NCBI GenBank assembly: GCA_009829735.1
Contig: CM020620.1
Span: 9,254,545 to 9,318,544, forward strand
Source: Pyropia yezoensis
Lineage: Eukaryota; Rhodophyta; Bangiophyceae; Bangiales; Bangiaceae
Length of the DNA stretch: 64,000 nt
Direction: 5' to 3'
Positions 1 through 64,000 of this stretch are shown in pieces. Made by a program: the position numbers and the translations under genes. How positions within the stretch are numbered: the stretch's first letter is position 1; each line of letters opens with the position of its first letter. The notes below the pieces were generated by a model that was not told where the DNA came from, ran no database searches, and was given only the letters and a program-made list of their open reading frames with translations.

Positions 1-57
1 CGCGTCGCTTTTTTTTTGTCTTGTTCTTGGAGGACTCCCCTAGAGCCCGCAGCCGTC

Positions 58-870
58 TCAGGCCGCCGGTGGTGCCGCGCCCCCACCGCAGCAGCCACCG
101 CCGCCTCCACGGGCGGGCGTCATCCACTGGCCACCACCGCCTGTTGCCGCCGCCGCCGCCTCGTTGCCGCCGCCGCAGGCACTCCCACCGCAGGCACCCC
201 CACCACAGGCGTCCCCACCCTCCGTGTCATCCTTCTTCGGTGCCGCGTCCACGGTGCCGCCCTCCCCGCCACAGGCACCTCCACCGCAGCAGCCCCCCCC
301 CTCCTCCTCCTCGGGTGCCCCCCCCCCACCCTCTACTGCCCCCCCCGTCCCTGTCGACAAGGGTGCGTCGCCGACCACCCAAGGCACCCCCCCCGCCAGA
401 CGGGCCACCGCCGCGTCCCCCCCCAGCGCGGCCACCGCCCCATCCACCGCGGCGGCGACAACGTCCTCCCCGCCGCCCGCGTCGGGTGACGACCAGGCGC
501 CAACGGCAGTCACCAATGCGGCCGCCGCCTCACCGACCGCCGCCGCCGGCTCCGCGGGCCCACGGGCACTCTCCCCACCCGCCGCAGTCATTGCTGCCGA
601 CGCCGCAGGTGCAACCCCCCTTGCCGTCTTGACACCCCCTGCAGCAGCGGTGGCGGCGGCAGCGGCGGCGGCGGCGACGGCGCCAGCCAAGAAGGCGGGC
701 CGCGCCACCGCGACTGCCCCCGCAGCGGCGGCGGGCGGGACAGCCGCGTCCAGCGCCGCCGCACGCGCGTCGCCTGCGGCGGCAGCGTAGGCGGCCTTGG
801 CCGCCCGCGCGGCCGTGATGGCCGTGTCGTGCGCTGGCAGGCGGTCCGGCTCGTCCCCCGCGTCTTCCAT
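58..870 (-). CDS. Ala-rich protein with Cys-Gly clusters, hypothetical
   Basis: A minus-strand frame of about 270 codons opens with an ATG at 868-870 (protein start MEDAGDEPDRLPAHDTAI). Residues 15-180 are Ala-rich and would form helices. The C-terminal third is Gly-rich with repeated CCGGGACGG-type clusters, which could bind metal or form disulfides. No known domain is recognised. The opposite strand also has a long Pro/Ala frame (164-790). I prefer the minus frame because its first 60 residues have normal mixed composition and an acidic N terminus, whereas the plus frame is low complexity from the start. The G/C runs make the exact C terminus unsure. It is unclear whether the gene extends beyond the window start. 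Confidence 0.4.
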   Translation of the reverse strand: MEDAGDEPDRLPAHDTAITAARAAKAAYAAAAGDARAAALDAAVPPAAAAGAVAVARPAFLAGAVAAAAAAAATAAAGGVKTARGVAPAASAAMTAAGGESARGPAEPAAAVGEAAAALVTAVGAWSSPDAGGGEDVVAAAVDGAVAALGGDAAVARLAGGVPWVVGDAPLSTGTGGAVEGGGGAPEEEEGGGCCGGGACGGEGGTVDAAPKKDDTEGGDACGGGACGGSACGGGNEAAAAATGGGGQWMTPARGGGGGCCGGGAAPPAA

Positions 871-1987
871 CCTTTGGTTGAGAGGGGGAAAGGGGGGGGG
901 GGCGACGGGGGGCAGAACGGAAAGAGCGCAGGGGAATGGGCGAGGGCGAGGGTGGTGGTGAGGCGAGCGGGGCACCCAATGACGACCCGGGGCGAGCGTG
1001 GGGATGTATCGTCGGCTTGAGGAGCTTTACTTGGTACATAGGGCCCTATGTCCACCAATCCCTAGCTAGGGAGAGGGCGCTTGACGGCAGCGTCGGGGGG
1101 GGGGTTAAAATGTGCAATACACATTTCGCAACGCTGTGCAGTACAGGCCTGTATACGGTACAGCTCCAGTGACAGCATCGCAGTCGGTCTCAACTCACGT
1201 AAGTACATCCAACTGTCAAGAAGCCGGCCTCATTCGTCCGCCTCTCTTTCGGGCCCCTCACCCACCTTCGTCCCTATCGGGTTGTGCCATCCCCACCTCC
1301 GCTCTCTCCGAGCCCTCCCACCCTGCCCTTCTCTCATCGGCTTCAACTCCCGCGGCTGCCACGAGCCGCCGTCGCCCCGGCAGCCTGCCCAGCGCTCTGA
1401 CCTGTCTGCCTACGGGCGCTGTCGCCTGCGCGCGCAACCGCGTGACGCGCTCGTCTCACGGCCGCCGTTGTCTCCCACTCCCCCCTCTTCCTCCCTCCGC
1501 TCATCCCTCTGGTGGATGCGCCATGGCATGACGCGGGCCCCGTGTGGTCGGGGCGGCTGTGGTTGGCGCGCGGCCGGCAATGGTTGCCTGTGCCACGCGC
1601 TGGCGCCATGGCATCTACGAAAAGCAGCCTTTGGCGGTGGGGAACGGCGGGCGGCACTGGGCGGAGGGCACGGCTGTGGGGGTGGGCTGTGGCTGTGGCT
1701 GTGAGAGGGCATTGGCCGCTGCACTGCGGGTGGCAGTGTTGGGACGGGTAGCGCTACGGCTGCCTCCACTGCGTGTGCCATGGGTGGCAGAGGGTGGTTA
1801 AGATGCCGCCGCCCTCGGTGGGACGGGAACCCTCCAAATTCCTCACCATCAGCCCACTCTACACCCTCTCACTCCAGCCACCCTCCCCTCCCTTGGACAC
1901 TCCCCTTTCCAACCACCCGCATTCTTCCAACCACCCTCGTCGCGGCCAATTTCCCCACCCGCGACCAACCCCCCTCCTGCCACCATC
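871..1987. other. Intergenic stretch, no supported gene
   Basis: No frame here has convincing protein-like composition on either strand. The frames of 80-200 codons overlap on both strands, as expected from GC-rich DNA. The left part is the likely upstream region of the minus-strand gene ending at 870 and holds two perfect palindromes. The right part is the pyrimidine-rich 5' flank of the plus-strand gene starting at 1988. Confidence 0.6.
1036..1072. promoter_or_regulatory. Twin perfect palindromes upstream of the minus-strand gene
   Basis: Positions 1036-1051 read ACATAGGGCCCTATGT and 1059-1072 read TCCCTAGCTAGGGA. Both are perfect palindromes, 7 bases apart, and both share the half-site (C)CCTA. 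They lie 166-202 bases upstream of the start codon at 870. A dimeric regulator site is possible; no binding protein is identified. Confidence 0.4.
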
Positions 1988-2971
1988 ATGGGTGCGCGCC
2001 GCTCTCTTGTCGTGGCCGTTGCCGCCGTGACCGCCACCGCCGCCGTCGCATCATCTGTGGTGGCCGCGTCAGTGGCCCCATCGGACCGGACGTTTGTCGT
2101 TGTCCACAAGCCGGTGGTGGTGGCGCCGACGCGGGCACCGACGCCCAAGCCAACCCCTTGCCTCGTCAAGTATGACTGCTCCACCTCCCGCATCGTCGCC
2201 GCCCAGTGCCCGATGGTCGTCCGGCAGGCGGTGGCGTGCCACGGCAGCGGCGGCCACAAGTGGGCCGCCCACAAGCTTGGGCCCACCACCTGCTACGCCA
2301 ACGTGACGGTGTCGCGGCCGTGCAACAAGACGGTGAAGGTGGCACGTACGTGCGTAAAGGCATGTGCGACACCGGTGCCGACGCCGTGCACGCGCAGCGT
2401 GGCTTGCAACAAGGTGGAGACGGTGGACGTGGACTGCTCGACGACCACGCCAGTGGTGGTAGCGTGCCCAAAGACGGCCGAGTTCTTTGACGCGGCGGGC
2501 AAGCCGCTGGCCATCTGCCAGACGCTGAAGAAGACGGCCAAGACCTGCACCAAGGAGGTGGTGACGGCAGCCAAGTGCGTGGTGCCGTGTGCGACGGCCA
2601 AGGCGACGCGGGCTCCCCGGGCGACGCGGGCGCCCAAGGCGGCGGTGGTGCAGAAGAAGGGGGTGCTGGGGGTGCCGACCAAGACGTGGGTGAACCTGCT
2701 TGGCAAGGTGGTGACGGCGGTTGTGAACAAGAAGGGCGGTGTGGTGGTGGCGCCGACCGCGGCGCCCACGGCCGCCCCTACGGCCTCTCCCACCGCGGCG
2801 CCCACCGCCGTCCCCACCGCCACGTCGTCGCCGCCAACGTCCGTGTCGGCGGGCAATGGTGGCAATGGCGGCAACGGTGGGGCCGGCCCCAACGGTGGCA
2901 ACGGCGGCGCCGGTGGTGTGGGCGGCGATGCGGTCATTGACGCGTCGCCCGCCGCGCGGTTTGACTACTGA
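1988..2971 (+). CDS. Secreted Cys-rich protein with PT-repeat and GGN tail
   Basis: This is a 327-codon frame with an ATG at 1988 in good context (ATCATGG). Residues 1-27 form a hydrophobic Ala/Val signal peptide. Residues 50-205 hold 16 cysteines spaced about 8-15 apart, often in V-A-C or V-x-C contexts, enough for eight disulfides, with possible N-glycosylation sites (NVT, NKT). A short basic spacer (RAPRATRAPK) follows. Then comes a Thr/Ala/Pro repeat of PTAA type at about residues 253-280, typical of O-glycosylated or wall-anchored linkers, and a Gly-Asn run (GGNGGNGG) before the C-terminal RFDY. I infer an extracellular or cell-wall protein. No named family is recognised. It appears intronless and is the best supported small gene of the window. 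Confidence 0.8.
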   Translation: MGARRSLVVAVAAVTATAAVASSVVAASVAPSDRTFVVVHKPVVVAPTRAPTPKPTPCLVKYDCSTSRIVAAQCPMVVRQAVACHGSGGHKWAAHKLGPTTCYANVTVSRPCNKTVKVARTCVKACATPVPTPCTRSVACNKVETVDVDCSTTTPVVVACPKTAEFFDAAGKPLAICQTLKKTAKTCTKEVVTAAKCVVPCATAKATRAPRATRAPKAAVVQKKGVLGVPTKTWVNLLGKVVTAVVNKKGGVVVAPTAAPTAAPTASPTAAPTAVPTATSSPPTSVSAGNGGNGGNGGAGPNGGNGGAGGVGGDAVIDASPAARFDY

Positions 2972-3737
2972 GGCTGCGCCCGCCGGCTCGGCGGCATCGC
3001 CCTTGACTGCCTCTGCCTCTGCCCCTGTCTTGTGATGTAACTCGTAAAAAACACGCTCCTGTTTGGTACTCCTCTCGCCGACCCCGGTCCTTTGAACGCC
3101 GTCATCCCCGCCCGTCGCGCCCCCCGCTTTGGTGGGCAGCCGTCTGCCATTGGCGGGCCACCGCAACCCACGCAAAGGGCACCACCTCCATCGCCGTCGC
3201 CGCCTCGGTGCCACCAACGAGCGTCCAGCACGCCACCCTCACCCCCGCCCCCCCCCCCTTCCACCCCCTCCCCACCAACAACCTCATCACGACCACCATG
3301 GCGCGCACGTCCCCTCTCCGCCCCTCCCCCCGCCAAAAGCGCCCTGCGGGCAGTGGCGAGCGTGACACCCCGCCCGCGAGAGATGAGCGCGGATGGGCAA
3401 CCGCGGGGGGCTGCGTCGGTGGCCAGCGTGGGCCGGGCGGGGGTGGCAGTGGCGGGGGTGGGGGAAGGGAGCTCCCTGCCGCGATGGGTATGACATGCCA
3501 CGGCGTGAGGGGTGGCGGCAAGGGTCATCTTTGTTTTTTCTCTCTTTTCGGAACGGAGCGCCCGCCGGGGTCCCACCCACCCGCCTCCCCCGCCGCACCG
3601 CGTGGCGGCCGTCGCCAGTGGGGGCGACAGCCACTGCGGCGCCACGGGGCCCCCGCCGCGGGGGCGTGTGCCGCTGCCAGATACAACGGCGGCACTGCCG
3701 GCCCCGGGCCGCGCCCGCCCATCCGCCGCTTGCCTAC
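2972..3737. other. Intergenic stretch between convergent genes
   Basis: This stretch lies between the plus-strand secreted protein gene and the minus-strand helicase gene, which point at each other. It holds Pro-rich chance frames on both strands and no recognisable domain. It probably contains both 3' untranslated regions. Confidence 0.5.
3036..3040 (+). terminator. Possible poly(A) signal TGTAA
   Basis: TGTAA lies 65 bases after the stop codon of the secreted Cys-rich gene and is followed by an A-run. TGTAA is a known polyadenylation signal in green algae; its use here is inferred only from position. Confidence 0.3.
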
Positions 3738-6700
3738 CTACCCCTCCCCCCCCCCCCCCCCCCCCCCCCCCCACAGGCGCGCGCGCGCACGCACCCGACG
3801 GGCGGCGGGAGCCCCTCCCCCCCTCCGCTCAGGCCTCGGCCTTGGCCGTGACGCCGCCGCCGCCGCCGCCGCCGCCGCCACGGCCGCCACCCCCACCGCC
3901 GCCACCCCCCCCACCGTCGGGTGGGGCGGGCACCCCCACACCCCCTCCCGCCGCGCCCGTCCCCCCCCGGCCGGCGCCGCGGCGAGCGCCACCACCGCCG
4001 CCGCCGCGGCGGCGGGCGTCGCCACCTCCACCACCTCCCCCCCCGGGCGGCGTAGGCCGAGCGTGGGCGTACCCCCCGCCGCCGCCCACACCCGCTCCCA
4101 GCCGCCACCCCACGCATCGCCGCCGGCGGTCGTGGCGGCCGCTTTGCCCTTCCCCTCCTTCTCCCCATCCCCCTCTGGCCCCCCCGCTGGCTCCCCCCCC
4201 CCCTCCCTCCCATCCTCGCCTCCCCCCAACGCGGGGGATTCCGCGGTGGCACCCCCCCACCCCCAGCCGACCAGCCGCGCCAGCTCCGCCGACTCCCCAA
4301 ACACCACCAGCCCCGCCGTCGGGAGGCCGGCCCACCCCCACGGCCCCGCCGCGCCGGCCGTCACCACCAGCAGCAGCGCCACCCCCGCGGGCAGGCGCCC
4401 GCCCGGCAGCACGCCGGCAGGCACGCCCAGGGCGGTCGCCCCCGCCCACGCGGTGCGGGCGGCAAAGACGGCGGTGGTGTGGGCGAGGCCCGCCGCCGTC
4501 GGCGCCGCCACCGCCACCGCCCCGGGGGGGGTGCCGGACAGGACGGCGTACTGGTAGGCGGCCGCAGCGTACTCGGACTGCGCGTGGCCGCCGCCCGTGA
4601 CCGCCACCGCCTGGACGGCGCGTGCGAGGCCAGGGGGGGGCGGGGGGGGCAAGGCGACGCCGCGCGGCGCCAAGCCCGCCAAGGGGGACCCGCCGCCCGT
4701 CCCGGCGGTGGCAGCGGCGGCGGCGGCGGCGGGGGCGGCCCCGTCGGCCTTGGCTGGGGGAGGCGACGAGGCAGCGTCCGCAGCCGCCGCGGCGGCGGCG
4801 GCCGCCCCCCCCCCCGCGGGGGGAGGGGCGGGAGCGCCACTGGCAGCGGCGGCAACGGGCGCGGCGGCCACACCCGGGTAGCGCCCTCCGAGTGCGTGCA
4901 CCACCGCAGGCGCCACGCCCCACACGCGGTCGAGGGCGACGAGGCGCCCCCCCCCCCCCCCCCCCCCGGCCGCCCGCGCCGCTGCAACGGCCGCCGCAAA
5001 CGGGGTGGCGGACGGGTCCCCCGGCGGGGGCACCCCCGGCGGGGGCGCGTCGCCCACGAGCACCACCCGCGCCAGGCGGCGGCGGCGCCCCGTGGCGGCC
5101 GCCACCACCCCCGCCGCCGCCGCCGCCGACAGCCCGTGCGCGTCGTCCACCACCACCGCCGCCGGCGCGGCGGCGGCCACGTCGGCGGCCGCACCGGGCG
5201 CCGCCGCCGCCGCCGCGTCGGCCGCCGTCAGCGTCGCCAGCAGGGAGGAGAGGGCGTAGGCACGGGCGGCGGCGGGGGGGACCAGCGTCAGGGGGCGGGC
5301 GGCGGCCAGGGCGGCCGCCGCCGCGGCCGTCGCGGCGCCGCCCGCGGTGGCGGCGTAGGCCCCCGCCGCGTCGGTCGACGCGGCAATGTGCGCGGCGGTG
5401 GGCGCGTCGACGCCCGCGGCGGCGGCGGCGGCGGCGATCGCCCGCCGCAGCGCGCCGACGCGGGCGGTGGCGGCGGGGAGGAGCGCCGAGTCGCCCGCGG
5501 TGGCCACCGCCGCTGGCGGCGGCGGCGGCGGGAGGCCCGCCAACGGGGGGGGGGGGGTCCCGCCCCCACCGCCGCCCCGCCGCCGCCAGCCGCTGCCGCC
5601 GCCGACAGCAGCAGCACGGGGGCACCCGCCGCGGACAGGGCCGCCGCAATGGCGGCGGCGGTGGTGGTCTTGCCGCTCCGCGGCGGGCCCGCGACGAGCG
5701 TCAGCGCGCCCACGGCAGCGGGCGACACGGCCGCGGCGACCGCCGCTGCCTGCGAGGCGCTGGGCACCACCGCCGTCGCCGAGGTGGACGCGGCGCCGCC
5801 GCCGGTGGCGGGCGCCGCCGCGGCAGAGGCGGGCGCCGCGGCAGCAGCGGCGGCGGCGCGACGCCTGCGCCACGGCCGCGGCGGCACCCCGCTGCCGCCC
5901 GTCCCCGGCGGCAGCCCACACAGGGCGGCGAGCGCCCAGCCCGCTCGCCCCGACGAGTGTGCCGCGACCGCCGCCGCCGCCGCCGTGGTGGCACCCCGAA
6001 AGTCCGCGACCAGCTCGGCGGGCAGGAGCAGGGCCGACTCAAACGAGGAGCCCCCGCCGCCACCCCCACCGCCGCCAACCCCACCGCGCCCCCCCCCGCG
6101 GCCGCGGGCGCCACCGCCGCTGGACGCACCCCACACAGCGGCAAGCCAGGGCTTCTCCCCCCCCCCGCCGCCGCCGCCGCCGCCGCCGGGCGGTGGGTGG
6201 CGGTAGGACGCGGCGTCCACGTCGAGCGTCACCCGCCCGCCCGCGGAGGAGCCCGCCACGGTGGCGACGCGCGCCAGCCGCGGCAAGCCGCCGCCGCCGT
6301 CGCCGCCGCCACCCCCACCCAACAGCAGCAGCACCGCACCGGGGGGTAGCGGCCTCCCGCCACCCCCCCCGCCGCCGCCACCCCCCACCCGTGGGGTCAC
6401 ACGCGCAGACAGGCGGGCGGGGGCGCCCGCGCCGGTGGGCGCCGCCACCAGCACCAGCGCGGCCACGTCGAGCACTGGCATACCGCCGACGGCGCCAGCC
6501 GCTGCTGCTGCCGCCGCGGCGCGGGCGGCGGCGCCCCAAAACGCCCGCACCGCAGCCGCCCGGAGGCCGTCGGCGACGCTGGCGGGCGCTCCCGCCGGCC
6601 CCGGCAGCGGCACCGCTGGTGCTGCCCCCGCCGCCGACGTCACCAGGTGCGCCTCGGTCGGCCACGGCGGCAGCGCGGCCACGTCGTCAGCCGCCCAGTC

Positions 6701-7646
6701 GCCAGCGTCGGCGGCGGCCGCCACCGCCGCTGCGGCCTCCCGCCCATACACGTCTGCGAGGGCAGACGCCACCGCGGGCGGCGCCGCCGCCACCGCCGCC
6801 GCCAGCGACGGCGCGACGGCCACCGACCGGACACCCTCAGCGGTGGCAGCGTCCCAGGTGGCGGCTGGGGGCTCACCCTGGCTGCCAGCCGCGGCCGTGG
6901 CGACACCCTTCCCCTGCGGGCCGCCCGCGGCGGCGGCATCCCACGCCAGCTGCGCCAGCGCTTCGACGCGCGCCGCCGCCGCCGCGGCGCGGGCGTCGGC
7001 CGAGGCGCCGCCCGCCCACGCGGCCGCCCGCCGCACCGCGCCAGCCGCCGCGGCCGAGGTCGCCCCGCCCGCTGCCTCAATGGCCGGCAGGGCGGCGGCG
7101 ACCAGCGGGGCTGCCACCTCGCGGCGCCCCACCGCCGCGCCGGGGCCGCCAACGAGGGCGGTCGCGAGGGCCAAGTACGCCGACATCGCTGCCGCCCGGT
7201 CGGCGGCCACAGGGCCACCACCACCACCACCACCACCACCACCACCACCACCACCACCACCACCGCCGCCGCCCCTACAAGCCGCCTCTGCGTCAGCGAC
7301 GGCAGCGGCAGAGACGGCGGGCAGCCAGGCGGCGCCCAACCAGCGTCGTCGCGCTGATGCGGACAGGGCGCCGTCCCGCGCCGAGCCGCGCGCGCCCCCC
7401 CCCGCCCGCCGTGACGCGCGGGCCACCGCCGCCTCCGCGGCGGCTGGGTCGGACGCGGTCGCCACCGCGACCGCCCGCGCGCCACGCGAGAGGCCGTCCA
7501 CCCAGGCGGCGGGCGACAGCAGCGCCGCCAACGCCGCCGCCGCGGGGGGGCAGACCGACGCGGCCGCCCAGGCGGCGGCCCAAAAGCGCAGCCGCGCCGC
7601 GCGATGGCGTGGCGGCAGCGGTGGGGCGGGTGCGATGCCGCCGCTG

Positions 7647-7678
<32 letters not shown>

Positions 7679-8503
7679 CACCACATCCGATGCCGCTAGC
7701 GCAGCGATAAATGGCGGCCACGCGGGCGCCGCCGCCGCCGCCGTCGGCGCCACGCCCCCCCACGGGGTGCCCGCCGCAGCACGCGCGGCCAGCACCGCTG
7801 CAGTGGCGGTGAGGAGGTCAGCCGACGGGGGCGTCCCCGGGGAACCAGCGGTGTCGGCGCCCCCCCCCCCCTCGTCCCCCCCGCCGCCCCCTGCCACCGG
7901 CACCGGCACCCCCCCCACGGCCGCCTCCACCGCCGGCCACAGCACCCGCGACAGCAGCCCCGCGGCGTCGAGGCGGGCGGTTCGCGCGGCGGCGCCCGCG
8001 TCGGCGGCGGTCAGGTGGTCGGCCAGGAGGGCGGCCAGGACGGGGGTACCCAGCGGCGGTGGCCCGCCGCCGGCGGGGGCGGGTGGGAAGGCCCCGTCCA
8101 GGTAGGCGGCGGCGTCAAAGGGAACGGGGGGGGGGCGCGGCAGGGGGGGGGGGCGGGGGGGAGCGCCGCCGCCGCCGCCGCCACCGCCGCGGCCGCCACC
8201 GCCGCCGCCGCCGCTGGGCCGGCGGATGGCCCCGCGCAGGGGGGGGGGCGCGCCGCGGCCGCCGCGGCCGCCTCGGCCACCGCCTCGGCCACCGCCGCGG
8301 CCACCGCCTCGGCCACCGCCGCGTCCACCACCGCCGCCGCCGCCACCGCCGCCGCGGCCGCCGAAACCGCTGCGGCCTCCGCCGCCGCCACCACTGCCGC
8401 CACGGCCGCCACCGCCAAAACCGCCGCGGCCGCCGCCGTCACGAGACGGGGCACCCCCCCCCCTGCCGTGGGCGGGCGGCCCGTGAGGGGGAGGTGGCCC
8501 CAT
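3738..8503 (-). CDS. RGG-box SF1 helicase, UPF1/DNA2-NAM7-like
   Basis: The likely start is the ATG at 8501-8503 (MGPPPPHGPPAHGRGGG) in good context; the whole is about 1,590 codons. Residues 10-110 are RGG/FGG repeats, as in RNA-binding proteins. The middle is Ala-rich and helical. Helicase motifs follow in order: motif I GPPRSGKTTT near residue 940, motif II VVVDDAHG near 1115, motif III VLVGDAPPP near 1147, LDRVWGVAP (equivalent to the Q-Y-R-M motif) near 1190, and a motif IV-like segment near 1310. This order is that of DNA2/NAM7 helicases, which unwind RNA or DNA using ATP. Motif II has D-D-A-H instead of the usual D-E-A. The frame changes at the G13 run at 5545-5557, which looks like a length error or a true frameshift. 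The end may be 3738 or 3829. Confidence 0.6.
3746..3772. repeat. C27 homopolymer
   Basis: This is an uninterrupted run of 27 C, followed by ACAG and a GCGC-rich stretch. It lies at the 3' edge of the helicase frame and makes the exact end of that gene uncertain. Runs this long can fold as G-quadruplex or i-motif and are prone to length errors in sequencing. Confidence 0.85.
7215..7264. repeat. (CCA)n trinucleotide run inside the helicase gene
   Basis: About 16 CCA/ACC triplets in a row. On the coding (minus) strand they encode a poly-Gly stretch in the Ala-rich middle region of the helicase. The length is likely polymorphic. Confidence 0.85.
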
Positions 8504-9038
8504 GGGTGCGGCCACCAATGTGAGACGGTAGCGCGGTAGCGGTGACCGTGAGCAGTCGGTATCCGGGAGAGGCGGGGGGGGTGAGGGGGCGGGGTGGGGG
8601 GCAGCGGGCAGCCGGCAGGAGAGCCCCAGGGGCGGCGGCGGCGGCAGCCAGGGATGCACCAGTGGCGGCGGGGTAGAGATGCACCCGCAGCCAAAGACAG
8701 GGGAGCGGCAGCGGCGGCGCGGGGCCACACCCCCAGGGCCGAGGCGCGCGCCGACGTGCAGAGGGGAGGTGGCGTGGACGGCGCCGAGCGCGACGGCGGC
8801 GGCAGTCGTAGCGCGACGCGACAAACGACCAAGGGCGGGGTCAGTGGCGGGGATCAACCCCCAACCAAATTTCCACGCCACAAAGACGACTTGGGGTCCG
8901 AAATGTGAAGGAAAACAAGTTCGTGGCTCGTATGTACCGGTGCCACGTGGTCCCCCCGCGCCTCTTGTCTCCTGTTATTTAAAAATCGAGCCGGACTTCT
9001 TTCGTAGGTGCAACGTGGCGAGAAAAGTCCGCAGGGAC
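8504..9038. other. Divergent intergenic region, likely shared promoter
   Basis: This separates the minus-strand helicase from the plus-strand putative spliced gene. Its left part is GC-rich and could be helicase 5' UTR, because the helicase frame stays open upstream of the chosen start. The right part, from about 8880, is markedly more AT-rich and carries a G-box and a TATA-like element. Confidence 0.5.
8943..8986 (+). promoter_or_regulatory. G-box plus TATA-like element
   Basis: CCACGTGG at 8943-8950 is a perfect G-box palindrome, the class bound by plant and algal bZIP or bHLH factors. TATTTAAAAAT at 8976-8986 is a TATA-like element 25 bases downstream. The pair sits 50-95 bases before the ATG at 9039, which fits a promoter for the plus-strand gene. 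Confidence 0.4.
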
Positions 9039-10418
9039 ATGCTCACGCGCACCACGCAGGTTGCGATAGGTGTGGCCAATGCATCACTCGCCGACCCCAC
9101 GCGCTCGGCACGACCCAACCCCCCGCGCTGGCAAGCGCCGCCCCCCCACCTTCACCCCACTCCCGTCCTTTCCAACCGTACGTTTACGCTTGTACACACC
9201 CGGAGCGGGGCGCGCGTGATGGTTCCCGACGCGGACCTCTCCGACGCGTTTGACTCGCTGCTTAACGTTGAGGCCGACGCAGCCGCCGCGGCGGCCGTGG
9301 AGGGCGCCGCGACCGCAGGTGCTGCTGGCGCCGTTGAGGGCGCCGCCGTCGGCTGGACCGCCGGCAGTGACCTGTCCAAGGAGGCCTTTTTCTACGCGTA
9401 CGTCCGACCGCCAGCGGGGTGTGACCCTTCGCGGTGGGGTACCGCGTGGCTTGTGGTGCTGTCTCCGGAGTTGGTTGGCGGTCGCTGCCGGCAGACAGGC
9501 CTCTTTTCTCCACGCCCTCCGGCTGTGACCGGCGCGCTCACGGCAAGCCTTGGTCGCGCACGCTTTGGGTGACCGTGTCGCTGGCAGCGGTTGGGTCCCC
9601 CTCCCTCCCCCGACCATCCCCGCCCTTCTTGTCTGCTTGCTTCCCCCTGCCGCCCCACCCTTTCCTGTCGCTGTCTCTGTCGCTTCTGTTTGTCCCACTT
9701 CCACTTGCACAGGGGGGCCACCGCCCTGTGGGCGTCCATGGTGGACGACCTGCCCCCACGGTACGCGCCCGTTCTCCTCTCTATTCCTCCCACACCCTCC
9801 TGTCGCCTCCGCCGGACGTTGCCGACTCTACCCGCGCGCCCCACCAGGACGTGCGCTCGCGCATCACCACCTGTTGCACAGCGGTGGGCGGGGGAGGCGG
9901 TGGGCTGACCCGCACGTGAGCTGTGACAGTGGGCGGCGGCCGGGCGACTGGTGGAGGCGGGGCCGCCGCGGCGGTCTTGGGCGCTTCCGTCCGACGCTGC
10001 TGCGTCCAGGCCACGGAGCGTGGTGGGCTTCATTGTTGCTGGTGTCAAGGGACTCTAACCGACGCATTTGTGGCTCTCCAGATGGAATGTATGCCTTGTT
10101 GTTATTGCCGCTCCTGCTTGTTTCTCGTTCCCCCCCTTCCACCCCGCTTGCCGTTATTGCCGCGGCACTCGAAGCGCCCAGCGCGCGGTCATCACGGCGT
10201 CGGCAGCGGCGGCGAGCGCCACCGCCGCGGTCGTCACAATCTCGCCGGCCCCCAACGCCGCCGCCCCCACCGCCGACGTGGCGGCTGCGGTTGCCGCCGC
10301 GCGGCGCCCGTTCCGCACTGCCGCCGCGCTGGTCGCCGCCGCCACCCGCTCCCCACCGTGCCGCTACCCGTGGGCCCGCCGCGTCACAGATGGGGGGGCC
10401 GACGAGGACGCGTTTTGA
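9039..10418 (+). CDS. Putative multi-exon gene, function unknown
   Basis: The first exon probably starts at the ATG at 9039 or the one at 9219 and runs to about 9570. It encodes an ordinary-looking segment: FTLVHTRSGARVM, then MVPDADLSDAFDSLLNVE, an Ala/Gly linker, and DLSKEAFFYAYVRPP with a Trp-rich end. A GT donor near 9571 and a pyrimidine-rich acceptor ending CACAG at 9716 define a likely short intron that keeps the frame (next residues ATALWASMVDDLPP). Further acceptors end CACCAG near 9849 and CTCCAG near 10080. The last exon would end with RRVTDGGADEDAF and a stop at 10418. Exon joins after the second exon are not settled. No family is recognised. Confidence 0.35.
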
Positions 10419-11019
10419 GCGGCCGCCCCTGCCGTGCGCGCGCGTCGTCTGCATTAAGGGGTGAGGTGGTGTGGTGCGAAGGAAAGATGGTCTGTGAGGT
10501 ACGTGTGACGTGGGGAGGGGTCAAGAGGGGCTGGGCTTCCGTGACTTGTACTGATGGCAACGACGCCAGCCCGTGTGTGGGTGACCACGGCTAGCCAGCG
10601 GTGGCGCGAGAGCACGAGACGCGCCCGTGAGCGTGGGAATGCTCTGCCGGGACCGCGATGTGGAGGCGGCGATGCGGTGTTGATACCCCAGTCAAACCCA
10701 AGACCATGATTTTTCTTCAAGCTGCCTTGTGAAGCCCGTTCCAGGCGAGGGCGCCCACCAGGCGCCCTCGTCGGCCCTCCTGCCGGCGCTCCACCGTGCA
10801 GGGTAAAAACAGATAGCAACGGGGCAGCCATGAGGTGCGCCCCGTCAACCCTCCCGCTGGCCCTCCACCTTGCAGGGTAAAACAACAGACGTGAAACCAT
10901 GCGAAACCCTTCCTGCCGGTGCCCCCACCGCCAAGCCTAAGGATGATACAATGAGAAGAAAATTTGTGTGCTGTACAAGGACGGCCAGCCGGCCGCCGAC
11001 CGTCGCGGAGGGGGGGGGC
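10419..11019. other. Intergenic stretch with one hairpin
   Basis: No convincing gene is seen. It lies between the 3' ends of the plus-strand spliced gene and the minus-strand Ser/Ala-rich gene. It contains a strong hairpin at 10746-10770 and two near-identical copies of CTCCACC(G/T)TGCAGGGTAAAA about 73 bases apart (near 10790 and 10863). Confidence 0.5.
10746..10770. terminator. Perfect 10-bp hairpin
   Basis: The arms CGAGGGCGCC and GGCGCCCTCG flank a five-base loop CACCA. The hairpin lies downstream of both convergent genes. It could be a 3'-end processing signal or simply a GC-rich inverted repeat. Confidence 0.35.
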
Positions 11020-12723
11020 TCATGGGTGATGCCGCCGGCGCCAGCCAAAGATCCCCGCCACGGCGCGGAGGACGGGGTGCCCCTTGCGCGGGGGGCTCTC
11101 GCCGGCAAACGCCGGCCGCTCGCTGTCGCCAGTGAGGACCGCGCGGCCACCCCCGCCGGCGCCGCCCCCGCCAACGACCAGTGCCGCTGCCGCTGCCGCG
11201 GCGGCGGCCTCCTCCGCCGATCGCATCCACTCGTTCCCGCCGCCGACGGTGCTCTTGCGACGAGTGAGCCAACGGGCGGCCCGCTTGGGCACCACCCCGC
11301 CCCCCCCGCCCCCCCCGATGGGGCGGTCGACGGGCACCAGCGCGGTCGGCCGACCGGCGGCGACCGCCGCCGCCGCCGCGTCCGCGGCGCCGGCCATGCC
11401 CCCTCGCGCGTCAGGCGCCGGGGGGGCGCTCCGCGCCGGCCGCATTGGGAGGTGCGCGGGCTCCATGGCCGACACAACCCGGCGGCTGGCGGCGACGCCG
11501 CCGCCACCCCACTGGTGGGCGGGGCGGGCCCAGGTGGGCGCAACCGCCGGCGCTGCAGCCGTCGCCACGCCGCCGCCGCCTGGCGGCCGCCGCGGCGGCA
11601 GGCGGCCGCTGGCCCAGGACGGGGAGCCCGTGACAGGGGCGGCGGCAGAGGCCACCGCCCCCCCGGCAAACGCCGGTCCCGCGCCCGCAAACGCCGATGC
11701 CGACGGGGGCAGGCCGGAGAAGGAGGCGTCATCGTCGCCCGCAAGCACGGTGACGGCGCGGTCCAGGTCGGGCGCCACCACCACCGGCTCGAGCAGCGAC
11801 ACGCGGCCGGCGAGGAGGGCGCCAAAGTCGTCGCCGGGGCCCAGCAGGCGCCGGTTGGCGGGCGTGCCGCCGCCTGCTGCGGCCGCGCCCTCCACTGTCG
11901 TCTCGCTGGGCCGCGGCGTCGAAGCACAGCGGACGGCGAGCGCCTGGTCCCGTGGGGGGGGGCGGGGGCAGGCGCGGGGCTTGCGCGTCCGCGGCCGCCG
12001 CGCCGTCCTGCCGCCGCCACCGCCACTGCCGCCTTCAACCGACACGCGGGGGCCGGCGCCGGCGTGGCCCGCGTCGCCGCCATCGGCGTCGCGGCCGACC
12101 CGCGCGGTCGCCGCGGCGGTGCGAGCGATGAACACCTTTGGCCGCGGCAGCGCCCGCAGGGAGGACGAGGAGGTGGTGGACGGCCCCATCTCTGACGCGC
12201 ACCGCCCCGACGTGGCCGTCAGGGGCGGGCCATAGGGAAAGATGGTGGCAGAGGGTGCCACCTCTTCCTCGGTGGTGTTGCCTGACCGCTGCGGCAGCCG
12301 GTCTGCCGCTGCCGCCCGTGCCAGCTGCGAGGATACCCGCGACGACGCAGATGCCCGCGACGATGCCGATGATGAGGCGCGTGAGACGGACGAGGCGCGC
12401 GAGGAGGGTGCCCTTGGGGACGACGGCCGCGCCAACAACGTGCCGGACGAGGAGCGTGGGGAGGAGTCCTCATCAGGGTCCACCGCCACCACCACCACCG
12501 CCTCGTCAAAGGAGGACGTCGCGGACGACGGGGACGCGGATTGGGAGGAGGACGCGACGCTCCCCGCCGGCGTGATGACCGAGATACATGACAGCGTCCG
12601 GTCGGGTGGGGGCTCGCCGCCGCCGGCCGACGGCGCGGCCATCACCAGAGGCGATGGTCGGGGCTTGCGGGGTGCCCCCGAGGGGGGGACCCACACGCCC
12701 ATGTCCGCCGCGACGTGTTCCAT
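11020..12723 (-). CDS. Ser/Ala-rich, largely disordered protein, hypothetical
   Basis: This minus-strand frame of 567 codons starts at the ATG at 12721-12723 (MEHVAADMGVWVPPSG; context ATCCATGG). The frame stays open upstream to 12840, so an earlier start is possible. Residues 60-160 are Ser-rich with acidic patches (VDPDEDSS, TTEEEVAPS), suiting phosphorylation. A basic stretch follows near residue 240 (RRPRTRKPRACPRPPP), which could be a nuclear localisation signal. A more ordered part includes LLGPGDDFGALLAGRVSLLEPVVVAPDLDRAV. The C terminus is basic (RAVAGIFGWRRRHHP). The opposite strand also has long frames here, but they lack this internal variety. No family is recognised. Confidence 0.5.
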   Translation of the reverse strand: MEHVAADMGVWVPPSGAPRKPRPSPLVMAAPSAGGGEPPPDRTLSCISVITPAGSVASSSQSASPSSATSSFDEAVVVVAVDPDEDSSPRSSSGTLLARPSSPRAPSSRASSVSRASSSASSRASASSRVSSQLARAAAADRLPQRSGNTTEEEVAPSATIFPYGPPLTATSGRCASEMGPSTTSSSSLRALPRPKVFIARTAAATARVGRDADGGDAGHAGAGPRVSVEGGSGGGGGRTARRPRTRKPRACPRPPPRDQALAVRCASTPRPSETTVEGAAAAGGGTPANRRLLGPGDDFGALLAGRVSLLEPVVVAPDLDRAVTVLAGDDDASFSGLPPSASAFAGAGPAFAGGAVASAAAPVTGSPSWASGRLPPRRPPGGGGVATAAAPAVAPTWARPAHQWGGGGVAASRRVVSAMEPAHLPMRPARSAPPAPDARGGMAGAADAAAAAVAAGRPTALVPVDRPIGGGGGGGVVPKRAARWLTRRKSTVGGGNEWMRSAEEAAAAAAAAALVVGGGGAGGGGRAVLTGDSERPAFAGESPPRKGHPVLRAVAGIFGWRRRHHP

Positions 12724-15259
12724 GGATTTTTTCGGCTGACACCGTGCGCTGCGTGGGAGAGTGGGGAGGGCAGGAGCAGGTGCGGGATAGACAGGTCGAG
12801 GCCGCTGCGCGTTGATGACAGCCACACTGGGGAGGCGCACACCGAGTGGGCGTGGCGGGCGGGACGACGACGACTAACGCCACCGGGGAAACGACGGTGA
12901 AGCAACAGCACTGTGACTTCGGTAACCGCCACGTCGCGTTGCCGCCGAGTGTGAGCTCTTTAAGAAGACCTCCCACCTCTGCTGTGTGGTCGGCTCCTGC
13001 CGCGCCCGCCCTCTGTGCAAGCCCGGCATCCGATGGTGGCCTCGCGACACAACCCATTGTCTCTCTGGTGGGAGCTGCGCTGGGATGTGCGGACGCACTG
13101 GCAGAAGCGGCATACGCCCTCCCGATGCAGCGGGGGGTAGTGGGTGGGGGGGGGGAGAGCGCCTCGCACGCATTGGGAGCCACTCGGCGTCGGGGGGATC
13201 CGCGGAGTGCCCTCGTCGGACCCCGGGCTGCCCCTCGCGCCAGGGAGGCCGCGCCAGCCACAAGCGGTGGCCGCCGGCGTGGCCGCCGGCTGGTTGCGCC
13301 GCGTAGACGCTGTCGGCAGGAGGCGCTCCTTCCCTCTCCCCTCCCACCCCCCCAGTCGCACGCCCCGGCGGGCCACAGCCTGTGATGGCAAATATCCCGA
13401 GACCGCACGGGTCCTGGCTGCAGCCAAGTGTGCGGTCCCTCCCCCTCCCCCCCTGCCCCCCTTCACGCTGTCGTCCCGGCCTTTTATCCGCCGGCCCGCT
13501 TTGTTTGGGGGGACACCACGCCCAGCGGTCACTGGAGCGGACACTGGACGGCACCGCTGGCGGGAGTGTGGTAGGGAGCGCGCGGTGGACGGGGGGCGGA
13601 GGGGTGAGAGGAGGAGCGACAGAGTCTAGAGGGTCACTGGCGAAAGACGACCCAGCAGCCCCGCTCGCCACTGAATGGGTCGGCCGCCGTGGCGGCTCCC
13701 CACACCCACTGTGCCGCGACCGCGTCGACGACGCGCCCGTTACAGACACGCGCGGACCGGCGTGCGGTGGCCGCCCCCCACCGTCGGGGCTGTCGGACGC
13801 ACGAGCGACGCGGAGGGGGGCACAAGGGTCTCGCGGCCCGTGGGCGGTGCGGATTGGGCGGCACCGCCGACGCCGCCGACACCCCCCCCCGCGCGCCCCA
13901 CACTCCAGGGCACCCACAACCTGCCCCCAGCCGCTCCCGTCCTGAACGCCGGCACACCGGCGTAACGGAGCGCCTATATACGTAGGCGGCCAGCCGCGGC
14001 GCAAGGAGCTGACCACAGTCGGGCTGCCGGCCGCCGGCTCGTCAGCGGTCCCATTGGGGGGGGCGCGTAGGGAGCTCGGCTGCCTTCGGGCGTGCCGCCA
14101 GCCGGTACGTCAACCGCCTCCAGGTGGGGGGCGAGCGGGCTAGGCGGCGAGGAGTGGCCGACCAGACGCGAAGGTTCCGGTTGCGCGGCATCCGAGCAAG
14201 AAGAACCAAAGAATATTAGTAAAAAAAGGTGGCCTCAGCTGTTGTGAGGTCCGCTCCCGCCCAATAGGCCCTTCGAGCTGACGCGCACATAAGTACTGTG
14301 AAACGGATGCGGAACAACACCAGAGGACGGCGTGCACTCGGGCCAAAGCGCGCGTCAAATCCGGACCGTCCGAACCCCAGCTGCAGGTCGTGCTGCCCAC
14401 GCTCGCGCGACGGCGATAAAGCATTCGCGCGAGCCCAGCCGCTGGAGGCGTGCCGGATACATACGCTGGAAGGGTGGCCGGCGTCAGCGCCGCCCGGATC
14501 ATTTTTCGGCTGTTTTGCATCGGTGCGAGCCACGCGGCAGCGCGACGGTCGACCCACAGGACTGGTCACTCTGGCTTCGCCACTCGAGGGGCGCAGGCGA
14601 CGCGCGTCCAAGCGGGTCGCGATTTGGATCAGCCGGGCCCGCGGGCCGTCCAACGTGGCAGCCTGCGCGCCACGACCGTGCCGCGGGTGAGGACCTGGCG
14701 GGCGAAGAGAGGGGAGGACCAACCAGGCGCGCACTCGTCGGGTCGCCACCGACGGTCGGTACTTTGGGCCCCCACTGCCGCCGACACTCGTTGCTCCCGC
14801 CATCAACGGGCCTCGGCAGGTAGAGAAAACACCCATGGGCGAAGGGCCACTGCTGAGGGGGCCTCCGCGGCTGTGTCCCACGGCAAGCTTTGCCAAGGAG
14901 GGAGGGGAAGGCTGAGGTTTTGTCAGGGGCTCCCAGCCAGCGAGGCCATCCGAAGAGGTGGGGTCTGGAACGCCGTCCAGGAGCTCTGCCAGTTCAACGT
15001 AGTCCTCTGGAGCGCTGGTCATCCTGGGTAGTGTCTTCGGCCAAATCCAGATGATGCCCTTTGCTTGGGTGCTGCCCCAGTCCTTCTGCCCGAGAGGCCG
15101 CTCTTGAGGAGGTGTGACCCTGATGAGGTTCGCTTGTCAGGTGTCATTGAGCACAGCGACCGCTCGGCCGAAGGCCTGCGGCCAAGACGACGTGTGCTCG
15201 TATTTACCGAGACAAGGCTGGAAGCTGCCGGTACAGTACAGTACGTACTCGATTATGTC

Positions 15260-15307
15260 CGGCTCTGTTATATCCGGGTCCGGATATAACCGGATATAAC
15301 CGAGCCG
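15260..15307. repeat. Imperfect inverted repeat around CCGGATATAAC
   Basis: An 18-base arm (15260-15277) pairs with 15290-15307 at 17 of 18 positions, with a 12-base loop that contains a further GGATATAA. The unit CCGGATATAAC occurs twice in direct order as well. The second copy is at 28359-28406. It may be the remains of a small foldback element or a regulatory cruciform. Confidence 0.5.
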
Positions 15308-15753
15308 CACATCGCACCAGGGAGCTCGACAGCGTTGTACCGCCAGAACCAAAATTTCTGCTTGGTAAGCAATGGATGGACAAATTCCGGAGGTTTGATT
15401 GTCGCTTTCAATTCCAGGTCCATGTGGTGAAGACGTGGGCACGAGCCGCCGTCGTGTCGCTGACGACATGCACCTGCCATCCCCACACCGCCTAGCTGAA
15501 TACTATCCCCCGTTGCGCTTCACGCTCCCCCCACCTCTACGATTGCAAATACACCGTCCGCTTCACTCTCGACTATTCGCGCTTTTGCTTCCCGTCGATC
15601 TCGGTACGCTTCGCTCTCGGCCCACGGCTGATATTTGATTCTCCGGCATCCCCCAAGCTTCTCCTCCCCACCCCACCGCTATTGCTTCCGGTCCCGTCGG
15701 CCGGACCCAGCATCTCGAGACTGGCGCCGGATCAAAGTGCCAACCGTCGTCCG

Positions 15754-16353
15754 ATGGCATCGGTGTCTGCGGCTGGCGATGATGGCGCAACCACGGTGTC
15801 GCCCGCACCTGCCGATTTGACGCTTCCTCGACCAATCGACGCGGGCCCAGCCGTCGCCGCCGCGGGAACGGCGCCATCACTCCTGCCTGCGGAGGGGGGT
15901 GCGGCCGACGCGAGTGTCCGCTCGCGAGGCGCTGCGGCGGTCGGGGTGGGGGGGGGGCGGGAGGGGGGGCGGCCCCCGGCTCACGACCCTCTGCCGGCGG
16001 CAGTATCCGGCCGGACTGCCAGTTCTCACATCTGCACTCCCCCCTCCACCATGAGGAGGGACCCTCTTCTGCTATCTTCCAGTATCTCGAGTGTGGTCGA
16101 TGCGGCTGCCGCAGCAGCTGAGGGGTCGATCGACCACATCTATCCTGGGGCACCACCTGAGGCCCGTTCGCAGACCGCGTTCGCAGGAGGCGCACCCCGC
16201 AAATCGACGTTCCTATTGGCTGGCGGCTCGCGGCGGGGCCCCGCGGTGCGGCGCAGCACCTCAACATACGCGGCGATGCCGCGTACGTTGACGGGCTGCG
16301 CCGCGCTGCGTCGCATGAGAGTTGGAGCGAGTGAGCAATATTTGTCCTGTTGA
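15754..16353 (+). CDS. Weak hypothetical ORF
   Basis: An ATG at 15754 (MASVSAAGDDGATTVSPAPADLTLPRP) opens a frame of 199 codons with an Ala/Gly-rich middle and a more ordinary end (RRMRVGASEQYLSC). In the second copy of this block (28853-29454) the frame is interrupted by length differences, so either it is not a gene or one assembly copy is wrong. It lies just upstream of the site where the family 1 element inserted. Confidence 0.2.
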   Translation: MASVSAAGDDGATTVSPAPADLTLPRPIDAGPAVAAAGTAPSLLPAEGGAADASVRSRGAAAVGVGGGREGGRPPAHDPLPAAVSGRTASSHICTPPSTMRRDPLLLSSSISSVVDAAAAAAEGSIDHIYPGAPPEARSQTAFAGGAPRKSTFLLAGGSRRGPAVRRSTSTYAAMPRTLTGCAALRRMRVGASEQYLSC

Positions 16354-16530
16354 AATTCTTGCAGCGTCACTCAATTAGCTCTCGATCAGTTGTCATTTTT
16401 TTTTTCTTCGAATCGCGCGACGTTGCGGTCAGCTATTTCCAGTCCAACAAGCACTCAGCGCCTCCTGCCAAGAGCCTCATCCGCTCCTTCGCCTGTGCCC
16501 AGCCACATCCTTCCATCTTCTGACCACCAT

Positions 16531-16999
16531 TGTGGCAAAAACCACTCGCACACACGGCACCCAAGTTGGGGCGGTGTGCAAGGGCTGCCTCCCGTGTCGG
16601 GGGAACCGGAAGAAGTGCAAGTCGCACACACTCTGTCCCTGTTGTGGGGCAAACCCCCCACCAACAAACAAGAAGATGGTGTGTGGTCCAACAGTTTCTT
16701 GGTCGGGACGGGGACGCAGGGCCAAGCCCCGCTGTCCCTCCCCTTATCCCCCCAGGGTCCACTCAGAATCTCGCCACTCAGAATCTCCCACCCCAGCACC
16801 TGCCCACCGGGCCACACGAAAATTCAAGACGATAAAGGCAGAAAACCCTCAAATCCAAGTTGGATTTACTACTAAGCTAACTATCCCAAACTTAGGGAAT
16901 ATGGACCCAAATGCAGGGGGAGGAACGGATCAGGCTAGTGGCCTGCCGCCCCTTGCATGGCACGTGTTGCCCCCCTACCTGGGGGTCAATACTGCCACA
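16531..16999 (-). repeat. Family 1 3' LTR, first copy (469 bp)
   Basis: It begins TGTGGCA and ends TGCCACA, perfect inverted ends in the TG...CA form of LTRs. It is identical in length to the LTRs at 29632-30100 and 38543-39011. Confidence 0.9.
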
Positions 17000-17340
17000 C
17001 TCCCCTCTCCTCAGTTCCGACCGACCCGGTCGGCCCTGTGAGGGGGTGCGTAAGCGCACGTCTCGGCGTTGGGGGGACGCGACTTACTGTCCCCCCCTTG
17101 AGTACGTCACGCGGATGTGGAGGCGGTCACGTTGACCGCCCCTCTCCTCAAGCTTGCCCACTCGGCAGCTTGCTCTCCTCGGTTCACACCTCACCACCAC
17201 CACCACTTCTCCTTCACCTTACACGGGGCCGCCCCACGCTGGGGAGGCCACCCGTTTACCCACGATCCGAGTCCCCCTCAACTCGAGGCGGGTCTCGTGC
17301 CGCGATAGCCAGAGCGTCTCTCCCCAACTTGGGGAGAGCC

Positions 17341-19284
17341 ATGGCGACTCCGGGAGTGGAGACGGACTCTCTCGATGAGCGTATGGAGGACACCTCCTAC
17401 GGTGCAGCGCCTGCCGGGACTTCCGGCGGGGGCTCCGCGATCGCTCCGGGGGATGGGACTCCCGCGTCACCCGGCTTTGGGTTGACGGCGGGATCTCCCC
17501 CGGAGGCGGGACAAGTTGTCCCGCGTGAGGCCTTGGGGCGGTGGTTTTACCCCGCTTGGCGTCTATATGAGGAGGGGTTGACTGTTCTTCGCTGTGGCCG
17601 ACTTGGCGCAGCGATGGGTCGGGTATGGGACCGCCTACGGGAGAAGTATTCCCGTAGGGTCGGGTTCCCTGCCGGCTTCAGGACGGACCAGTTTGCCTTC
17701 CTGGACGACCAGGAGGTCGAGGACGTACAGCGGGCCAAGGCCATGGTGGACCGCGGGGGAACTATCCCGGGTCCCGGCGATTTGCCGACCTTTACTTGGG
17801 ACGCGGTGGCAACTCGCCCCCCGTACCTTCACGAGGCCGATCCGCACACTCATCACTTTGATGTGCGGATGGAGAAGGACTTCCGGCGAGGTCCCTACTT
17901 GGTGACCTCGGCTCAACTTGAGTTTCCTCAGCAGTCTGCTGCCAGTAAGGAGCAGTACTATCCGAAGAAGCCCGAGTGGTGGCCTCAAGTTGAGGTCCTC
18001 TACGGGTTCCCGGCGTTGCTGCCTCGGTTGCTGGAACACTTCGGCTCCGTCATGTTGACGGCTGGCCCTGATCACCTGGTGTGGGCCATGTTGGCCACCC
18101 AGTGGCTCCTTGAGGTCATGTCGACCTGGGTCTCTTGTGTTCAGCGGCGGGGGATGCTCTGGCATCTCCCCCTCCGGCTTATCCAAGGTTTGGAACAGCT
18201 CACCCCTCAGCTAGTTGCTGAGGGGTGCTCATCAGGACAACTCACTCTACTTGAGGAGATGCTCCGCCTCCACAAGTTTATCGAGTGGGAGAGCATTGAG
18301 CACAAGTTGCGCCGCCCCACTCGTGGGCCCAAGGACGATGGCGCACTTCGCCAGTTCGTATGGGTCGCTCGTGAACTTCACGACGGCCGTGTGGTCCTAC
18401 GAGAGGGGTTGGGCATCGGGGACTACCCGTATGCCCCGGGGGTGGATCGCCACACTGCGCCACCCCCGGACAAGCCCATAGTTATGGCCGTGCCCTCATA
18501 CGATGACCACATGACTCAACCTACTGCGGGGGCCCCAAGTCGGGGTCGCAGTTACACCCGGGTCCCGCCACCTCGGCGGGTCCCTCCGCTTCCTCCTGTC
18601 CCCTTCCAACCGCACGGGGACATCCCGATTAGCGTGGCCATTGAGTCGACCACCCCGGTGTCCCCCAACTTGGGGGCCACCCTCTTGACGGTATACCCCA
18701 AGTTGGTGTTACCGCCCACGCCTCTAACCTCAGAGATGATGATCACCACGCTGGTGCGCACCATTTCCTGGTTGGCCGCGTCGACCGCAACCCTCCAAAC
18801 TTCCGAGACTCCTCAACTTGAGGAGCGCGTTCGTACTGCAGTGGCGACCGCGAGTTGCGAGTCGGTGGCGGAGTTTATGACGGCCGAGTTGGCTCGCATT
18901 GGGGCTATTATGCCCCAGCCAGCCCCACTTGGGCGTGGCAAGCGTCGTGCGAGCCGGGCATACTCGCCTCCTCGCCGTCGTCGCCGTCACTCGCGGCGCT
19001 CTCCCTCCGTATCCGAAGACGAGTTGTCTTACTCCGTCTCGGAGTCCTCGACTCCGTCTGAGTCGGAGTCGGTCCGGCGTCTGCGTCGCAAACTTGCGCG
19101 CAAGACCAAGCAGAAGAGTAGCCACGGTCGGCGCCACTTGCGCGACCGTGAGGGGCGCGACGGTTCCGACTTGGAGCCGCCGCCCCCTCCAACGAGTGGA
19201 GACCGTTATCGGCGTGGGTCTCGCCGCTCGCCTCTGCGTGAGGGCGAGGGCCGTGGAGTTGGAGAGTCTAGCATGCATGCCTAG
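17341..19284 (+). CDS. Antisense ORF of family 1 element, first copy
   Basis: A 647-codon frame on the strand opposite gag and pol, starting at an ATG in good context (AGCCATGGC). The protein matches that of the copy at 30442-32385, which is described in full there. The frame is also open upstream into the LTR, but the ATG at 17341 follows directly on a 21-bp palindrome and begins the first stretch of normal composition. Confidence 0.75.
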   Translation: MATPGVETDSLDERMEDTSYGAAPAGTSGGGSAIAPGDGTPASPGFGLTAGSPPEAGQVVPREALGRWFYPAWRLYEEGLTVLRCGRLGAAMGRVWDRLREKYSRRVGFPAGFRTDQFAFLDDQEVEDVQRAKAMVDRGGTIPGPGDLPTFTWDAVATRPPYLHEADPHTHHFDVRMEKDFRRGPYLVTSAQLEFPQQSAASKEQYYPKKPEWWPQVEVLYGFPALLPRLLEHFGSVMLTAGPDHLVWAMLATQWLLEVMSTWVSCVQRRGMLWHLPLRLIQGLEQLTPQLVAEGCSSGQLTLLEEMLRLHKFIEWESIEHKLRRPTRGPKDDGALRQFVWVARELHDGRVVLREGLGIGDYPYAPGVDRHTAPPPDKPIVMAVPSYDDHMTQPTAGAPSRGRSYTRVPPPRRVPPLPPVPFQPHGDIPISVAIESTTPVSPNLGATLLTVYPKLVLPPTPLTSEMMITTLVRTISWLAASTATLQTSETPQLEERVRTAVATASCESVAEFMTAELARIGAIMPQPAPLGRGKRRASRAYSPPRRRRRHSRRSPSVSEDELSYSVSESSTPSESESVRRLRRKLARKTKQKSSHGRRHLRDREGRDGSDLEPPPPPTSGDRYRRGSRRSPLREGEGRGVGESSMHA

Positions 19285-22200
19285 TTGGCAGCTGCCCTTG
19301 TTGTGAGAGTGTGAGGGTTAGGGCTGTAGTTAAAAGCCACTCTGCGTACCACTTCGACTTGAAGCACTCTCTTGGCACTGTTGCTCGGCCTTCCCTCACG
19401 TTGAGGGAGGGCTGTTAGGGTCTATCTCATTCCGGGCACAGTATGCCCGGACCTTCTCAGCGGGAAGGTCCTCCACATACTCCCACGTATCATCCTTGGC
19501 TTTGTAGCCAAACCAACGCACCCTCAACATGAGGCGGTCAGTGTCCTCATCCCATCCGTGGTCGATGAACTTATCGAACACGTACTCCTGCGGGCCCTGT
19601 TTGGCCGCAGGCAGTGAGGGGAGGCGCCACGCTTTCAAAGCACGCGCCCAAGCTGGGTCGCCTGCAGGCGGTGGTGCAACTTTGACCACGTCCTGTCCGT
19701 TCACTGTGCGGACCCCATCGTCACTTTCGATGGTGAAGCGCCGCCCATCAGTACGAAGGACCTGGTACGGCCCCTTCGTCTGGAACACCAACTTACCCCC
19801 AGTTGGGGTGTGTGAGTGGACCAATACCCAGTCACCCTGCTCGGGGACATGCTTGGCGTTGCGCACCTTTTTGTCAAAGGTACGCTTGTAGCGCTTTTGT
19901 GCTTTGTCCATCTCAGCCCTGACTTTAGGGATGAGGTTTTCAAGCCTAGCAGCGAACTCCGCCTTACTCTCAGTAGGAGTAGGCGTCCTGCCACCATCCT
20001 CCCTAGTTGGGAGCGGCCGCCGCACGGCAATAGACCGCACGCGACGGGGGGTCACAAAAGCGAGGGGTACTTCCCCGGTAGATGAGTGAACCTGCGAATT
20101 GTAGGCAGTGGTCAGAATAGACATGTATTGGTCCCACGTCTTCACGTGCTCACTCACATAGTGGCGCAGCTGCCTAACAATAGTTTTGTTGAAGCGCTCC
20201 ACCTGCCCATTAGTTTGTGGGTGGTAGGGGGTGGCATAGTTTGCCTTAACCCCCAACATATCCAGCACTCCCTGAAACAGTACAGACGCAAATTGCGGTC
20301 CATTGTCCGATAGTGTACTATCCGGAATGCCATACGCGGCAACCCAGTGATCTAGGAAGGCTGACACGACCGACATGGCCGTGATCTCTGCCAGTGGGAT
20401 CGCTCGCGTAAGTTTCGTGAAGCGGTCACAGATGACCAGGAGGTACTGGTTGCCCTCCTCGGTCACTGGCAGTGGCCCAAGGATGTCCATCGCCAACGCG
20501 GCGAAGGGCTCCTTGGCCGGGAACAATAGCATAGCCGTAGTAGGCCGCCGTTCCATCAGACGGTTCTGTGCACAACTTGTGCAGGCAGCCACCCAACTGT
20601 AGATGTCCACCACCATGGACGGCCAGTAGTACCTGGTCCTCAGGGTCTGGTACAGTTTACTAGACCCCAGGTGTCCACCCGTGGGAGCGTTGTGCTCCCT
20701 CTCAAGGATACTGTCCTTGAGGGATGCGGGGACGACAAGTTGTTCGGTCCCCTGGAATACCCCCCTCCTCAGGAGGAGGCCATCATCTCCCAGAAAGAAT
20801 CGCGTCTCCGCCACTGTATCCAGTGTATCCCTCTGCGACTTGCAGAAGGGATCCTCGGCCTGGGCCTTCACCACCTCGTCCAGGGACAGGGGCAAGTACT
20901 TCTTGTTCCCTGGCGCCTCGGGGTTCAACGCTTGACCCGAGCGTGTGACTACCCCCACGATGGGGATGTCCTCATCGACTGGGGTGGTGTCCAGTCCCTC
21001 GGTAGGTACCCGAGAGAGGCCGTCGGCAAGGGCATGTTGCCTGCCAGGTCGGTACTCAATATCAAAGTTGAAGGGTGCAAGTCGCACCCTCCACCGGTTG
21101 AGACGAGTGTTCGTACAGTCCGTCTTGAAGATGAACTGCAACGCGCGGTGGTCACAGCGGATGATAAACTTCTCACCCTCTAGGTAGTGACGAAGTGACG
21201 TCACCGCCCACACCACTGCGAGTCCTTCCAACTCGGTGACTCCGTAGTTCTTCTCGGCCGAGTTTAGCCCCTTGCTGAAGTATCCCACCGGCAAGTACTC
21301 CTTGTCCGGCTGCTGCTGAAGCAACACACAACCAAGTTGGTCGTAGCTAGCGTCCACATCCAGGATGTAGTGGCCTCCCAACCTGGGAATAGCCAGGATA
21401 GGGGGCTTCAGCAGAAGGTCCCGAAGAGTCTCAAAGGATTCCTGCTCCACCCGACTTGGGGGAGGCAGGTTCTTCGGTAGCGTTGAGCTCACTAACTCAT
21501 TCAACGGCTTCGCCACCTTGGCGAAGCCCTTGGTGAAACGTCGGTACACGTTACACATCCCGAGGAAGCTCCTCATCTGGGTCTGGGTCCGGGGGTACTG
21601 AGCCTTACGGATGGCCCTCAAGTTTTTCTCGTTGACACTGAGACACCCCGGACGGACAACATGTCCCAAGTATTCCACCTCTTGAGTGAAGAGGTGGCAC
21701 TTACTCGCCTTCAGTGACACACCGGCGTCAGCAAGTAGCTTGAACACCTGGCCAAGATGGCCAATGTGTTCTTCCGGACTTTGGGAGAACACAATGATAT
21801 CGTCTAGGTACACGAGACAGATCTGCCACCGTACTCCGGCCAGAATCATGTCCATAGCGCGCTGGAAAGTTGCCGGCGCGTTACACAGGCCAAACGGTAG
21901 ACGCTTGCACTGGTAGGTACCACAGTGACAGGTAAAGGTAGTTTTATGCCTGTCCTCCAGGGCAATGGGAATTTGCCAGTACCCCGCGTTACAGTCCAGG
22001 GTAGAGAACACGTTTGCCTCCCCCAGAGAGTCCAGACAGTCGTCCATCCGAGGTAGGGGATAACTGTCCTTCACCGTGCTCTCGTTGAGCTTACGGTAGT
22101 CGATACAGAACCGGGGGGTCCCATCAACTTTGGGGACGATCACCACCGGACTCGCCCACTCGGCGTTGCTGGCCTCGATCACATCGAGGGCCTCCATGCG

Positions 22201-25200
22201 AGCAACTTGCTCCTTAACGAGGGCCCTTGAACGGGGTCCTCCCCTATACGGTTGTTGGCGTATAGGGGGTGCACCGGGTTTCAACTCGATCCGGTGTTGG
22301 GTAGCTCTCATGAGTCCCAATTGACCATCCCACAACTTGTGATATTGGTCCAAGAGGCGTTCAACTTGAATCCTCAACCTGGGTGGAACACCCTCCATGT
22401 TCACATGGGGCCGAGGAGAGGCGGCCGACTTGGCTTGATGCTTCTCCTTTCCGGACTTCGGGTCGCTACTTGCGCCCGCGTTGAGGGTGACCGCTACTAC
22501 CGGTCCCTCGTGTTGGTCGATATAGCCGAACTTGGCCCCCGACTTGAAGAACTTGGGCGACGAGCTCAGGTTCATCACCTGGATCCTCCACGGGACTCCG
22601 GCTTTGGAGTCCATTGTGCCAAGGGCAACATGCACTTGGTGCTTGCGAGCAAGACGGGGTTTAGGGTGCACCAACCCGATCCCCGCATAATCAGTTACAA
22701 CATCCACGTGCGCCACCGAGTTGGGGGGCAACGTGACTTTACGGGCTAAACGCAGGGTAGCAGTAAACCCTTCCCTCACAGAACAAACAGGCTTCGACTG
22801 TGAGACTGTCACAGAAGCCACGGACTTTCCCTTACCAAGGATGGGGATAGTCTCCCCACTCATCAACTTGACCCAGTACTCAGGGCCACAAATCAAAGGC
22901 ACTTGTGTTACGACATAAGGGGTACCCAGAAGCAGGGGTACCGATATATTCTCAACTACACCATAGGTCACGTCGACCTCATGGGTCCCCAACCGAGTTG
23001 GTAGGGTCCACGGCACCAACGATGGGAAGTACCCCACCATTGATATCAATCAGGTGGTCAGCTTTAGACTTCCAGCGTTGGAGCCTCATCTCCTTTGGTA
23101 ATAGCGACTTGCGTATCAAGGAGGCTCCTGACCCGGTATCAAGTACGATACGGGCACAACAGGCGCGGCCGGGGGCAAGTTGCACCCGTCCAGCCACCTG
23201 GAAGTTCTCACCCGTCAGCACCGCGATGACCCGACGTGGGTTTACGTTCTTGGGGAGTCCTACCCGAGGTGGGCGGACCCCCTTAGGTCGCCGCAGTATC
23301 CGACACGGTTGATTCGTCCTTTTGGCCCACTTGGCCGAGGCGACCGTTGTGAGCTTCGGACGACCAGCTCCAACGGTCATCGTTTCCCGCCGACTTGGCG
23401 TCCGAATCTGAGGGCGAAGGGGAAGACGACGAGTCCGAGGACGACGTGTCCGCCCCCTCCGCCGAGGGTGTGGCGACCGCCACTACCGGTCGAGACCCAC
23501 CCTCGCGGCGTGAACGTACTTCGTTCGTAGCCGACTTCTTACTCGCATTCCTAACAAGTTGTTGGATGCGTTTACTCAACTTGGGGCAATCATATGCCCA
23601 GTGTCCATCGGAGTTGCAGTTCCAACACCGATGGTCAGCTCCCGGAGGGGTCTTCCCAACTGGGGAAGACGAAGAGATACCTTGGGAAGTTCCCACGGCA
23701 GCTACCACCCTCTCCTTGCGGATTCGGCGCGCCTCTCTCAACTCTCTGGCCTGGCGCGCCTCCTCCCGTTCCTTGGCCAACTCGGCCTGACGCTCCTGGC
23801 GTTGTTCCTCCCGCAAACTTGCGGTAGGCCTCGCCTCTGCGGTAGGCGAACCTAGCCAACTCGGCCAGGGTCGCCCGGGCAGTGTTATGCTCCCGGGTCT
23901 CCATCCGGACTGACCAATGGAGTCCCTCCACAAACCGACTCTTCACCACAGCTTGTGGATGAAGAAACCCACAAAGATTGTTGAGCTTACGAACACGCTC
24001 CGCAAAGGACAACTCGTCCTCCGCCTCTTCCTGATGGGCTTGCGTGAACTCCTCGACTTGGGAAGCCAACGCCGCTTCATCAACCATGGCCCTCAACAAC
24101 CAGTTGACGAGCTCCAAATAGGACGTCACCTCCCCAGCGCCTCCACTTGAGGAGCTGGGCATGACGGACATAAGTTCTGTCCGCAGGTCTCCCTTCGTAA
24201 AACTCCTGTAGCATGTAAAAAGCCATGCCTTCACTTATGGCATGTGTCGTCACAGGCTTTGTGAAACGACGTAGGAACTCAAAGACACGGAGGGGGAGTT
24301 CCATCCCACTCCGCTTTGTGCCCAAAAGAGTGAAGTGTATTCTTTTTGGCACGGCCCATGGCTCGGGCCTGGTCAGGACCATACGCCACCGACTTGTTGT
24401 GGAGGGCGTAGGTCTCACAGTCAAAGATCCTCTGGTAGACCGGGTTGGCTACCTGGATCTTGGGCGGCACCTCACGTTGAGGGAACAGCCGCTGTGGCAC
24501 TGGGGTAAGTTCACCCTCAGTGCCTGTAGTCCGGCGCGGCGCGCTTGGTGTAGCCGCCGGTGTTGTCGGGGGGAACTCCCCATGAAGGGCGTACGCCCCA
24601 CCGAGTATGGTGTGGCTCCCTCGTTGGGAGTCACAGGGGTCGCCCCCTGTTCGGGGCGACCCGAGATAGGCGTCAGGGGGATCCCCCCTGCGCCTGCGGG
24701 CTCGAAAGCCCCAATCCGGTCTGGACATTAAGGCCATCTGGCAAACTCGCCACAATCTGATTCAGAATAGTATTCGTCATCGTGACAACCAGGTCCGGCA
24801 AAGTCTGCCGCAACACATTGGTCGCCTCCCGACGGACAGTTTCCGCGAGGAGTGGATTGACGACTCCAGTTGAGTCTCGGTCCGCCTCCGGGAGTCCACC
24901 TGAGGGGTAACCACGTTCCTCAGGGGTCTCAACCGGGGGCATGGGCGCAAGCCCATCGCCGACCAACGGAGGTCCGCCGTCCTCCGAAAGCCTAGTTGGC
25001 GACGGCTCCATGCCAAAGTTGGCTCCAACCCGAGTGGAACCCGCGGGGACAGTCCTCACCCCTTGGGACGTTCCCGTTGAGTATACCACGCGGTGGCCAG
25101 ACTTCGGCCCACCCACATCAGAAGTGTCACCCGAGTGAACTCCCGACTGAGTCGGGGTGGCCTGTTGCCCGCCCGCACTTCCAGTCCTGCTGGCTTGAGG

Positions 25201-25446
25201 GACCTCCAGTCCCTCTGCGACCCCAGGTAAACCCACCTGTGTCTCACCAGTATTCAAAGGCACTGAAGTTACGTGCGTCACCCGTGTACTCCCGGACGAC
25301 GGGGGGTCCGAGCTAGCCATGTTGGCTAACGATCCGTATGACACGGTCCAAGTCCCCGTTCCTCTGAGACAGAGGGCCCCCTACACCCGGGTGCACCCGG
25401 AGGTAAAGTTTACCCTCTGTCCCCTGCTGCTCCACCAAATGTGGCA

Positions 25447-25946
25447 NNNNNNNNNNNNNNNNNNNNNNNNNNNNNNNNNNNNNNNNNNNNNNNNNNNNNN
25501 NNNNNNNNNNNNNNNNNNNNNNNNNNNNNNNNNNNNNNNNNNNNNNNNNNNNNNNNNNNNNNNNNNNNNNNNNNNNNNNNNNNNNNNNNNNNNNNNNNNN
25601 NNNNNNNNNNNNNNNNNNNNNNNNNNNNNNNNNNNNNNNNNNNNNNNNNNNNNNNNNNNNNNNNNNNNNNNNNNNNNNNNNNNNNNNNNNNNNNNNNNNN
25701 NNNNNNNNNNNNNNNNNNNNNNNNNNNNNNNNNNNNNNNNNNNNNNNNNNNNNNNNNNNNNNNNNNNNNNNNNNNNNNNNNNNNNNNNNNNNNNNNNNNN
25801 NNNNNNNNNNNNNNNNNNNNNNNNNNNNNNNNNNNNNNNNNNNNNNNNNNNNNNNNNNNNNNNNNNNNNNNNNNNNNNNNNNNNNNNNNNNNNNNNNNNN
25901 NNNNNNNNNNNNNNNNNNNNNNNNNNNNNNNNNNNNNNNNNNNNNN
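25447..25946. other. Assembly gap of exactly 500 N
   Basis: 500 undetermined bases, a round number typical of a fixed-size scaffolding gap. Any reading frame drawn across it is meaningless. The sequence on its two sides overlaps, so the true gap length may be negative. Confidence 0.98.
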
Positions 25947-28900
25947 CGAGTGGGCGTGGCGGGCGGGACGACGACGACTAACGCCACCGGGGAAACGACG
26001 GTGAAGCAACAGCACTGTGACTTCGGTAACCGCCACGTCGCGTTGCCGCCGAGTGTGAGCTCTTTAAGAAGACCTCCCACCTCTGCTGTGTGGTCGGCTC
26101 CTGCCGCGCCCGCCCTCTGTGCAAGCCCGGCATCCGATGGTGGCCTCGCGACACAACCCATTGTCTCTCTGGTGGGAGCTGCGCTGGGATGTGCGGACGC
26201 ACTGGCAGAAGCGGCATACGCCCTCCCGATGCAGCGGGGGGTAGTGGGTGGGGGGGGGGAGAGCGCCTCGCACGCATTGGGAGCCACTCGGCGTCGGGGG
26301 GATCCGCGGAGTGCCCTCGTCGGACCCCGGGCTGCCCCTCGCGCCAGGGAGGCCGCGCCAGCCACAAGCGGTGGCCGCCGGCGTGGCCGCCGGCTGGTTG
26401 CGCCGCGTAGACGCTGTCGGCAGGAGGCGCTCCTTCCCTCTCCCCTCCCACCCCCCCAGTCGCACGCCCCGGCGGGCCACAGCCTGTGATGGCAAATATC
26501 CCGAGACCGCACGGGTCCTGGCTGCAGCCAAGTGTGCGGTCCCTCCCCCTCCCCCCCTGCCCCCCTTCACGCTGTCGTCCCGGCCTTTTATCCGCCGGCC
26601 CGCTTTGTTTGGGGGACACCACGCCAGCGGTCACTGGAGCGGACACTGGACGGCACCGCTGGCGGGAGTGTGGTAGGGAGCGCGCGGTGGACGGGGGGCG
26701 GAGGGGTGAGAGGAGGAGCGACAGAGTCTAGAGGGTCACTGGCGAAAGACGACCCAGCAGCCCCGCTCGCCACTGAATGGGTCGGCCGCCGTGGCGGCTC
26801 CCACACCCACTGTGCCGCGACCGCGTCGACGACGCGCCCGTTACAGACACGCGCGGACCGGCGTGCGGTGGCCGCCCCCCACCGTCGGGGCTGTCGGACG
26901 CACGAGCGACGCGGAGGGGGGCACAAGGGTCTCGCGGCCCGTGGGCGGTGCGGATTGGGCGGCACCGCCGACGCCGCCGACACCCCCCCCGCGCGCCCCA
27001 CACTCCAGGGCACCCACAACCTGCCCCCAGCCGCTCCCGTCCTGAACGCCGGCACACCGGCGTAACGGAGCGCCTATATACGTAGGCGGCCAGCCGCGGC
27101 GCAAGGAGCTGACCACAGTCGGGCTGCCGGCCGCCGGCTCGTCAGCGGTCCCATTGGGGGGGGCGCGTAGGGAGCTCGGCTGCCTTCGGGCGTGCCGCCA
27201 GCCGGTACGTCAACCGCCTCCAGGTGGGGGGCGAGCGGGCTAGGCGGCGAGGAGTGGCCGACCAGACGCGAAGGTTCCGGTTGCGCGGCATCCGAGCAAG
27301 AAGAACCAAAGAATATTAGTAAAAAAAGGTGGCCTCAGCTGTTGTGAGGTCCGCTCCCGCCCAATAGGCCCTTCGAGCTGACGCGCACATAAGTACTGTG
27401 AAACGGATGCGGAACAACACCAGAGGACGGCGTGCACTCGGGCCAAAGCGCGCGTCAAATCCGGACCGTCCGAACCCCAGCTGCAGGTCGTGCTGCCCAC
27501 GCTCGCGCGACGGCGATAAAGCATTCGCGCGAGCCCAGCCGCTGGAGGCGTGCCGGATACATACGCTGGAAGGGTGGCCGGCGTCAGCGCCGCCCGGATC
27601 ATTTTTCGGCTGTTTTGCATCGGTGCGAGCCACGCGGCAGCGCGACGGTCGACCCACAGGACTGGTCACTCTGGCTTCGCCACTCGAGGGGCGCAGGCGA
27701 CGCGCGTCCAAGCGGGGTCGCGATTTGGATCAGCCGGGCCCGCGGGCCCGTCCAACGTGGCAGCCTGCGCGCCACGACCGTGCCGCGGGTGAGGACCTGG
27801 CGGGCGAAGAGAGGGGAGGACCAACCAGGCGCGCACTCGTCGGGTCGCCACCGACGGTCGGTACTTGGCCCCCACTGCCGCCGACACTCGTTGCTCCCGC
27901 CATCAACGGCCTCGGCAGGTAGAGAAAACACCCATGGGCGAAGGGCCACTGCTGAGGGGGCCTCCGCGGCTGTGTCCCACGGCAAGCTTTGCCAAGGAGG
28001 GAGGGAAGGCTGAGGTTTTTGTCAGGGGCTCCCAGCCAGCGAGGCCATCCGAAGAGTGGGGTCTGGAACGCCGTCCAGGAGCTCTGCCAGTTCAACGTAG
28101 TCCTCTGGAGCGCTGGTCATCCTGGGTAGTGTCTTCGGCCAAATCCAGATGATGCCCTTTGCTTGGGTGCTGCCCCAGTCCTTCTGCCCGAGAGGCCGCT
28201 CTTGAGGAGGTGTGACCCTGATGAGGTTCGCTTGTCAGGTGTCATTGAGCACAGCGACCGCTCGGCCGAAGGCCTGCGGCCAAGACGGACGTGTGCTCGT
28301 ATTTACCGAGACAAGGCTGGAAGCTGCCGGTACAGTACAGTACGTACTCGATTATGTCCGGCTCTGTTATATCCGGGTCCGGATATAACCGGATATAACC
28401 GAGCCGCACATCGCACCAGGGAGCTCGACAGCGTTGTACCGCCAGAACCAAAATTTCTGCTTGGTAAGCAATGGATGGACAAATTCCGGAGGTTTGATTG
28501 TCGCTTTCAATTCCAGGTCCATGTGGTGAAGACGTGGGCACGAGCCGCCGTCGTGTCGCTGACGACATGCACCTGCCATCCCCACACCGCCTAGCTGAAT
28601 ACTATCCCCCGTTGCGCTTCACGCTCCCCCCACCTCTACGATTGCAAATACACCGTCCCGCTTCACTCTCGACTATTCGCGCTTTTGCTTCCCGTCGATC
28701 TCGGTACGCTTCGCTCTCGGCCACGGCTGATATTTGATTCTCCGGCATCCCCAAGCTTCTCCTCCCCACCCCACCGCTATTGCTTCCGGTCCCGTCGGCC
28801 GGACCCAGCATCTCGAGACTGGCGCCGGATCAAAGTGCCAACCGTCGTCCGGATGGCATCGGTGTCTGCGGCTGGCGATGATGGCGCAACCACGGTGTCG

Positions 28901-29631
28901 CCCGCACCTGCCGATTTGACGCTTCCTCGACCAAATCGACGCGGGCCCAGCCGTCGCCGCCGCGGGAACGGCGCCATCACTCCTGCCTGCGGAGGGGGGT
29001 GCGGCCGACGCGAGTGTCCGCTCGCGAGGCGCTGCGGCGGTCGGGGTGGGGGGGGGGCGGGAGGGGGGGCGGCCCCCGGCTCACGACCCTCTGCCGGCGG
29101 CAGTATCCGGCCGGACTGCCAGTTTCTCACATCTGCACTCCCCCCTCCACCATGAGGAGGGACCCTCTTCTGCTATCTTCCAGTATCTCGAGTGTGGTCG
29201 ATGCGGCTGCCGCAGCAGCTGAGGGGTCGATCGACCACATCTATCCTGGGGCACCACCTGAGGCCCGTTCGCAGACCGCGTTCGCAGGAGGCGCACCCCG
29301 CAAATCGACGTTCCTATTGGCTGGCGGCTCGCGGCGGGGCCCCGCGGTGCGGCGCAGCACCTCAACATACGCGGCGATGCCGCGTACGTTGACGGGCTGC
29401 GCCGCGCTGCGTCGCATGAGAGTTGGAGCGAGTGAGCAATATTTGTCCTGTTGAAATTCTTGCAGCGTCACTCAATAGCTCTCGATCAGTTGTCATTTTT
29501 TTTTTTCTTCGAATCGCGCGACGTTGCGGTCAGCTATTTCCAGTCCAACAAGCACTCAGCGCCTCCTGCCAAGAGCCTCATCCGCTCCTTCGCCTGTGCC
29601 CAGCCACATCCTTCCATCTTCTGACCACCAT
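25947..29631. other. Gene-poor flank, second copy
   Basis: Same content as 12843-16530: no supported gene, the foldback at 28359-28406, and a pyrimidine-rich run just left of the LTR. Read towards the element it ends in CTGACCACCAT. If the LTR element is removed, this joins the SAP-like ORF to the right as a well-placed start codon. Confidence 0.5.
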
Positions 29632-30100
29632 TGTGGCAAAAACCACTCGCACACACGGCACCCAAGTTGGGGCGGTGTGCAAGGGCTGCCTCCCGTGTCG
29701 GGGGAACCGGAAGAAGTGCAAGTCGCACACACTCTGTCCCTGTTGTGGGGCAAACCCCCCACCAACAAACAAGAAGATGGTGTGTGGTCCAACAGTTTCT
29801 TGGTCGGGACGGGGACGCAGGGCCAAGCCCCGCTGTCCCTCCCCTTATCCCCCCAGGGTCCACTCAGAATCTCGCCACTCAGAATCTCCCACCCCAGCAC
29901 CTGCCCACCGGGCCACACGAAAATTCAAGACGATAAAGGCAGAAAACCCTCAAATCCAAGTTGGATTTACTACTAAGCTAACTATCCCAAACTTAGGGAA
30001 TATGGACCCAAATGCAGGGGGAGGAACGGATCAGGCTAGTGGCCTGCCGCCCCTTGCATGGCACGTGTTGCCCCCCTACCTGGGGGTCAATACTGCCACA
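29632..30100 (-). repeat. Family 1 3' LTR (469 bp)
   Basis: TGTGGCA...TGCCACA ends. Read on the plus strand, the LTR is open from its second base to the end and encodes a Cys cluster (see findings). It contains two palindromes of the CAA(C/G)TTG type, CCCAAGTTGGG and AAATCCAAGTTGGATTT. Confidence 0.92.
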
Positions 30101-30113
30101 CTCCCCTCTCCTC
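30101..30113 (-). other. Polypurine tract of family 1
   Basis: On the element strand GAGGAGAGGGGAG directly abuts the 3' LTR. This is the expected place and composition of the plus-strand DNA primer of LTR retroelements. Confidence 0.75.
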
Positions 30114-30420
30114 AGTTCCGACCGACCCGGTCGGCCCTGTGAGGGGGTGCGTAAGCGCACGTCTCGGCGTTGGGGGGACGCGACTTACTGTCCCCCCCTT
30201 GAGTACGTCACGCGGATGTGGAGGCGGTCACGTTGACCGCCCCTCTCCTCAAGCTTGCCCACTCGGCAGCTTGCTCTCCTCGGTTCACACCTCACCACCA
30301 CCACCACTTCTCCTTCACCTTACACGGGGCCGCCCCACGCTGGGGAGGCCACCCGTTTACCCACGATCCGAGTCCCCCTCAACTCGAGGCGGGTCTCGTG
30401 CCGCGATAGCCAGAGCGTCT

Positions 30421-30439
30421 CTCCCCAACTTGGGGAGAG
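30421..30439 (+). promoter_or_regulatory. Palindrome just before the antisense ORF start
   Basis: Arms CTCTCCCCAA and TTGGGGAGAG surround a central C (21 bp at 17318-17338 in the first copy, same place here). It ends 2 bases before the ATG of the antisense ORF. As RNA it would form a stable stem at the start codon; as DNA it could bind a dimeric protein. Confidence 0.5.
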
Positions 30440-30441
30440 CC

Positions 30442-32385
30442 ATGGCGACTCCGGGAGTGGAGACGGACTCTCTCGATGAGCGTATGGAGGACACCTCCTA
30501 CGGTGCAGCGCCTGCCGGGACTTCCGGCGGGGGCTCCGCGATCGCTCCGGGGGATGGGACTCCCGCGTCACCCGGCTTTGGGTTGACGGCGGGATCTCCC
30601 CCGGAGGCGGGACAAGTTGTCCCGCGTGAGGCCTTGGGGCGGTGGTTTTACCCCGCTTGGCGTCTATATGAGGAGGGGTTGACTGTTCTTCGCTGTGGCC
30701 GACTTGGCGCAGCGATGGGTCGGGTATGGGACCGCCTACGGGAGAAGTATTCCCGTAGGGTCGGGTTCCCTGCCGGCTTCAGGACGGACCAGTTTGCCTT
30801 CCTGGACGACCAGGAGGTCGAGGACGTACAGCGGGCCAAGGCCATGGTGGACCGCGGGGGAACTATCCCGGGTCCCGGCGATTTGCCGACCTTTACTTGG
30901 GACGCGGTGGCAACTCGCCCCCCGTACCTTCACGAGGCCGATCCGCACACTCATCACTTTGATGTGCGGATGGAGAAGGACTTCCGGCGAGGTCCCTACT
31001 TGGTGACCTCGGCTCAACTTGAGTTTCCTCAGCAGTCTGCTGCCAGTAAGGAGCAGTACTATCCGAAGAAGCCCGAGTGGTGGCCTCAAGTTGAGGTCCT
31101 CTACGGGTTCCCGGCGTTGCTGCCTCGGTTGCTGGAACACTTCGGCTCCGTCATGTTGACGGCTGGCCCTGATCACCTGGTGTGGGCCATGTTGGCCACC
31201 CAGTGGCTCCTTGAGGTCATGTCGACCTGGGTCTCTTGTGTTCAGCGGCGGGGGATGCTCTGGCATCTCCCCCTCCGGCTTATCCAAGGTTTGGAACAGC
31301 TCACCCCTCAGCTAGTTGCTGAGGGGTGCTCATCAGGACAACTCACTCTACTTGAGGAGATGCTCCGCCTCCACAAGTTTATCGAGTGGGAGAGCATTGA
31401 GCACAAGTTGCGCCGCCCCACTCGTGGGCCCAAGGACGATGGCGCACTTCGCCAGTTCGTATGGGTCGCTCGTGAACTTCACGACGGCCGTGTGGTCCTA
31501 CGAGAGGGGTTGGGCATCGGGGACTACCCGTATGCCCCGGGGGTGGATCGCCACACTGCGCCACCCCCGGACAAGCCCATAGTTATGGCCGTGCCCTCAT
31601 ACGATGACCACATGACTCAACCTACTGCGGGGGCCCCAAGTCGGGGTCGCAGTTACACCCGGGTCCCGCCACCTCGGCGGGTCCCTCCGCTTCCTCCTGT
31701 CCCCTTCCAACCGCACGGGGACATCCCGATTAGCGTGGCCATTGAGTCGACCACCCCGGTGTCCCCCAACTTGGGGGCCACCCTCTTGACGGTATACCCC
31801 AAGTTGGTGTTACCGCCCACGCCTCTAACCTCAGAGATGATGATCACCACGCTGGTGCGCACCATTTCCTGGTTGGCCGCGTCGACCGCAACCCTCCAAA
31901 CTTCCGAGACTCCTCAACTTGAGGAGCGCGTTCGTACTGCAGTGGCGACCGCGAGTTGCGAGTCGGTGGCGGAGTTTATGACGGCCGAGTTGGCTCGCAT
32001 TGGGGCTATTATGCCCCAGCCAGCCCCACTTGGGCGTGGCAAGCGTCGTGCGAGCCGGGCATACTCGCCTCCTCGCCGTCGTCGCCGTCACTCGCGGCGC
32101 TCTCCCTCCGTATCCGAAGACGAGTTGTCTTACTCCGTCTCGGAGTCCTCGACTCCGTCTGAGTCGGAGTCGGTCCGGCGTCTGCGTCGCAAACTTGCGC
32201 GCAAGACCAAGCAGAAGAGTAGCCACGGTCGGCGCCACTTGCGCGACCGTGAGGGGCGCGACGGTTCCGACTTGGAGCCGCCGCCCCCTCCAACGAGTGG
32301 AGACCGTTATCGGCGTGGGTCTCGCCGCTCGCCTCTGCGTGAGGGCGAGGGCCGTGGAGTTGGAGAGTCTAGCATGCATGCCTAG
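30442..32385 (+). CDS. Antisense ORF protein of family 1 gypsy element, novel
   Basis: 647 codons on the strand opposite gag-pol, between the 3' LTR and the pol stop. Residues 1-60 are Gly/Pro-rich (MATPGVETDSLDERMEDTSYG). Residues 60-330 are well mixed and Trp/Tyr/Leu-rich, as in a folded domain. They include LVTSAQLEF, then YPKKPEWWPQVEVLYGF near residue 209, and a long amphipathic Leu-rich helix region with MLWHLPLRLI. Residues 370-430 are Pro-rich. The C terminus (about 535-630) is rich in Arg-Ser and acidic-Ser pairs (RRRRRHSRRSPSVSEDE), like SR proteins or nucleic-acid binders. The core is shared with the antisense ORFs at 41424-43199 and 56150-58267. No signal peptide or membrane segment is visible. 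I do not recognise the family. Confidence 0.8.
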   Translation: MATPGVETDSLDERMEDTSYGAAPAGTSGGGSAIAPGDGTPASPGFGLTAGSPPEAGQVVPREALGRWFYPAWRLYEEGLTVLRCGRLGAAMGRVWDRLREKYSRRVGFPAGFRTDQFAFLDDQEVEDVQRAKAMVDRGGTIPGPGDLPTFTWDAVATRPPYLHEADPHTHHFDVRMEKDFRRGPYLVTSAQLEFPQQSAASKEQYYPKKPEWWPQVEVLYGFPALLPRLLEHFGSVMLTAGPDHLVWAMLATQWLLEVMSTWVSCVQRRGMLWHLPLRLIQGLEQLTPQLVAEGCSSGQLTLLEEMLRLHKFIEWESIEHKLRRPTRGPKDDGALRQFVWVARELHDGRVVLREGLGIGDYPYAPGVDRHTAPPPDKPIVMAVPSYDDHMTQPTAGAPSRGRSYTRVPPPRRVPPLPPVPFQPHGDIPISVAIESTTPVSPNLGATLLTVYPKLVLPPTPLTSEMMITTLVRTISWLAASTATLQTSETPQLEERVRTAVATASCESVAEFMTAELARIGAIMPQPAPLGRGKRRASRAYSPPRRRRRHSRRSPSVSEDELSYSVSESSTPSESESVRRLRRKLARKTKQKSSHGRRHLRDREGRDGSDLEPPPPPTSGDRYRRGSRRSPLREGEGRGVGESSMHA

Positions 32386-32496
32386 TTGGCAGCTGCCCTT
32401 GTTGTGAGAGTGTGAGGGTTAGGGCTGTAGTTAAAAGCCACTCTGCGTACCACTTCGACTTGAAGCACTCTCTTGGCACTGTTGCTCGGCCTTCCC

Positions 32497-35400
32497 TCAC
32501 GTTGAGGGAGGGCTGTTAGGGTCTATCTCATTCCGGGCACAGTATGCCCGGACCTTCTCAGCGGGAAGGTCCTCCACATACTCCCACGTATCATCCTTGG
32601 CTTTGTAGCCAAACCAACGCACCCTCAACATGAGGCGGTCAGTGTCCTCATCCCATCCGTGGTCGATGAACTTATCGAACACGTACTCCTGCGGGCCCTG
32701 TTTGGCCGCAGGCAGTGAGGGGAGGCGCCACGCTTTCAAAGCACGCGCCCAAGCTGGGTCGCCTGCAGGCGGTGGTGCAACTTTGACCACGTCCTGTCCG
32801 TTCACTGTGCGGACCCCATCGTCACTTTCGATGGTGAAGCGCCGCCCATCAGTACGAAGGACCTGGTACGGCCCCTTCGTCTGGAACACCAACTTACCCC
32901 CAGTTGGGGTGTGTGAGTGGACCAATACCCAGTCACCCTGCTCGGGGACATGCTTGGCGTTGCGCACCTTTTTGTCAAAGGTACGCTTGTAGCGCTTTTG
33001 TGCTTTGTCCATCTCAGCCCTGACTTTAGGGATGAGGTTTTCAAGCCTAGCAGCGAACTCCGCCTTACTCTCAGTAGGAGTAGGCGTCCTGCCACCATCC
33101 TCCCTAGTTGGGAGCGGCCGCCGCACGGCAATAGACCGCACGCGACGGGGGGTCACAAAAGCGAGGGGTACTTCCCCGGTAGATGAGTGAACCTGCGAAT
33201 TGTAGGCAGTGGTCAGAATAGACATGTATTGGTCCCACGTCTTCACGTGCTCACTCACATAGTGGCGCAGCTGCCTAACAATAGTTTTGTTGAAGCGCTC
33301 CACCTGCCCATTAGTTTGTGGGTGGTAGGGGGTGGCATAGTTTGCCTTAACCCCCAACATATCCAGCACTCCCTGAAACAGTACAGACGCAAATTGCGGT
33401 CCATTGTCCGATAGTGTACTATCCGGAATGCCATACGCGGCAACCCAGTGATCTAGGAAGGCTGACACGACCGACATGGCCGTGATCTCTGCCAGTGGGA
33501 TCGCTCGCGTAAGTTTCGTGAAGCGGTCACAGATGACCAGGAGGTACTGGTTGCCCTCCTCGGTCACTGGCAGTGGCCCAAGGATGTCCATCGCCAACGC
33601 GGCGAAGGGCTCCTTGGCCGGGAACAATAGCATAGCCGTAGTAGGCCGCCGTTCCATCAGACGGTTCTGTGCACAACTTGTGCAGGCAGCCACCCAACTG
33701 TAGATGTCCACCACCATGGACGGCCAGTAGTACCTGGTCCTCAGGGTCTGGTACAGTTTACTAGACCCCAGGTGTCCACCCGTGGGAGCGTTGTGCTCCC
33801 TCTCAAGGATACTGTCCTTGAGGGATGCGGGGACGACAAGTTGTTCGGTCCCCTGGAATACCCCCCTCCTCAGGAGGAGGCCATCATCTCCCAGAAAGAA
33901 TCGCGTCTCCGCCACTGTATCCAGTGTATCCCTCTGCGACTTGCAGAAGGGATCCTCGGCCTGGGCCTTCACCACCTCGTCCAGGGACAGGGGCAAGTAC
34001 TTCTTGTTCCCTGGCGCCTCGGGGTTCAACGCTTGACCCGAGCGTGTGACTACCCCCACGATGGGGATGTCCTCATCGACTGGGGTGGTGTCCAGTCCCT
34101 CGGTAGGTACCCGAGAGAGGCCGTCGGCAAGGGCATGTTGCCTGCCAGGTCGGTACTCAATATCAAAGTTGAAGGGTGCAAGTCGCACCCTCCACCGGTT
34201 GAGACGAGTGTTCGTACAGTCCGTCTTGAAGATGAACTGCAACGCGCGGTGGTCACAGCGGATGATAAACTTCTCACCCTCTAGGTAGTGACGAAGTGAC
34301 GTCACCGCCCACACCACTGCGAGTCCTTCCAACTCGGTGACTCCGTAGTTCTTCTCGGCCGAGTTTAGCCCCTTGCTGAAGTATCCCACCGGCAAGTACT
34401 CCTTGTCCGGCTGCTGCTGAAGCAACACACAACCAAGTTGGTCGTAGCTAGCGTCCACATCCAGGATGTAGTGGCCTCCCAACCTGGGAATAGCCAGGAT
34501 AGGGGGCTTCAGCAGAAGGTCCCGAAGAGTCTCAAAGGATTCCTGCTCCACCCGACTTGGGGGAGGCAGGTTCTTCGGTAGCGTTGAGCTCACTAACTCA
34601 TTCAACGGCTTCGCCACCTTGGCGAAGCCCTTGGTGAAACGTCGGTACACGTTACACATCCCGAGGAAGCTCCTCATCTGGGTCTGGGTCCGGGGGTACT
34701 GAGCCTTACGGATGGCCCTCAAGTTTTTCTCGTTGACACTGAGACACCCCGGACGGACAACATGTCCCAAGTATTCCACCTCTTGAGTGAAGAGGTGGCA
34801 CTTACTCGCCTTCAGTGACACACCGGCGTCAGCAAGTAGCTTGAACACCTGGCCAAGATGGCCAATGTGTTCTTCCGGACTTTGGGAGAACACAATGATA
34901 TCGTCTAGGTACACGAGACAGATCTGCCACCGTACTCCGGCCAGAATCATGTCCATAGCGCGCTGGAAAGTTGCCGGCGCGTTACACAGGCCAAACGGTA
35001 GACGCTTGCACTGGTAGGTACCACAGTGACAGGTAAAGGTAGTTTTATGCCTGTCCTCCAGGGCAATGGGAATTTGCCAGTACCCCGCGTTACAGTCCAG
35101 GGTAGAGAACACGTTTGCCTCCCCCAGAGAGTCCAGACAGTCGTCCATCCGAGGTAGGGGATAACTGTCCTTCACCGTGCTCTCGTTGAGCTTACGGTAG
35201 TCGATACAGAACCGGGGGGTCCCATCAACTTTGGGGACGATCACCACCGGACTCGCCCACTCGGCGTTGCTGGCCTCGATCACATCGAGGGCCTCCATGC
35301 GAGCAACTTGCTCCTTAACGAGGGCCCTTGAACGGGGTCCTCCCCTATACGGTTGTTGGCGTATAGGGGGTGCACCGGGTTTCAACTCGATCCGGTGTTG

Positions 35401-36480
35401 GGTAGCTCTCATGAGTCCCAATTGACCATCCCACAACTTGTGATATTGGTCCAAGAGGCGTTCAACTTGAATCCTCAACCTGGGTGGAACACCCTCCATG
35501 TTCACATGGGGCCGAGGAGAGGCGGCCGACTTGGCTTGATGCTTCTCCTTTCCGGACTTCGGGTCGCTACTTGCGCCCGCGTTGAGGGTGACCGCTACTA
35601 CCGGTCCCTCGTGTTGGTCGATATAGCCGAACTTGGCCCCCGACTTGAAGAACTTGGGCGACGAGCTCAGGTTCATCACCTGGATCCTCCACGGGACTCC
35701 GGCTTTGGAGTCCATTGTGCCAAGGGCAACATGCACTTGGTGCTTGCGAGCAAGACGGGGTTTAGGGTGCACCAACCCGATCCCCGCATAATCAGTTACA
35801 ACATCCACGTGCGCCACCGAGTTGGGGGGCAACGTGACTTTACGGGCTAAACGCAGGGTAGCAGTAAACCCTTCCCTCACAGAACAAACAGGCTTCGACT
35901 GTGAGACTGTCACAGAAGCCACGGACTTTCCCTTACCAAGGATGGGGATAGTCTCCCCACTCATCAACTTGACCCAGTACTCAGGGCCACAAATCAAAGG
36001 CACTTGTGTTACGACATAAGGGGTACCCAGAAGCAGGGGTACCGATATATTCTCAACTACACCATAGGTCACGTCGACCTCATGGGTCCCCAACCGAGTT
36101 GGTAGGGTCACGGCACCAACGATGGGAAGTACCCCACCATTGATATCAATCAGGTGGTCAGCTTTAGACTTCCAGCGTTGGAGCCTCATCTCCTTTGGTA
36201 ATAGCGACTTGCGTATCAAGGAGGCTCCTGACCCGGTATCAAGTACGATACGGGCACAACAGGCGCGGCCGGGGGCAAGTTGCACCCGTCCAGCCACCTG
36301 GAAGTTCTCACCCGTCAGCACCGCGATGACCCGACGTGGGTTTACGTTCTTGGGGAGTCCTACCCGAGGTGGGCGGACCCCCTTAGGTCGCCGCAGTATC
36401 CGACACGGTTGATTCGTCCTTTTGGCCCACTTGGCCGAGGCGACCGTTGTGAGCTTCGGACGACCAGCTCCAACGGTCAT
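32497..36480 (-). CDS. pol: Family 1 pol polyprotein
   Basis: 1,327 codons. Domains in order: aspartic protease with DTGSGAS at residue 81; reverse transcriptase with FCIDYRKLNE and the YLDD catalytic motif near 522; RNase H with DVDAS and TELEGLAVVWA; integrase with an HHCC-type zinc module near 900-935, the DDE residues within MDILGPLP, LSDNGPQF and NGQVERF; and a chromodomain-like C terminus (about 1265-1325; LRVRWFGYKAKDDTWEYVEDL). This is the Ty3/gypsy domain order. The chromodomain usually directs integration to marked chromatin. The pol frame is -1 relative to gag and overlaps its end, with a GGGAAAC heptamer at the junction. Pol stops 111 bases from the stop of the antisense ORF, so the two converge tail to tail. 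Confidence 0.95.
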   Translation of the reverse strand: MTVGAGRPKLTTVASAKWAKRTNQPCRILRRPKGVRPPRVGLPKNVNPRRVIAVLTGENFQVAGRVQLAPGRACCARIVLDTGSGASLIRKSLLPKEMRLQRWKSKADHLIDINGGVLPIVGAVTLPTRLGTHEVDVTYGVVENISVPLLLGTPYVVTQVPLICGPEYWVKLMSGETIPILGKGKSVASVTVSQSKPVCSVREGFTATLRLARKVTLPPNSVAHVDVVTDYAGIGLVHPKPRLARKHQVHVALGTMDSKAGVPWRIQVMNLSSSPKFFKSGAKFGYIDQHEGPVVAVTLNAGASSDPKSGKEKHQAKSAASPRPHVNMEGVPPRLRIQVERLLDQYHKLWDGQLGLMRATQHRIELKPGAPPIRQQPYRGGPRSRALVKEQVARMEALDVIEASNAEWASPVVIVPKVDGTPRFCIDYRKLNESTVKDSYPLPRMDDCLDSLGEANVFSTLDCNAGYWQIPIALEDRHKTTFTCHCGTYQCKRLPFGLCNAPATFQRAMDMILAGVRWQICLVYLDDIIVFSQSPEEHIGHLGQVFKLLADAGVSLKASKCHLFTQEVEYLGHVVRPGCLSVNEKNLRAIRKAQYPRTQTQMRSFLGMCNVYRRFTKGFAKVAKPLNELVSSTLPKNLPPPSRVEQESFETLRDLLLKPPILAIPRLGGHYILDVDASYDQLGCVLLQQQPDKEYLPVGYFSKGLNSAEKNYGVTELEGLAVVWAVTSLRHYLEGEKFIIRCDHRALQFIFKTDCTNTRLNRWRVRLAPFNFDIEYRPGRQHALADGLSRVPTEGLDTTPVDEDIPIVGVVTRSGQALNPEAPGNKKYLPLSLDEVVKAQAEDPFCKSQRDTLDTVAETRFFLGDDGLLLRRGVFQGTEQLVVPASLKDSILEREHNAPTGGHLGSSKLYQTLRTRYYWPSMVVDIYSWVAACTSCAQNRLMERRPTTAMLLFPAKEPFAALAMDILGPLPVTEEGNQYLLVICDRFTKLTRAIPLAEITAMSVVSAFLDHWVAAYGIPDSTLSDNGPQFASVLFQGVLDMLGVKANYATPYHPQTNGQVERFNKTIVRQLRHYVSEHVKTWDQYMSILTTAYNSQVHSSTGEVPLAFVTPRRVRSIAVRRPLPTREDGGRTPTPTESKAEFAARLENLIPKVRAEMDKAQKRYKRTFDKKVRNAKHVPEQGDWVLVHSHTPTGGKLVFQTKGPYQVLRTDGRRFTIESDDGVRTVNGQDVVKVAPPPAGDPAWARALKAWRLPSLPAAKQGPQEYVFDKFIDHGWDEDTDRLMLRVRWFGYKAKDDTWEYVEDLPAEKVRAYCARNEIDPNSPPST

Positions 36481-38423
36481 TCGTTTCCCGCCGACTTGGC
36501 GTCCGAATCTGAGGGCGAAGGGGAAGACGACGAGTCCGAGGACGACGTGTCCGCCCCCTCCGCCGAGGGTGTGGCGACCGCCACTACCGGTCGAGACCCA
36601 CCCTCGCGGCGTGAACGTACTTCGTTCGTAGCCGACTTCTTACTCGCATTCCTAACAAGTTGTTGGATGCGTTTACTCAACTTGGGGCAATCATATGCCC
36701 AGTGTCCATCGGAGTTGCAGTTCCAACACCGATGGTCAGCTCCCGGAGGGGTCTTCCCAACTGGGGAAGACGAAGAGATACCTTGGGAAGTTCCCACGGC
36801 AGCTACCACCCTCTCCTTGCGGATTCGGCGCGCCTCTCTCAACTCTCTGGCCTGGCGCGCCTCCTCCCGTTCCTTGGCCAACTCGGCCTGACGCTCCTGG
36901 CGTTGTTCCTCCCGCAACTTGCGGTAGGCCTCGCCTCTGCGGTAGGCGAACCTAGCCAACTCGGCCAGGGTCGCCCGGGCAGTGTTATGCTCCCGGGTCT
37001 CCATCCGGACTGACCAATGGAGTCCCTCCACAAACCGACTCTTCACCACAGCTTGTGGATGAAGAAACCCACAAAGATTGTTGAGCTTACGAACACGCTC
37101 CGCAAAGGACAACTCGTCCTCCGCCTCTTCCTGATGGGCTTGCGTGAACTCCTCGACTTGGGAAGCCAACGCCGCTTCATCAACCATGGCCCTCAACAAC
37201 CAGTTGACGAGCTCCAAATAGGACGTCACCTCCCCAGCGCCTCCACTTGAGGAGCTGGGCATGACGGACATAAGTTCTGTCCGCAGGTCTCCCTTCGTAA
37301 ACTCCTGTAGCATGTAAAAAGCCATGCCTTCACTTATGGCATTGTCGTCACAGGCTTTTGTGAAACGACGTAGGAACTCAAAGACACGGAGGGGGGGAGT
37401 TCCATCCCACTCCGCTTTGTGCCCAAAAGAGTGAAGTGTATTCTTTTTGGCACGGCCCATGGCTCGGGCCTGGTCAGGACCATACGCCACCGACTTGTTG
37501 TGGAGGGCGTAGGTCTCACAGTCAAAGATCCTCTGGTAGACCGGGTTGGCTACCTGGATCTTGGGCGGCACCTCACGTTGAGGGAACAGCCGCTGTGGCA
37601 CTGGGGTAAGTTCACCCTCAGTGCCTGTAGTCCGGCGCGGCGCGCTTGGTGTAGCCGCCGGTGTTGTCGGGGGGAACTCCCCCATGAAGGGCGTACGCCC
37701 CACCGAGTATGGTGTGGCTCCCTCGTTGGGAGTCACAGGGGTCGCCCCCTGTTCGGGGCGACCCGAGATAGGCGTCAGGGGGGATCCCCCCTGCGCCTGC
37801 GGGCTCGAAAGCCCCAATCCGGTCTGGACATTAAGGCCATCTGGCAAACTCGCCACAATCTGATTCAGAATAGTATTCGTCATCGTGACAACCAGGTCCG
37901 GCAAAGTCTGCCGCAACACATTGGTCGCCTCCCGACGGACAGTTTCCGCGAGGAGTGGATTGACGACTCCAGTTGAGTCTCGGTCCGCCTCCGGGAGTCC
38001 ACCTGAGGGGTAACCACGTTCCTCAGGGGTCTCAACCGGGGGCATGGGCGCAAGCCCATCGCCGACCAACGGAGGTCCGCCGTCCTCCGAAAGCCTAGTT
38101 GGCGACGGCTCCATGCCAAAGTTGGCTCCAACCCGAGTGGAACCCGCGGGGACAGTCCTCACCCCTTGGGACGTTCCCGTTGAGTATACCACGCGGTGGC
38201 CAGACTTCGGCCCACCCACATCAGAAGTGTCACCCGAGTGAACTCCCGACTGAGTCGGGGTGGCCTGTTGCCCGCCCGCACTTCCAGTCCTGCTGGCTTG
38301 AGGGACCTCCAGTCCCTCTGCGACCCCAGGTAAACCCACCTGTGTCTCACCAGTATTCAAAGGCACTGAAGTACGTGCGTCACCCGTGTACTCCCCGGAC
38401 GACGGGGGGTCCGAGCTAGCCAT
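36477..38423 (-). CDS. gag: Family 1 gag protein
   Basis: 648 codons from the ATG at 38421-38423 (MASSDPPSSG), 120 bases inside the 5' LTR. The first 230 residues are Gly/Thr/Pro-rich. A capsid-like Leu/aromatic domain follows (VFEFLRRFTKACDD, then VTSYLELVNWLLRAM and ERVRKLNNLCGFLHP). Then comes a charged coiled-coil (REEQRQERQAELAKEREEAR) and one CCHC zinc knuckle (CWNCNSDGHWAYDC, C-x2-C-x4-H-x4-C). The C terminus is acidic and Ser-rich. Gag packages the element RNA. It ends four bases into pol. Confidence 0.9.
   Translation of the reverse strand: MASSDPPSSGEYTGDARTSVPLNTGETQVGLPGVAEGLEVPQASRTGSAGGQQATPTQSGVHSGDTSDVGGPKSGHRVVYSTGTSQGVRTVPAGSTRVGANFGMEPSPTRLSEDGGPPLVGDGLAPMPPVETPEERGYPSGGLPEADRDSTGVVNPLLAETVRREATNVLRQTLPDLVVTMTNTILNQIVASLPDGLNVQTGLGLSSPQAQGGSPLTPISGRPEQGATPVTPNEGATPYSVGRTPFMGEFPPTTPAATPSAPRRTTGTEGELTPVPQRLFPQREVPPKIQVANPVYQRIFDCETYALHNKSVAYGPDQARAMGRAKKNTLHSFGHKAEWDGTPPLRVFEFLRRFTKACDDNAISEGMAFYMLQEFTKGDLRTELMSVMPSSSSGGAGEVTSYLELVNWLLRAMVDEAALASQVEEFTQAHQEEAEDELSFAERVRKLNNLCGFLHPQAVVKSRFVEGLHWSVRMETREHNTARATLAELARFAYRRGEAYRKLREEQRQERQAELAKEREEARQARELREARRIRKERVVAAVGTSQGISSSSPVGKTPPGADHRCWNCNSDGHWAYDCPKLSKRIQQLVRNASKKSATNEVRSRREGGSRPVVAVATPSAEGADTSSSDSSSSPSPSDSDAKSAGNE
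36483..36489 (-). other. -1 frameshift heptamer GGGAAAC at gag end
   Basis: In the gag frame the bases read G-GGA-AAC-GAA-TGA, the X-XXY-YYZ pattern of ribosomal -1 frameshift sites, one codon before the gag stop. The -1 frame is that of pol. Family 3 has the same heptamer in the same place. Confidence 0.7.
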
Positions 38424-38522
38424 GTTGGCTAACGATCCGTATGACACGGTCCAAGTCCACCGTTCCTCTGAGACAGAGGGCCCCCTACACCCGGGTGCAC
38501 CCGGAGGTAAAGTTTACCTCTG

Positions 38523-38540
38523 TCCCCTGCTGCTCCACCA
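38523..38540 (-). other. Primer-binding site, family 1
   Basis: On the element strand TGGTGGAGCAGCAGGGGA starts 2 bases inside the 5' LTR. It is complementary to a tRNA 3' end of the form TCCCCTGCTGCTCCACCA, giving an acceptor stem GGAGCAG. The tRNA is not identified. Family 2 has the same 18 bases. Confidence 0.75.
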
Positions 38541-38542
38541 AA

Positions 38543-39011
38543 TGTGGCAAAAACCACTCGCACACACGGCACCCAAGTTGGGGCGGTGTGCAAGGGCTGC
38601 CTCCCGTGTCGGGGGAACCGGAAGAAGTGCAAGTCGCACACACTCTGTCCCTGTTGTGGGGCAAACCCCCCACCAACAAACAAGAAGATGGTGTGTGGTC
38701 CAACAGTTTCTTGGTCGGGACGGGGACGCAGGGCCAAGCCCCGCTGTCCCTCCCCTTATCCCCCCAGGGTCCACTCAGAATCTCGCCACTCAGAATCTCC
38801 CACCCCAGCACCTGCCCACCGGGCCACACGAAAATTCAAGACGATAAATGCAGAAAACCCTCAAATCCAAGTTGGATTTACTACTAAGCTAACTATCCCA
38901 AACTTAGGGAATATGGACCCAAATGCAGGGGGAGGAACGGATCAGGCTAGTGGCCTGCCGCCCCTTGCATGGCACGTGTTGCCCCCCTACCTGGGGGTCA
39001 ATACTGCCACA
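38543..39011 (-). repeat. Family 1 5' LTR (469 bp)
   Basis: Pairs with 29632-30100 with one base difference seen. Its outer end abuts TCCATGG, the start codon region of the SAP-like ORF. Its plus-strand open frame runs in phase into that ORF. Confidence 0.92.
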
Positions 39012-39014
39012 TCC

Positions 39015-39389
39015 ATGGCGTCGCGTATGAACGTCGAGACCCTGCGCATGTTGCTGAGCGAACGAGGACATCCCACTGATGGCTTCAAGCCCGCCCTGGT
39101 GGAACGTCGCCGAGCAAATGGCGTGGCCCTACGGGCCCACAGCGACCGCGCGGCCCAAGCCGGTGCGGGGGCCTCGGTGACGGCTGCCGCATTGCATGTT
39201 GACTTGAGGGGAAGGAGAAGCAAGCACCCCACGTCTACCGTACATGGTGGCAGCTGCAGAGATGACATGCGCCGCAGCGGCAGTCTGCCAGACAGGGGGA
39301 TACATGGCGGCTTGTCTGCCGCAAAGCAGACGAGCAGCCTTTGTCGAAGAATGGCAGTGCTTCTAAGTGACACCCTATTTCGACGCTAA
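39015..39389 (+). CDS. SAP-like domain ORF, N-terminal piece of a host gene?
   Basis: 124 codons starting at the ATG at 39015, whose context with the left flank restored is CACCATGG. Residues 5-38 (MNVETLRMLLSERGHP then FKPALVERRRANG) resemble a SAP motif: two short helices around a Gly/Pro turn, with a conserved L-x-x-L-L and a K/R-x-x-L-V-E-R end. SAP motifs bind AT-rich DNA in chromatin and RNA-processing proteins. The rest is Ala- and Ser-rich without domain. The family 1 element sits directly on its start codon, so normal expression is probably lost or replaced by the LTR. The short length suggests an exon or a truncated gene. Confidence 0.45.
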   Translation: MASRMNVETLRMLLSERGHPTDGFKPALVERRRANGVALRAHSDRAAQAGAGASVTAAALHVDLRGRRSKHPTSTVHGGSCRDDMRRSGSLPDRGIHGGLSAAKQTSSLCRRMAVLLSDTLFRR

Positions 39390-39617
39390 ATATTCCAACA
39401 TCAGTATATACTTGTATCTTTGGCGTCATAACTGCTTCTCGTGCGCCGCTGCGCGCGCCTTGTGCTTTCGCAGCTTCGGGCCCCGGGGATGCACTGTTCG
39501 GCTTCTGCGAACGGGCCTGAGTGGTCGACGAGCGTTCTGGCGGCCGCCAGAGCAGCGGCCGTCACGGCACACGCTGTTGTTCCGTCCCCCCCCTCCTCCC
39601 AGGCGTCGTCACGCACG
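39390..39617. other. 5' flank of the pogo-like transposon
   Basis: A more AT-rich start (39380-39430) is followed by GC-rich sequence up to the transposase ATG. I looked for terminal inverted repeats matching the right side (45613-46400) and found none I could support. Confidence 0.4.
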
Positions 39618-40206
39618 ATGGCGCGCTCTCGGCGGCGGCGGACGCCGATGAGCTTAGGGGTCAAGTTGAAAATTATCCGGTGGAGGTCGGATGGCAAGAC
39701 ATGGGCCTATATGTCCAGCAGGTTGGACAACGAGCCTAGCCAGAGCGCCTTTGAAAAGGTCTACCGTGGTCGGGATGCTCTGCTCGCGCGAGCGGCAGCT
39801 GGGGAATCCCTCGATTCGCTGACTACAAAGACGAGCGCAGTTCCAGGGGTGGACGCGAGAATGGCGGCGTGGTGCCATGCGGTGAGGTCCCGGGGCACAA
39901 GCGCGTACAGCTGTCCCTGGCCATTCTTAGGACGAAGGCTCTCCAGATTGCGAGCTCCCTCGGCGTCTCCAACTTTTCGGCGTCCAACGGCTACCTTCAA
40001 AACTGGGCACGTCGGCACGGGTGGGCCAACGTGGCCTTTCCTGGGTGTGGGGCATCCGCAAACGTGGAGGAAGCGGCGGCGCGGATGGCCGCAATCCGCC
40101 GCCAGCTGGAGGGTACGGACCCTGACCTGATTTACAACGTCGATGATACTGGGCTACTGTATCGGGGCTTGCCTTCCCGTTCCTACGTGCCCAACGAAGA
40201 CCGCCG
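39618..40206 (+). pseudogene. pogo/Tigger-like transposase, N-terminal part
   Basis: ATG at 39618 (MARSRRRRTPMSLGVKLKIIRW). Residues 12-55 form the CENP-B/psq-type helix-turn-helix. A second DNA-binding helix-turn-helix region follows (KALQIASSLGVSNFSASNGYLQNWARRHGW), then the start of the DDE_1 catalytic domain with its first Asp (LIYNVDDTGLLYRG). A frameshift near 39,895-39,905 separates the first helix-turn-helix from the rest. The gene is interrupted at 40206 by the family 2 LTR element and resumes at 44765. Tc1/mariner superfamily DNA transposon, cut-and-paste type. With the C-terminal part it gives about 480 codons, normal for pogo/Tigger. Confidence 0.85.
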
Positions 40207-40852
40207 TGTAACGTAATGGAACCCAGTTTCCCGGAACCACAAACCACAACCGCACACACAGAGACCACAGTCCGAAGCCCAGAAAGGAACAGGTAAGAGC
40301 CCTTGCTGATCCACTCGCCCGCCACGATACGAGGCAAAGGTAAACAGGACAAAAGCCCGAGGGAGAAGGAACCCAAAGCACTATTGATTTTGCAAGATGG
40401 CCCCGGGGAGAAACCCGGAGCACCCCTCAAGAACCTCCCCCCCTGGCCCCTCCATGGGCCCTGAGCGAGGCCCCCAGAGGGTGCCCCCAGCGGGCCAAGT
40501 GCCAGCAAGGCACCAGCCGCTCACCGGGCCAACACACAAAAAGCAAGCGAAATCCCCCCACACACCAATGTCAATCCCCCAAAAAAACCCAGTGGGAAAA
40601 AGGGGAAAGACACGAAATCACGCAAGGAAAAGAAATGCGAAAAATCAAGCAAATAACCCGAAGGTCAGTATGCCCCCAACCGGGCAAGTCCTCCGCTCCG
40701 GGGGGACCAATCAGGGCACCGGGCGTGTCGCCACTGCCCCGGGCCACCGATGCAGGGATCCCAAGCCAGCGCGTGATTCCACGTAACGCTGCCAGCCTGG
40801 TCCCAAGTCAGCCTCCCGGGTCCCAACAGTACCTGAGGGCCACAACGCCACA
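40207..40852 (-). repeat. Family 2 3' LTR (646 bp)
   Basis: Begins TGTAACGTAAT and ends ACGCCACA. Matches 44114-44759 over its whole length. Confidence 0.93.
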
Positions 40853-41423
40853 TGGCCCCCTCACTAGGGCCGAGCGTCCCGCCGGCCAACAGGGAAACCG
40901 GGGAGACGGACTGGAAAGGGTCCGACAGGGTTACACCAGGGTCACAACGAACGGGACGTGGGGCCAGTGTCTGCAAACAGGGTCCCCCCCGACAAGTGTC
41001 TCGAGGCGGAGGGTCCCGGGCAGACTGACCAGGGCGGTACGGGAGAGGCGAGGGCCACGCACAAGGTAACGAGGGGGGTGTGGGGCAGCCCGCGCCGGCC
41101 GCCCGCGTGCATTCCTCCTCCCCTCGCCCTATCCATGTGGCGCTCGGCCCCTGGGGTGGGTGAGGAGGCGTAGAGATGCGGACGGGGGCTGGCGGCACAC
41201 GGGCGCAGCCTGGGTTCCGTTTGAGTTGGGGCCCAGGGATAAGAGGGCCCTCACGGGCTGCCTCGTTCCCCGCGACCGGGACTCCAACGTACCATCTTCC
41301 CCGCTACGCTTCCCCGTGGGCTCCTCAATCGTTACCTCTACCCGTTCCCCTTTCCCAACGTTCCCACGCACCCGTTACCCTGGTACTCTACCTCCCCACA
41401 CCGTGTCCCGTGACCCCGTCGCC

Positions 41424-43199
41424 ATGGAGCCCGGCCGCGCCGCGACGAGCGCGTCGGCTGGTAAGGGCTCGACGGTTCCTCGCGGTCCCAGCGTGCCTGT
41501 GGTTATGGCGGTACCTGGGGCCCAAGACGGTCCCCGCGGTCAAGGTGCAGCGGGTCAAGGGGTTCCTGGCGGTCAAGGCGTACCGGTCGCGGGGTCAGGC
41601 GGTAACAACATGGAACAAGAGGAACGTGGTGCGGGTCAAGCGTACGTGACGGTTCATGGCATGGTACCCGAAGACTTTGGTCCCGAGACGGTCACCGCTT
41701 GGCGCCGGGAAGAGGCCCGCGGTTGGGTCACCGGTACCCTGGCTCATAAGGTCCTTCGGGTCGTGGACGGGTCCTGTCCCGGGAACGCGTTCCGGAAGCA
41801 GATGACCGCTATAGTCCAAGCTCGGATCCCTGTCAAGGCTGATCGGTCCTAGTCGATTACGGTGGTCCGGCACGCGGGAGAAGTCGGGTACGTGGAGCGG
41901 TTCAAGAGTATCCGGGACGAGGTTACCAAGGGGACCCTGCCTGCGGCCCCGGGTCCCGACTACATCGTGCTTCCATCTCCCTACTTGGACCCTACTTCCT
42001 TCAAGCCGTCCCATGGGGACCTGGTGATCAGTCGGCTCCATCGGGACAAGAACGGGATCCTTGTCGGCTGGCACCAGCAAGAGTTCCCGAGTTGCCCGGC
42101 TACCCTCCGTGGGCTCCACTACCTCCGGGTACCCCACTGGTTTAGTCACGTCGAGGTTCCTTTTGGGGCCCTGGAGGAACTACCCCCGGTCCAGTGCTAC
42201 TTCGGGGACCTCCTTCGTGCTTCGGACCCCTTTGCCTGGTTCGTGTTCCGGACCGAGTGGGCCACGAACTGTGCCCTTTATACCCTGGAGCGGGCCTGTG
42301 GTTCCGGTGAGATGTGCCTTCTTCCTCGTCTCCTTCGGACCTGGATCGACCGTGTCGGGGTCCCCGATATCTGCAAGGGTTCCGGTGGCGTGGACGAGCG
42401 AGCGGCGCGGGACCTCAAGGCACTCATGGTTCTTAGTGACCGGGTGGTCCGGGCCCCTGGGCTCCGTACAGGTTTGGGTCACGCGGCTTCCAACCGCAAG
42501 GACCGTGCTTCCTATATCCTGGTACGGTTCGAGACCCGGAACGGGACCTGGGCGGCGCTCGTGGACGAGGACCTGGCTCCCTTGGACCTACCTTACTCGA
42601 CGGACATCTTGGACGCGCGGGAGTTTGACGGGCCCAAGGACGGGAACGTGGGTCAGTCGGACGAGATTGTGCCCGGGAGTGGGTCCGGTGGTCCTGGTGC
42701 CCCCGGTGCCCCTGGTGCCCGGTCGTCGGGCTCCCTTGTTCAACGTGACCCTGCGCTGGGAAGCCGTACCGTCTACGTGGCCAACTTGTTGGCCCATGGC
42801 GAGGTACCTGATGAGGAACTTCGGGACCTTGAGGGCAACCTGGCTATCTCGACAGTTCTGGGGCTCCGTAGTTTCTTTGGCGGGTCCGCGGACGTCTTGG
42901 CCCATGCTCACGTGGGGCCCTTGCTCTCGGCTTCCCTCCATACTACGGTCAACATTGGGTCCCGTGTAGCCGAATGGACCCGGGTCCAGGCGGGTTCCTC
43001 GACGCCGGACTACAAGGGCCTGTTGGCGATCTTGGACCGTAATGTTATCCGTGGGGACCTGGGGTCAGAGTTGGCCACGGCCGAGGAGGAGGCCCGTAAG
43101 AGTTGGCACGGGGTCCGTGAGGGTTCCAGGGTCCGAGGTCGGGACGATATAGACCAAGACACTGACCCTCGTGCCGAGAGCCGGGCCCGTTACCTGTGA
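41424..43199 (+). CDS. Antisense ORF of family 2 element
   Basis: Starts at the ATG at 41424 (MEPGRAATSASAG), about 570 bases inside the 3' LTR, and spans about 590 codons with about one break. After a Gly/Val/Pro-rich N terminus, the core has GWHQQEF, then YLRVPHWFSHVEVPFGA, and a Leu/Trp-rich region ending CLLPRLLRTWI. Its order and spacing are those of the antisense ORFs of families 1 and 3. The C-terminal part (LGLRSFFGGSADVLAHAHVG) is of ordinary composition and the end is charged. It occupies nearly all of the internal region, so it is the main coding content of this pol-less element. Confidence 0.75.
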
Positions 43200-43489
43200 G
43201 TCACACAGAGGGGAGGGACCCGAGGGACCATGGATCGTTCTTGCATGTGATGTTGATCCAAGTAGTCATAAAGTCTCTTTGTTTGTCAGCTCCCTTGGGA
43301 CCCCTTCTTCAATGTTGACCAGAGGGACCTCCTTCCGACTTAGCCGCATAATTGGTTCAAAGGGACCCATACCAGCCCAGACGGGAAAATGGGGAACTAA
43401 AGGGAGGGAACGGGGGGGGTTCATATCCAAGGGGAAAGAAGTAAATCACCATTCAAAAAAACCATTATCAATAAAACCCCTCCCGTGGA

Positions 43490-43972
43490 TTAGATGTTTT
43501 CCCAACCTACCCAGGTTGAACCCCTGACCTCCTTGTTGATCCCTCCCGTACAGTAACCACTGGAATGGTGACGACGCCGACGACGGCGGGAACGGGAACG
43601 ATTGGAACGACTAGTATCATGGGACCCACCCTGGCCAGCAGGACTCTGGCTCAGGGCCTGGGATACAGTAGCCAAAATCTCATCTCGAAACGTTTCCAGA
43701 GTAGTAACGTTGTCTTGGGACCCAGCAACAGGAGCCAAAGGTGGAACTCGGGTCCCTGTCTCAGAACCCGTATCCCGACGTAAATCCTGACCCACAGTAG
43801 CCCGAATCCCACCCGGGGGCTCTGTCCCCCGACGCGGGATCCCTGTCTGCCCGCCTCCGCCACGGCCCAACGGACCCGAGGGACCGCCACGGCCGCGACT
43901 AGCGGGAGTAACCATAGAAACGTCCGACGGCGCACCACGGCCCGAACCTCCCGAGGGAACAGGGTCTGTCAT
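43490..43972 (-). CDS. Short gag-like start of family 2 element
   Basis: About 160 codons from the ATG at 43970-43972 (MTDPVPSGGSGRGAP), 142 bases from the 5' LTR, the same place as gag in family 1. It is Gly/Pro-rich, then has a predicted helix (TLETFRDEILATVSQALSQ) and an Arg-Ser block (SNRSRSRRRRRRHHSS). A similar block lies in family 3 gag (NRSSRRRRRRRRRSS). The capsid and zinc-knuckle parts of family 1 gag are not present in the element. Confidence 0.6.
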   Translation of the reverse strand: MTDPVPSGGSGRGAPSDVSMVTPASRGRGGPSGPLGRGGGGQTGIPRRGTEPPGGIRATVGQDLRRDTGSETGTRVPPLAPVAGSQDNVTTLETFRDEILATVSQALSQSPAGQGGSHDTSRSNRSRSRRRRRRHHSSGYCTGGINKEVRGSTWVGWENI

Positions 43973-44091
43973 GTTGGCCGTGCGGTACTCGACCTGAACC
44001 AAACGATCTCGTTACCAGAAACAGGAACCAAGGAACGAAACGCTACTGAGAAAGGAAAGGGCTGTCCCGATACGGGAAAGAAGAAAAGCCC

Positions 44092-44109
44092 TCCCCTGCT
44101 GCTCCACCA
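44092..44109 (-). other. Primer-binding site, family 2
   Basis: TGGTGGAGCAGCAGGGGA on the element strand, 4 bases inside the 5' LTR and identical to the 18-base site of family 1. Confidence 0.75.
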
Positions 44110-44113
44110 TAAC

Positions 44114-44759
44114 TGTAGCGTAATTGAACCCAGGTTCCCGGAACCACAAACCACAACCACAAACACAGAGACCACAGTCCGAAGCCCAGAAAGGAACAGG
44201 TAAGAGCCCTTGCTGATCCACTCGCCCGCCACGATACGAGGCAAAGGTAAACAGGACAAAAGCCCGAGGGAGAAGGAACCCAAAGCACTATTGATTTTGC
44301 AAGATGGCCCCGGGGAGAAACCCGGAGCACCCCTCAAGAACCTCCCCCCCTGGCCCCTCCATGGGCCCTGAGCGAGGCCCCCAGAGGGTGCCCCCAGCGG
44401 GCCAAGTGCCAGCAAGGCACCAGCCGCTCACCGGGCCAACACACAAAAAGCAAGCGAAATCCCCCCACACACCAATGTCAATCCCCCAAAAAAACCCAGT
44501 GGGAAAAAGGGGAAAGACACGAAATCACGCAAGGAAAAGAAATGCGAAAAATCAAGCAAATAACCCGAAGGTCAGTATGCCCCCAACCGGGCAAGTCCTC
44601 CGCTCCGGGGGGACCAATCAGGGCACCGGGCGTGTCGCCACTGCCCCGGGCCACCGATGCAGGGATCCCAAGCCAGCGCGTGGTTCCACGTAACGCTGCC
44701 AGCCGGGTCCCAAGTCAGCCTCCCGGGTCCCAACGGTACCTGAGGGCCACGACGCCACA
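44114..44759 (-). repeat. Family 2 5' LTR (646 bp)
   Basis: Begins TGTAGCGTAAT and ends ACGCCACA. Partner of 40207-40852. Confidence 0.93.
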
Positions 44760-44764
44760 CGCCG

Positions 44765-45612
44765 GACGGCGCAGGGGTCGAAGGAGATGAAAGGTAAGAA
44801 TCGAGTCACCCTCACTTTTTGCTGCAACTCTACCGGGTCCCACAAGCTACCCATCACTATGATTGGGAAGGCGGCACAGCCAATGTGCTTCACGGGGGCG
44901 GCGAGCAAGTGCCCCTTCCCCTATTTTTCGCAGAAGTCGGCGTGGACGGACACTTCCATTTTCCAGCGGTGGTTTGCAGAGGTATTTCTTCCTGCTGTGC
45001 GGACGCGGACGGTGCATCACGTCTTCCTCATCATGGACAACCTGGGGTGTCACTCGGACATTTCCCACCCACAGGTGACCATCATTGAACTACCCCCGAA
45101 CACTACGGCAGTTTACCAGCCACTGGATGCCGGCGTCATCGCGGCCGTGAAGAGGCGCTATAAGTTTCTGCTCCTCCAACGTGTGGTTGCAAACCTGGAT
45201 ACTTTGGTGGCCTCCGGGGCACCGGCCCCGCGGGTGCCACGTGGGGGGGGGGCTCGACGTCGGAGGGCAGGCGCACCTCCGAGATGCCGCGAGTATCATC
45301 TTCGAGGAGTGGCGCGCGGTGCCCGCGGAGTATCTGGCCAATTGCTGGCTGAAGGCCGACGTCCTCCCGACCGAGGCAGCCGCAGAGGTTCGCCGGCAGG
45401 TCCACGGCGTCGTCCCCGCCTACGACAACACTCACATGGACGTGTCGGGAATAATGGCTTCAATGGCTCACGTCTCCCTCGCGGAGGAGTTTGAGGGGGT
45501 GGATGCCTCAGACAGAGTGCGTGCTGCCCATCGGTGGTTGGCCGCCGTAAGCGACGCAAGGGCAATAGATGAGACGGTCGACATGGTTTTGGATGGGGAG
45601 CGGGATGGCTGA
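44765..45612 (+). pseudogene. pogo/Tigger-like transposase, C-terminal part
   Basis: Continues the transposase after the inserted element. It begins GSKEMKGKNRVTLTFCCNSTG, a conserved strand of DDE_1 transposases. The second catalytic Asp is in FLIMDNLGCHS and the third in YQPLDAGVIAAVKRRYK, so the D-D-D triad typical of pogo is complete across the two halves. A frameshift lies at the G run near 45,245. The C-terminal part (IFEEWRAVPAEYLANCWLKA) matches the usual end of the family, and the frame ends VDMVLDGERDG. The insertion and two frameshifts make it inactive, unless the frameshifts are sequencing errors. Confidence 0.88.
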
Positions 45613-46571
45613 GGCGCACTACATGTGCTTCTTTTCCTCGTCGGTTTGGCTATTCTTCAAAGAGCTCTTTGCCTTCGAGCGCCTGTCCCCCTCCCCCCCC
45701 CTCTTCGTGCTCTTCGTCTTGCTCAGACAGACTGAGCCTCGTGGTAGTTCTTGTATCGGATCACTTGACAATTCCTGACCTTCATGTCAGTTGCAGTACT
45801 TGTCTGTACCGTGACGTCGGAACAGTCTGTACCGGTTGGAACACTGGTGATGAAGGCATGGAACATGTGAGGGCTACTTTCTCGGACGACCCCGGCATAT
45901 AATCGCGTACACACTGTAGCTGGTGCCCGATAGACAGCGAAAATGTTGACCATTCCCCACGCTGTTGCACGAATGCTGTACTTCGTCATTCGCTCCTTAG
46001 ACTTGACAATAGTCTAAATGCAAGTGAATTTTAACGCCAATGGTTCTCTTGCACACGATGTTTCTACAATAGGGGCTACTTCGGAACAGTGGCGCGTTCG
46101 GCAGCGCGATCGGCGGCGTACGCTGTGATGCAATGACGCGCGATGTCGGAGGGGAGGGGTCAGACTTTTGACCGTTGCGCGGACGGGGGGTGAGGCACTG
46201 ACACGCATCCTGTTTACAATATCGTCGTCGGACATCCACCAGTGCTCGCCGTTCTTTCCCTGCCACAGGCGCTAGCTATCCAGAGGGTGCGGCCGTCGCA
46301 GGCGGCAGCCGGGCAGCCCCTTCCCCGCAGTGTTGCATGATAGCACACGAACCTCTGAAGCGTTCGGATACTAGGGTCTAATTGCAGTTCAGAACCCCAA
46401 CCGAGTTCGTACAGCTTCGTTTGTAGTTAATATCGAACTCCATGCATTGTTGCCCGGGTCTAGGGATAAAGGTGGGGTTGGGACAGGTGGGATGGGCGGT
46501 GTGTGGTCGAGTCGCACGTGACTGCGAGTGAGGAGGGGGGGAGAGGGGGGCGGGAGGTCGGAGGGCGGTGC
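45613..46571. other. 3' flank of the transposon, no gene seen
   Basis: Relatively AT-rich for this window, especially 45,720-46,100. No frame above 110 codons has protein-like composition. It probably includes the right end of the pogo-like element. Its terminal repeat was not found. Confidence 0.5.
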
Positions 46572-47138
46572 ATGGCCCCCGACACGGATCCTGCTGCGAC
46601 GACGACGGCGGCCACGCCGCCGCCACCCTGCGCTGAGCCCCCCCCCGGCGCGGGCGCACCTGGGAGGGAGCCACCCCGACCTCCCCTGCTGCGGTCACCT
46701 CCGCCACCGCCGCCGCCCTGTGGCCACACCTTCTGCATCCTGTGCCTCCGTCGGTGGCTCCTGACCCGCCCCGAGTGCCCCGCCTGCCGGCGCCCCGCCA
46801 CCAACGCCCATTTCTTTGTTAACGCGGTGGCGCACAGGGTGGTGGGTGTGCTGTGGCGGTACCGGCGACTACCGGCGCCGCCGTCCGTTGTCATTCCCCC
46901 CTGTGTGCCCGGCGACGCTGCCCCTGCCACCGACACGCGTGGCGGCCGTCCCGGCCACCTGCCCTTCCTCCCCGTGGGCCTCACGTCGGTGGCGACCTTC
47001 CGCTTCGCACTGGCCACGGCGGGCCTGCCGACGACCGGCGACCGGTCCGCGCTCGCTACACGCCACGTCGAGTACGTGGCGCGCCACTACGCGGCGGTGG
47101 ATGGCCCGTCGCGGTGCGGTCGACGCCGGCCGAGCTGA
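46572..47138 (+). CDS. RING-like zinc finger protein, partial RING
   Basis: 188 codons from the ATG at 46572 (MAPDTDPAATTTAA). A Pro-rich N terminus is followed at residues 52-77 by CGHTFCILCLRRWLLTRPECPACR. This has the last six ligands of a C3HC4 RING finger with correct spacing (C-x-H-x2-C-x2-C-x12-C-x2-C). The first C-x2-C pair is not visible in this frame, so there may be an upstream exon, or the protein has an incomplete RING. The next segment (FFVNAVAHRVVGVLWRY) resembles the helix after RINGs in E3 ubiquitin ligases. The rest (GLTSVATFRFALATAGLP) is unknown. If intact it would help transfer ubiquitin. It stops 8 bases before the next ORF. Confidence 0.55.
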   Translation: MAPDTDPAATTTAATPPPPCAEPPPGAGAPGREPPRPPLLRSPPPPPPPCGHTFCILCLRRWLLTRPECPACRRPATNAHFFVNAVAHRVVGVLWRYRRLPAPPSVVIPPCVPGDAAPATDTRGGRPGHLPFLPVGLTSVATFRFALATAGLPTTGDRSALATRHVEYVARHYAAVDGPSRCGRRRPS

Positions 47139-47146
47139 CGCGGTAG

Positions 47147-47626
47147 ATGCAGTCGTGGGAGGCCGCGTCGGGGGGGGCTGCCGCCGCTGCGCGTAGCACG
47201 TCCGCGTCGTTGGGCGCGTTCCTGGTGTCCCGCTCAGCTGCGGGGGGAGCGATGCCGCCCAGCGGTGGTGGCGGTGGCGGTTGTGGTGGGGGCGCGGGGG
47301 GGGCTGTGCCGCCGGGTGCCTCGTCCTTTCCAGCGCTGGTCGGCGCCGCCCGCGCCGCGGCGGCGCGGCACAAGCGGCCGCGGGAGCTGGCGCCTGACGA
47401 GGCGGCGCGGGTGCGGCGCAACCAGGAGACCGCTCGCGAGCGGCGGCGGGCGTTGATCCGGCGACGGGCGAAGGCGGAGGCCGCGGCGGAGGCGGGGGAA
47501 GGGGGGGGGGAGGCAGCGCCCGCACTGCCGCCGCCGCCGCCGCCGCCGCAGGCGTTGCGGCCGCCGATGCTGCCGTGGCCGGGGGGGGAGGGAGGGGGGG
47601 GGCCGCCGGCCGGACGGACGCGCTGA
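47147..47626 (+). CDS. Basic-region (bZIP-like) protein, hypothetical
   Basis: 159 codons from the ATG at 47147. After an Ala/Gly-rich first half, the segment RRNQETARERRRALIRRR at about residues 88-105 matches the DNA-contact part of bZIP factors (N-x2-T-A with Arg at N+8). The following AKAEAAAEA is helical but too short for a leucine zipper, and a Pro-rich tail follows. It may be a truncated bZIP, the C-terminal part of the preceding RING gene through a frame change, or a chance basic stretch. Confidence 0.35.
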   Translation: MQSWEAASGGAAAAARSTSASLGAFLVSRSAAGGAMPPSGGGGGGCGGGAGGAVPPGASSFPALVGAARAAAARHKRPRELAPDEAARVRRNQETARERRRALIRRRAKAEAAAEAGEGGGEAAPALPPPPPPPQALRPPMLPWPGGEGGGGPPAGRTR

Positions 47627-48819
47627 TGGGATCCTACGCCTACGGGTGACAGTAACTGCCACGGGGCACTTGAAACTGGGAAATCGGGGGCTTGTCCGTC
47701 GTTGCGCGGGCCCCAGCGGCGGCGCTCCCCCTCCAGCAGGCGGGCGGGTTGAGCTTCTTTGTGGGAGCCTGTGTGTGGAGGGGAATGTGATTATCCCCTC
47801 CCGGGGGGCCGGGGCGGTTGTCGTACTCTGGTCGACCAGCAGCGGCGTATCGTTGGGGTGGGAGGGACCTTTGCGGCTGGAGGAAGAGGGGGGGGGGGGG
47901 TGGTCCCCGCGGGCGACTCGGCAGAGGAGGGGAGGCAACAACCGCATCGCCCGGCACCGCCCCGCGGGTGCAATGGGGGGCATCCCGACCAGCGGGCGTG
48001 GGGCGGCTCCCCAGCAGCCCGCTGCTGCGCTCCCATTGCCCTTTGCTGACGCGCCCCACCGGGGCGGAACCGCCTCGGTGCTCCGCCGTCCACCGGCAGG
48101 GCGACCAGCCCGCACTTTCAGGACGCGCGTTCGATGACCGCTGCCTGGGCTGACCGCCGCGGGCGGCTGGGGTGCTCGTCCCAAACCCGCACGGAGTGCG
48201 GGGTGGTGCAGCGCGGCCGGGCGGACCTCCCGGGCATCCCTGGCATGTCGCGGCCAGGTGCGGGCCCGGTACGGGCTAGGTCCCCGCGGCGTCCACGCGC
48301 GACTGGGGGGGTCGCAGCCACCGACGGTGGAGCTCCCCCACCAACGTTCACCACAGCGGCGGGGCGCTGCTGCCAGCCGCGGGCAGGCGGCCTCTCCTCT
48401 GTTGCTTTTTTTTTTTTCTCGTTTTCGGATGACGCCCGTGCCCGTTGAGGCGTACATACCCCGTGGAGGGCAGGCGCGACGCCCACGCGCGGCGCCCCTA
48501 CCGCCCAGCGGGCGGCCGGTAGCGGCAGCGACGGCGCGTCCGCGACGGGCGGGGACCCACCACCAGCCGTCGTCTACCGCCGTGACCGCTTGCCCCCCTG
48601 CGCGCGCAGGTGGGCCCGCGTGGCCACCGGGCGTGCCTTCCTGCTCGCAAGTGTCAGTGGGCACGTGTGGTCCACCGTTCCAGTTTTGGACATTCCATTG
48701 GCCGAGACTCAAGAAAAAAAAAGGGCAGCCGCGTCGGCCGCGTTTTTGCAGCGGCAGGCGGCGGCAGTGGCGTGTGGGCGCGGCGCAAAGCGGCCGTCGC
48801 CGCCGCCACACTTAGCAAA

Positions 48820-48841
48820 GGGGGGGGGGGGGGGGGGGGGG
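48820..48841. repeat. G22 homopolymer
   Basis: 22 consecutive G followed by AAGGGGGGAAAGG. Frames crossing it cannot be trusted. Confidence 0.9.
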
Positions 48842-49259
48842 AAGGGGGGAAAGGCTGCCACGTGCGGGACGGCCGCGTTGGCCATTGCCGCCGGCAAGAG
48901 GCGGTCGGGCAGGGGGAGGGGCGGCCGCTCCCATGCAGCGGCGGCCGCCCTGGTCGCCGCGTCAAGGGGCGTGACGGCGGCCCCGCCGCCGCGCGTGCGA
49001 CACCCCCCCCCGCCAAGACCGCTCGCGCCCTAGTCAGCACTACGCGTGGCGGCTGTGCCTTGCGCGGCCGCCACCGGTCCGGTGCGGCTGCGGCGTCGCT
49101 GCGGCTGTTGCCGCGCATCTTGGGCTGGTGGCCTCTGCGGAGGGGGCGCGCGGCCTCTGTTGAGGGTGGGGGAGGGGTCTCGTCGGGGGGGGGGGAGGAA
49201 GATACAGACTGGAGGTCGCCCTGCCATCGGTGCCCACCGTGCCCCTCCAACGAGGCCGC

Positions 49260-49292
49260 TTTCGCCACCGACGACGCCGACAACGCCGTTGA

Positions 49293-49325
<33 letters not shown>
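49260..49325. repeat. GACGCCGAC-type 9-bp tandem repeat
   Basis: About seven imperfect units. On the plus strand one frame reads a run of Asp and Ala (DADDADDAD); on the minus strand the frame is Ser/Ala-rich (SSASSASS). Confidence 0.75.
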
Positions 49326-49981
49326 TCCAGTAAGCACGCCCGCCGCTCTGTCAAGGCCGCCCACGCCCGTGGAGATAGCAGCTTCCTCCTTTCCCCCCCC
49401 CCCGCTGCGGTTGGCGGTCGTGGCCGTGGGTTGTGGTGTCCCGGCTGCTGGCGACGCGTGTGTCGGGCTGGCGGCCACCTCTCGGAGGGGGGGGGGGGCG
49501 GCAGGGAGGCGAAGCCATGGCGAGTCGTCAGCCGCTGGGGAACGGTCGTCAACCGCGCGTGGCGGGCCATGTGCGCCTCGTCCAGCCAGAGGACAGACCT
49601 CTGAAATGGACACGGACATGTAGAGACCGCATTGTCCATCATCAAAAGCGACTGTAGTTTCATGGCCTGCTGCGCTAGGTATCGGCTCCCCTTGTGGAAG
49701 GGACGACGTTCGGGACGCAAAACGAGCATTGCCTCTCACACACAACGTCAAGGAACGGCAGGGGCGACCAAGCGGGGTGGCTCCCCCATGCATGGACATT
49801 CTCACGCAAGGCACCACAGAGAGAGGTGCGACAGAGATAGGGCACTCAAGTCAAAAGCACGATCAGGCGTCGCTCTTGCCGCGCTCTGCAGGCGCGCCGA
49901 ACGAGCGGCGGCCGTGGGGGACCAGACAGCGCGGGCAGCAGCGTCACGCGGGGGTCCTCAACCTGCTTGCTCATCCGTTGG

Positions 49982-50677
49982 TCACGAAATAGCGCCGCTC
50001 TTCCGGCGCACCGTTCGGGAGGAAGTAGACTGACGGATGTGCAGCATCGCCGACAGACCGTCCCCGCCATGCTTGAATGGCCTGCCCACGAAAGTTTCGT
50101 CGTTCTCTTCAAGCCTGCGACCGACGGCAAATGTGATAAAGACCTGTGTATTCTCTTCCGTTTCCTCGACCGCCGGGACGTCCGTCAGGCGGCTCGCCGG
50201 GCGCTGGAGGGGACTTTCCCCCTTCGCGTACCCCTTGCGGGTTTGACGGCCGGCGGCGCCGCCATTCGGGCCGCGCTGCCCCGCGTCCGTGCCGCCTCGG
50301 CGACCGCCGTCCTGGGCCCCCGCCGTCGCCTGCCGCGCAGCATCCCAGGGGGCAACGCGGGCAGCGGCTCGCGGGGTGGGCGGCGCCCCCCCGCGTTCAG
50401 CCGCCGCTGGCAGCTGCCGCCCCGCCCCGTGGTCGGCCGCCCCGTCACGGCGGCGCCTGTGCTTGTGGCCGCCGCCGCTCTTCGGCCGCCCCGCCGCCCC
50501 CCCCCCCCCACCGACGGTGGCGTTGCCCTCGGCCTTGGACCGCCGGGGCGGAGCGGCGCCATGCGCCGCGCCTTTATAGGGGCAGGTGGGCGTGGACGCC
50601 CCCCGCGCGCCGCCGCCCCTGCCGTGATCACTGCCGGCGGCGACGGCAAAGGTGGAGCTGCGGGAATGGCGAGCCAT
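49982..50677 (-). CDS. Arg/Gly/Ala-rich protein with an ordinary C terminus, hypothetical
   Basis: 231 codons from the ATG at 50675-50677 (MARHSRSSTFAVAAGSDHGRG) in good context. The first two thirds are disordered, basic and Gly/Arg-rich (PKSGGGHKHRRRRDG). The last 60 residues look folded and acidic-mixed (PAVEETEENTQVFITFAVGRRLEENDETFVGRPF). A canonical TATA box on the same strand at 50832-50840 lies 155 bases upstream, which favours this strand. The opposite strand also has a plausible frame (49967-50716, DLCILFRFLDRRDVRQAARRALEG), so the choice is not certain. Confidence 0.4.
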   Translation of the reverse strand: MARHSRSSTFAVAAGSDHGRGGGARGASTPTCPYKGAAHGAAPPRRSKAEGNATVGGGGGAAGRPKSGGGHKHRRRRDGAADHGAGRQLPAAAERGGAPPTPRAAARVAPWDAARQATAGAQDGGRRGGTDAGQRGPNGGAAGRQTRKGYAKGESPLQRPASRLTDVPAVEETEENTQVFITFAVGRRLEENDETFVGRPFKHGGDGLSAMLHIRQSTSSRTVRRKSGAIS

Positions 50678-50831
50678 CGTCCGCGTCGGCCGCTGCAGTG
50701 TGTTCCGAGAGGATGAGGGGAGTGACGATGGGGGGTGGCGGGGGAGCCCAACGGTGGTCGCGCTCTGCCAAGACGGGATGGCTGCGGAGTGTTCAAATGG
50801 TGGGGTAGCTTCTTCCGCTTTCAAGGCTGCT

Positions 50832-50840
50832 CTATTTATA
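50832..50840 (-). promoter_or_regulatory. TATA box TATAAATAG
   Basis: A perfect TATAAATAG on the minus strand, in a locally AT-rich island and about 155 bases upstream of the minus-strand ATG at 50677. It implies a start of transcription near 50,805. Confidence 0.55.
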
Positions 50841-50961
50841 CCCGTGCGCCCCGCAGCGGCGGCGCCCCCGCAGGGCCAGCCCCCCCCCCCTGAGTCCCCG
50901 AGCTAGTATAGGCGCTGCGGTGGCGCGCGGCGGCGGCAGGCACCACCGCGTCGGCTTAAGA

Positions 50962-51019
50962 CCCGCGGCCACAGTGTCGCGGCGGGAAGGCCCGCGGCCA
51001 CAGTGTCGCGGCGGCTTCG
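50962..51019. repeat. 29-bp tandem direct repeat, two units
   Basis: CCCGCGGCCACAGTGTCGCG occurs at 50962 and again 29 bases later at 50991, with the rest of the unit also matching. Confidence 0.8.
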
Positions 51020-52687
51020 AGGACATGATCGGCGTCGTGGGACACGCGTTCTCGCAGGGGTTGGCCTGCGTGGGAGGCCGCCGAAAGCTTCCATGAGGGG
51101 CCCTCCCGACCAATGGCCAGCCACATGGGCCGTCACGTGGCGGTGTCCGTTGCTAATCAGCGGCCAAGGGTCATGGTACGCGCGTGGCCCGTTCCTCGCA
51201 CTGCACCCCGCCGTGCATTGCACGCTAGGACGAACCACGCACCGCGGCGCGAGATGCTGGCGCGCGCATAGCGGAACTCGGGGCGGTCCAATATGCGCGG
51301 CGGGTTGTGGGCGCACCCTGCTTCAGCGGCCAGGTGGAGGCCGCCGTGACCATCAATTCAGCTTGGCCACGGGTGTCGCACGGTGGCGGCGCCAACGTCT
51401 CTGCCGCGGCTGTCGCTGCGGGAGGCAGTATTTGTAAGAGTGTTTCCACGGGTCCCGACCATCTCGTATACCATCTTGCCGCAATATATATTTTAAACGC
51501 AACGTGGGCGCCTCTGACTGGCTGAGAACAAGCGCTCTTCAGAACCATAAAGGAGTTGTTGTGGGACGGGGGCTACATGGTCTTCATGGACTACAGCATA
51601 CCTGACACACGACCGAGGGGTCTCTCGGACAGCGATTCGGATGTGGTTACGGAATTCCTGTGTTCGCTGAATGTATTGTCCGAGTTCGCACGCGTTCATA
51701 CAATACGCGATAACATGCACTAGCCCCCCTGCTGGACTGCCCGGGACGTGGAAAGACCGTCCGAATGGTTCCTCGTATCGGCAAAGTAGCGAGACACGCA
51801 GCGCAAAGAGAGTCATTGTGGAAAAATGTTCCCCTCCTTTGGCAGGAATGGGGATGCATTGGGCATGGAAGACGAAATAGGGTGCCACGTACACGAGTAA
51901 TTTGAGGCATAAACGCGTGCCATATGCGACATTCACGCGTCTACATGCGCAAGTATGACGGTTTCGCATATTTTTGTGGTCGTTGCGTGATGACAGCCAA
52001 TGATCTTGCTATGTTCGTCGCACTTCTTGGGACGGACGACCGGTCACAGCAACGCATGCCAAATGACTGTCTCCCGTCGGGGCGGGCCGACTCGAGTCGG
52101 CCTTGTCTCTGTGGCTCTCAGTCGTTCTGGGATGTCCGGCGGGACTGTCAACCGCGCGCGCGTCGTTTCCCTGCGTCGCGTACACCCGGACGCCGCCTTG
52201 GCGGTGCGGCCCGCGCCTCCGACGGCGCGCTTCCAGTGGATGTCGCCCAAGTTTTTGTTTCTCGAATTCTTCCAGAGCGCCCTTCCCCGGCCCTCGGCGG
52301 CCCCTCCGGCGCGGCCTCCCGCGGTATTCGGCCTCGAATTTTTCCCGCGTGTGCTTCTACGCCTCCCTTGTGCCCTTCCTCCCACCCCGCTCCCCGCGTC
52401 GCACCCCCCCCGACCCCCCCCGCCCCCCCCTCGTGCTCTTCCGCCCCCCCTCGCCCCTTCCGGCCCAATTGCGTTCCCCATTGGTTTGTCACACAGCCAC
52501 CACACGTGCGCCCCCAACGGCACTCCCCGACCCCTTCGAGGGAGGAAACTGCGTGTCGAGGCTCAGCGCGCACCAAATCAAAGGGACATCCCCCCCTGCC
52601 AGCACAAGTTCCCCAGGTGTGTGGACAGCAGCTCCTCTCTCGGTCGGTGTCGGCCGTCCCGCGCGAGGCTGGGACCAGTGACGCCCC

Positions 52688-52689
<2 letters not shown>

Positions 52690-52720
<31 letters not shown>
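52690..52720. repeat. C31 homopolymer
   Basis: 31 consecutive C, the longest homopolymer of the window apart from the gap. It is followed by TTTGACTG. Confidence 0.9.
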
Positions 52721-53479
52721 TTTGACTGTTCTGGCCCTGGCCCCTCCCTGTGCTATCACCTGCTATCACCTGCCAGCACCCCCCGTCGTGCCAGCAAGGG
52801 TGCTTGTGGGGCCGCCACGCGGGGTCCGCCGCGATCCCCCCCCCCCCCCCAACTATCCCCGCGTGGCCCAGCGTGGCGCCTCCACAGACACCATGACCAT
52901 GATGGTCTTGGCAAATTTTGGGGCGCCTCGTGGTTGCCCTCTCCTTTGGCGGGCCCACTACCAAGTGGCCGCCTCTAGCCCCCCCAGGTGGCTCACCCCA
53001 GAGCGGGCCCCCCCGAGACGGGCCTCCACAATGCTTTGCGGCTGCCTGACGGCCGCGGGCTCCTCCCCCCCTCGCCGCCCCGTACATCGCAAGGATGGCC
53101 CGCGGCCGCTCGACGGCCGCGGGTCTCTCCCGTCATGGGTGATGTTCCCTCTGACGCTCTGCGGCCGCGCTGTCGCCGCGGGTCGTCGCCGACCCCGCAC
53201 CCCTGCCGATCGGCCCCCGTCCGTGCGTAGACGGGTCTTCTTCGGAACACAGGTCGCCGCCCTTCCCCCCTTGCCCCCCCTCCTTGGCGGGTCCGGCACG
53301 GCCAGGGGTCGTCGCGCCTCCCCCCCCACACCCTATGTTGCGCCCCCCCCCACCCTGTTTTTTCGGCCCCAGAGGATCGTCGCCGCCGCGCTTGGGAGAC
53401 ACCCCCCCCCGGTGCCAGGGGCGTCTCGGAAGTGCTTGTGACGGCGGAGGGGGAGCGTCACCCCGCCTGGGTTGTCTCC

Positions 53480-53835
53480 CGGCCGCACGGTTGATGCGGC
53501 TGGTCCTTCAGGCGGCCACATTGTCTACGTGGCTGGCCGCCATCCCCCTTGTCGGGCCGCATGGGCAGAGGCGCCTTGCCCGGATTTTTTGGTGGTGGCT
53601 TCCCCCCTCTGGGGGAGTGTCACGCTCGTGGGCGACGGTCGCCCCCCCCTTGGCGGCCGCGTGGCGGCCGCGGGCTGGGCCCCCCCCCCCGTTGGCCGTC
53701 CCCACGCTGTTTGCCGCGGCGCTGCGGGAGTGTCGCCCCGCCTGGTTCTCCTCGCGGCCGCACGGTTGATGCGGCTGGTCCCCCAGGGCGGCCACATTGT
53801 TCACGTGGCTGGCCGCCATCCCCCGTTGTGTTGTC
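53480..53835. repeat. Degenerate 275-bp direct duplication
   Basis: A 70-base core containing CACGGTTGATGCGGCTGGTC and GTGGCTGGCCGCCATCCCCC occurs at 53486 and again at 53761 with a few changes. The sequence between the cores contains further weaker copies of GGCGGCCGCG motifs, so this is a decayed tandem array. Confidence 0.7.
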
Positions 53836-53994
53836 CTCACCGGTGGAGGCGCATCCCCGTGGTGCTCTTGGTGTCCCCCCCGCTGTTTGCGGCCGCGCCG
53901 GAGGGGGCGGCTTCCTCCCCCCCGGCAAGTGTCGCGGCCGCAAGGATTTCGCAGCTGGTGTCGTGACGGGCACGTCGGGGGGGGGGTGGTGGAG

Positions 53995-54107
53995 AGGCGT
54001 TTGCTGTTGGTGGGGGGAGGGGGGCGTTTGCTGCTGCCGGGGAGCGCTTGCTGCTGTTGGGGGGCACTTGCTGCTGCTGGCGGGGGGGGGAGCGTTTGCT
54101 ACTGGCG
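53995..54107. repeat. Degenerate 27-30-bp repeat with GCGTTTGCTGCTG core
   Basis: Four to five units of (A/G)GCG(T/C)TTGCT(A/G)(C/T)TG followed by G-rich spacers. Confidence 0.65.
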
Positions 54108-54410
54108 GGGCGGGGGGGTCGGATATCACTATCGGCCCCGTCGCGGTGTATCCAGCCCCGCGTGTGGTGGCCATGAACGGCTGGCACGACGGGGCACGCG
54201 TTTGCATACTTCAAGCTGTTTGCGCGCGCGGTTGTGGGCGTGATTGCGGGCCGCTAGTCGGCCCCCGCGACACCCCTTTCCCCTTTCTGTTGGGCTGCCT
54301 GTCCTCTCCCGTACCGCCTTTTCCCTCGAGCGACCGCAATGTGCGTCAGCCACGCCAACCGGGGCGGGGATCAGCGCCGTTCTGGGGCGAGTTGGGGTGG
54401 ACGAGGCGCT

Positions 54411-54436
54411 GGGGGGGGGGGGGGGGGGGGGGGGGG
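54411..54436. repeat. G26 homopolymer
   Basis: 26 consecutive G. It blocks any safe reading-frame link between the DNA to its left and the Cys-rich frame to its right. Confidence 0.9.
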
Positions 54437-55392
54437 CGGCCGCCACCGGGAGGCGGGCCGCCCCCACGGAAGATAAGCAAGGACCAGCGGCGTCGCGGCT
54501 GTCGGCGGCTTTGTGCACGTTGTCGGCGTGCCCAAATCACGGGGCCCGAGTTTGCTTTGTGCCACTGGACGTGCGGCTGCCCGTGGGCGGCTCGGCCTCC
54601 GCCAGGAGAGCCAGTGAACCGGTGGTGGGGGTGCGTGACGGAGCCGACGAGAACGCAACGGCGCCGAGGCTTTCGGCGGCTGTGCTGGCAGTGTCGCCTG
54701 GCGGTCCGCGCGGGGCCACAGCACGGTCTGTGCCGCTGGACCTGCCGCTGTCCTTGGGCAGCACAGCCGCAGCCGCAGAACCTGGACTGGGAGCGGCCGC
54801 CAAGCCCACGTCGGTGGACGGAGCCGCCGCGTTGCGGTGGCCCGGCCGGGGCGGCCGGCTACGCCGGACACGACCAGCGGCCGCCGAGCCCGCGTGGGTG
54901 GGCGGGGCCGAGCCGGGGCAACGACCAAGCCAAGCGGCGGCCGCTGAGCCCGCCTGGGTGGGGGGGGCCAAGCGGGGGCAACGACCAACCCCAGCCGCGG
55001 CCGCCGAGCCCGCGCGTGCGGGCGGGGCCGAGCCGGGGCAACGACCAAGCCCAGCGGCGGCCGCTATGCCCGCGCGGGTGGGGGCGGGGGCCAAGCGGGG
55101 GCAACGACCAAGTCCAGCCGCGGCCGCCGAGCCCGCGTGGGTGGGCGGGGCCAAGCGGGGGCAACGACCAAGTCCAGCCGCGGCCGCCGAGCCCGCGCGG
55201 GTGGGCGGGGCCGAGCCGGGGCAACGACCGAGCCCAGCGGCGGCAGCTGAGCCCGCGCGGGTGGGGGGGGCCAAGCGGGGGCAACGACCAAGTCCAGGCG
55301 CGGCCGCCGAGCCCGCGTGGGTGGGCGAGGCCAAGCGGGGGCAACGACCAAGTCCAGCCGCGGCCGCCGAGCCCGCGTGGGTGGGGGGGGCC
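54437..55392 (+). CDS. Fragment with two Cys-rich modules and 20-residue repeats
   Basis: A plus-strand frame whose start is not fixed because of the G26 run. It encodes two copies of a Cys module about 58 residues apart: RRRGCRRLCARC...CHWTCGCPWAA and RRRGFRRLCWQC...CRWTCRCPWAA. The spacing C-x2-C-x11-12-C-x3-C-x-C-P suggests metal binding or disulfides. A Pro/Arg linker and about eight 20-residue repeats of the form RPPSPRGWAGPSGGNDQ follow, encoded by the 60-bp minisatellite. The frame ends where the family 3 LTR begins, so the gene's 3' end was displaced by that insertion. The module is not a family I know. Other frames are also open across the minisatellite, so the repeat part alone proves nothing. 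Confidence 0.4.
54868..55392. repeat. 60-bp minisatellite, about 8.7 units
   Basis: GCAACGACC recurs at 54918, 54978, 55038, 55101, 55161, 55221, 55281 and 55341, a period of 60 with one 63-base unit. Each unit carries GCGGCCGC and GGGTGGGCGGGGCC. The array stops abruptly within a unit at 55392, where the family 3 LTR begins. Confidence 0.92.
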
Positions 55393-55964
55393 TGTGGTAT
55401 AAAACTCGATCCTCTCAGACACGTGTCAATATCCCTCGGGGGAAGGGGACAGGTAACATAGAAAGGGGAACTACGAGAATGGTATGCCTGTTGCCTCACG
55501 TGCCTGCTCGCAGGGCAAACAGATACGCACGGTAGTGCACACGGGGAAGAGGAAAGCAAACGCGCAGTTGTCTTTTTCCCTGAGGGCGCAGGCCAAGGGC
55601 GCCTCGCTGTCCCTCTTAACGTGCATCTGGGGGAGCCTCGGCACGTTGGCCAGGTGGCCCCCCCACAACCCCGAGTGGCCCCGACCCGAGTCTAACCTCG
55701 TCAGGTCGGGGGCCACTATCACTACTAATTCTATTTCCACTCACTAAACTCACACTCAAATTCTCTCAAATCAAGTCCCTCACAAGTATGCAAAAACTCA
55801 TCAGAAATCCCTCTCTCACGTGTGGATAGCGTAGTCCACCGCATCCCAGTGCCGGGCACGGGCCACGGCCGCCAACCATCAGCACACGGCGGGCGTGTAC
55901 TGGCACCTGGTGCCCTCTGGTTGCAGTCCCGGGTCGGCGCCAAGTCGGGGCCAGGGATGCTACA
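55393..55964 (-). repeat. Putative 3' LTR of family 3 (572 bp)
   Basis: The left edge is fixed by the sudden end of the minisatellite and begins TGTGGTATAAAAC. The right edge is proposed at GATGCTACA, where a purine tract on the element strand (AGGGAGGGAGC, 55967-55977) follows, as a polypurine tract should. The ends TGTGGTA and TGCTACA are a partial inverted repeat. The partner LTR lies outside the window. Confidence 0.5.
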
Positions 55965-56149
55965 TAGCTCCCTCCCTAGTCCGGCACGTCCTCGGGCCGA
56001 ACCAGGTGCCACCGTGCACAGCCTCGAGCACGTCCACACCGGTGCCGAGGTCGAGCGTCTTCACCCCGGTTACGACCACCTGCTCCGATTCTGCCCCCCC
56101 CCCTTCCTCCTTCACCTTGGCCCTCTCGTTCCCCCGGAGTCTGGACGTC

Positions 56150-58267
56150 ATGTCCAGTTCCGAGATCCAAGCTGGGCCCGTGGTTCCGGCGGCGAGTGTT
56201 GCGGAGGAGAACTCGGGTAGTCGCGCCCCTCTCCTGCCTCCGGTTCCTCGGGTGTCCGTGTCGGCGCCGGTTGCCACGGCGGGGACGGATCGGGCTCCCC
56301 CGGCTTCCGCGATGCACCCGGTCGAGACCCCCCCGGTGGGTCTCCCGGAGATGCTTCTTGGACAGGATCCTCTGGCGGCCCGGCGTTACTCCACGGTGGT
56401 CGGCAACGCCGGCGCGGCTCAGTGCCAGCAGGATTGCCTGGACCTCTGGCGCAAGGAACTCCAGCGCGGGGTCTTGACCGAGATGGACAAGGCTCGTCTT
56501 CATACGGCGGACCAGATGCGCCTGGCACAAGACCGCTCCCAGAGCTTCTCGGGTTCCTCTTGGGTTGCTCGGCTGGAGGATCTCCCCTTCGCGCTGGTGC
56601 TGGATCTACCCTTGACCGAGCGTCGCGTGTCCGCGTCCGTTCTCCCGTGGCCAGAGGAGGAAGGGTACGCCCACCGGGCACTCAAGGTCTGGGACGAGGC
56701 GCTCAAGGGGTGGGGGAGCCTGAACTGCGATCCCCGTCCGAGTATGGTCGCTCTGGAGCCGCCCTTCCTGACCCGGAAATACTCCAAGTTGTCGCCTGCA
56801 CGGGAGCAGGGTGAGCGACGCGGGCGTCAGCGTGACTTCCTCGTGAGCTGCAACCACCAGGAGTTCTGGAAGCTGGACAAGGCTAACCGGGCGGCCTACT
56901 ACCCCAAGGTCATCCCGCAGCAGCAGGAAGTCGAGATCCCGGTCGGGTTTGCTCCTTCCAGCATCCCCTTCACCTGGTACTTCTTGGACGCCTTGACTCA
57001 GGCGTCGATCAAGGGCTTCTTCCACTCGATCCCGTACATGATGTACACGTCCGAGATGACAGTCTTGGCGGCCAACCACTGGCTTCACGAGGTCTTGGTG
57101 TCCAACCGGCTTTGGTTTCTCCCCGACCTCCTGATGGTCTGGATTGTCGACAAGTTGACCGTCGACTTCCTGTGCAGCCAGGACGAGGAGTACAAGGGGC
57201 TCTTCCAGGCGATGATTGACTTCCGGCGTCTGGTGCCGGTGCATGACCGGAACTTCTTGAAAGCGATTGCCGACCAGAACCGCCCGCGTCGGGATGGCTC
57301 CGGTTGGGCGCAGGTGGTCTACCAGTCTTCTCCGGCCAAGGTGCAGCTCGCGACACCGCTTCCGGCGTGGCCGCAGCTAGGCAGCTTTCCTGCTCCGGTC
57401 GCCCTCGATCTTCTGCCAGCTGGGCCATCGGTGCAAGAGTCGGGATGGGCCGCGGCGGTCGGTCAGGCGTCTGCGGCGGCTCCGCTTCCTCCTGTTGCCC
57501 CTGTCGCCCCGGTGGCCTCGTCTGAACCGTCGCCGGCGCGTTCGCGCCCTGTTCCGGCTGTGCCGGTACTTCAAGCTCCTCCGGCACCGCGCTTGTCCGC
57601 AGCGAGTCTGGGGGTGGCCGTGCGGTCGCCGACTACTCCGGCTGCTCTGCCTCGGACGCCTTCTTCCAACGCCGGCGGCGCTGTGCCTCCGCTGGAGTTG
57701 GGTACTCCGGTTTCTGGGGCCGTTGTGGACCGTCCGGTAGTGTCATCCTCGGGGCGGTTCGAGAATCCGGCGCCGACCCTGCGCCTTACCCGCTTCCGGG
57801 TGCCTGACTGGTACCTGAACCAAGGTGGTCCGACATGCGACCAGTACGACGTCGGTGTGATTGAAGACCAGCTGGGTCGTCTTCCGGTGCAGGTTGAAGG
57901 CGTTGGGTCCTCCCTGGTGCTGGGCACTTACGCCAGCGTCTTGAACGACGTGGTCGACCGGGTGTTTGCTGGCGCGGACAGCGGCCAGATGTCGAACAGC
58001 CCGGTGGTTGGCGAACTTCTGGCGACTTTGACGAGGCATGGCTTGGCCCAGCGGTGGTCAGAGACCTTCACTGGCTTCCAGGGGCGCCGACGGGCATATC
58101 TGGATGAGCGGGAGCCCCCGGCAACTACCGGTACTACTCCGATGGCGTCATACCGGGATGCACCGCGTCCACCGCACTACGTCATCCCGTCTTCCTCCGG
58201 ATCCCGTCGTGCCGCGGAGGCAGCGCTGGAGGACACTCCCGCGGCTCAGCGTCCGCGCCGGGAGTAG
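56150..58267 (+). CDS. Antisense ORF protein of family 3 gypsy element, novel
   Basis: 705 codons from the ATG at 56150 (MSSSEIQAGPVVPAASVAEE), opposite to gag-pol. The frame is open further upstream into the LTR. After a Pro/Val-rich N terminus, a well-mixed region of about 450 residues follows. It contains DFLVSCNHQEF, YYPKVIPQQQEVEIPVGF near residue 250 and a Leu-rich stretch with LWFLPDLLMVWI, in the same order as in families 1 and 2. A Pro/Ala/Val-rich linker leads to a second folded-looking part (GGPTCDQYDVGVIEDQLGRL, then LNDVVDRVFAGADSG and HGLAQRWSETFTGFQGRRR). The C terminus is charged (AQRPRRE). There is no signal peptide, membrane segment or known motif. The stop is 146 bases from the pol stop; the genes converge. 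Confidence 0.8.
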   Translation: MSSSEIQAGPVVPAASVAEENSGSRAPLLPPVPRVSVSAPVATAGTDRAPPASAMHPVETPPVGLPEMLLGQDPLAARRYSTVVGNAGAAQCQQDCLDLWRKELQRGVLTEMDKARLHTADQMRLAQDRSQSFSGSSWVARLEDLPFALVLDLPLTERRVSASVLPWPEEEGYAHRALKVWDEALKGWGSLNCDPRPSMVALEPPFLTRKYSKLSPAREQGERRGRQRDFLVSCNHQEFWKLDKANRAAYYPKVIPQQQEVEIPVGFAPSSIPFTWYFLDALTQASIKGFFHSIPYMMYTSEMTVLAANHWLHEVLVSNRLWFLPDLLMVWIVDKLTVDFLCSQDEEYKGLFQAMIDFRRLVPVHDRNFLKAIADQNRPRRDGSGWAQVVYQSSPAKVQLATPLPAWPQLGSFPAPVALDLLPAGPSVQESGWAAAVGQASAAAPLPPVAPVAPVASSEPSPARSRPVPAVPVLQAPPAPRLSAASLGVAVRSPTTPAALPRTPSSNAGGAVPPLELGTPVSGAVVDRPVVSSSGRFENPAPTLRLTRFRVPDWYLNQGGPTCDQYDVGVIEDQLGRLPVQVEGVGSSLVLGTYASVLNDVVDRVFAGADSGQMSNSPVVGELLATLTRHGLAQRWSETFTGFQGRRRAYLDEREPPATTGTTPMASYRDAPRPPHYVIPSSSGSRRAAEAALEDTPAAQRPRRE

Positions 58268-58413
58268 TAGTTGGAGGCAAGGAGGGTGAGGGTCTTGGGA
58301 GAAGCGAGGAGGGAAGAGGCGGAGAGAAGGGTCGCTCGAGCGGGTGCTTTGTTTTCCTTGATTGTTCCATGCTTGCATTGCGTGTTTTCCTTGATATACC
58401 CGTTCCCTTCTTC
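58268..58413. other. Spacer between convergent antisense ORF and pol
   Basis: 146 bases, purine-rich then pyrimidine-rich on the plus strand (58,270-58,335 and 58,350-58,410). It must carry the 3' ends of the antisense messenger, and pol reads into it. The corresponding spacer of family 1 is 111 bases. Confidence 0.5.
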
Positions 58414-61400
58414 TCAATCCTCTTGTTCCGCATCCGTTGCGAGTGAGCTCGTCTTATCCCAAGGGTCTTGTTCGGTCCCATCCTCTTGGTCCTCCTCCGA
58501 GTCCGACTCCAGAATCTTGCCGGCTCTGGCCACTGGAGTGCCCTCAATCCTGTTCCGTCGCGTGTAGGCACAGACATCCGCGATGGGTAGCCGGTTTGAG
58601 GGTTCCCAGGTATCATCTGCCGGGTTAAAACCGAACCAGCGTACTCGCAGGTACAAGCGCCCATCTCTCCAGGCGTGGTCGACAAACTTGACGTAGACAT
58701 ATTCCCGGCCTTCTTCTTGGGATAGCCAGGGTACTGCGGCCCGCTTGCGCCGGGTTAAGTCCCGCTTGCTTGGCGGTGGAGCTCGGGTGACATGGTCGCT
58801 GCTCACCCGGTACGGGGAACCATCCACGTCTAGAAGGAAGGTCCAGCCATCCGTATTCAGGATCTCATATGGTCCATCCGTCTTCGAGTCCAGCTTCCCC
58901 CGGGTCTTGCTATGGTTGTCCACAAAAGCCCAGTCGCCACCACCCAGTTCCTTGTTCTTTTCCCGGACACCATTGTCATAGTCCCGCTTGTATCGCTCCT
59001 GGGTCTTTGAGATTGACTCCTTGACTCTTGGGAGCAGGAGCTTCAGTTGTTCCAGGAACTCATCCTTTGCCTTGGGACCTGACTTCAGTGCAGGCTGGAG
59101 ACCATCTGGTATTCTTTCCAGGGAGAAGTTGGTCAGCCGCCTTGGGGTGACAAAGTCGAGTGGAGCGACTCCCGTTGTCCGGTGAACTCGGGAGTTGTAG
59201 GCTAGGGTGAGGACAGCCAGGAGCTCGTCCCAGTCTTCTTGGTGCTCCTCCACGTAGTGCCGTAACATGTCCACTAGGGTCCGGTTGAATCGTTCCACCT
59301 GGCCGTTCGTTTGCGGGTGGTACGTCGTGGTGTACAAGTTCTTGATGCCCATCAGGTCACAGACTCCTTGGAAGAACAGGGATGCAAACTGGGGACCGTT
59401 GTCGGTTAAGACGGAGTCTGGGGGGCCGTAGGCAGCTATCCAGTACTCGCAGAAGGCTGACGTGATATCCAGAGCCGTGATGGTCCTCAGCGGGATTGCT
59501 CGAGTGAACTTGGAGAACCGGTCACAAATGATGAGCAGGTATATGTTGCCACTGGATGTTTCAGGTAGGGGCCCTAGGATGTCCATGCTTAAGCTTGCAA
59601 AGGGCTCCGCCGCAGGGAATAGGCGTAGCTTAGAAGTCTTCTTCCTCTGGGACAACCGGTTCCTTGCACAAGAAACACAAGCCTCTAGATACTTGTGGAC
59701 GTCACTTGCCATGGTTTCTCAGTAGTAGTGTCGTCTCATGGAAGCATACATCCGATTGATACCAGGATGTCCGGCCTGGGGAGACGAGTGCTCCAGGCGT
59801 AGGATGTCAGCCCGTAGACTCCGGGGTACGTAGACTTGAGTTGCCCCATCGAAGGGTGACACCCGTACCAGAAGTCCGTCTGTAGACTCGGAGAAGCGAC
59901 TGCTCCGGTTCAGGTCCATTTGGTGGCGAAGCTCCAAGCATTGAGGGTCCGTCAACTGTGCCTCCAGCATCCGGTGAATGGTTACCGGTTGATGAGCTTC
60001 AGGTGTCTCATACAGGGGAGCATGCCAGCCACGTCCGACATTCGGGAGGATGAAGCAAGGTATTTCCTCCGGGATAGGACCGGTATCGGCTGCAGGAGTC
60101 TCCAGCCGGGACATGGTGTCGGCGCAGTGGTGCTCCCTCCCTGCTCTGGTGCACACCTTGTCCTTGAACTCCGAAAGGCGTAGGCGCCACCGAGCGACCC
60201 TTCCTTGGCTGCTGTCCATGCATAGCAGCCACCTTAGACTGGCGTGGTCCGTCCGGATGAGGAACTCTTGTCCTTCAAGATATGGCCGTAACAGGAAGCA
60301 AGCCCAGACGACTGCCAAGCACTCGCGCTCCGTCGTGGAATAATTCTTCTCGGCTGGAGTCAGAACGCGGCTGTAGTAGCCTATCGGGAGGAAGTGCCCA
60401 TCGGGTTGTTGCTGGAGTAGAGAGCACCCCACCTGGACGCCACAGGCATCAGTCTCCAGAACAAACTGGCCCTCCCGCTTGGGTAACGCCAGTACTGGAG
60501 TGGTGGTCAGGCGCTTCTTGAGCTCCACGAAGGCCGCGGTCTGCTTCTCGTCGAACGCCGGGAGTTGTGCGGGAAGCTTCTTGCTGGTAAGCTTGGTCAA
60601 TGGCCGGGCAATCAGAGCATAGTCCCGTACGAACCGGCGGTAGACGTTGCACATACCCAGGAAGCTCTTGAGATCCGTCTGGGTCTTAGGTTGCCGTGCA
60701 TGCCGGAGGGCCTTGATGTTCTTCTCATTGACTCGGAGCTCCCCCGGACTCAGCACGTGCCCCAGGTACTCCACCTGAGTCTCAAACAGGTGGCACTTCT
60801 CGGCCTTGAGGGTGACTTTAGCCTTGGATAGGAGGGCCAGGACCTCCCGAAGGTGTTCCAGGTGTTCCACCGGGGTCTTGGAGAAAACAATAATATCGTC
60901 CAGGTAGACCAAACATGTTCTCCACCTTAGCCCCGACAGGATGATGTCAATGGCTCTCTGAAAGGTTGCCGGAGCATTGGTGAGACCAAAAGGGAGACGC
61001 TTGCACCGGAATAGTCCCAGGTGGCACGTGAAGGTAGTCTTGTCCTTGTCCTCGTCAGCCAGAGGGATCTGCCAGTAACCGGCATTACAAGCCAGCGTTG
61101 AGAAGAGGTTGGCATCACCGAGGAAGTCGAGGCAATCGTCCATCCGGGGTATCGGGTATACATCCTTGACTGTCATCTCGTTCAGGCGCCGGTAGTCAAC
61201 GCAGAAACAGAAGTGACCGCCAGGTTTCGGGACGACTACCACCGGGAAAGCCCACTCGCCATCCGACGGCTCGATAACATCCATCTTGAGCATCTTGTTA
61301 ACCTGCTTCTCAATCTCATCCCGGCGATGAGGTCCAGCCCGATATGGTTGCATGTGCACTGGCTTGGCATCTGGCTTGAGTTGAATCCGGTGTAGGGTGG

Positions 61401-62514
61401 CGTCCATCTTGCCCAGCTCTCCAGACCACAGGTGCCGATATTCCTGGAGAAGCTTCTCCAGTGCCTCCTTCAAGTCGGGAGGGACATTTTCTTGCTTGAC
61501 CTTCGGCATCCCGGGCGGTGCTGGTTCGGGCTTCGGAGTAGCGCTGCCAGCTTGCTCTTGTTCCGGAGATACGTCGAAGGCCGTCAAGTTGGATTCCAGC
61601 TCTTGTTGCAGGCTCAAGAGGTCTTCCTTGCTCATAGCACGGGCGGACCCCCGGTAAGGCTCTGCTGTACCAACTCGAGTGCCCTTGGCGAGGGTTATTG
61701 GCTTCCGGCTCACGTTGACGATCAGCACCGAGAACGGGGTGTGCCTCTCCACCTTCTTGTGATGTCCGCGGGCCAAGTATAATCGGTGTTTCGCCAGTAA
61801 TTCCTTACGGCCGTAGGTCAGGCATTGACCCGTAGTCCGGGTGGTCACTTGAACCTTGGTTTCCGAACGAGGAGGTAGGAGCACCGGTTTGAAGAGGGTC
61901 AAGGTAGAGGGTGGGATGCGTTCCTTCTGATTCTTGACCACACGAACCTTGGCGTCCAGGTGCTCCAGCACTGGTGACACAAACCCATAGTTAAACTGCA
62001 CCTTTCCTTCTCCGGGCAGGATGCTCTTGACATGCTGCTTCTGGAAGTCCCAGCCTAGGATGAGGGGGACTGATAGGGTCTTGACTACTAGAAAGGGAAA
62101 GAGCATTGGTTCATTGTTGACATAGATGGCGACGGGAAGACGGCCAAGCGGTCGTAGGGTTTGACCTGATGCGTCTACAATCCGGGTCTTGGTAGGCGCT
62201 CTCCAGGCATGTCGACGCCAGCCCGGAGGTAACAGGTTCTCAGTGATGACGCTTGGTCCGGCTCCCGTGTCAACCACCGGCGTAACAGCTTGGGGGAGGC
62301 TATCCCCCACACGCATACGAGCATTAATCTTGAGGTTTTCCTTACGCAGGACAAGCAAGGTCCCCTTGAACAAACAGGGTCTCCAGGCGGCTACCGGTTG
62401 AGCAGGTAACTGCCGTCCTTTCTCCCGGCACGCAAGGGGAGAACGGGTAGAAGTACCCTGCCGTCGAAGATTCGGGAAGACACTTGGGGAGAGCGCCTGC
62501 CCTACTCGTTTCCC
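58414..62514 (-). CDS. pol: Family 3 pol region
   Basis: Ty3/gypsy polyprotein region with about one break. In order it has an aspartic protease (VVDTGAGPSVI); reverse transcriptase (FCVDYRRLNE, CLVYLDDIIVF); RNase H (LETDACGVQVG, TERECLAVVWACFLL); integrase with HHCC module and DDE residues in MDILGPLP, LTDNGPQF and NGQVERF; and a chromodomain-like C terminus (LRVRWFGFNPADDTWEP). The pol frame is -1 relative to gag and overlaps its end at the GGGAAAC heptamer (62508-62514). It is close in layout to family 1 pol, but sequence identity is moderate by eye. Confidence 0.93.
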
Positions 62515-64000
62515 GGGTCCGAGGAGTCCTTGGAGGTCTCGGTCTCCAGGTCAAAGTCCGTAGGAGCTTCCCTTGCCAGAGCCTCCGTGATGCTCTGTAG
62601 GGTTGCTACTCGGATTGCGTGTACCTGTGCCTTGTCCATCTTGGAGGGTGCCCGCCGGTCAGCCCAGTTGACCGCCTTTGCAAACACCAGTCCTTGACGC
62701 TTGAGTTTCTCCTGGAGGTCCTTGGGAATGGTCGGGCACTGGTAGGACATGCGATCCTCCTTCTGGCACAGCCAACAAGACCGGAACCGCTGGTTCCTGA
62801 CCTGCTTGGGGGTGACCAGGGAAGGTTGCTCCTTAGAAACGAAGCCGCCCCACTTGTCCCCTGACCCTACGGGTGAGGCCTCGCCAACTGCGAGTACCGG
62901 TACAGGGCTATCACCTCCCTTATACTTGTCGGGTCCGGGACGAACTCGCGACAACGGCTTGGGAGTTGATACCATGGGAGCTTGGAGGGCCTTGGCTTGC
63001 CGGTACTTGCCCTGGGTGTAGGCCATCAACTGCTGGAAGGTATGTTCTTGATGTTCCTGGTTGTAGTTCTCCGCATCCACTTGAAGATATTCAGGAAGCC
63101 CTTCCGAGAAGATCATCTTGAGCCTGTCCTCAGGGTAAACGTTGCCACAAGCCTCGCTCATCTCCCGGACACGACGGGCGAATGCCTCTGGAGTCTCTTG
63201 TCTCTCCATGGTTGCCCGGTTCAGCCTGCCGACTGCCTTACGCAGGGAGTCCGCGTCAGCGTAGTTGGACAGGAGCCAGTTGACCGCCTCCGGGTAGCTC
63301 GCAACGGTACGCCCGACAATGGGTCCGGCAGAGTCTGGTAGAACCTGTGCAAACCGCTGTTCCGCCTCTCCGGTCATGAAGTTAACCAGGAGGTAGAGAG
63401 CCTTGCCCTCGGACACATCGTTGTCATTGCATGCCTTGACAAACCGGCGCAGGAAGGCAAAGATAAGCGCCGGTTTCTTCCCGGAAAACTTAGGATGTCC
63501 CCCAAAGCTCGGCTGCATTCGCCGGTTCAGGGATGCCATCTTCTTGGCCATCTTCCGGGTGTAACCTTGGTCTTGGTTCTCCAGCCGGTAGTTACCCCAA
63601 TACGTGACCTTGTTCAGGGTGGCATCTCCCACTTGGTGGGCAGGGAAGTCGAACTCGACCAGCCTGCGTCGGGTGGGACCGGGAGATGCATCCCAGTCAT
63701 ATCCCTTCTCAGAGCTGGAGGAACTGGTCTCGCTGGTGCTAGAGCGACGGCGCCGACGCCGACGCCTACGGCTGCTCCGGTTACCGGTCTCGGAGCTCCC
63801 CGCCCCATAGAATGCAAGGGGAGGAAAAGCTTGGCCGGTCCCAGGAGTCAAAGTCTCAGGGAGACCCGTAGAACCAGTCATAGCGGTGCCTCTGGCACTG
63901 CTAGTGCCCACAGGAAGAGGTGTATACACCAAGCTGCCATGTGTGGGTCCAGGAGTAAACACACCAGGGGCTATCCCTGGAGGTTGAGGAGTAGAACCAA
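62502..64000 (-). CDS. gag: Family 3 gag protein, N terminus beyond the window
   Basis: The frame is open to the window edge. The N-terminal part is Pro/Gly/Thr-rich, with an Arg-Ser block (NRSSRRRRRRRRRSSTSETSS). A capsid-like domain follows (LIFAFLRRFVKACNDND, then YPEAVNWLLSNYADAD and ARRVREMSEACGNVYPEDRL), which aligns with the family 1 capsid region (FLRRFTKACDDN, VNWLLRAM). A zinc-knuckle-like Cys segment (SCWLCQKEDRMSYQC) and an acidic C terminus follow. The frame ends with the GGGAAAC heptamer one codon before the stop. Confidence 0.88.
   Translation of the reverse strand, partial: GSTPQPPGIAPGVFTPGPTHGSLVYTPLPVGTSSARGTAMTGSTGLPETLTPGTGQAFPPLAFYGAGSSETGNRSSRRRRRRRRRSSTSETSSSSSEKGYDWDASPGPTRRRLVEFDFPAHQVGDATLNKVTYWGNYRLENQDQGYTRKMAKKMASLNRRMQPSFGGHPKFSGKKPALIFAFLRRFVKACNDNDVSEGKALYLLVNFMTGEAEQRFAQVLPDSAGPIVGRTVASYPEAVNWLLSNYADADSLRKAVGRLNRATMERQETPEAFARRVREMSEACGNVYPEDRLKMIFSEGLPEYLQVDAENYNQEHQEHTFQQLMAYTQGKYRQAKALQAPMVSTPKPLSRVRPGPDKYKGGDSPVPVLAVGEASPVGSGDKWGGFVSKEQPSLVTPKQVRNQRFRSCWLCQKEDRMSYQCPTIPKDLQEKLKRQGLVFAKAVNWADRRAPSKMDKAQVHAIRVATLQSITEALAREAPTDFDLETETSKDSSDPGNE
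62508..62514 (-). other. -1 frameshift heptamer GGGAAAC, family 3
   Basis: In the gag frame the bases read G-GGA-AAC-GAG-TAG, the same arrangement as in family 1 at 36483-36489. The -1 frame leads into pol. Confidence 0.7.

What the first reader, a model, noticed from the sequence alone, without database searches (positions are those of the whole stretch)
30442..58267. A conserved antisense protein in three gypsy families
Seen directly: three distinct gypsy elements (29632-39011, 40207-44759, 55393-64000) each carry a long ORF on the strand opposite gag/pol, in the same slot between pol and the 3' LTR. The proteins share an ordered core. First comes a segment LVTSAQLEF / GWHQQEF / LVSCNHQEF. 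Then YPKKPEWWPQVEVLYGF / YLRVPHWFSHVEVPFGA / YYPKVIPQQQEVEIPVGF. Then, after 50-60 residues, LWHLPLRLI / CLLPRLLRTWI / LWFLPDLLMVWI. Known: extra ORFs, some antisense, occur before the 3' LTR of plant Tat/Ogre-type gypsy elements, with unknown function. Inference: this is a maintained element gene with its own promoter, possibly a regulator, chaperone or host-interaction factor, in a lineage where I know of no report.
Basis: partly seen in the sequence, partly recalled or inferred. Interest (0 to 1): 0.9.

Follow-up and report, generated by a model that had tools for sequence, protein, structure and literature searches.

The report
Backward gene in seaweed retrotransposons
Jumping elements in the nori seaweed genome carry an extra gene written backwards behind their usual genes; natural selection has kept it as a working protein of unknown job, much as in some flowering-plant elements but with a protein not recognisably related to theirs.

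Summary
Confirmed and extended. The host is the red alga Pyropia yezoensis (scaffold sizes match). Its Ty3/gypsy elements carry a long gene antisense to gag-pol, between pol and the 3' LTR. It is coding: pN/pS is 0.18 (family 1) and 0.19 (family 3) from the first shared ATG, 0.92 and 1.12 upstream in the same frame, 0.20 for family-1 pol. Family-2 subfamilies give dN/dS 0.225. The families share a core, and a fourth family exists. Their RTs group together; the one chromovirus examined outside lacks a comparable ORF. The protein changes about four times faster than pol at similar dS. No Pfam family passes its cut-off, and PF04195 (TRP28) finds nothing. The layout is a known class, aORF-3R (Grande, Retand, Boty); the protein family looks new, and my searches listed no red-algal report. 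Most likely it is a nuclear accessory or regulatory protein made from an antisense transcript; transcript, promoter and role are untested. The window's family-2 copy is a one-off deletion derivative with a broken gene.

The parts
29632..30100 (-). 3' LTR of the family-1 element (469 bp), followed on + by a pyrimidine run (a polypurine tract on the element strand)
30101..30441 (+). leader of the antisense gene, no sign of coding (pN/pS 0.92); 6 of 6 other copies have an in-frame stop 234 or 243 bp upstream of the ATG position
30442..32385 (+). family-1 antisense gene, 647 aa from the first shared ATG; pN/pS 0.18 overall, 0.55 over the first 106 codons, 0.12 in the core 30760-31500, so the true start may lie a little further in
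32497..36639 (-). family-1 pol ORF (RT, RNase H, integrase; weak protease and chromodomain matches), convergent with the antisense gene
36477..38513 (-). family-1 gag ORF with zinc knuckle
38543..39011 (-). 5' LTR of the family-1 element
17341..19284 (+). identical family-1 antisense gene in the duplicated element (start placed by the 13,101-base offset; stop-to-stop ORF 16939-19284)
40207..44759 (-). family-2 deletion derivative: LTRs 40207-40852 and 44114-44759 (98.6% identical), junction near 43547, pol lost, gag mostly lost
41424..43199 (+). family-2 antisense gene of this copy, interrupted by an in-frame stop at 41850-41852; open from 41853 to 43199
56150..58267 (+). family-3 antisense gene, 705 aa from an ATG shared by 10 of 10 other copies; pN/pS 0.19 overall, 0.77 for 56150-56311 and 0.20 or less from 56312 up to 57394, so the start may be the ATG at 56312
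58414..62550 (-). family-3 pol, read as two abutting ORFs (58414-59718 and 59719-62550)

Best explanation
It is an old accessory gene of one group of red-algal Ty3/gypsy elements, lying tail-to-tail with pol and with its head towards the 3' LTR. SHOWN: a protein-coding frame selected as strongly as pol in family 1, present in four families, diverging in step with pol at synonymous sites but about four times faster in amino acids. INFERRED: an antisense mRNA starts in or just inside the 3' LTR and is translated into a protein of roughly 530-900 residues with a mostly helical core and low-complexity tails (family-4 start not determined); the protein acts in the nucleus as a regulatory or accessory factor of the element's own cycle (transcription, RNA handling, or nuclear entry and integration) and meets fast-changing partners. 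By position it works like Grande GENE23 or the HTLV antisense gene; no homology to either is shown.
For: Selection in three families. In family 3 the ATG at 56150 is kept in 10 of 10 other copies; in family 1 the ATG at 30442 in 7 of 8 loci (two are the window's own copies; L004 has GTG). Position in 28 of 29 family-2 loci. Four families whose RTs are 58-66% identical between families and group apart from the single outgroup, a chromovirus at 35-38% with no comparable ORF. Family 2, one copy of A vs one of B: dS 1.17 (antisense), 0.94 (RT-RNase H), 0.83 (integrase part in L034), 0.55 (gag); dN 0.288, 0.064, 0.073, 0.071. The first 50 bases inside the 3' LTR are 96% identical between A and B and the next 100 are 80-82%, against 65-76% for the following 350. 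Family-1 C-terminus is rich in K/R and S (34 K+R and 22 S of 132), compatible with a nuclear protein. Published analogues: Grande's is nuclear, Retand's is predicted to bind DNA (PMC7264820, PMC11963269).
Against: No transcript, promoter, localisation or binding evidence was obtainable. Both structure models are weak (mean pLDDT 35.6 and 52.8) and no fold was recognised. The basic serine-rich tail is in family 1 only; a simple basic-cluster scan found one further site, in family 2B, and none in families 3, 4 and the four other family-2 members scanned. LTRs of A and B are 93.5% identical although the protein differs by about a third, which speaks mildly against a factor that tracks LTR sequence. 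The N-terminal part is weakly constrained.
Confidence: 0.5

Rival explanations
1. Integration or nuclear-import accessory: the protein helps the integrase-bearing preintegration complex rather than transcription.
For: Gene sits beside the integrase end of pol and has similar synonymous divergence.
Against: Neighbourhood is forced by the layout; integrase protein is conserved while this one changes fast; no binding data.
Confidence: 0.22
2. Env-like, cell-exit or host-defence-facing protein that happens to be encoded backwards.
For: Fast amino-acid change under overall constraint: dN/dS about 0.25 against about 0.07-0.13 for pol and gag; it occupies the slot of env.
Against: Antisense, whereas env-like ORFs are sense (PMC7264820); no signal peptide or membrane span seen by eye (no predictor was run); no Pfam family above its cut-off.
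Confidence: 0.12
3. The antisense RNA is the functional product (dsRNA or transcriptional interference) and the ORF is incidental.
For: Antisense non-coding transcripts occur in other LTR elements (PMC7264820).
Against: Codon-level selection in three families. An RNA role in addition is not excluded.
Confidence: 0.06
4. Shadow ORF or GC-rich chance ORF.
For: The window has many long mechanical ORFs (171 of at least 150 aa, stop to stop).
Against: pN/pS is 0.10-0.23 over most of the frame and 0.87-1.12 upstream; the other five frames carry stops; similarity between families exceeds controls.
Confidence: 0.01
5. A captured host gene of cellular function.
For: Transduction of host sequences by LTR elements is known (PMC7264820).
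Against: A profile search gave 5 hits among 8000 scored candidates, none with a precomputed Pfam domain; the gene is in four old families beside pol. Not excluded, since coverage of eukaryotes in that collection is probably thin.
Confidence: 0.05

Closest known systems
aORF-3R of plant Ty3/gypsy elements: maize Grande GENE23, rice RIRE2, Silene Retand ORF4, bean PvRetro13 (PMC7264820, parts 1 and 2 of 3 read)
   Different: Red-algal elements; no match to Pfam TRP28; antisense transcription and nuclear localisation are reported for Grande and unknown here
Retand TRP28 antisense protein, PF04195 (PMC11963269, passages incl. abstract, and discussion section)
   Same: Slot and orientation; predicted DNA binder there
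   Different: PF04195 gave no candidate in the whole genome and no match in 9 family members, both at E up to 10
Boty of Botrytis cinerea (named in PMC7264820; its own paper not seen)
   Same: aORF-3R outside plants
   Different: Fungal; protein not compared here
HTLV antisense gene HBZ (as described in PMC11963269 and PMC7264820)
   Same: Antisense gene of a retroelement; antisense promoter in the 3' LTR there
   Different: Retrovirus; promoter untested here; no bZIP match

Membership tests
aORF-3R class of LTR retrotransposons | ORF antisense to gag-pol, between pol and 3' LTR | tested here: met
   families 1 and 3 in the window, family 2 in 28 of 29 loci, family 4 beside pol in L051; the LTR side was checked for families 1 and 2 only
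aORF-3R class of LTR retrotransposons | present in most copies and conserved like other element proteins | tested here: met
   pN/pS 0.18 vs 0.20 for pol in family 1; 76 of 79 scored family-4 places have no stop in the 548-aa piece searched. Scored copies are the best-matching ones, so the share is biased upward
aORF-3R class of LTR retrotransposons | transcribed antisense from its own promoter (reported for Grande) | not testable with these tools
   no RNA data
Retand / TRP28 (PF04195) | TRP28 domain in the antisense protein | tested here: not met
   (no positive control with known TRP28 was run); a relation too remote for sequence profiles is not excluded
Chromoviruses (as a label for the host elements) | C-terminal chromodomain in pol | tested here: inconclusive
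   Pfam Chromo at E 0.001 and 0.00023 but below the curated cut-off in families 1 and 3; the outgroup element passes it (54.5 bits)
Env-like additional ORF | sense orientation with gag-pol | tested here: not met
HTLV HBZ-like | bZIP domain (feature recalled, from no call) | tested here: not met
   no bZIP family among matches of 9 members

The most novel reading that the evidence does not exclude
Antisense accessory genes at the 3' end of Ty3/gypsy elements arose or were kept independently in flowering plants, a fungus and red algae because these elements share a general need for a separately transcribed nuclear factor; or, bolder still, the algal protein and TRP28 are remote relatives and the gene is as old as the split of red and green plants.
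Probability: 0.15. Interest if true: 0.85.

Novelty: new variant of a known kind. Interest (0 to 1): 0.6.

Why it matters
The function of aORF-3R proteins is an open question (PMC7264820). A second protein family with no detectable relation to TRP28 in the same slot, in another phylum, under selection as strong as pol and still in very recent copies (79 scored family-4 places about 99% identical), argues that the slot itself matters. LTR elements predominate among the repeats that make up 48% of this genome (PMC7423979), so antisense transcripts and the protein should be easy to look for.

Tried and rejected

Mosaic reading dropped: after I thought family-2 gag and LTR had been exchanged between subfamilies A and B. 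Piecewise dS is 0.55 for gag, with 0.73-0.91 in codons 101-400 and 0.19 and 0.40 at the two ends, so the genes largely share an age; the LTR and the ends of gag are more alike.

Sharp start codon dropped: pN/pS over the first 106 codons of family 1 is 0.55, and 0.77 for 56150-56311 in family 3, so I no longer say that selection begins exactly at the first ATG. Non-autonomous family reading dropped: the window's family-2 junction is unique among 40 scored places. Phage records: no match. IMG/VR: the alignment query could not be used.

Weak points: fam3-fam4 are not linked directly (hhalign 2.2), only through families 1 and 2; family 4 is one sequence there; reversed and shuffled controls were not run for fam1-fam4. 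Selection tests used few copies, drawn from the best matches: 14 and 13 (L023-L025, partial or degraded, left out), 5 and 5, 7 and 11 (codons with gaps skipped), one against one. The RT tree has six sequences and one outgroup, family 4 by a partial RT. Pfam hits at chance level were seen: DUF2483 E 0.28, DUF6214 E 0.052 and DACNK E 0.27, one member each. P0011 is at most 57% identical to any scored place in this genome, which suggests another species, but its organism is unknown.

Literature: 10 searches in open-licence PMC; apart from the papers named in this report I saw only the listings, which were cut, and no listed paper reported an antisense gene in red-algal LTR elements. Seen as passages: PMC5408684 (bdelloid extra ORFs), PMC3594237, PMC7423979, PMC12477816 (an opposite-strand accessory gene in a DNA transposon of Ectocarpus, not this).
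Full report
Where it is. The window is C3:9254545-9318544 of a 107.5-Mb assembly whose three contigs seen here are 43.6, 34.3 and 29.4 Mb. The Pyropia yezoensis assembly has three scaffolds of 29.4, 34.3 and 43.6 Mb, and 48% of it is predicted repeats, mostly LTR elements (PMC7423979, passages). I take the host to be this red alga.

The observation. All three ORFs exist. Family 1 has LTRs 29632-30100 and 38543-39011 (1 difference in 469), a pyrimidine run inside the left LTR boundary, and gag and pol on the - strand. So the left LTR is the 3' LTR, and the + strand gene reads from it towards the end of pol; the two ORFs end 111 bases apart. Family 3 has the same order of genes, but its LTRs could not be checked because the element leaves the window. 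Family 2 in the window is a deletion derivative without pol, with a junction found whole only there among 40 scored places and a broken antisense frame. Its relatives show the full layout: in 28 of 29 loci (L010-L038) a pol C-terminus follows on the opposite strand, and in the remaining one (L027) another element is nested there.

Is it a gene? Family 2: 14 copies of subfamily A against 13 of B gave dS 1.135 and dN 0.256 (ratio 0.225). The other five frames gave ratios of 0.36 to 2.17 with 2 to 19 stops per copy; in the gene's own frame 21 of 30 copies have no stop in the compared part. Families 1 and 3 over the whole stop-to-stop frame gave pN/pS 0.26 (7 copies) and 0.24 (11 copies). From the first shared ATG on they give 0.18 and 0.19, while the same frame upstream gives 0.92 and 1.12, and family-1 pol C-terminus gives 0.20. 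Variable columns by codon position are 30, 21, 82 in family 1 and 56, 43, 123 in family 3. Along the gene the ratio is 0.55 over the first 106 codons of family 1, then 0.12 and 0.16; in family 3 it is 0.77 for 56150-56311, then 0.20, 0.10 and 0.23. So the exact start is not fixed: the N-terminus is either weakly constrained or begins a little further in, at 56312 perhaps in family 3. The ATG at 56150 is present in 10 of 10 other family-3 copies, 7 of which are open to the end. In family 1, 7 of 8 loci have the ATG at 30442 (two of them are the window's own copies; L004 has GTG), 6 of these 7 are open to the end, and 6 of 6 other copies have an in-frame stop 234 or 243 bp upstream. One reverse frame also has a low ratio (0.32 to 0.36); it shares its third codon position with the gene and holds 10 to 30 stops per copy.

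One protein family. BLASTP and tblastn join the three. Profile-profile probabilities are 94.6, 98.3 and 29.4 for fam1-fam2, fam2-fam3 and fam1-fam3; reversed, shuffled and gag controls stay at or below 1.3. The genome search with the family-2 protein lists 97 matches from 34% to 100% identity. A fourth family, seen beside a family-2 copy (L051:805-3531, 909 aa stop to stop), is linked to family 2 at 81 and to family 1 at 79, but not to family 3 directly (2.2). A 548-aa piece of it finds 79 scored places, all about 99% identical or more, 76 without a stop. Families 1 to 4 have RTs 58-66% identical between families and group apart from the one outgroup used, a chromovirus nested in L027/L053 with RT 35-38% identical. 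Between that element's insertion point and its pol stop there are about 860 bases, which must include its LTR; the longest + strand ORF there is 196 aa, so it has no comparable gene. Whether every member of the group has the gene was not tested.

How it evolves. Between one copy of subfamily A and one of B, dS is 1.17 for the antisense gene, 0.94 for RT-RNase H, 0.83 for the integrase part and 0.55 for gag; dN is 0.288, 0.064, 0.073 and 0.071. With 5 copies each, the antisense gene and the pol C-terminus give dS 1.135 and 0.869, dN 0.248 and 0.068. The gene is thus as old in its element as pol, under constraint, and about four times faster in amino acids than pol; against gag, whose dS is lower, the dN/dS is about twice as high. 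The LTR (93.5% identical) and the first 150 bases inside it (80-96%) are conserved, as a promoter or a packaging or priming region would be; this does not tell which.

Who else has it. A profile search of the 5.8-billion-protein collection found 5 relatives among 8000 scored candidates; two narrower searches found one each, among 5648 and 8000. P0011 is at most 57% identical to any scored place in this genome, so the family probably exists in another species. P0013 is a gene model from EukProt; I guess it comes from the 2013 P. yezoensis assembly, whose models used cDNA hints (PMC3594237, passages), which would be at best a hint of expression. No Pfam family passes its cut-off, no PDB sequence matches and no fold is recognised, but the models are weak, so this does not show a new fold.

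How it most likely works. By layout this is an accessory gene with its own antisense transcript, as reported for Grande, whose protein is nuclear, and for HTLV (PMC7264820). I favour a nuclear accessory or regulatory role in the element's own cycle; I give about 0.5 to that, 0.22 to an integration or import factor, 0.12 to an Env-like or host-facing role, and small values to an RNA-only function or a captured host gene. That the gene is selected protein-coding sequence I hold at above 0.95.

Known or new. The layout class aORF-3R is known in flowering plants and a fungus (PMC7264820, PMC11963269). PF04195, the domain that marks the Retand form, gave no candidate in this genome at E up to 10 (no positive control was at hand). 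My literature searches listed no report of such a gene in red algae. I file it as a new variant of a known kind.

Noticed in passing
window 12843-39047: A 13.1-kb unit is repeated in tandem (about 12843-25946 and 25947-39047), each with a family-1 element; no LTR copy was found near 25442, where the first unit should have one.
   Followed up: partly
window 39432-45491: The family-2 copy lies beside an ORF with a DDE_1 transposase domain (44694-45491) and seems to interrupt that gene; the left part 39432-40127 has no Pfam match.
   Followed up: partly
window 54797-55450: An array of about 60-base tandem repeats (eight copies in register) directly left of the family-3 element.
   Followed up: no
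window 38529-38540 and 44098-44109: Families 1 and 2 share GCTGCTCCACCA on + next to the 5' LTR, a likely common primer-binding site; the tRNA was not identified.
   Followed up: no
window 58414-62550: Family-3 pol is split into two abutting ORFs by one in-frame stop in this copy.
   Followed up: no
L027 from 2943, and L053: A chromovirus with a clear chromodomain is nested in a family-2B element and has no comparable antisense ORF.
   Followed up: yes
L065, L066: LTR and both ends of gag are more alike between subfamilies A and B than the rest of the genes, from cis constraint or exchange.
   Followed up: partly
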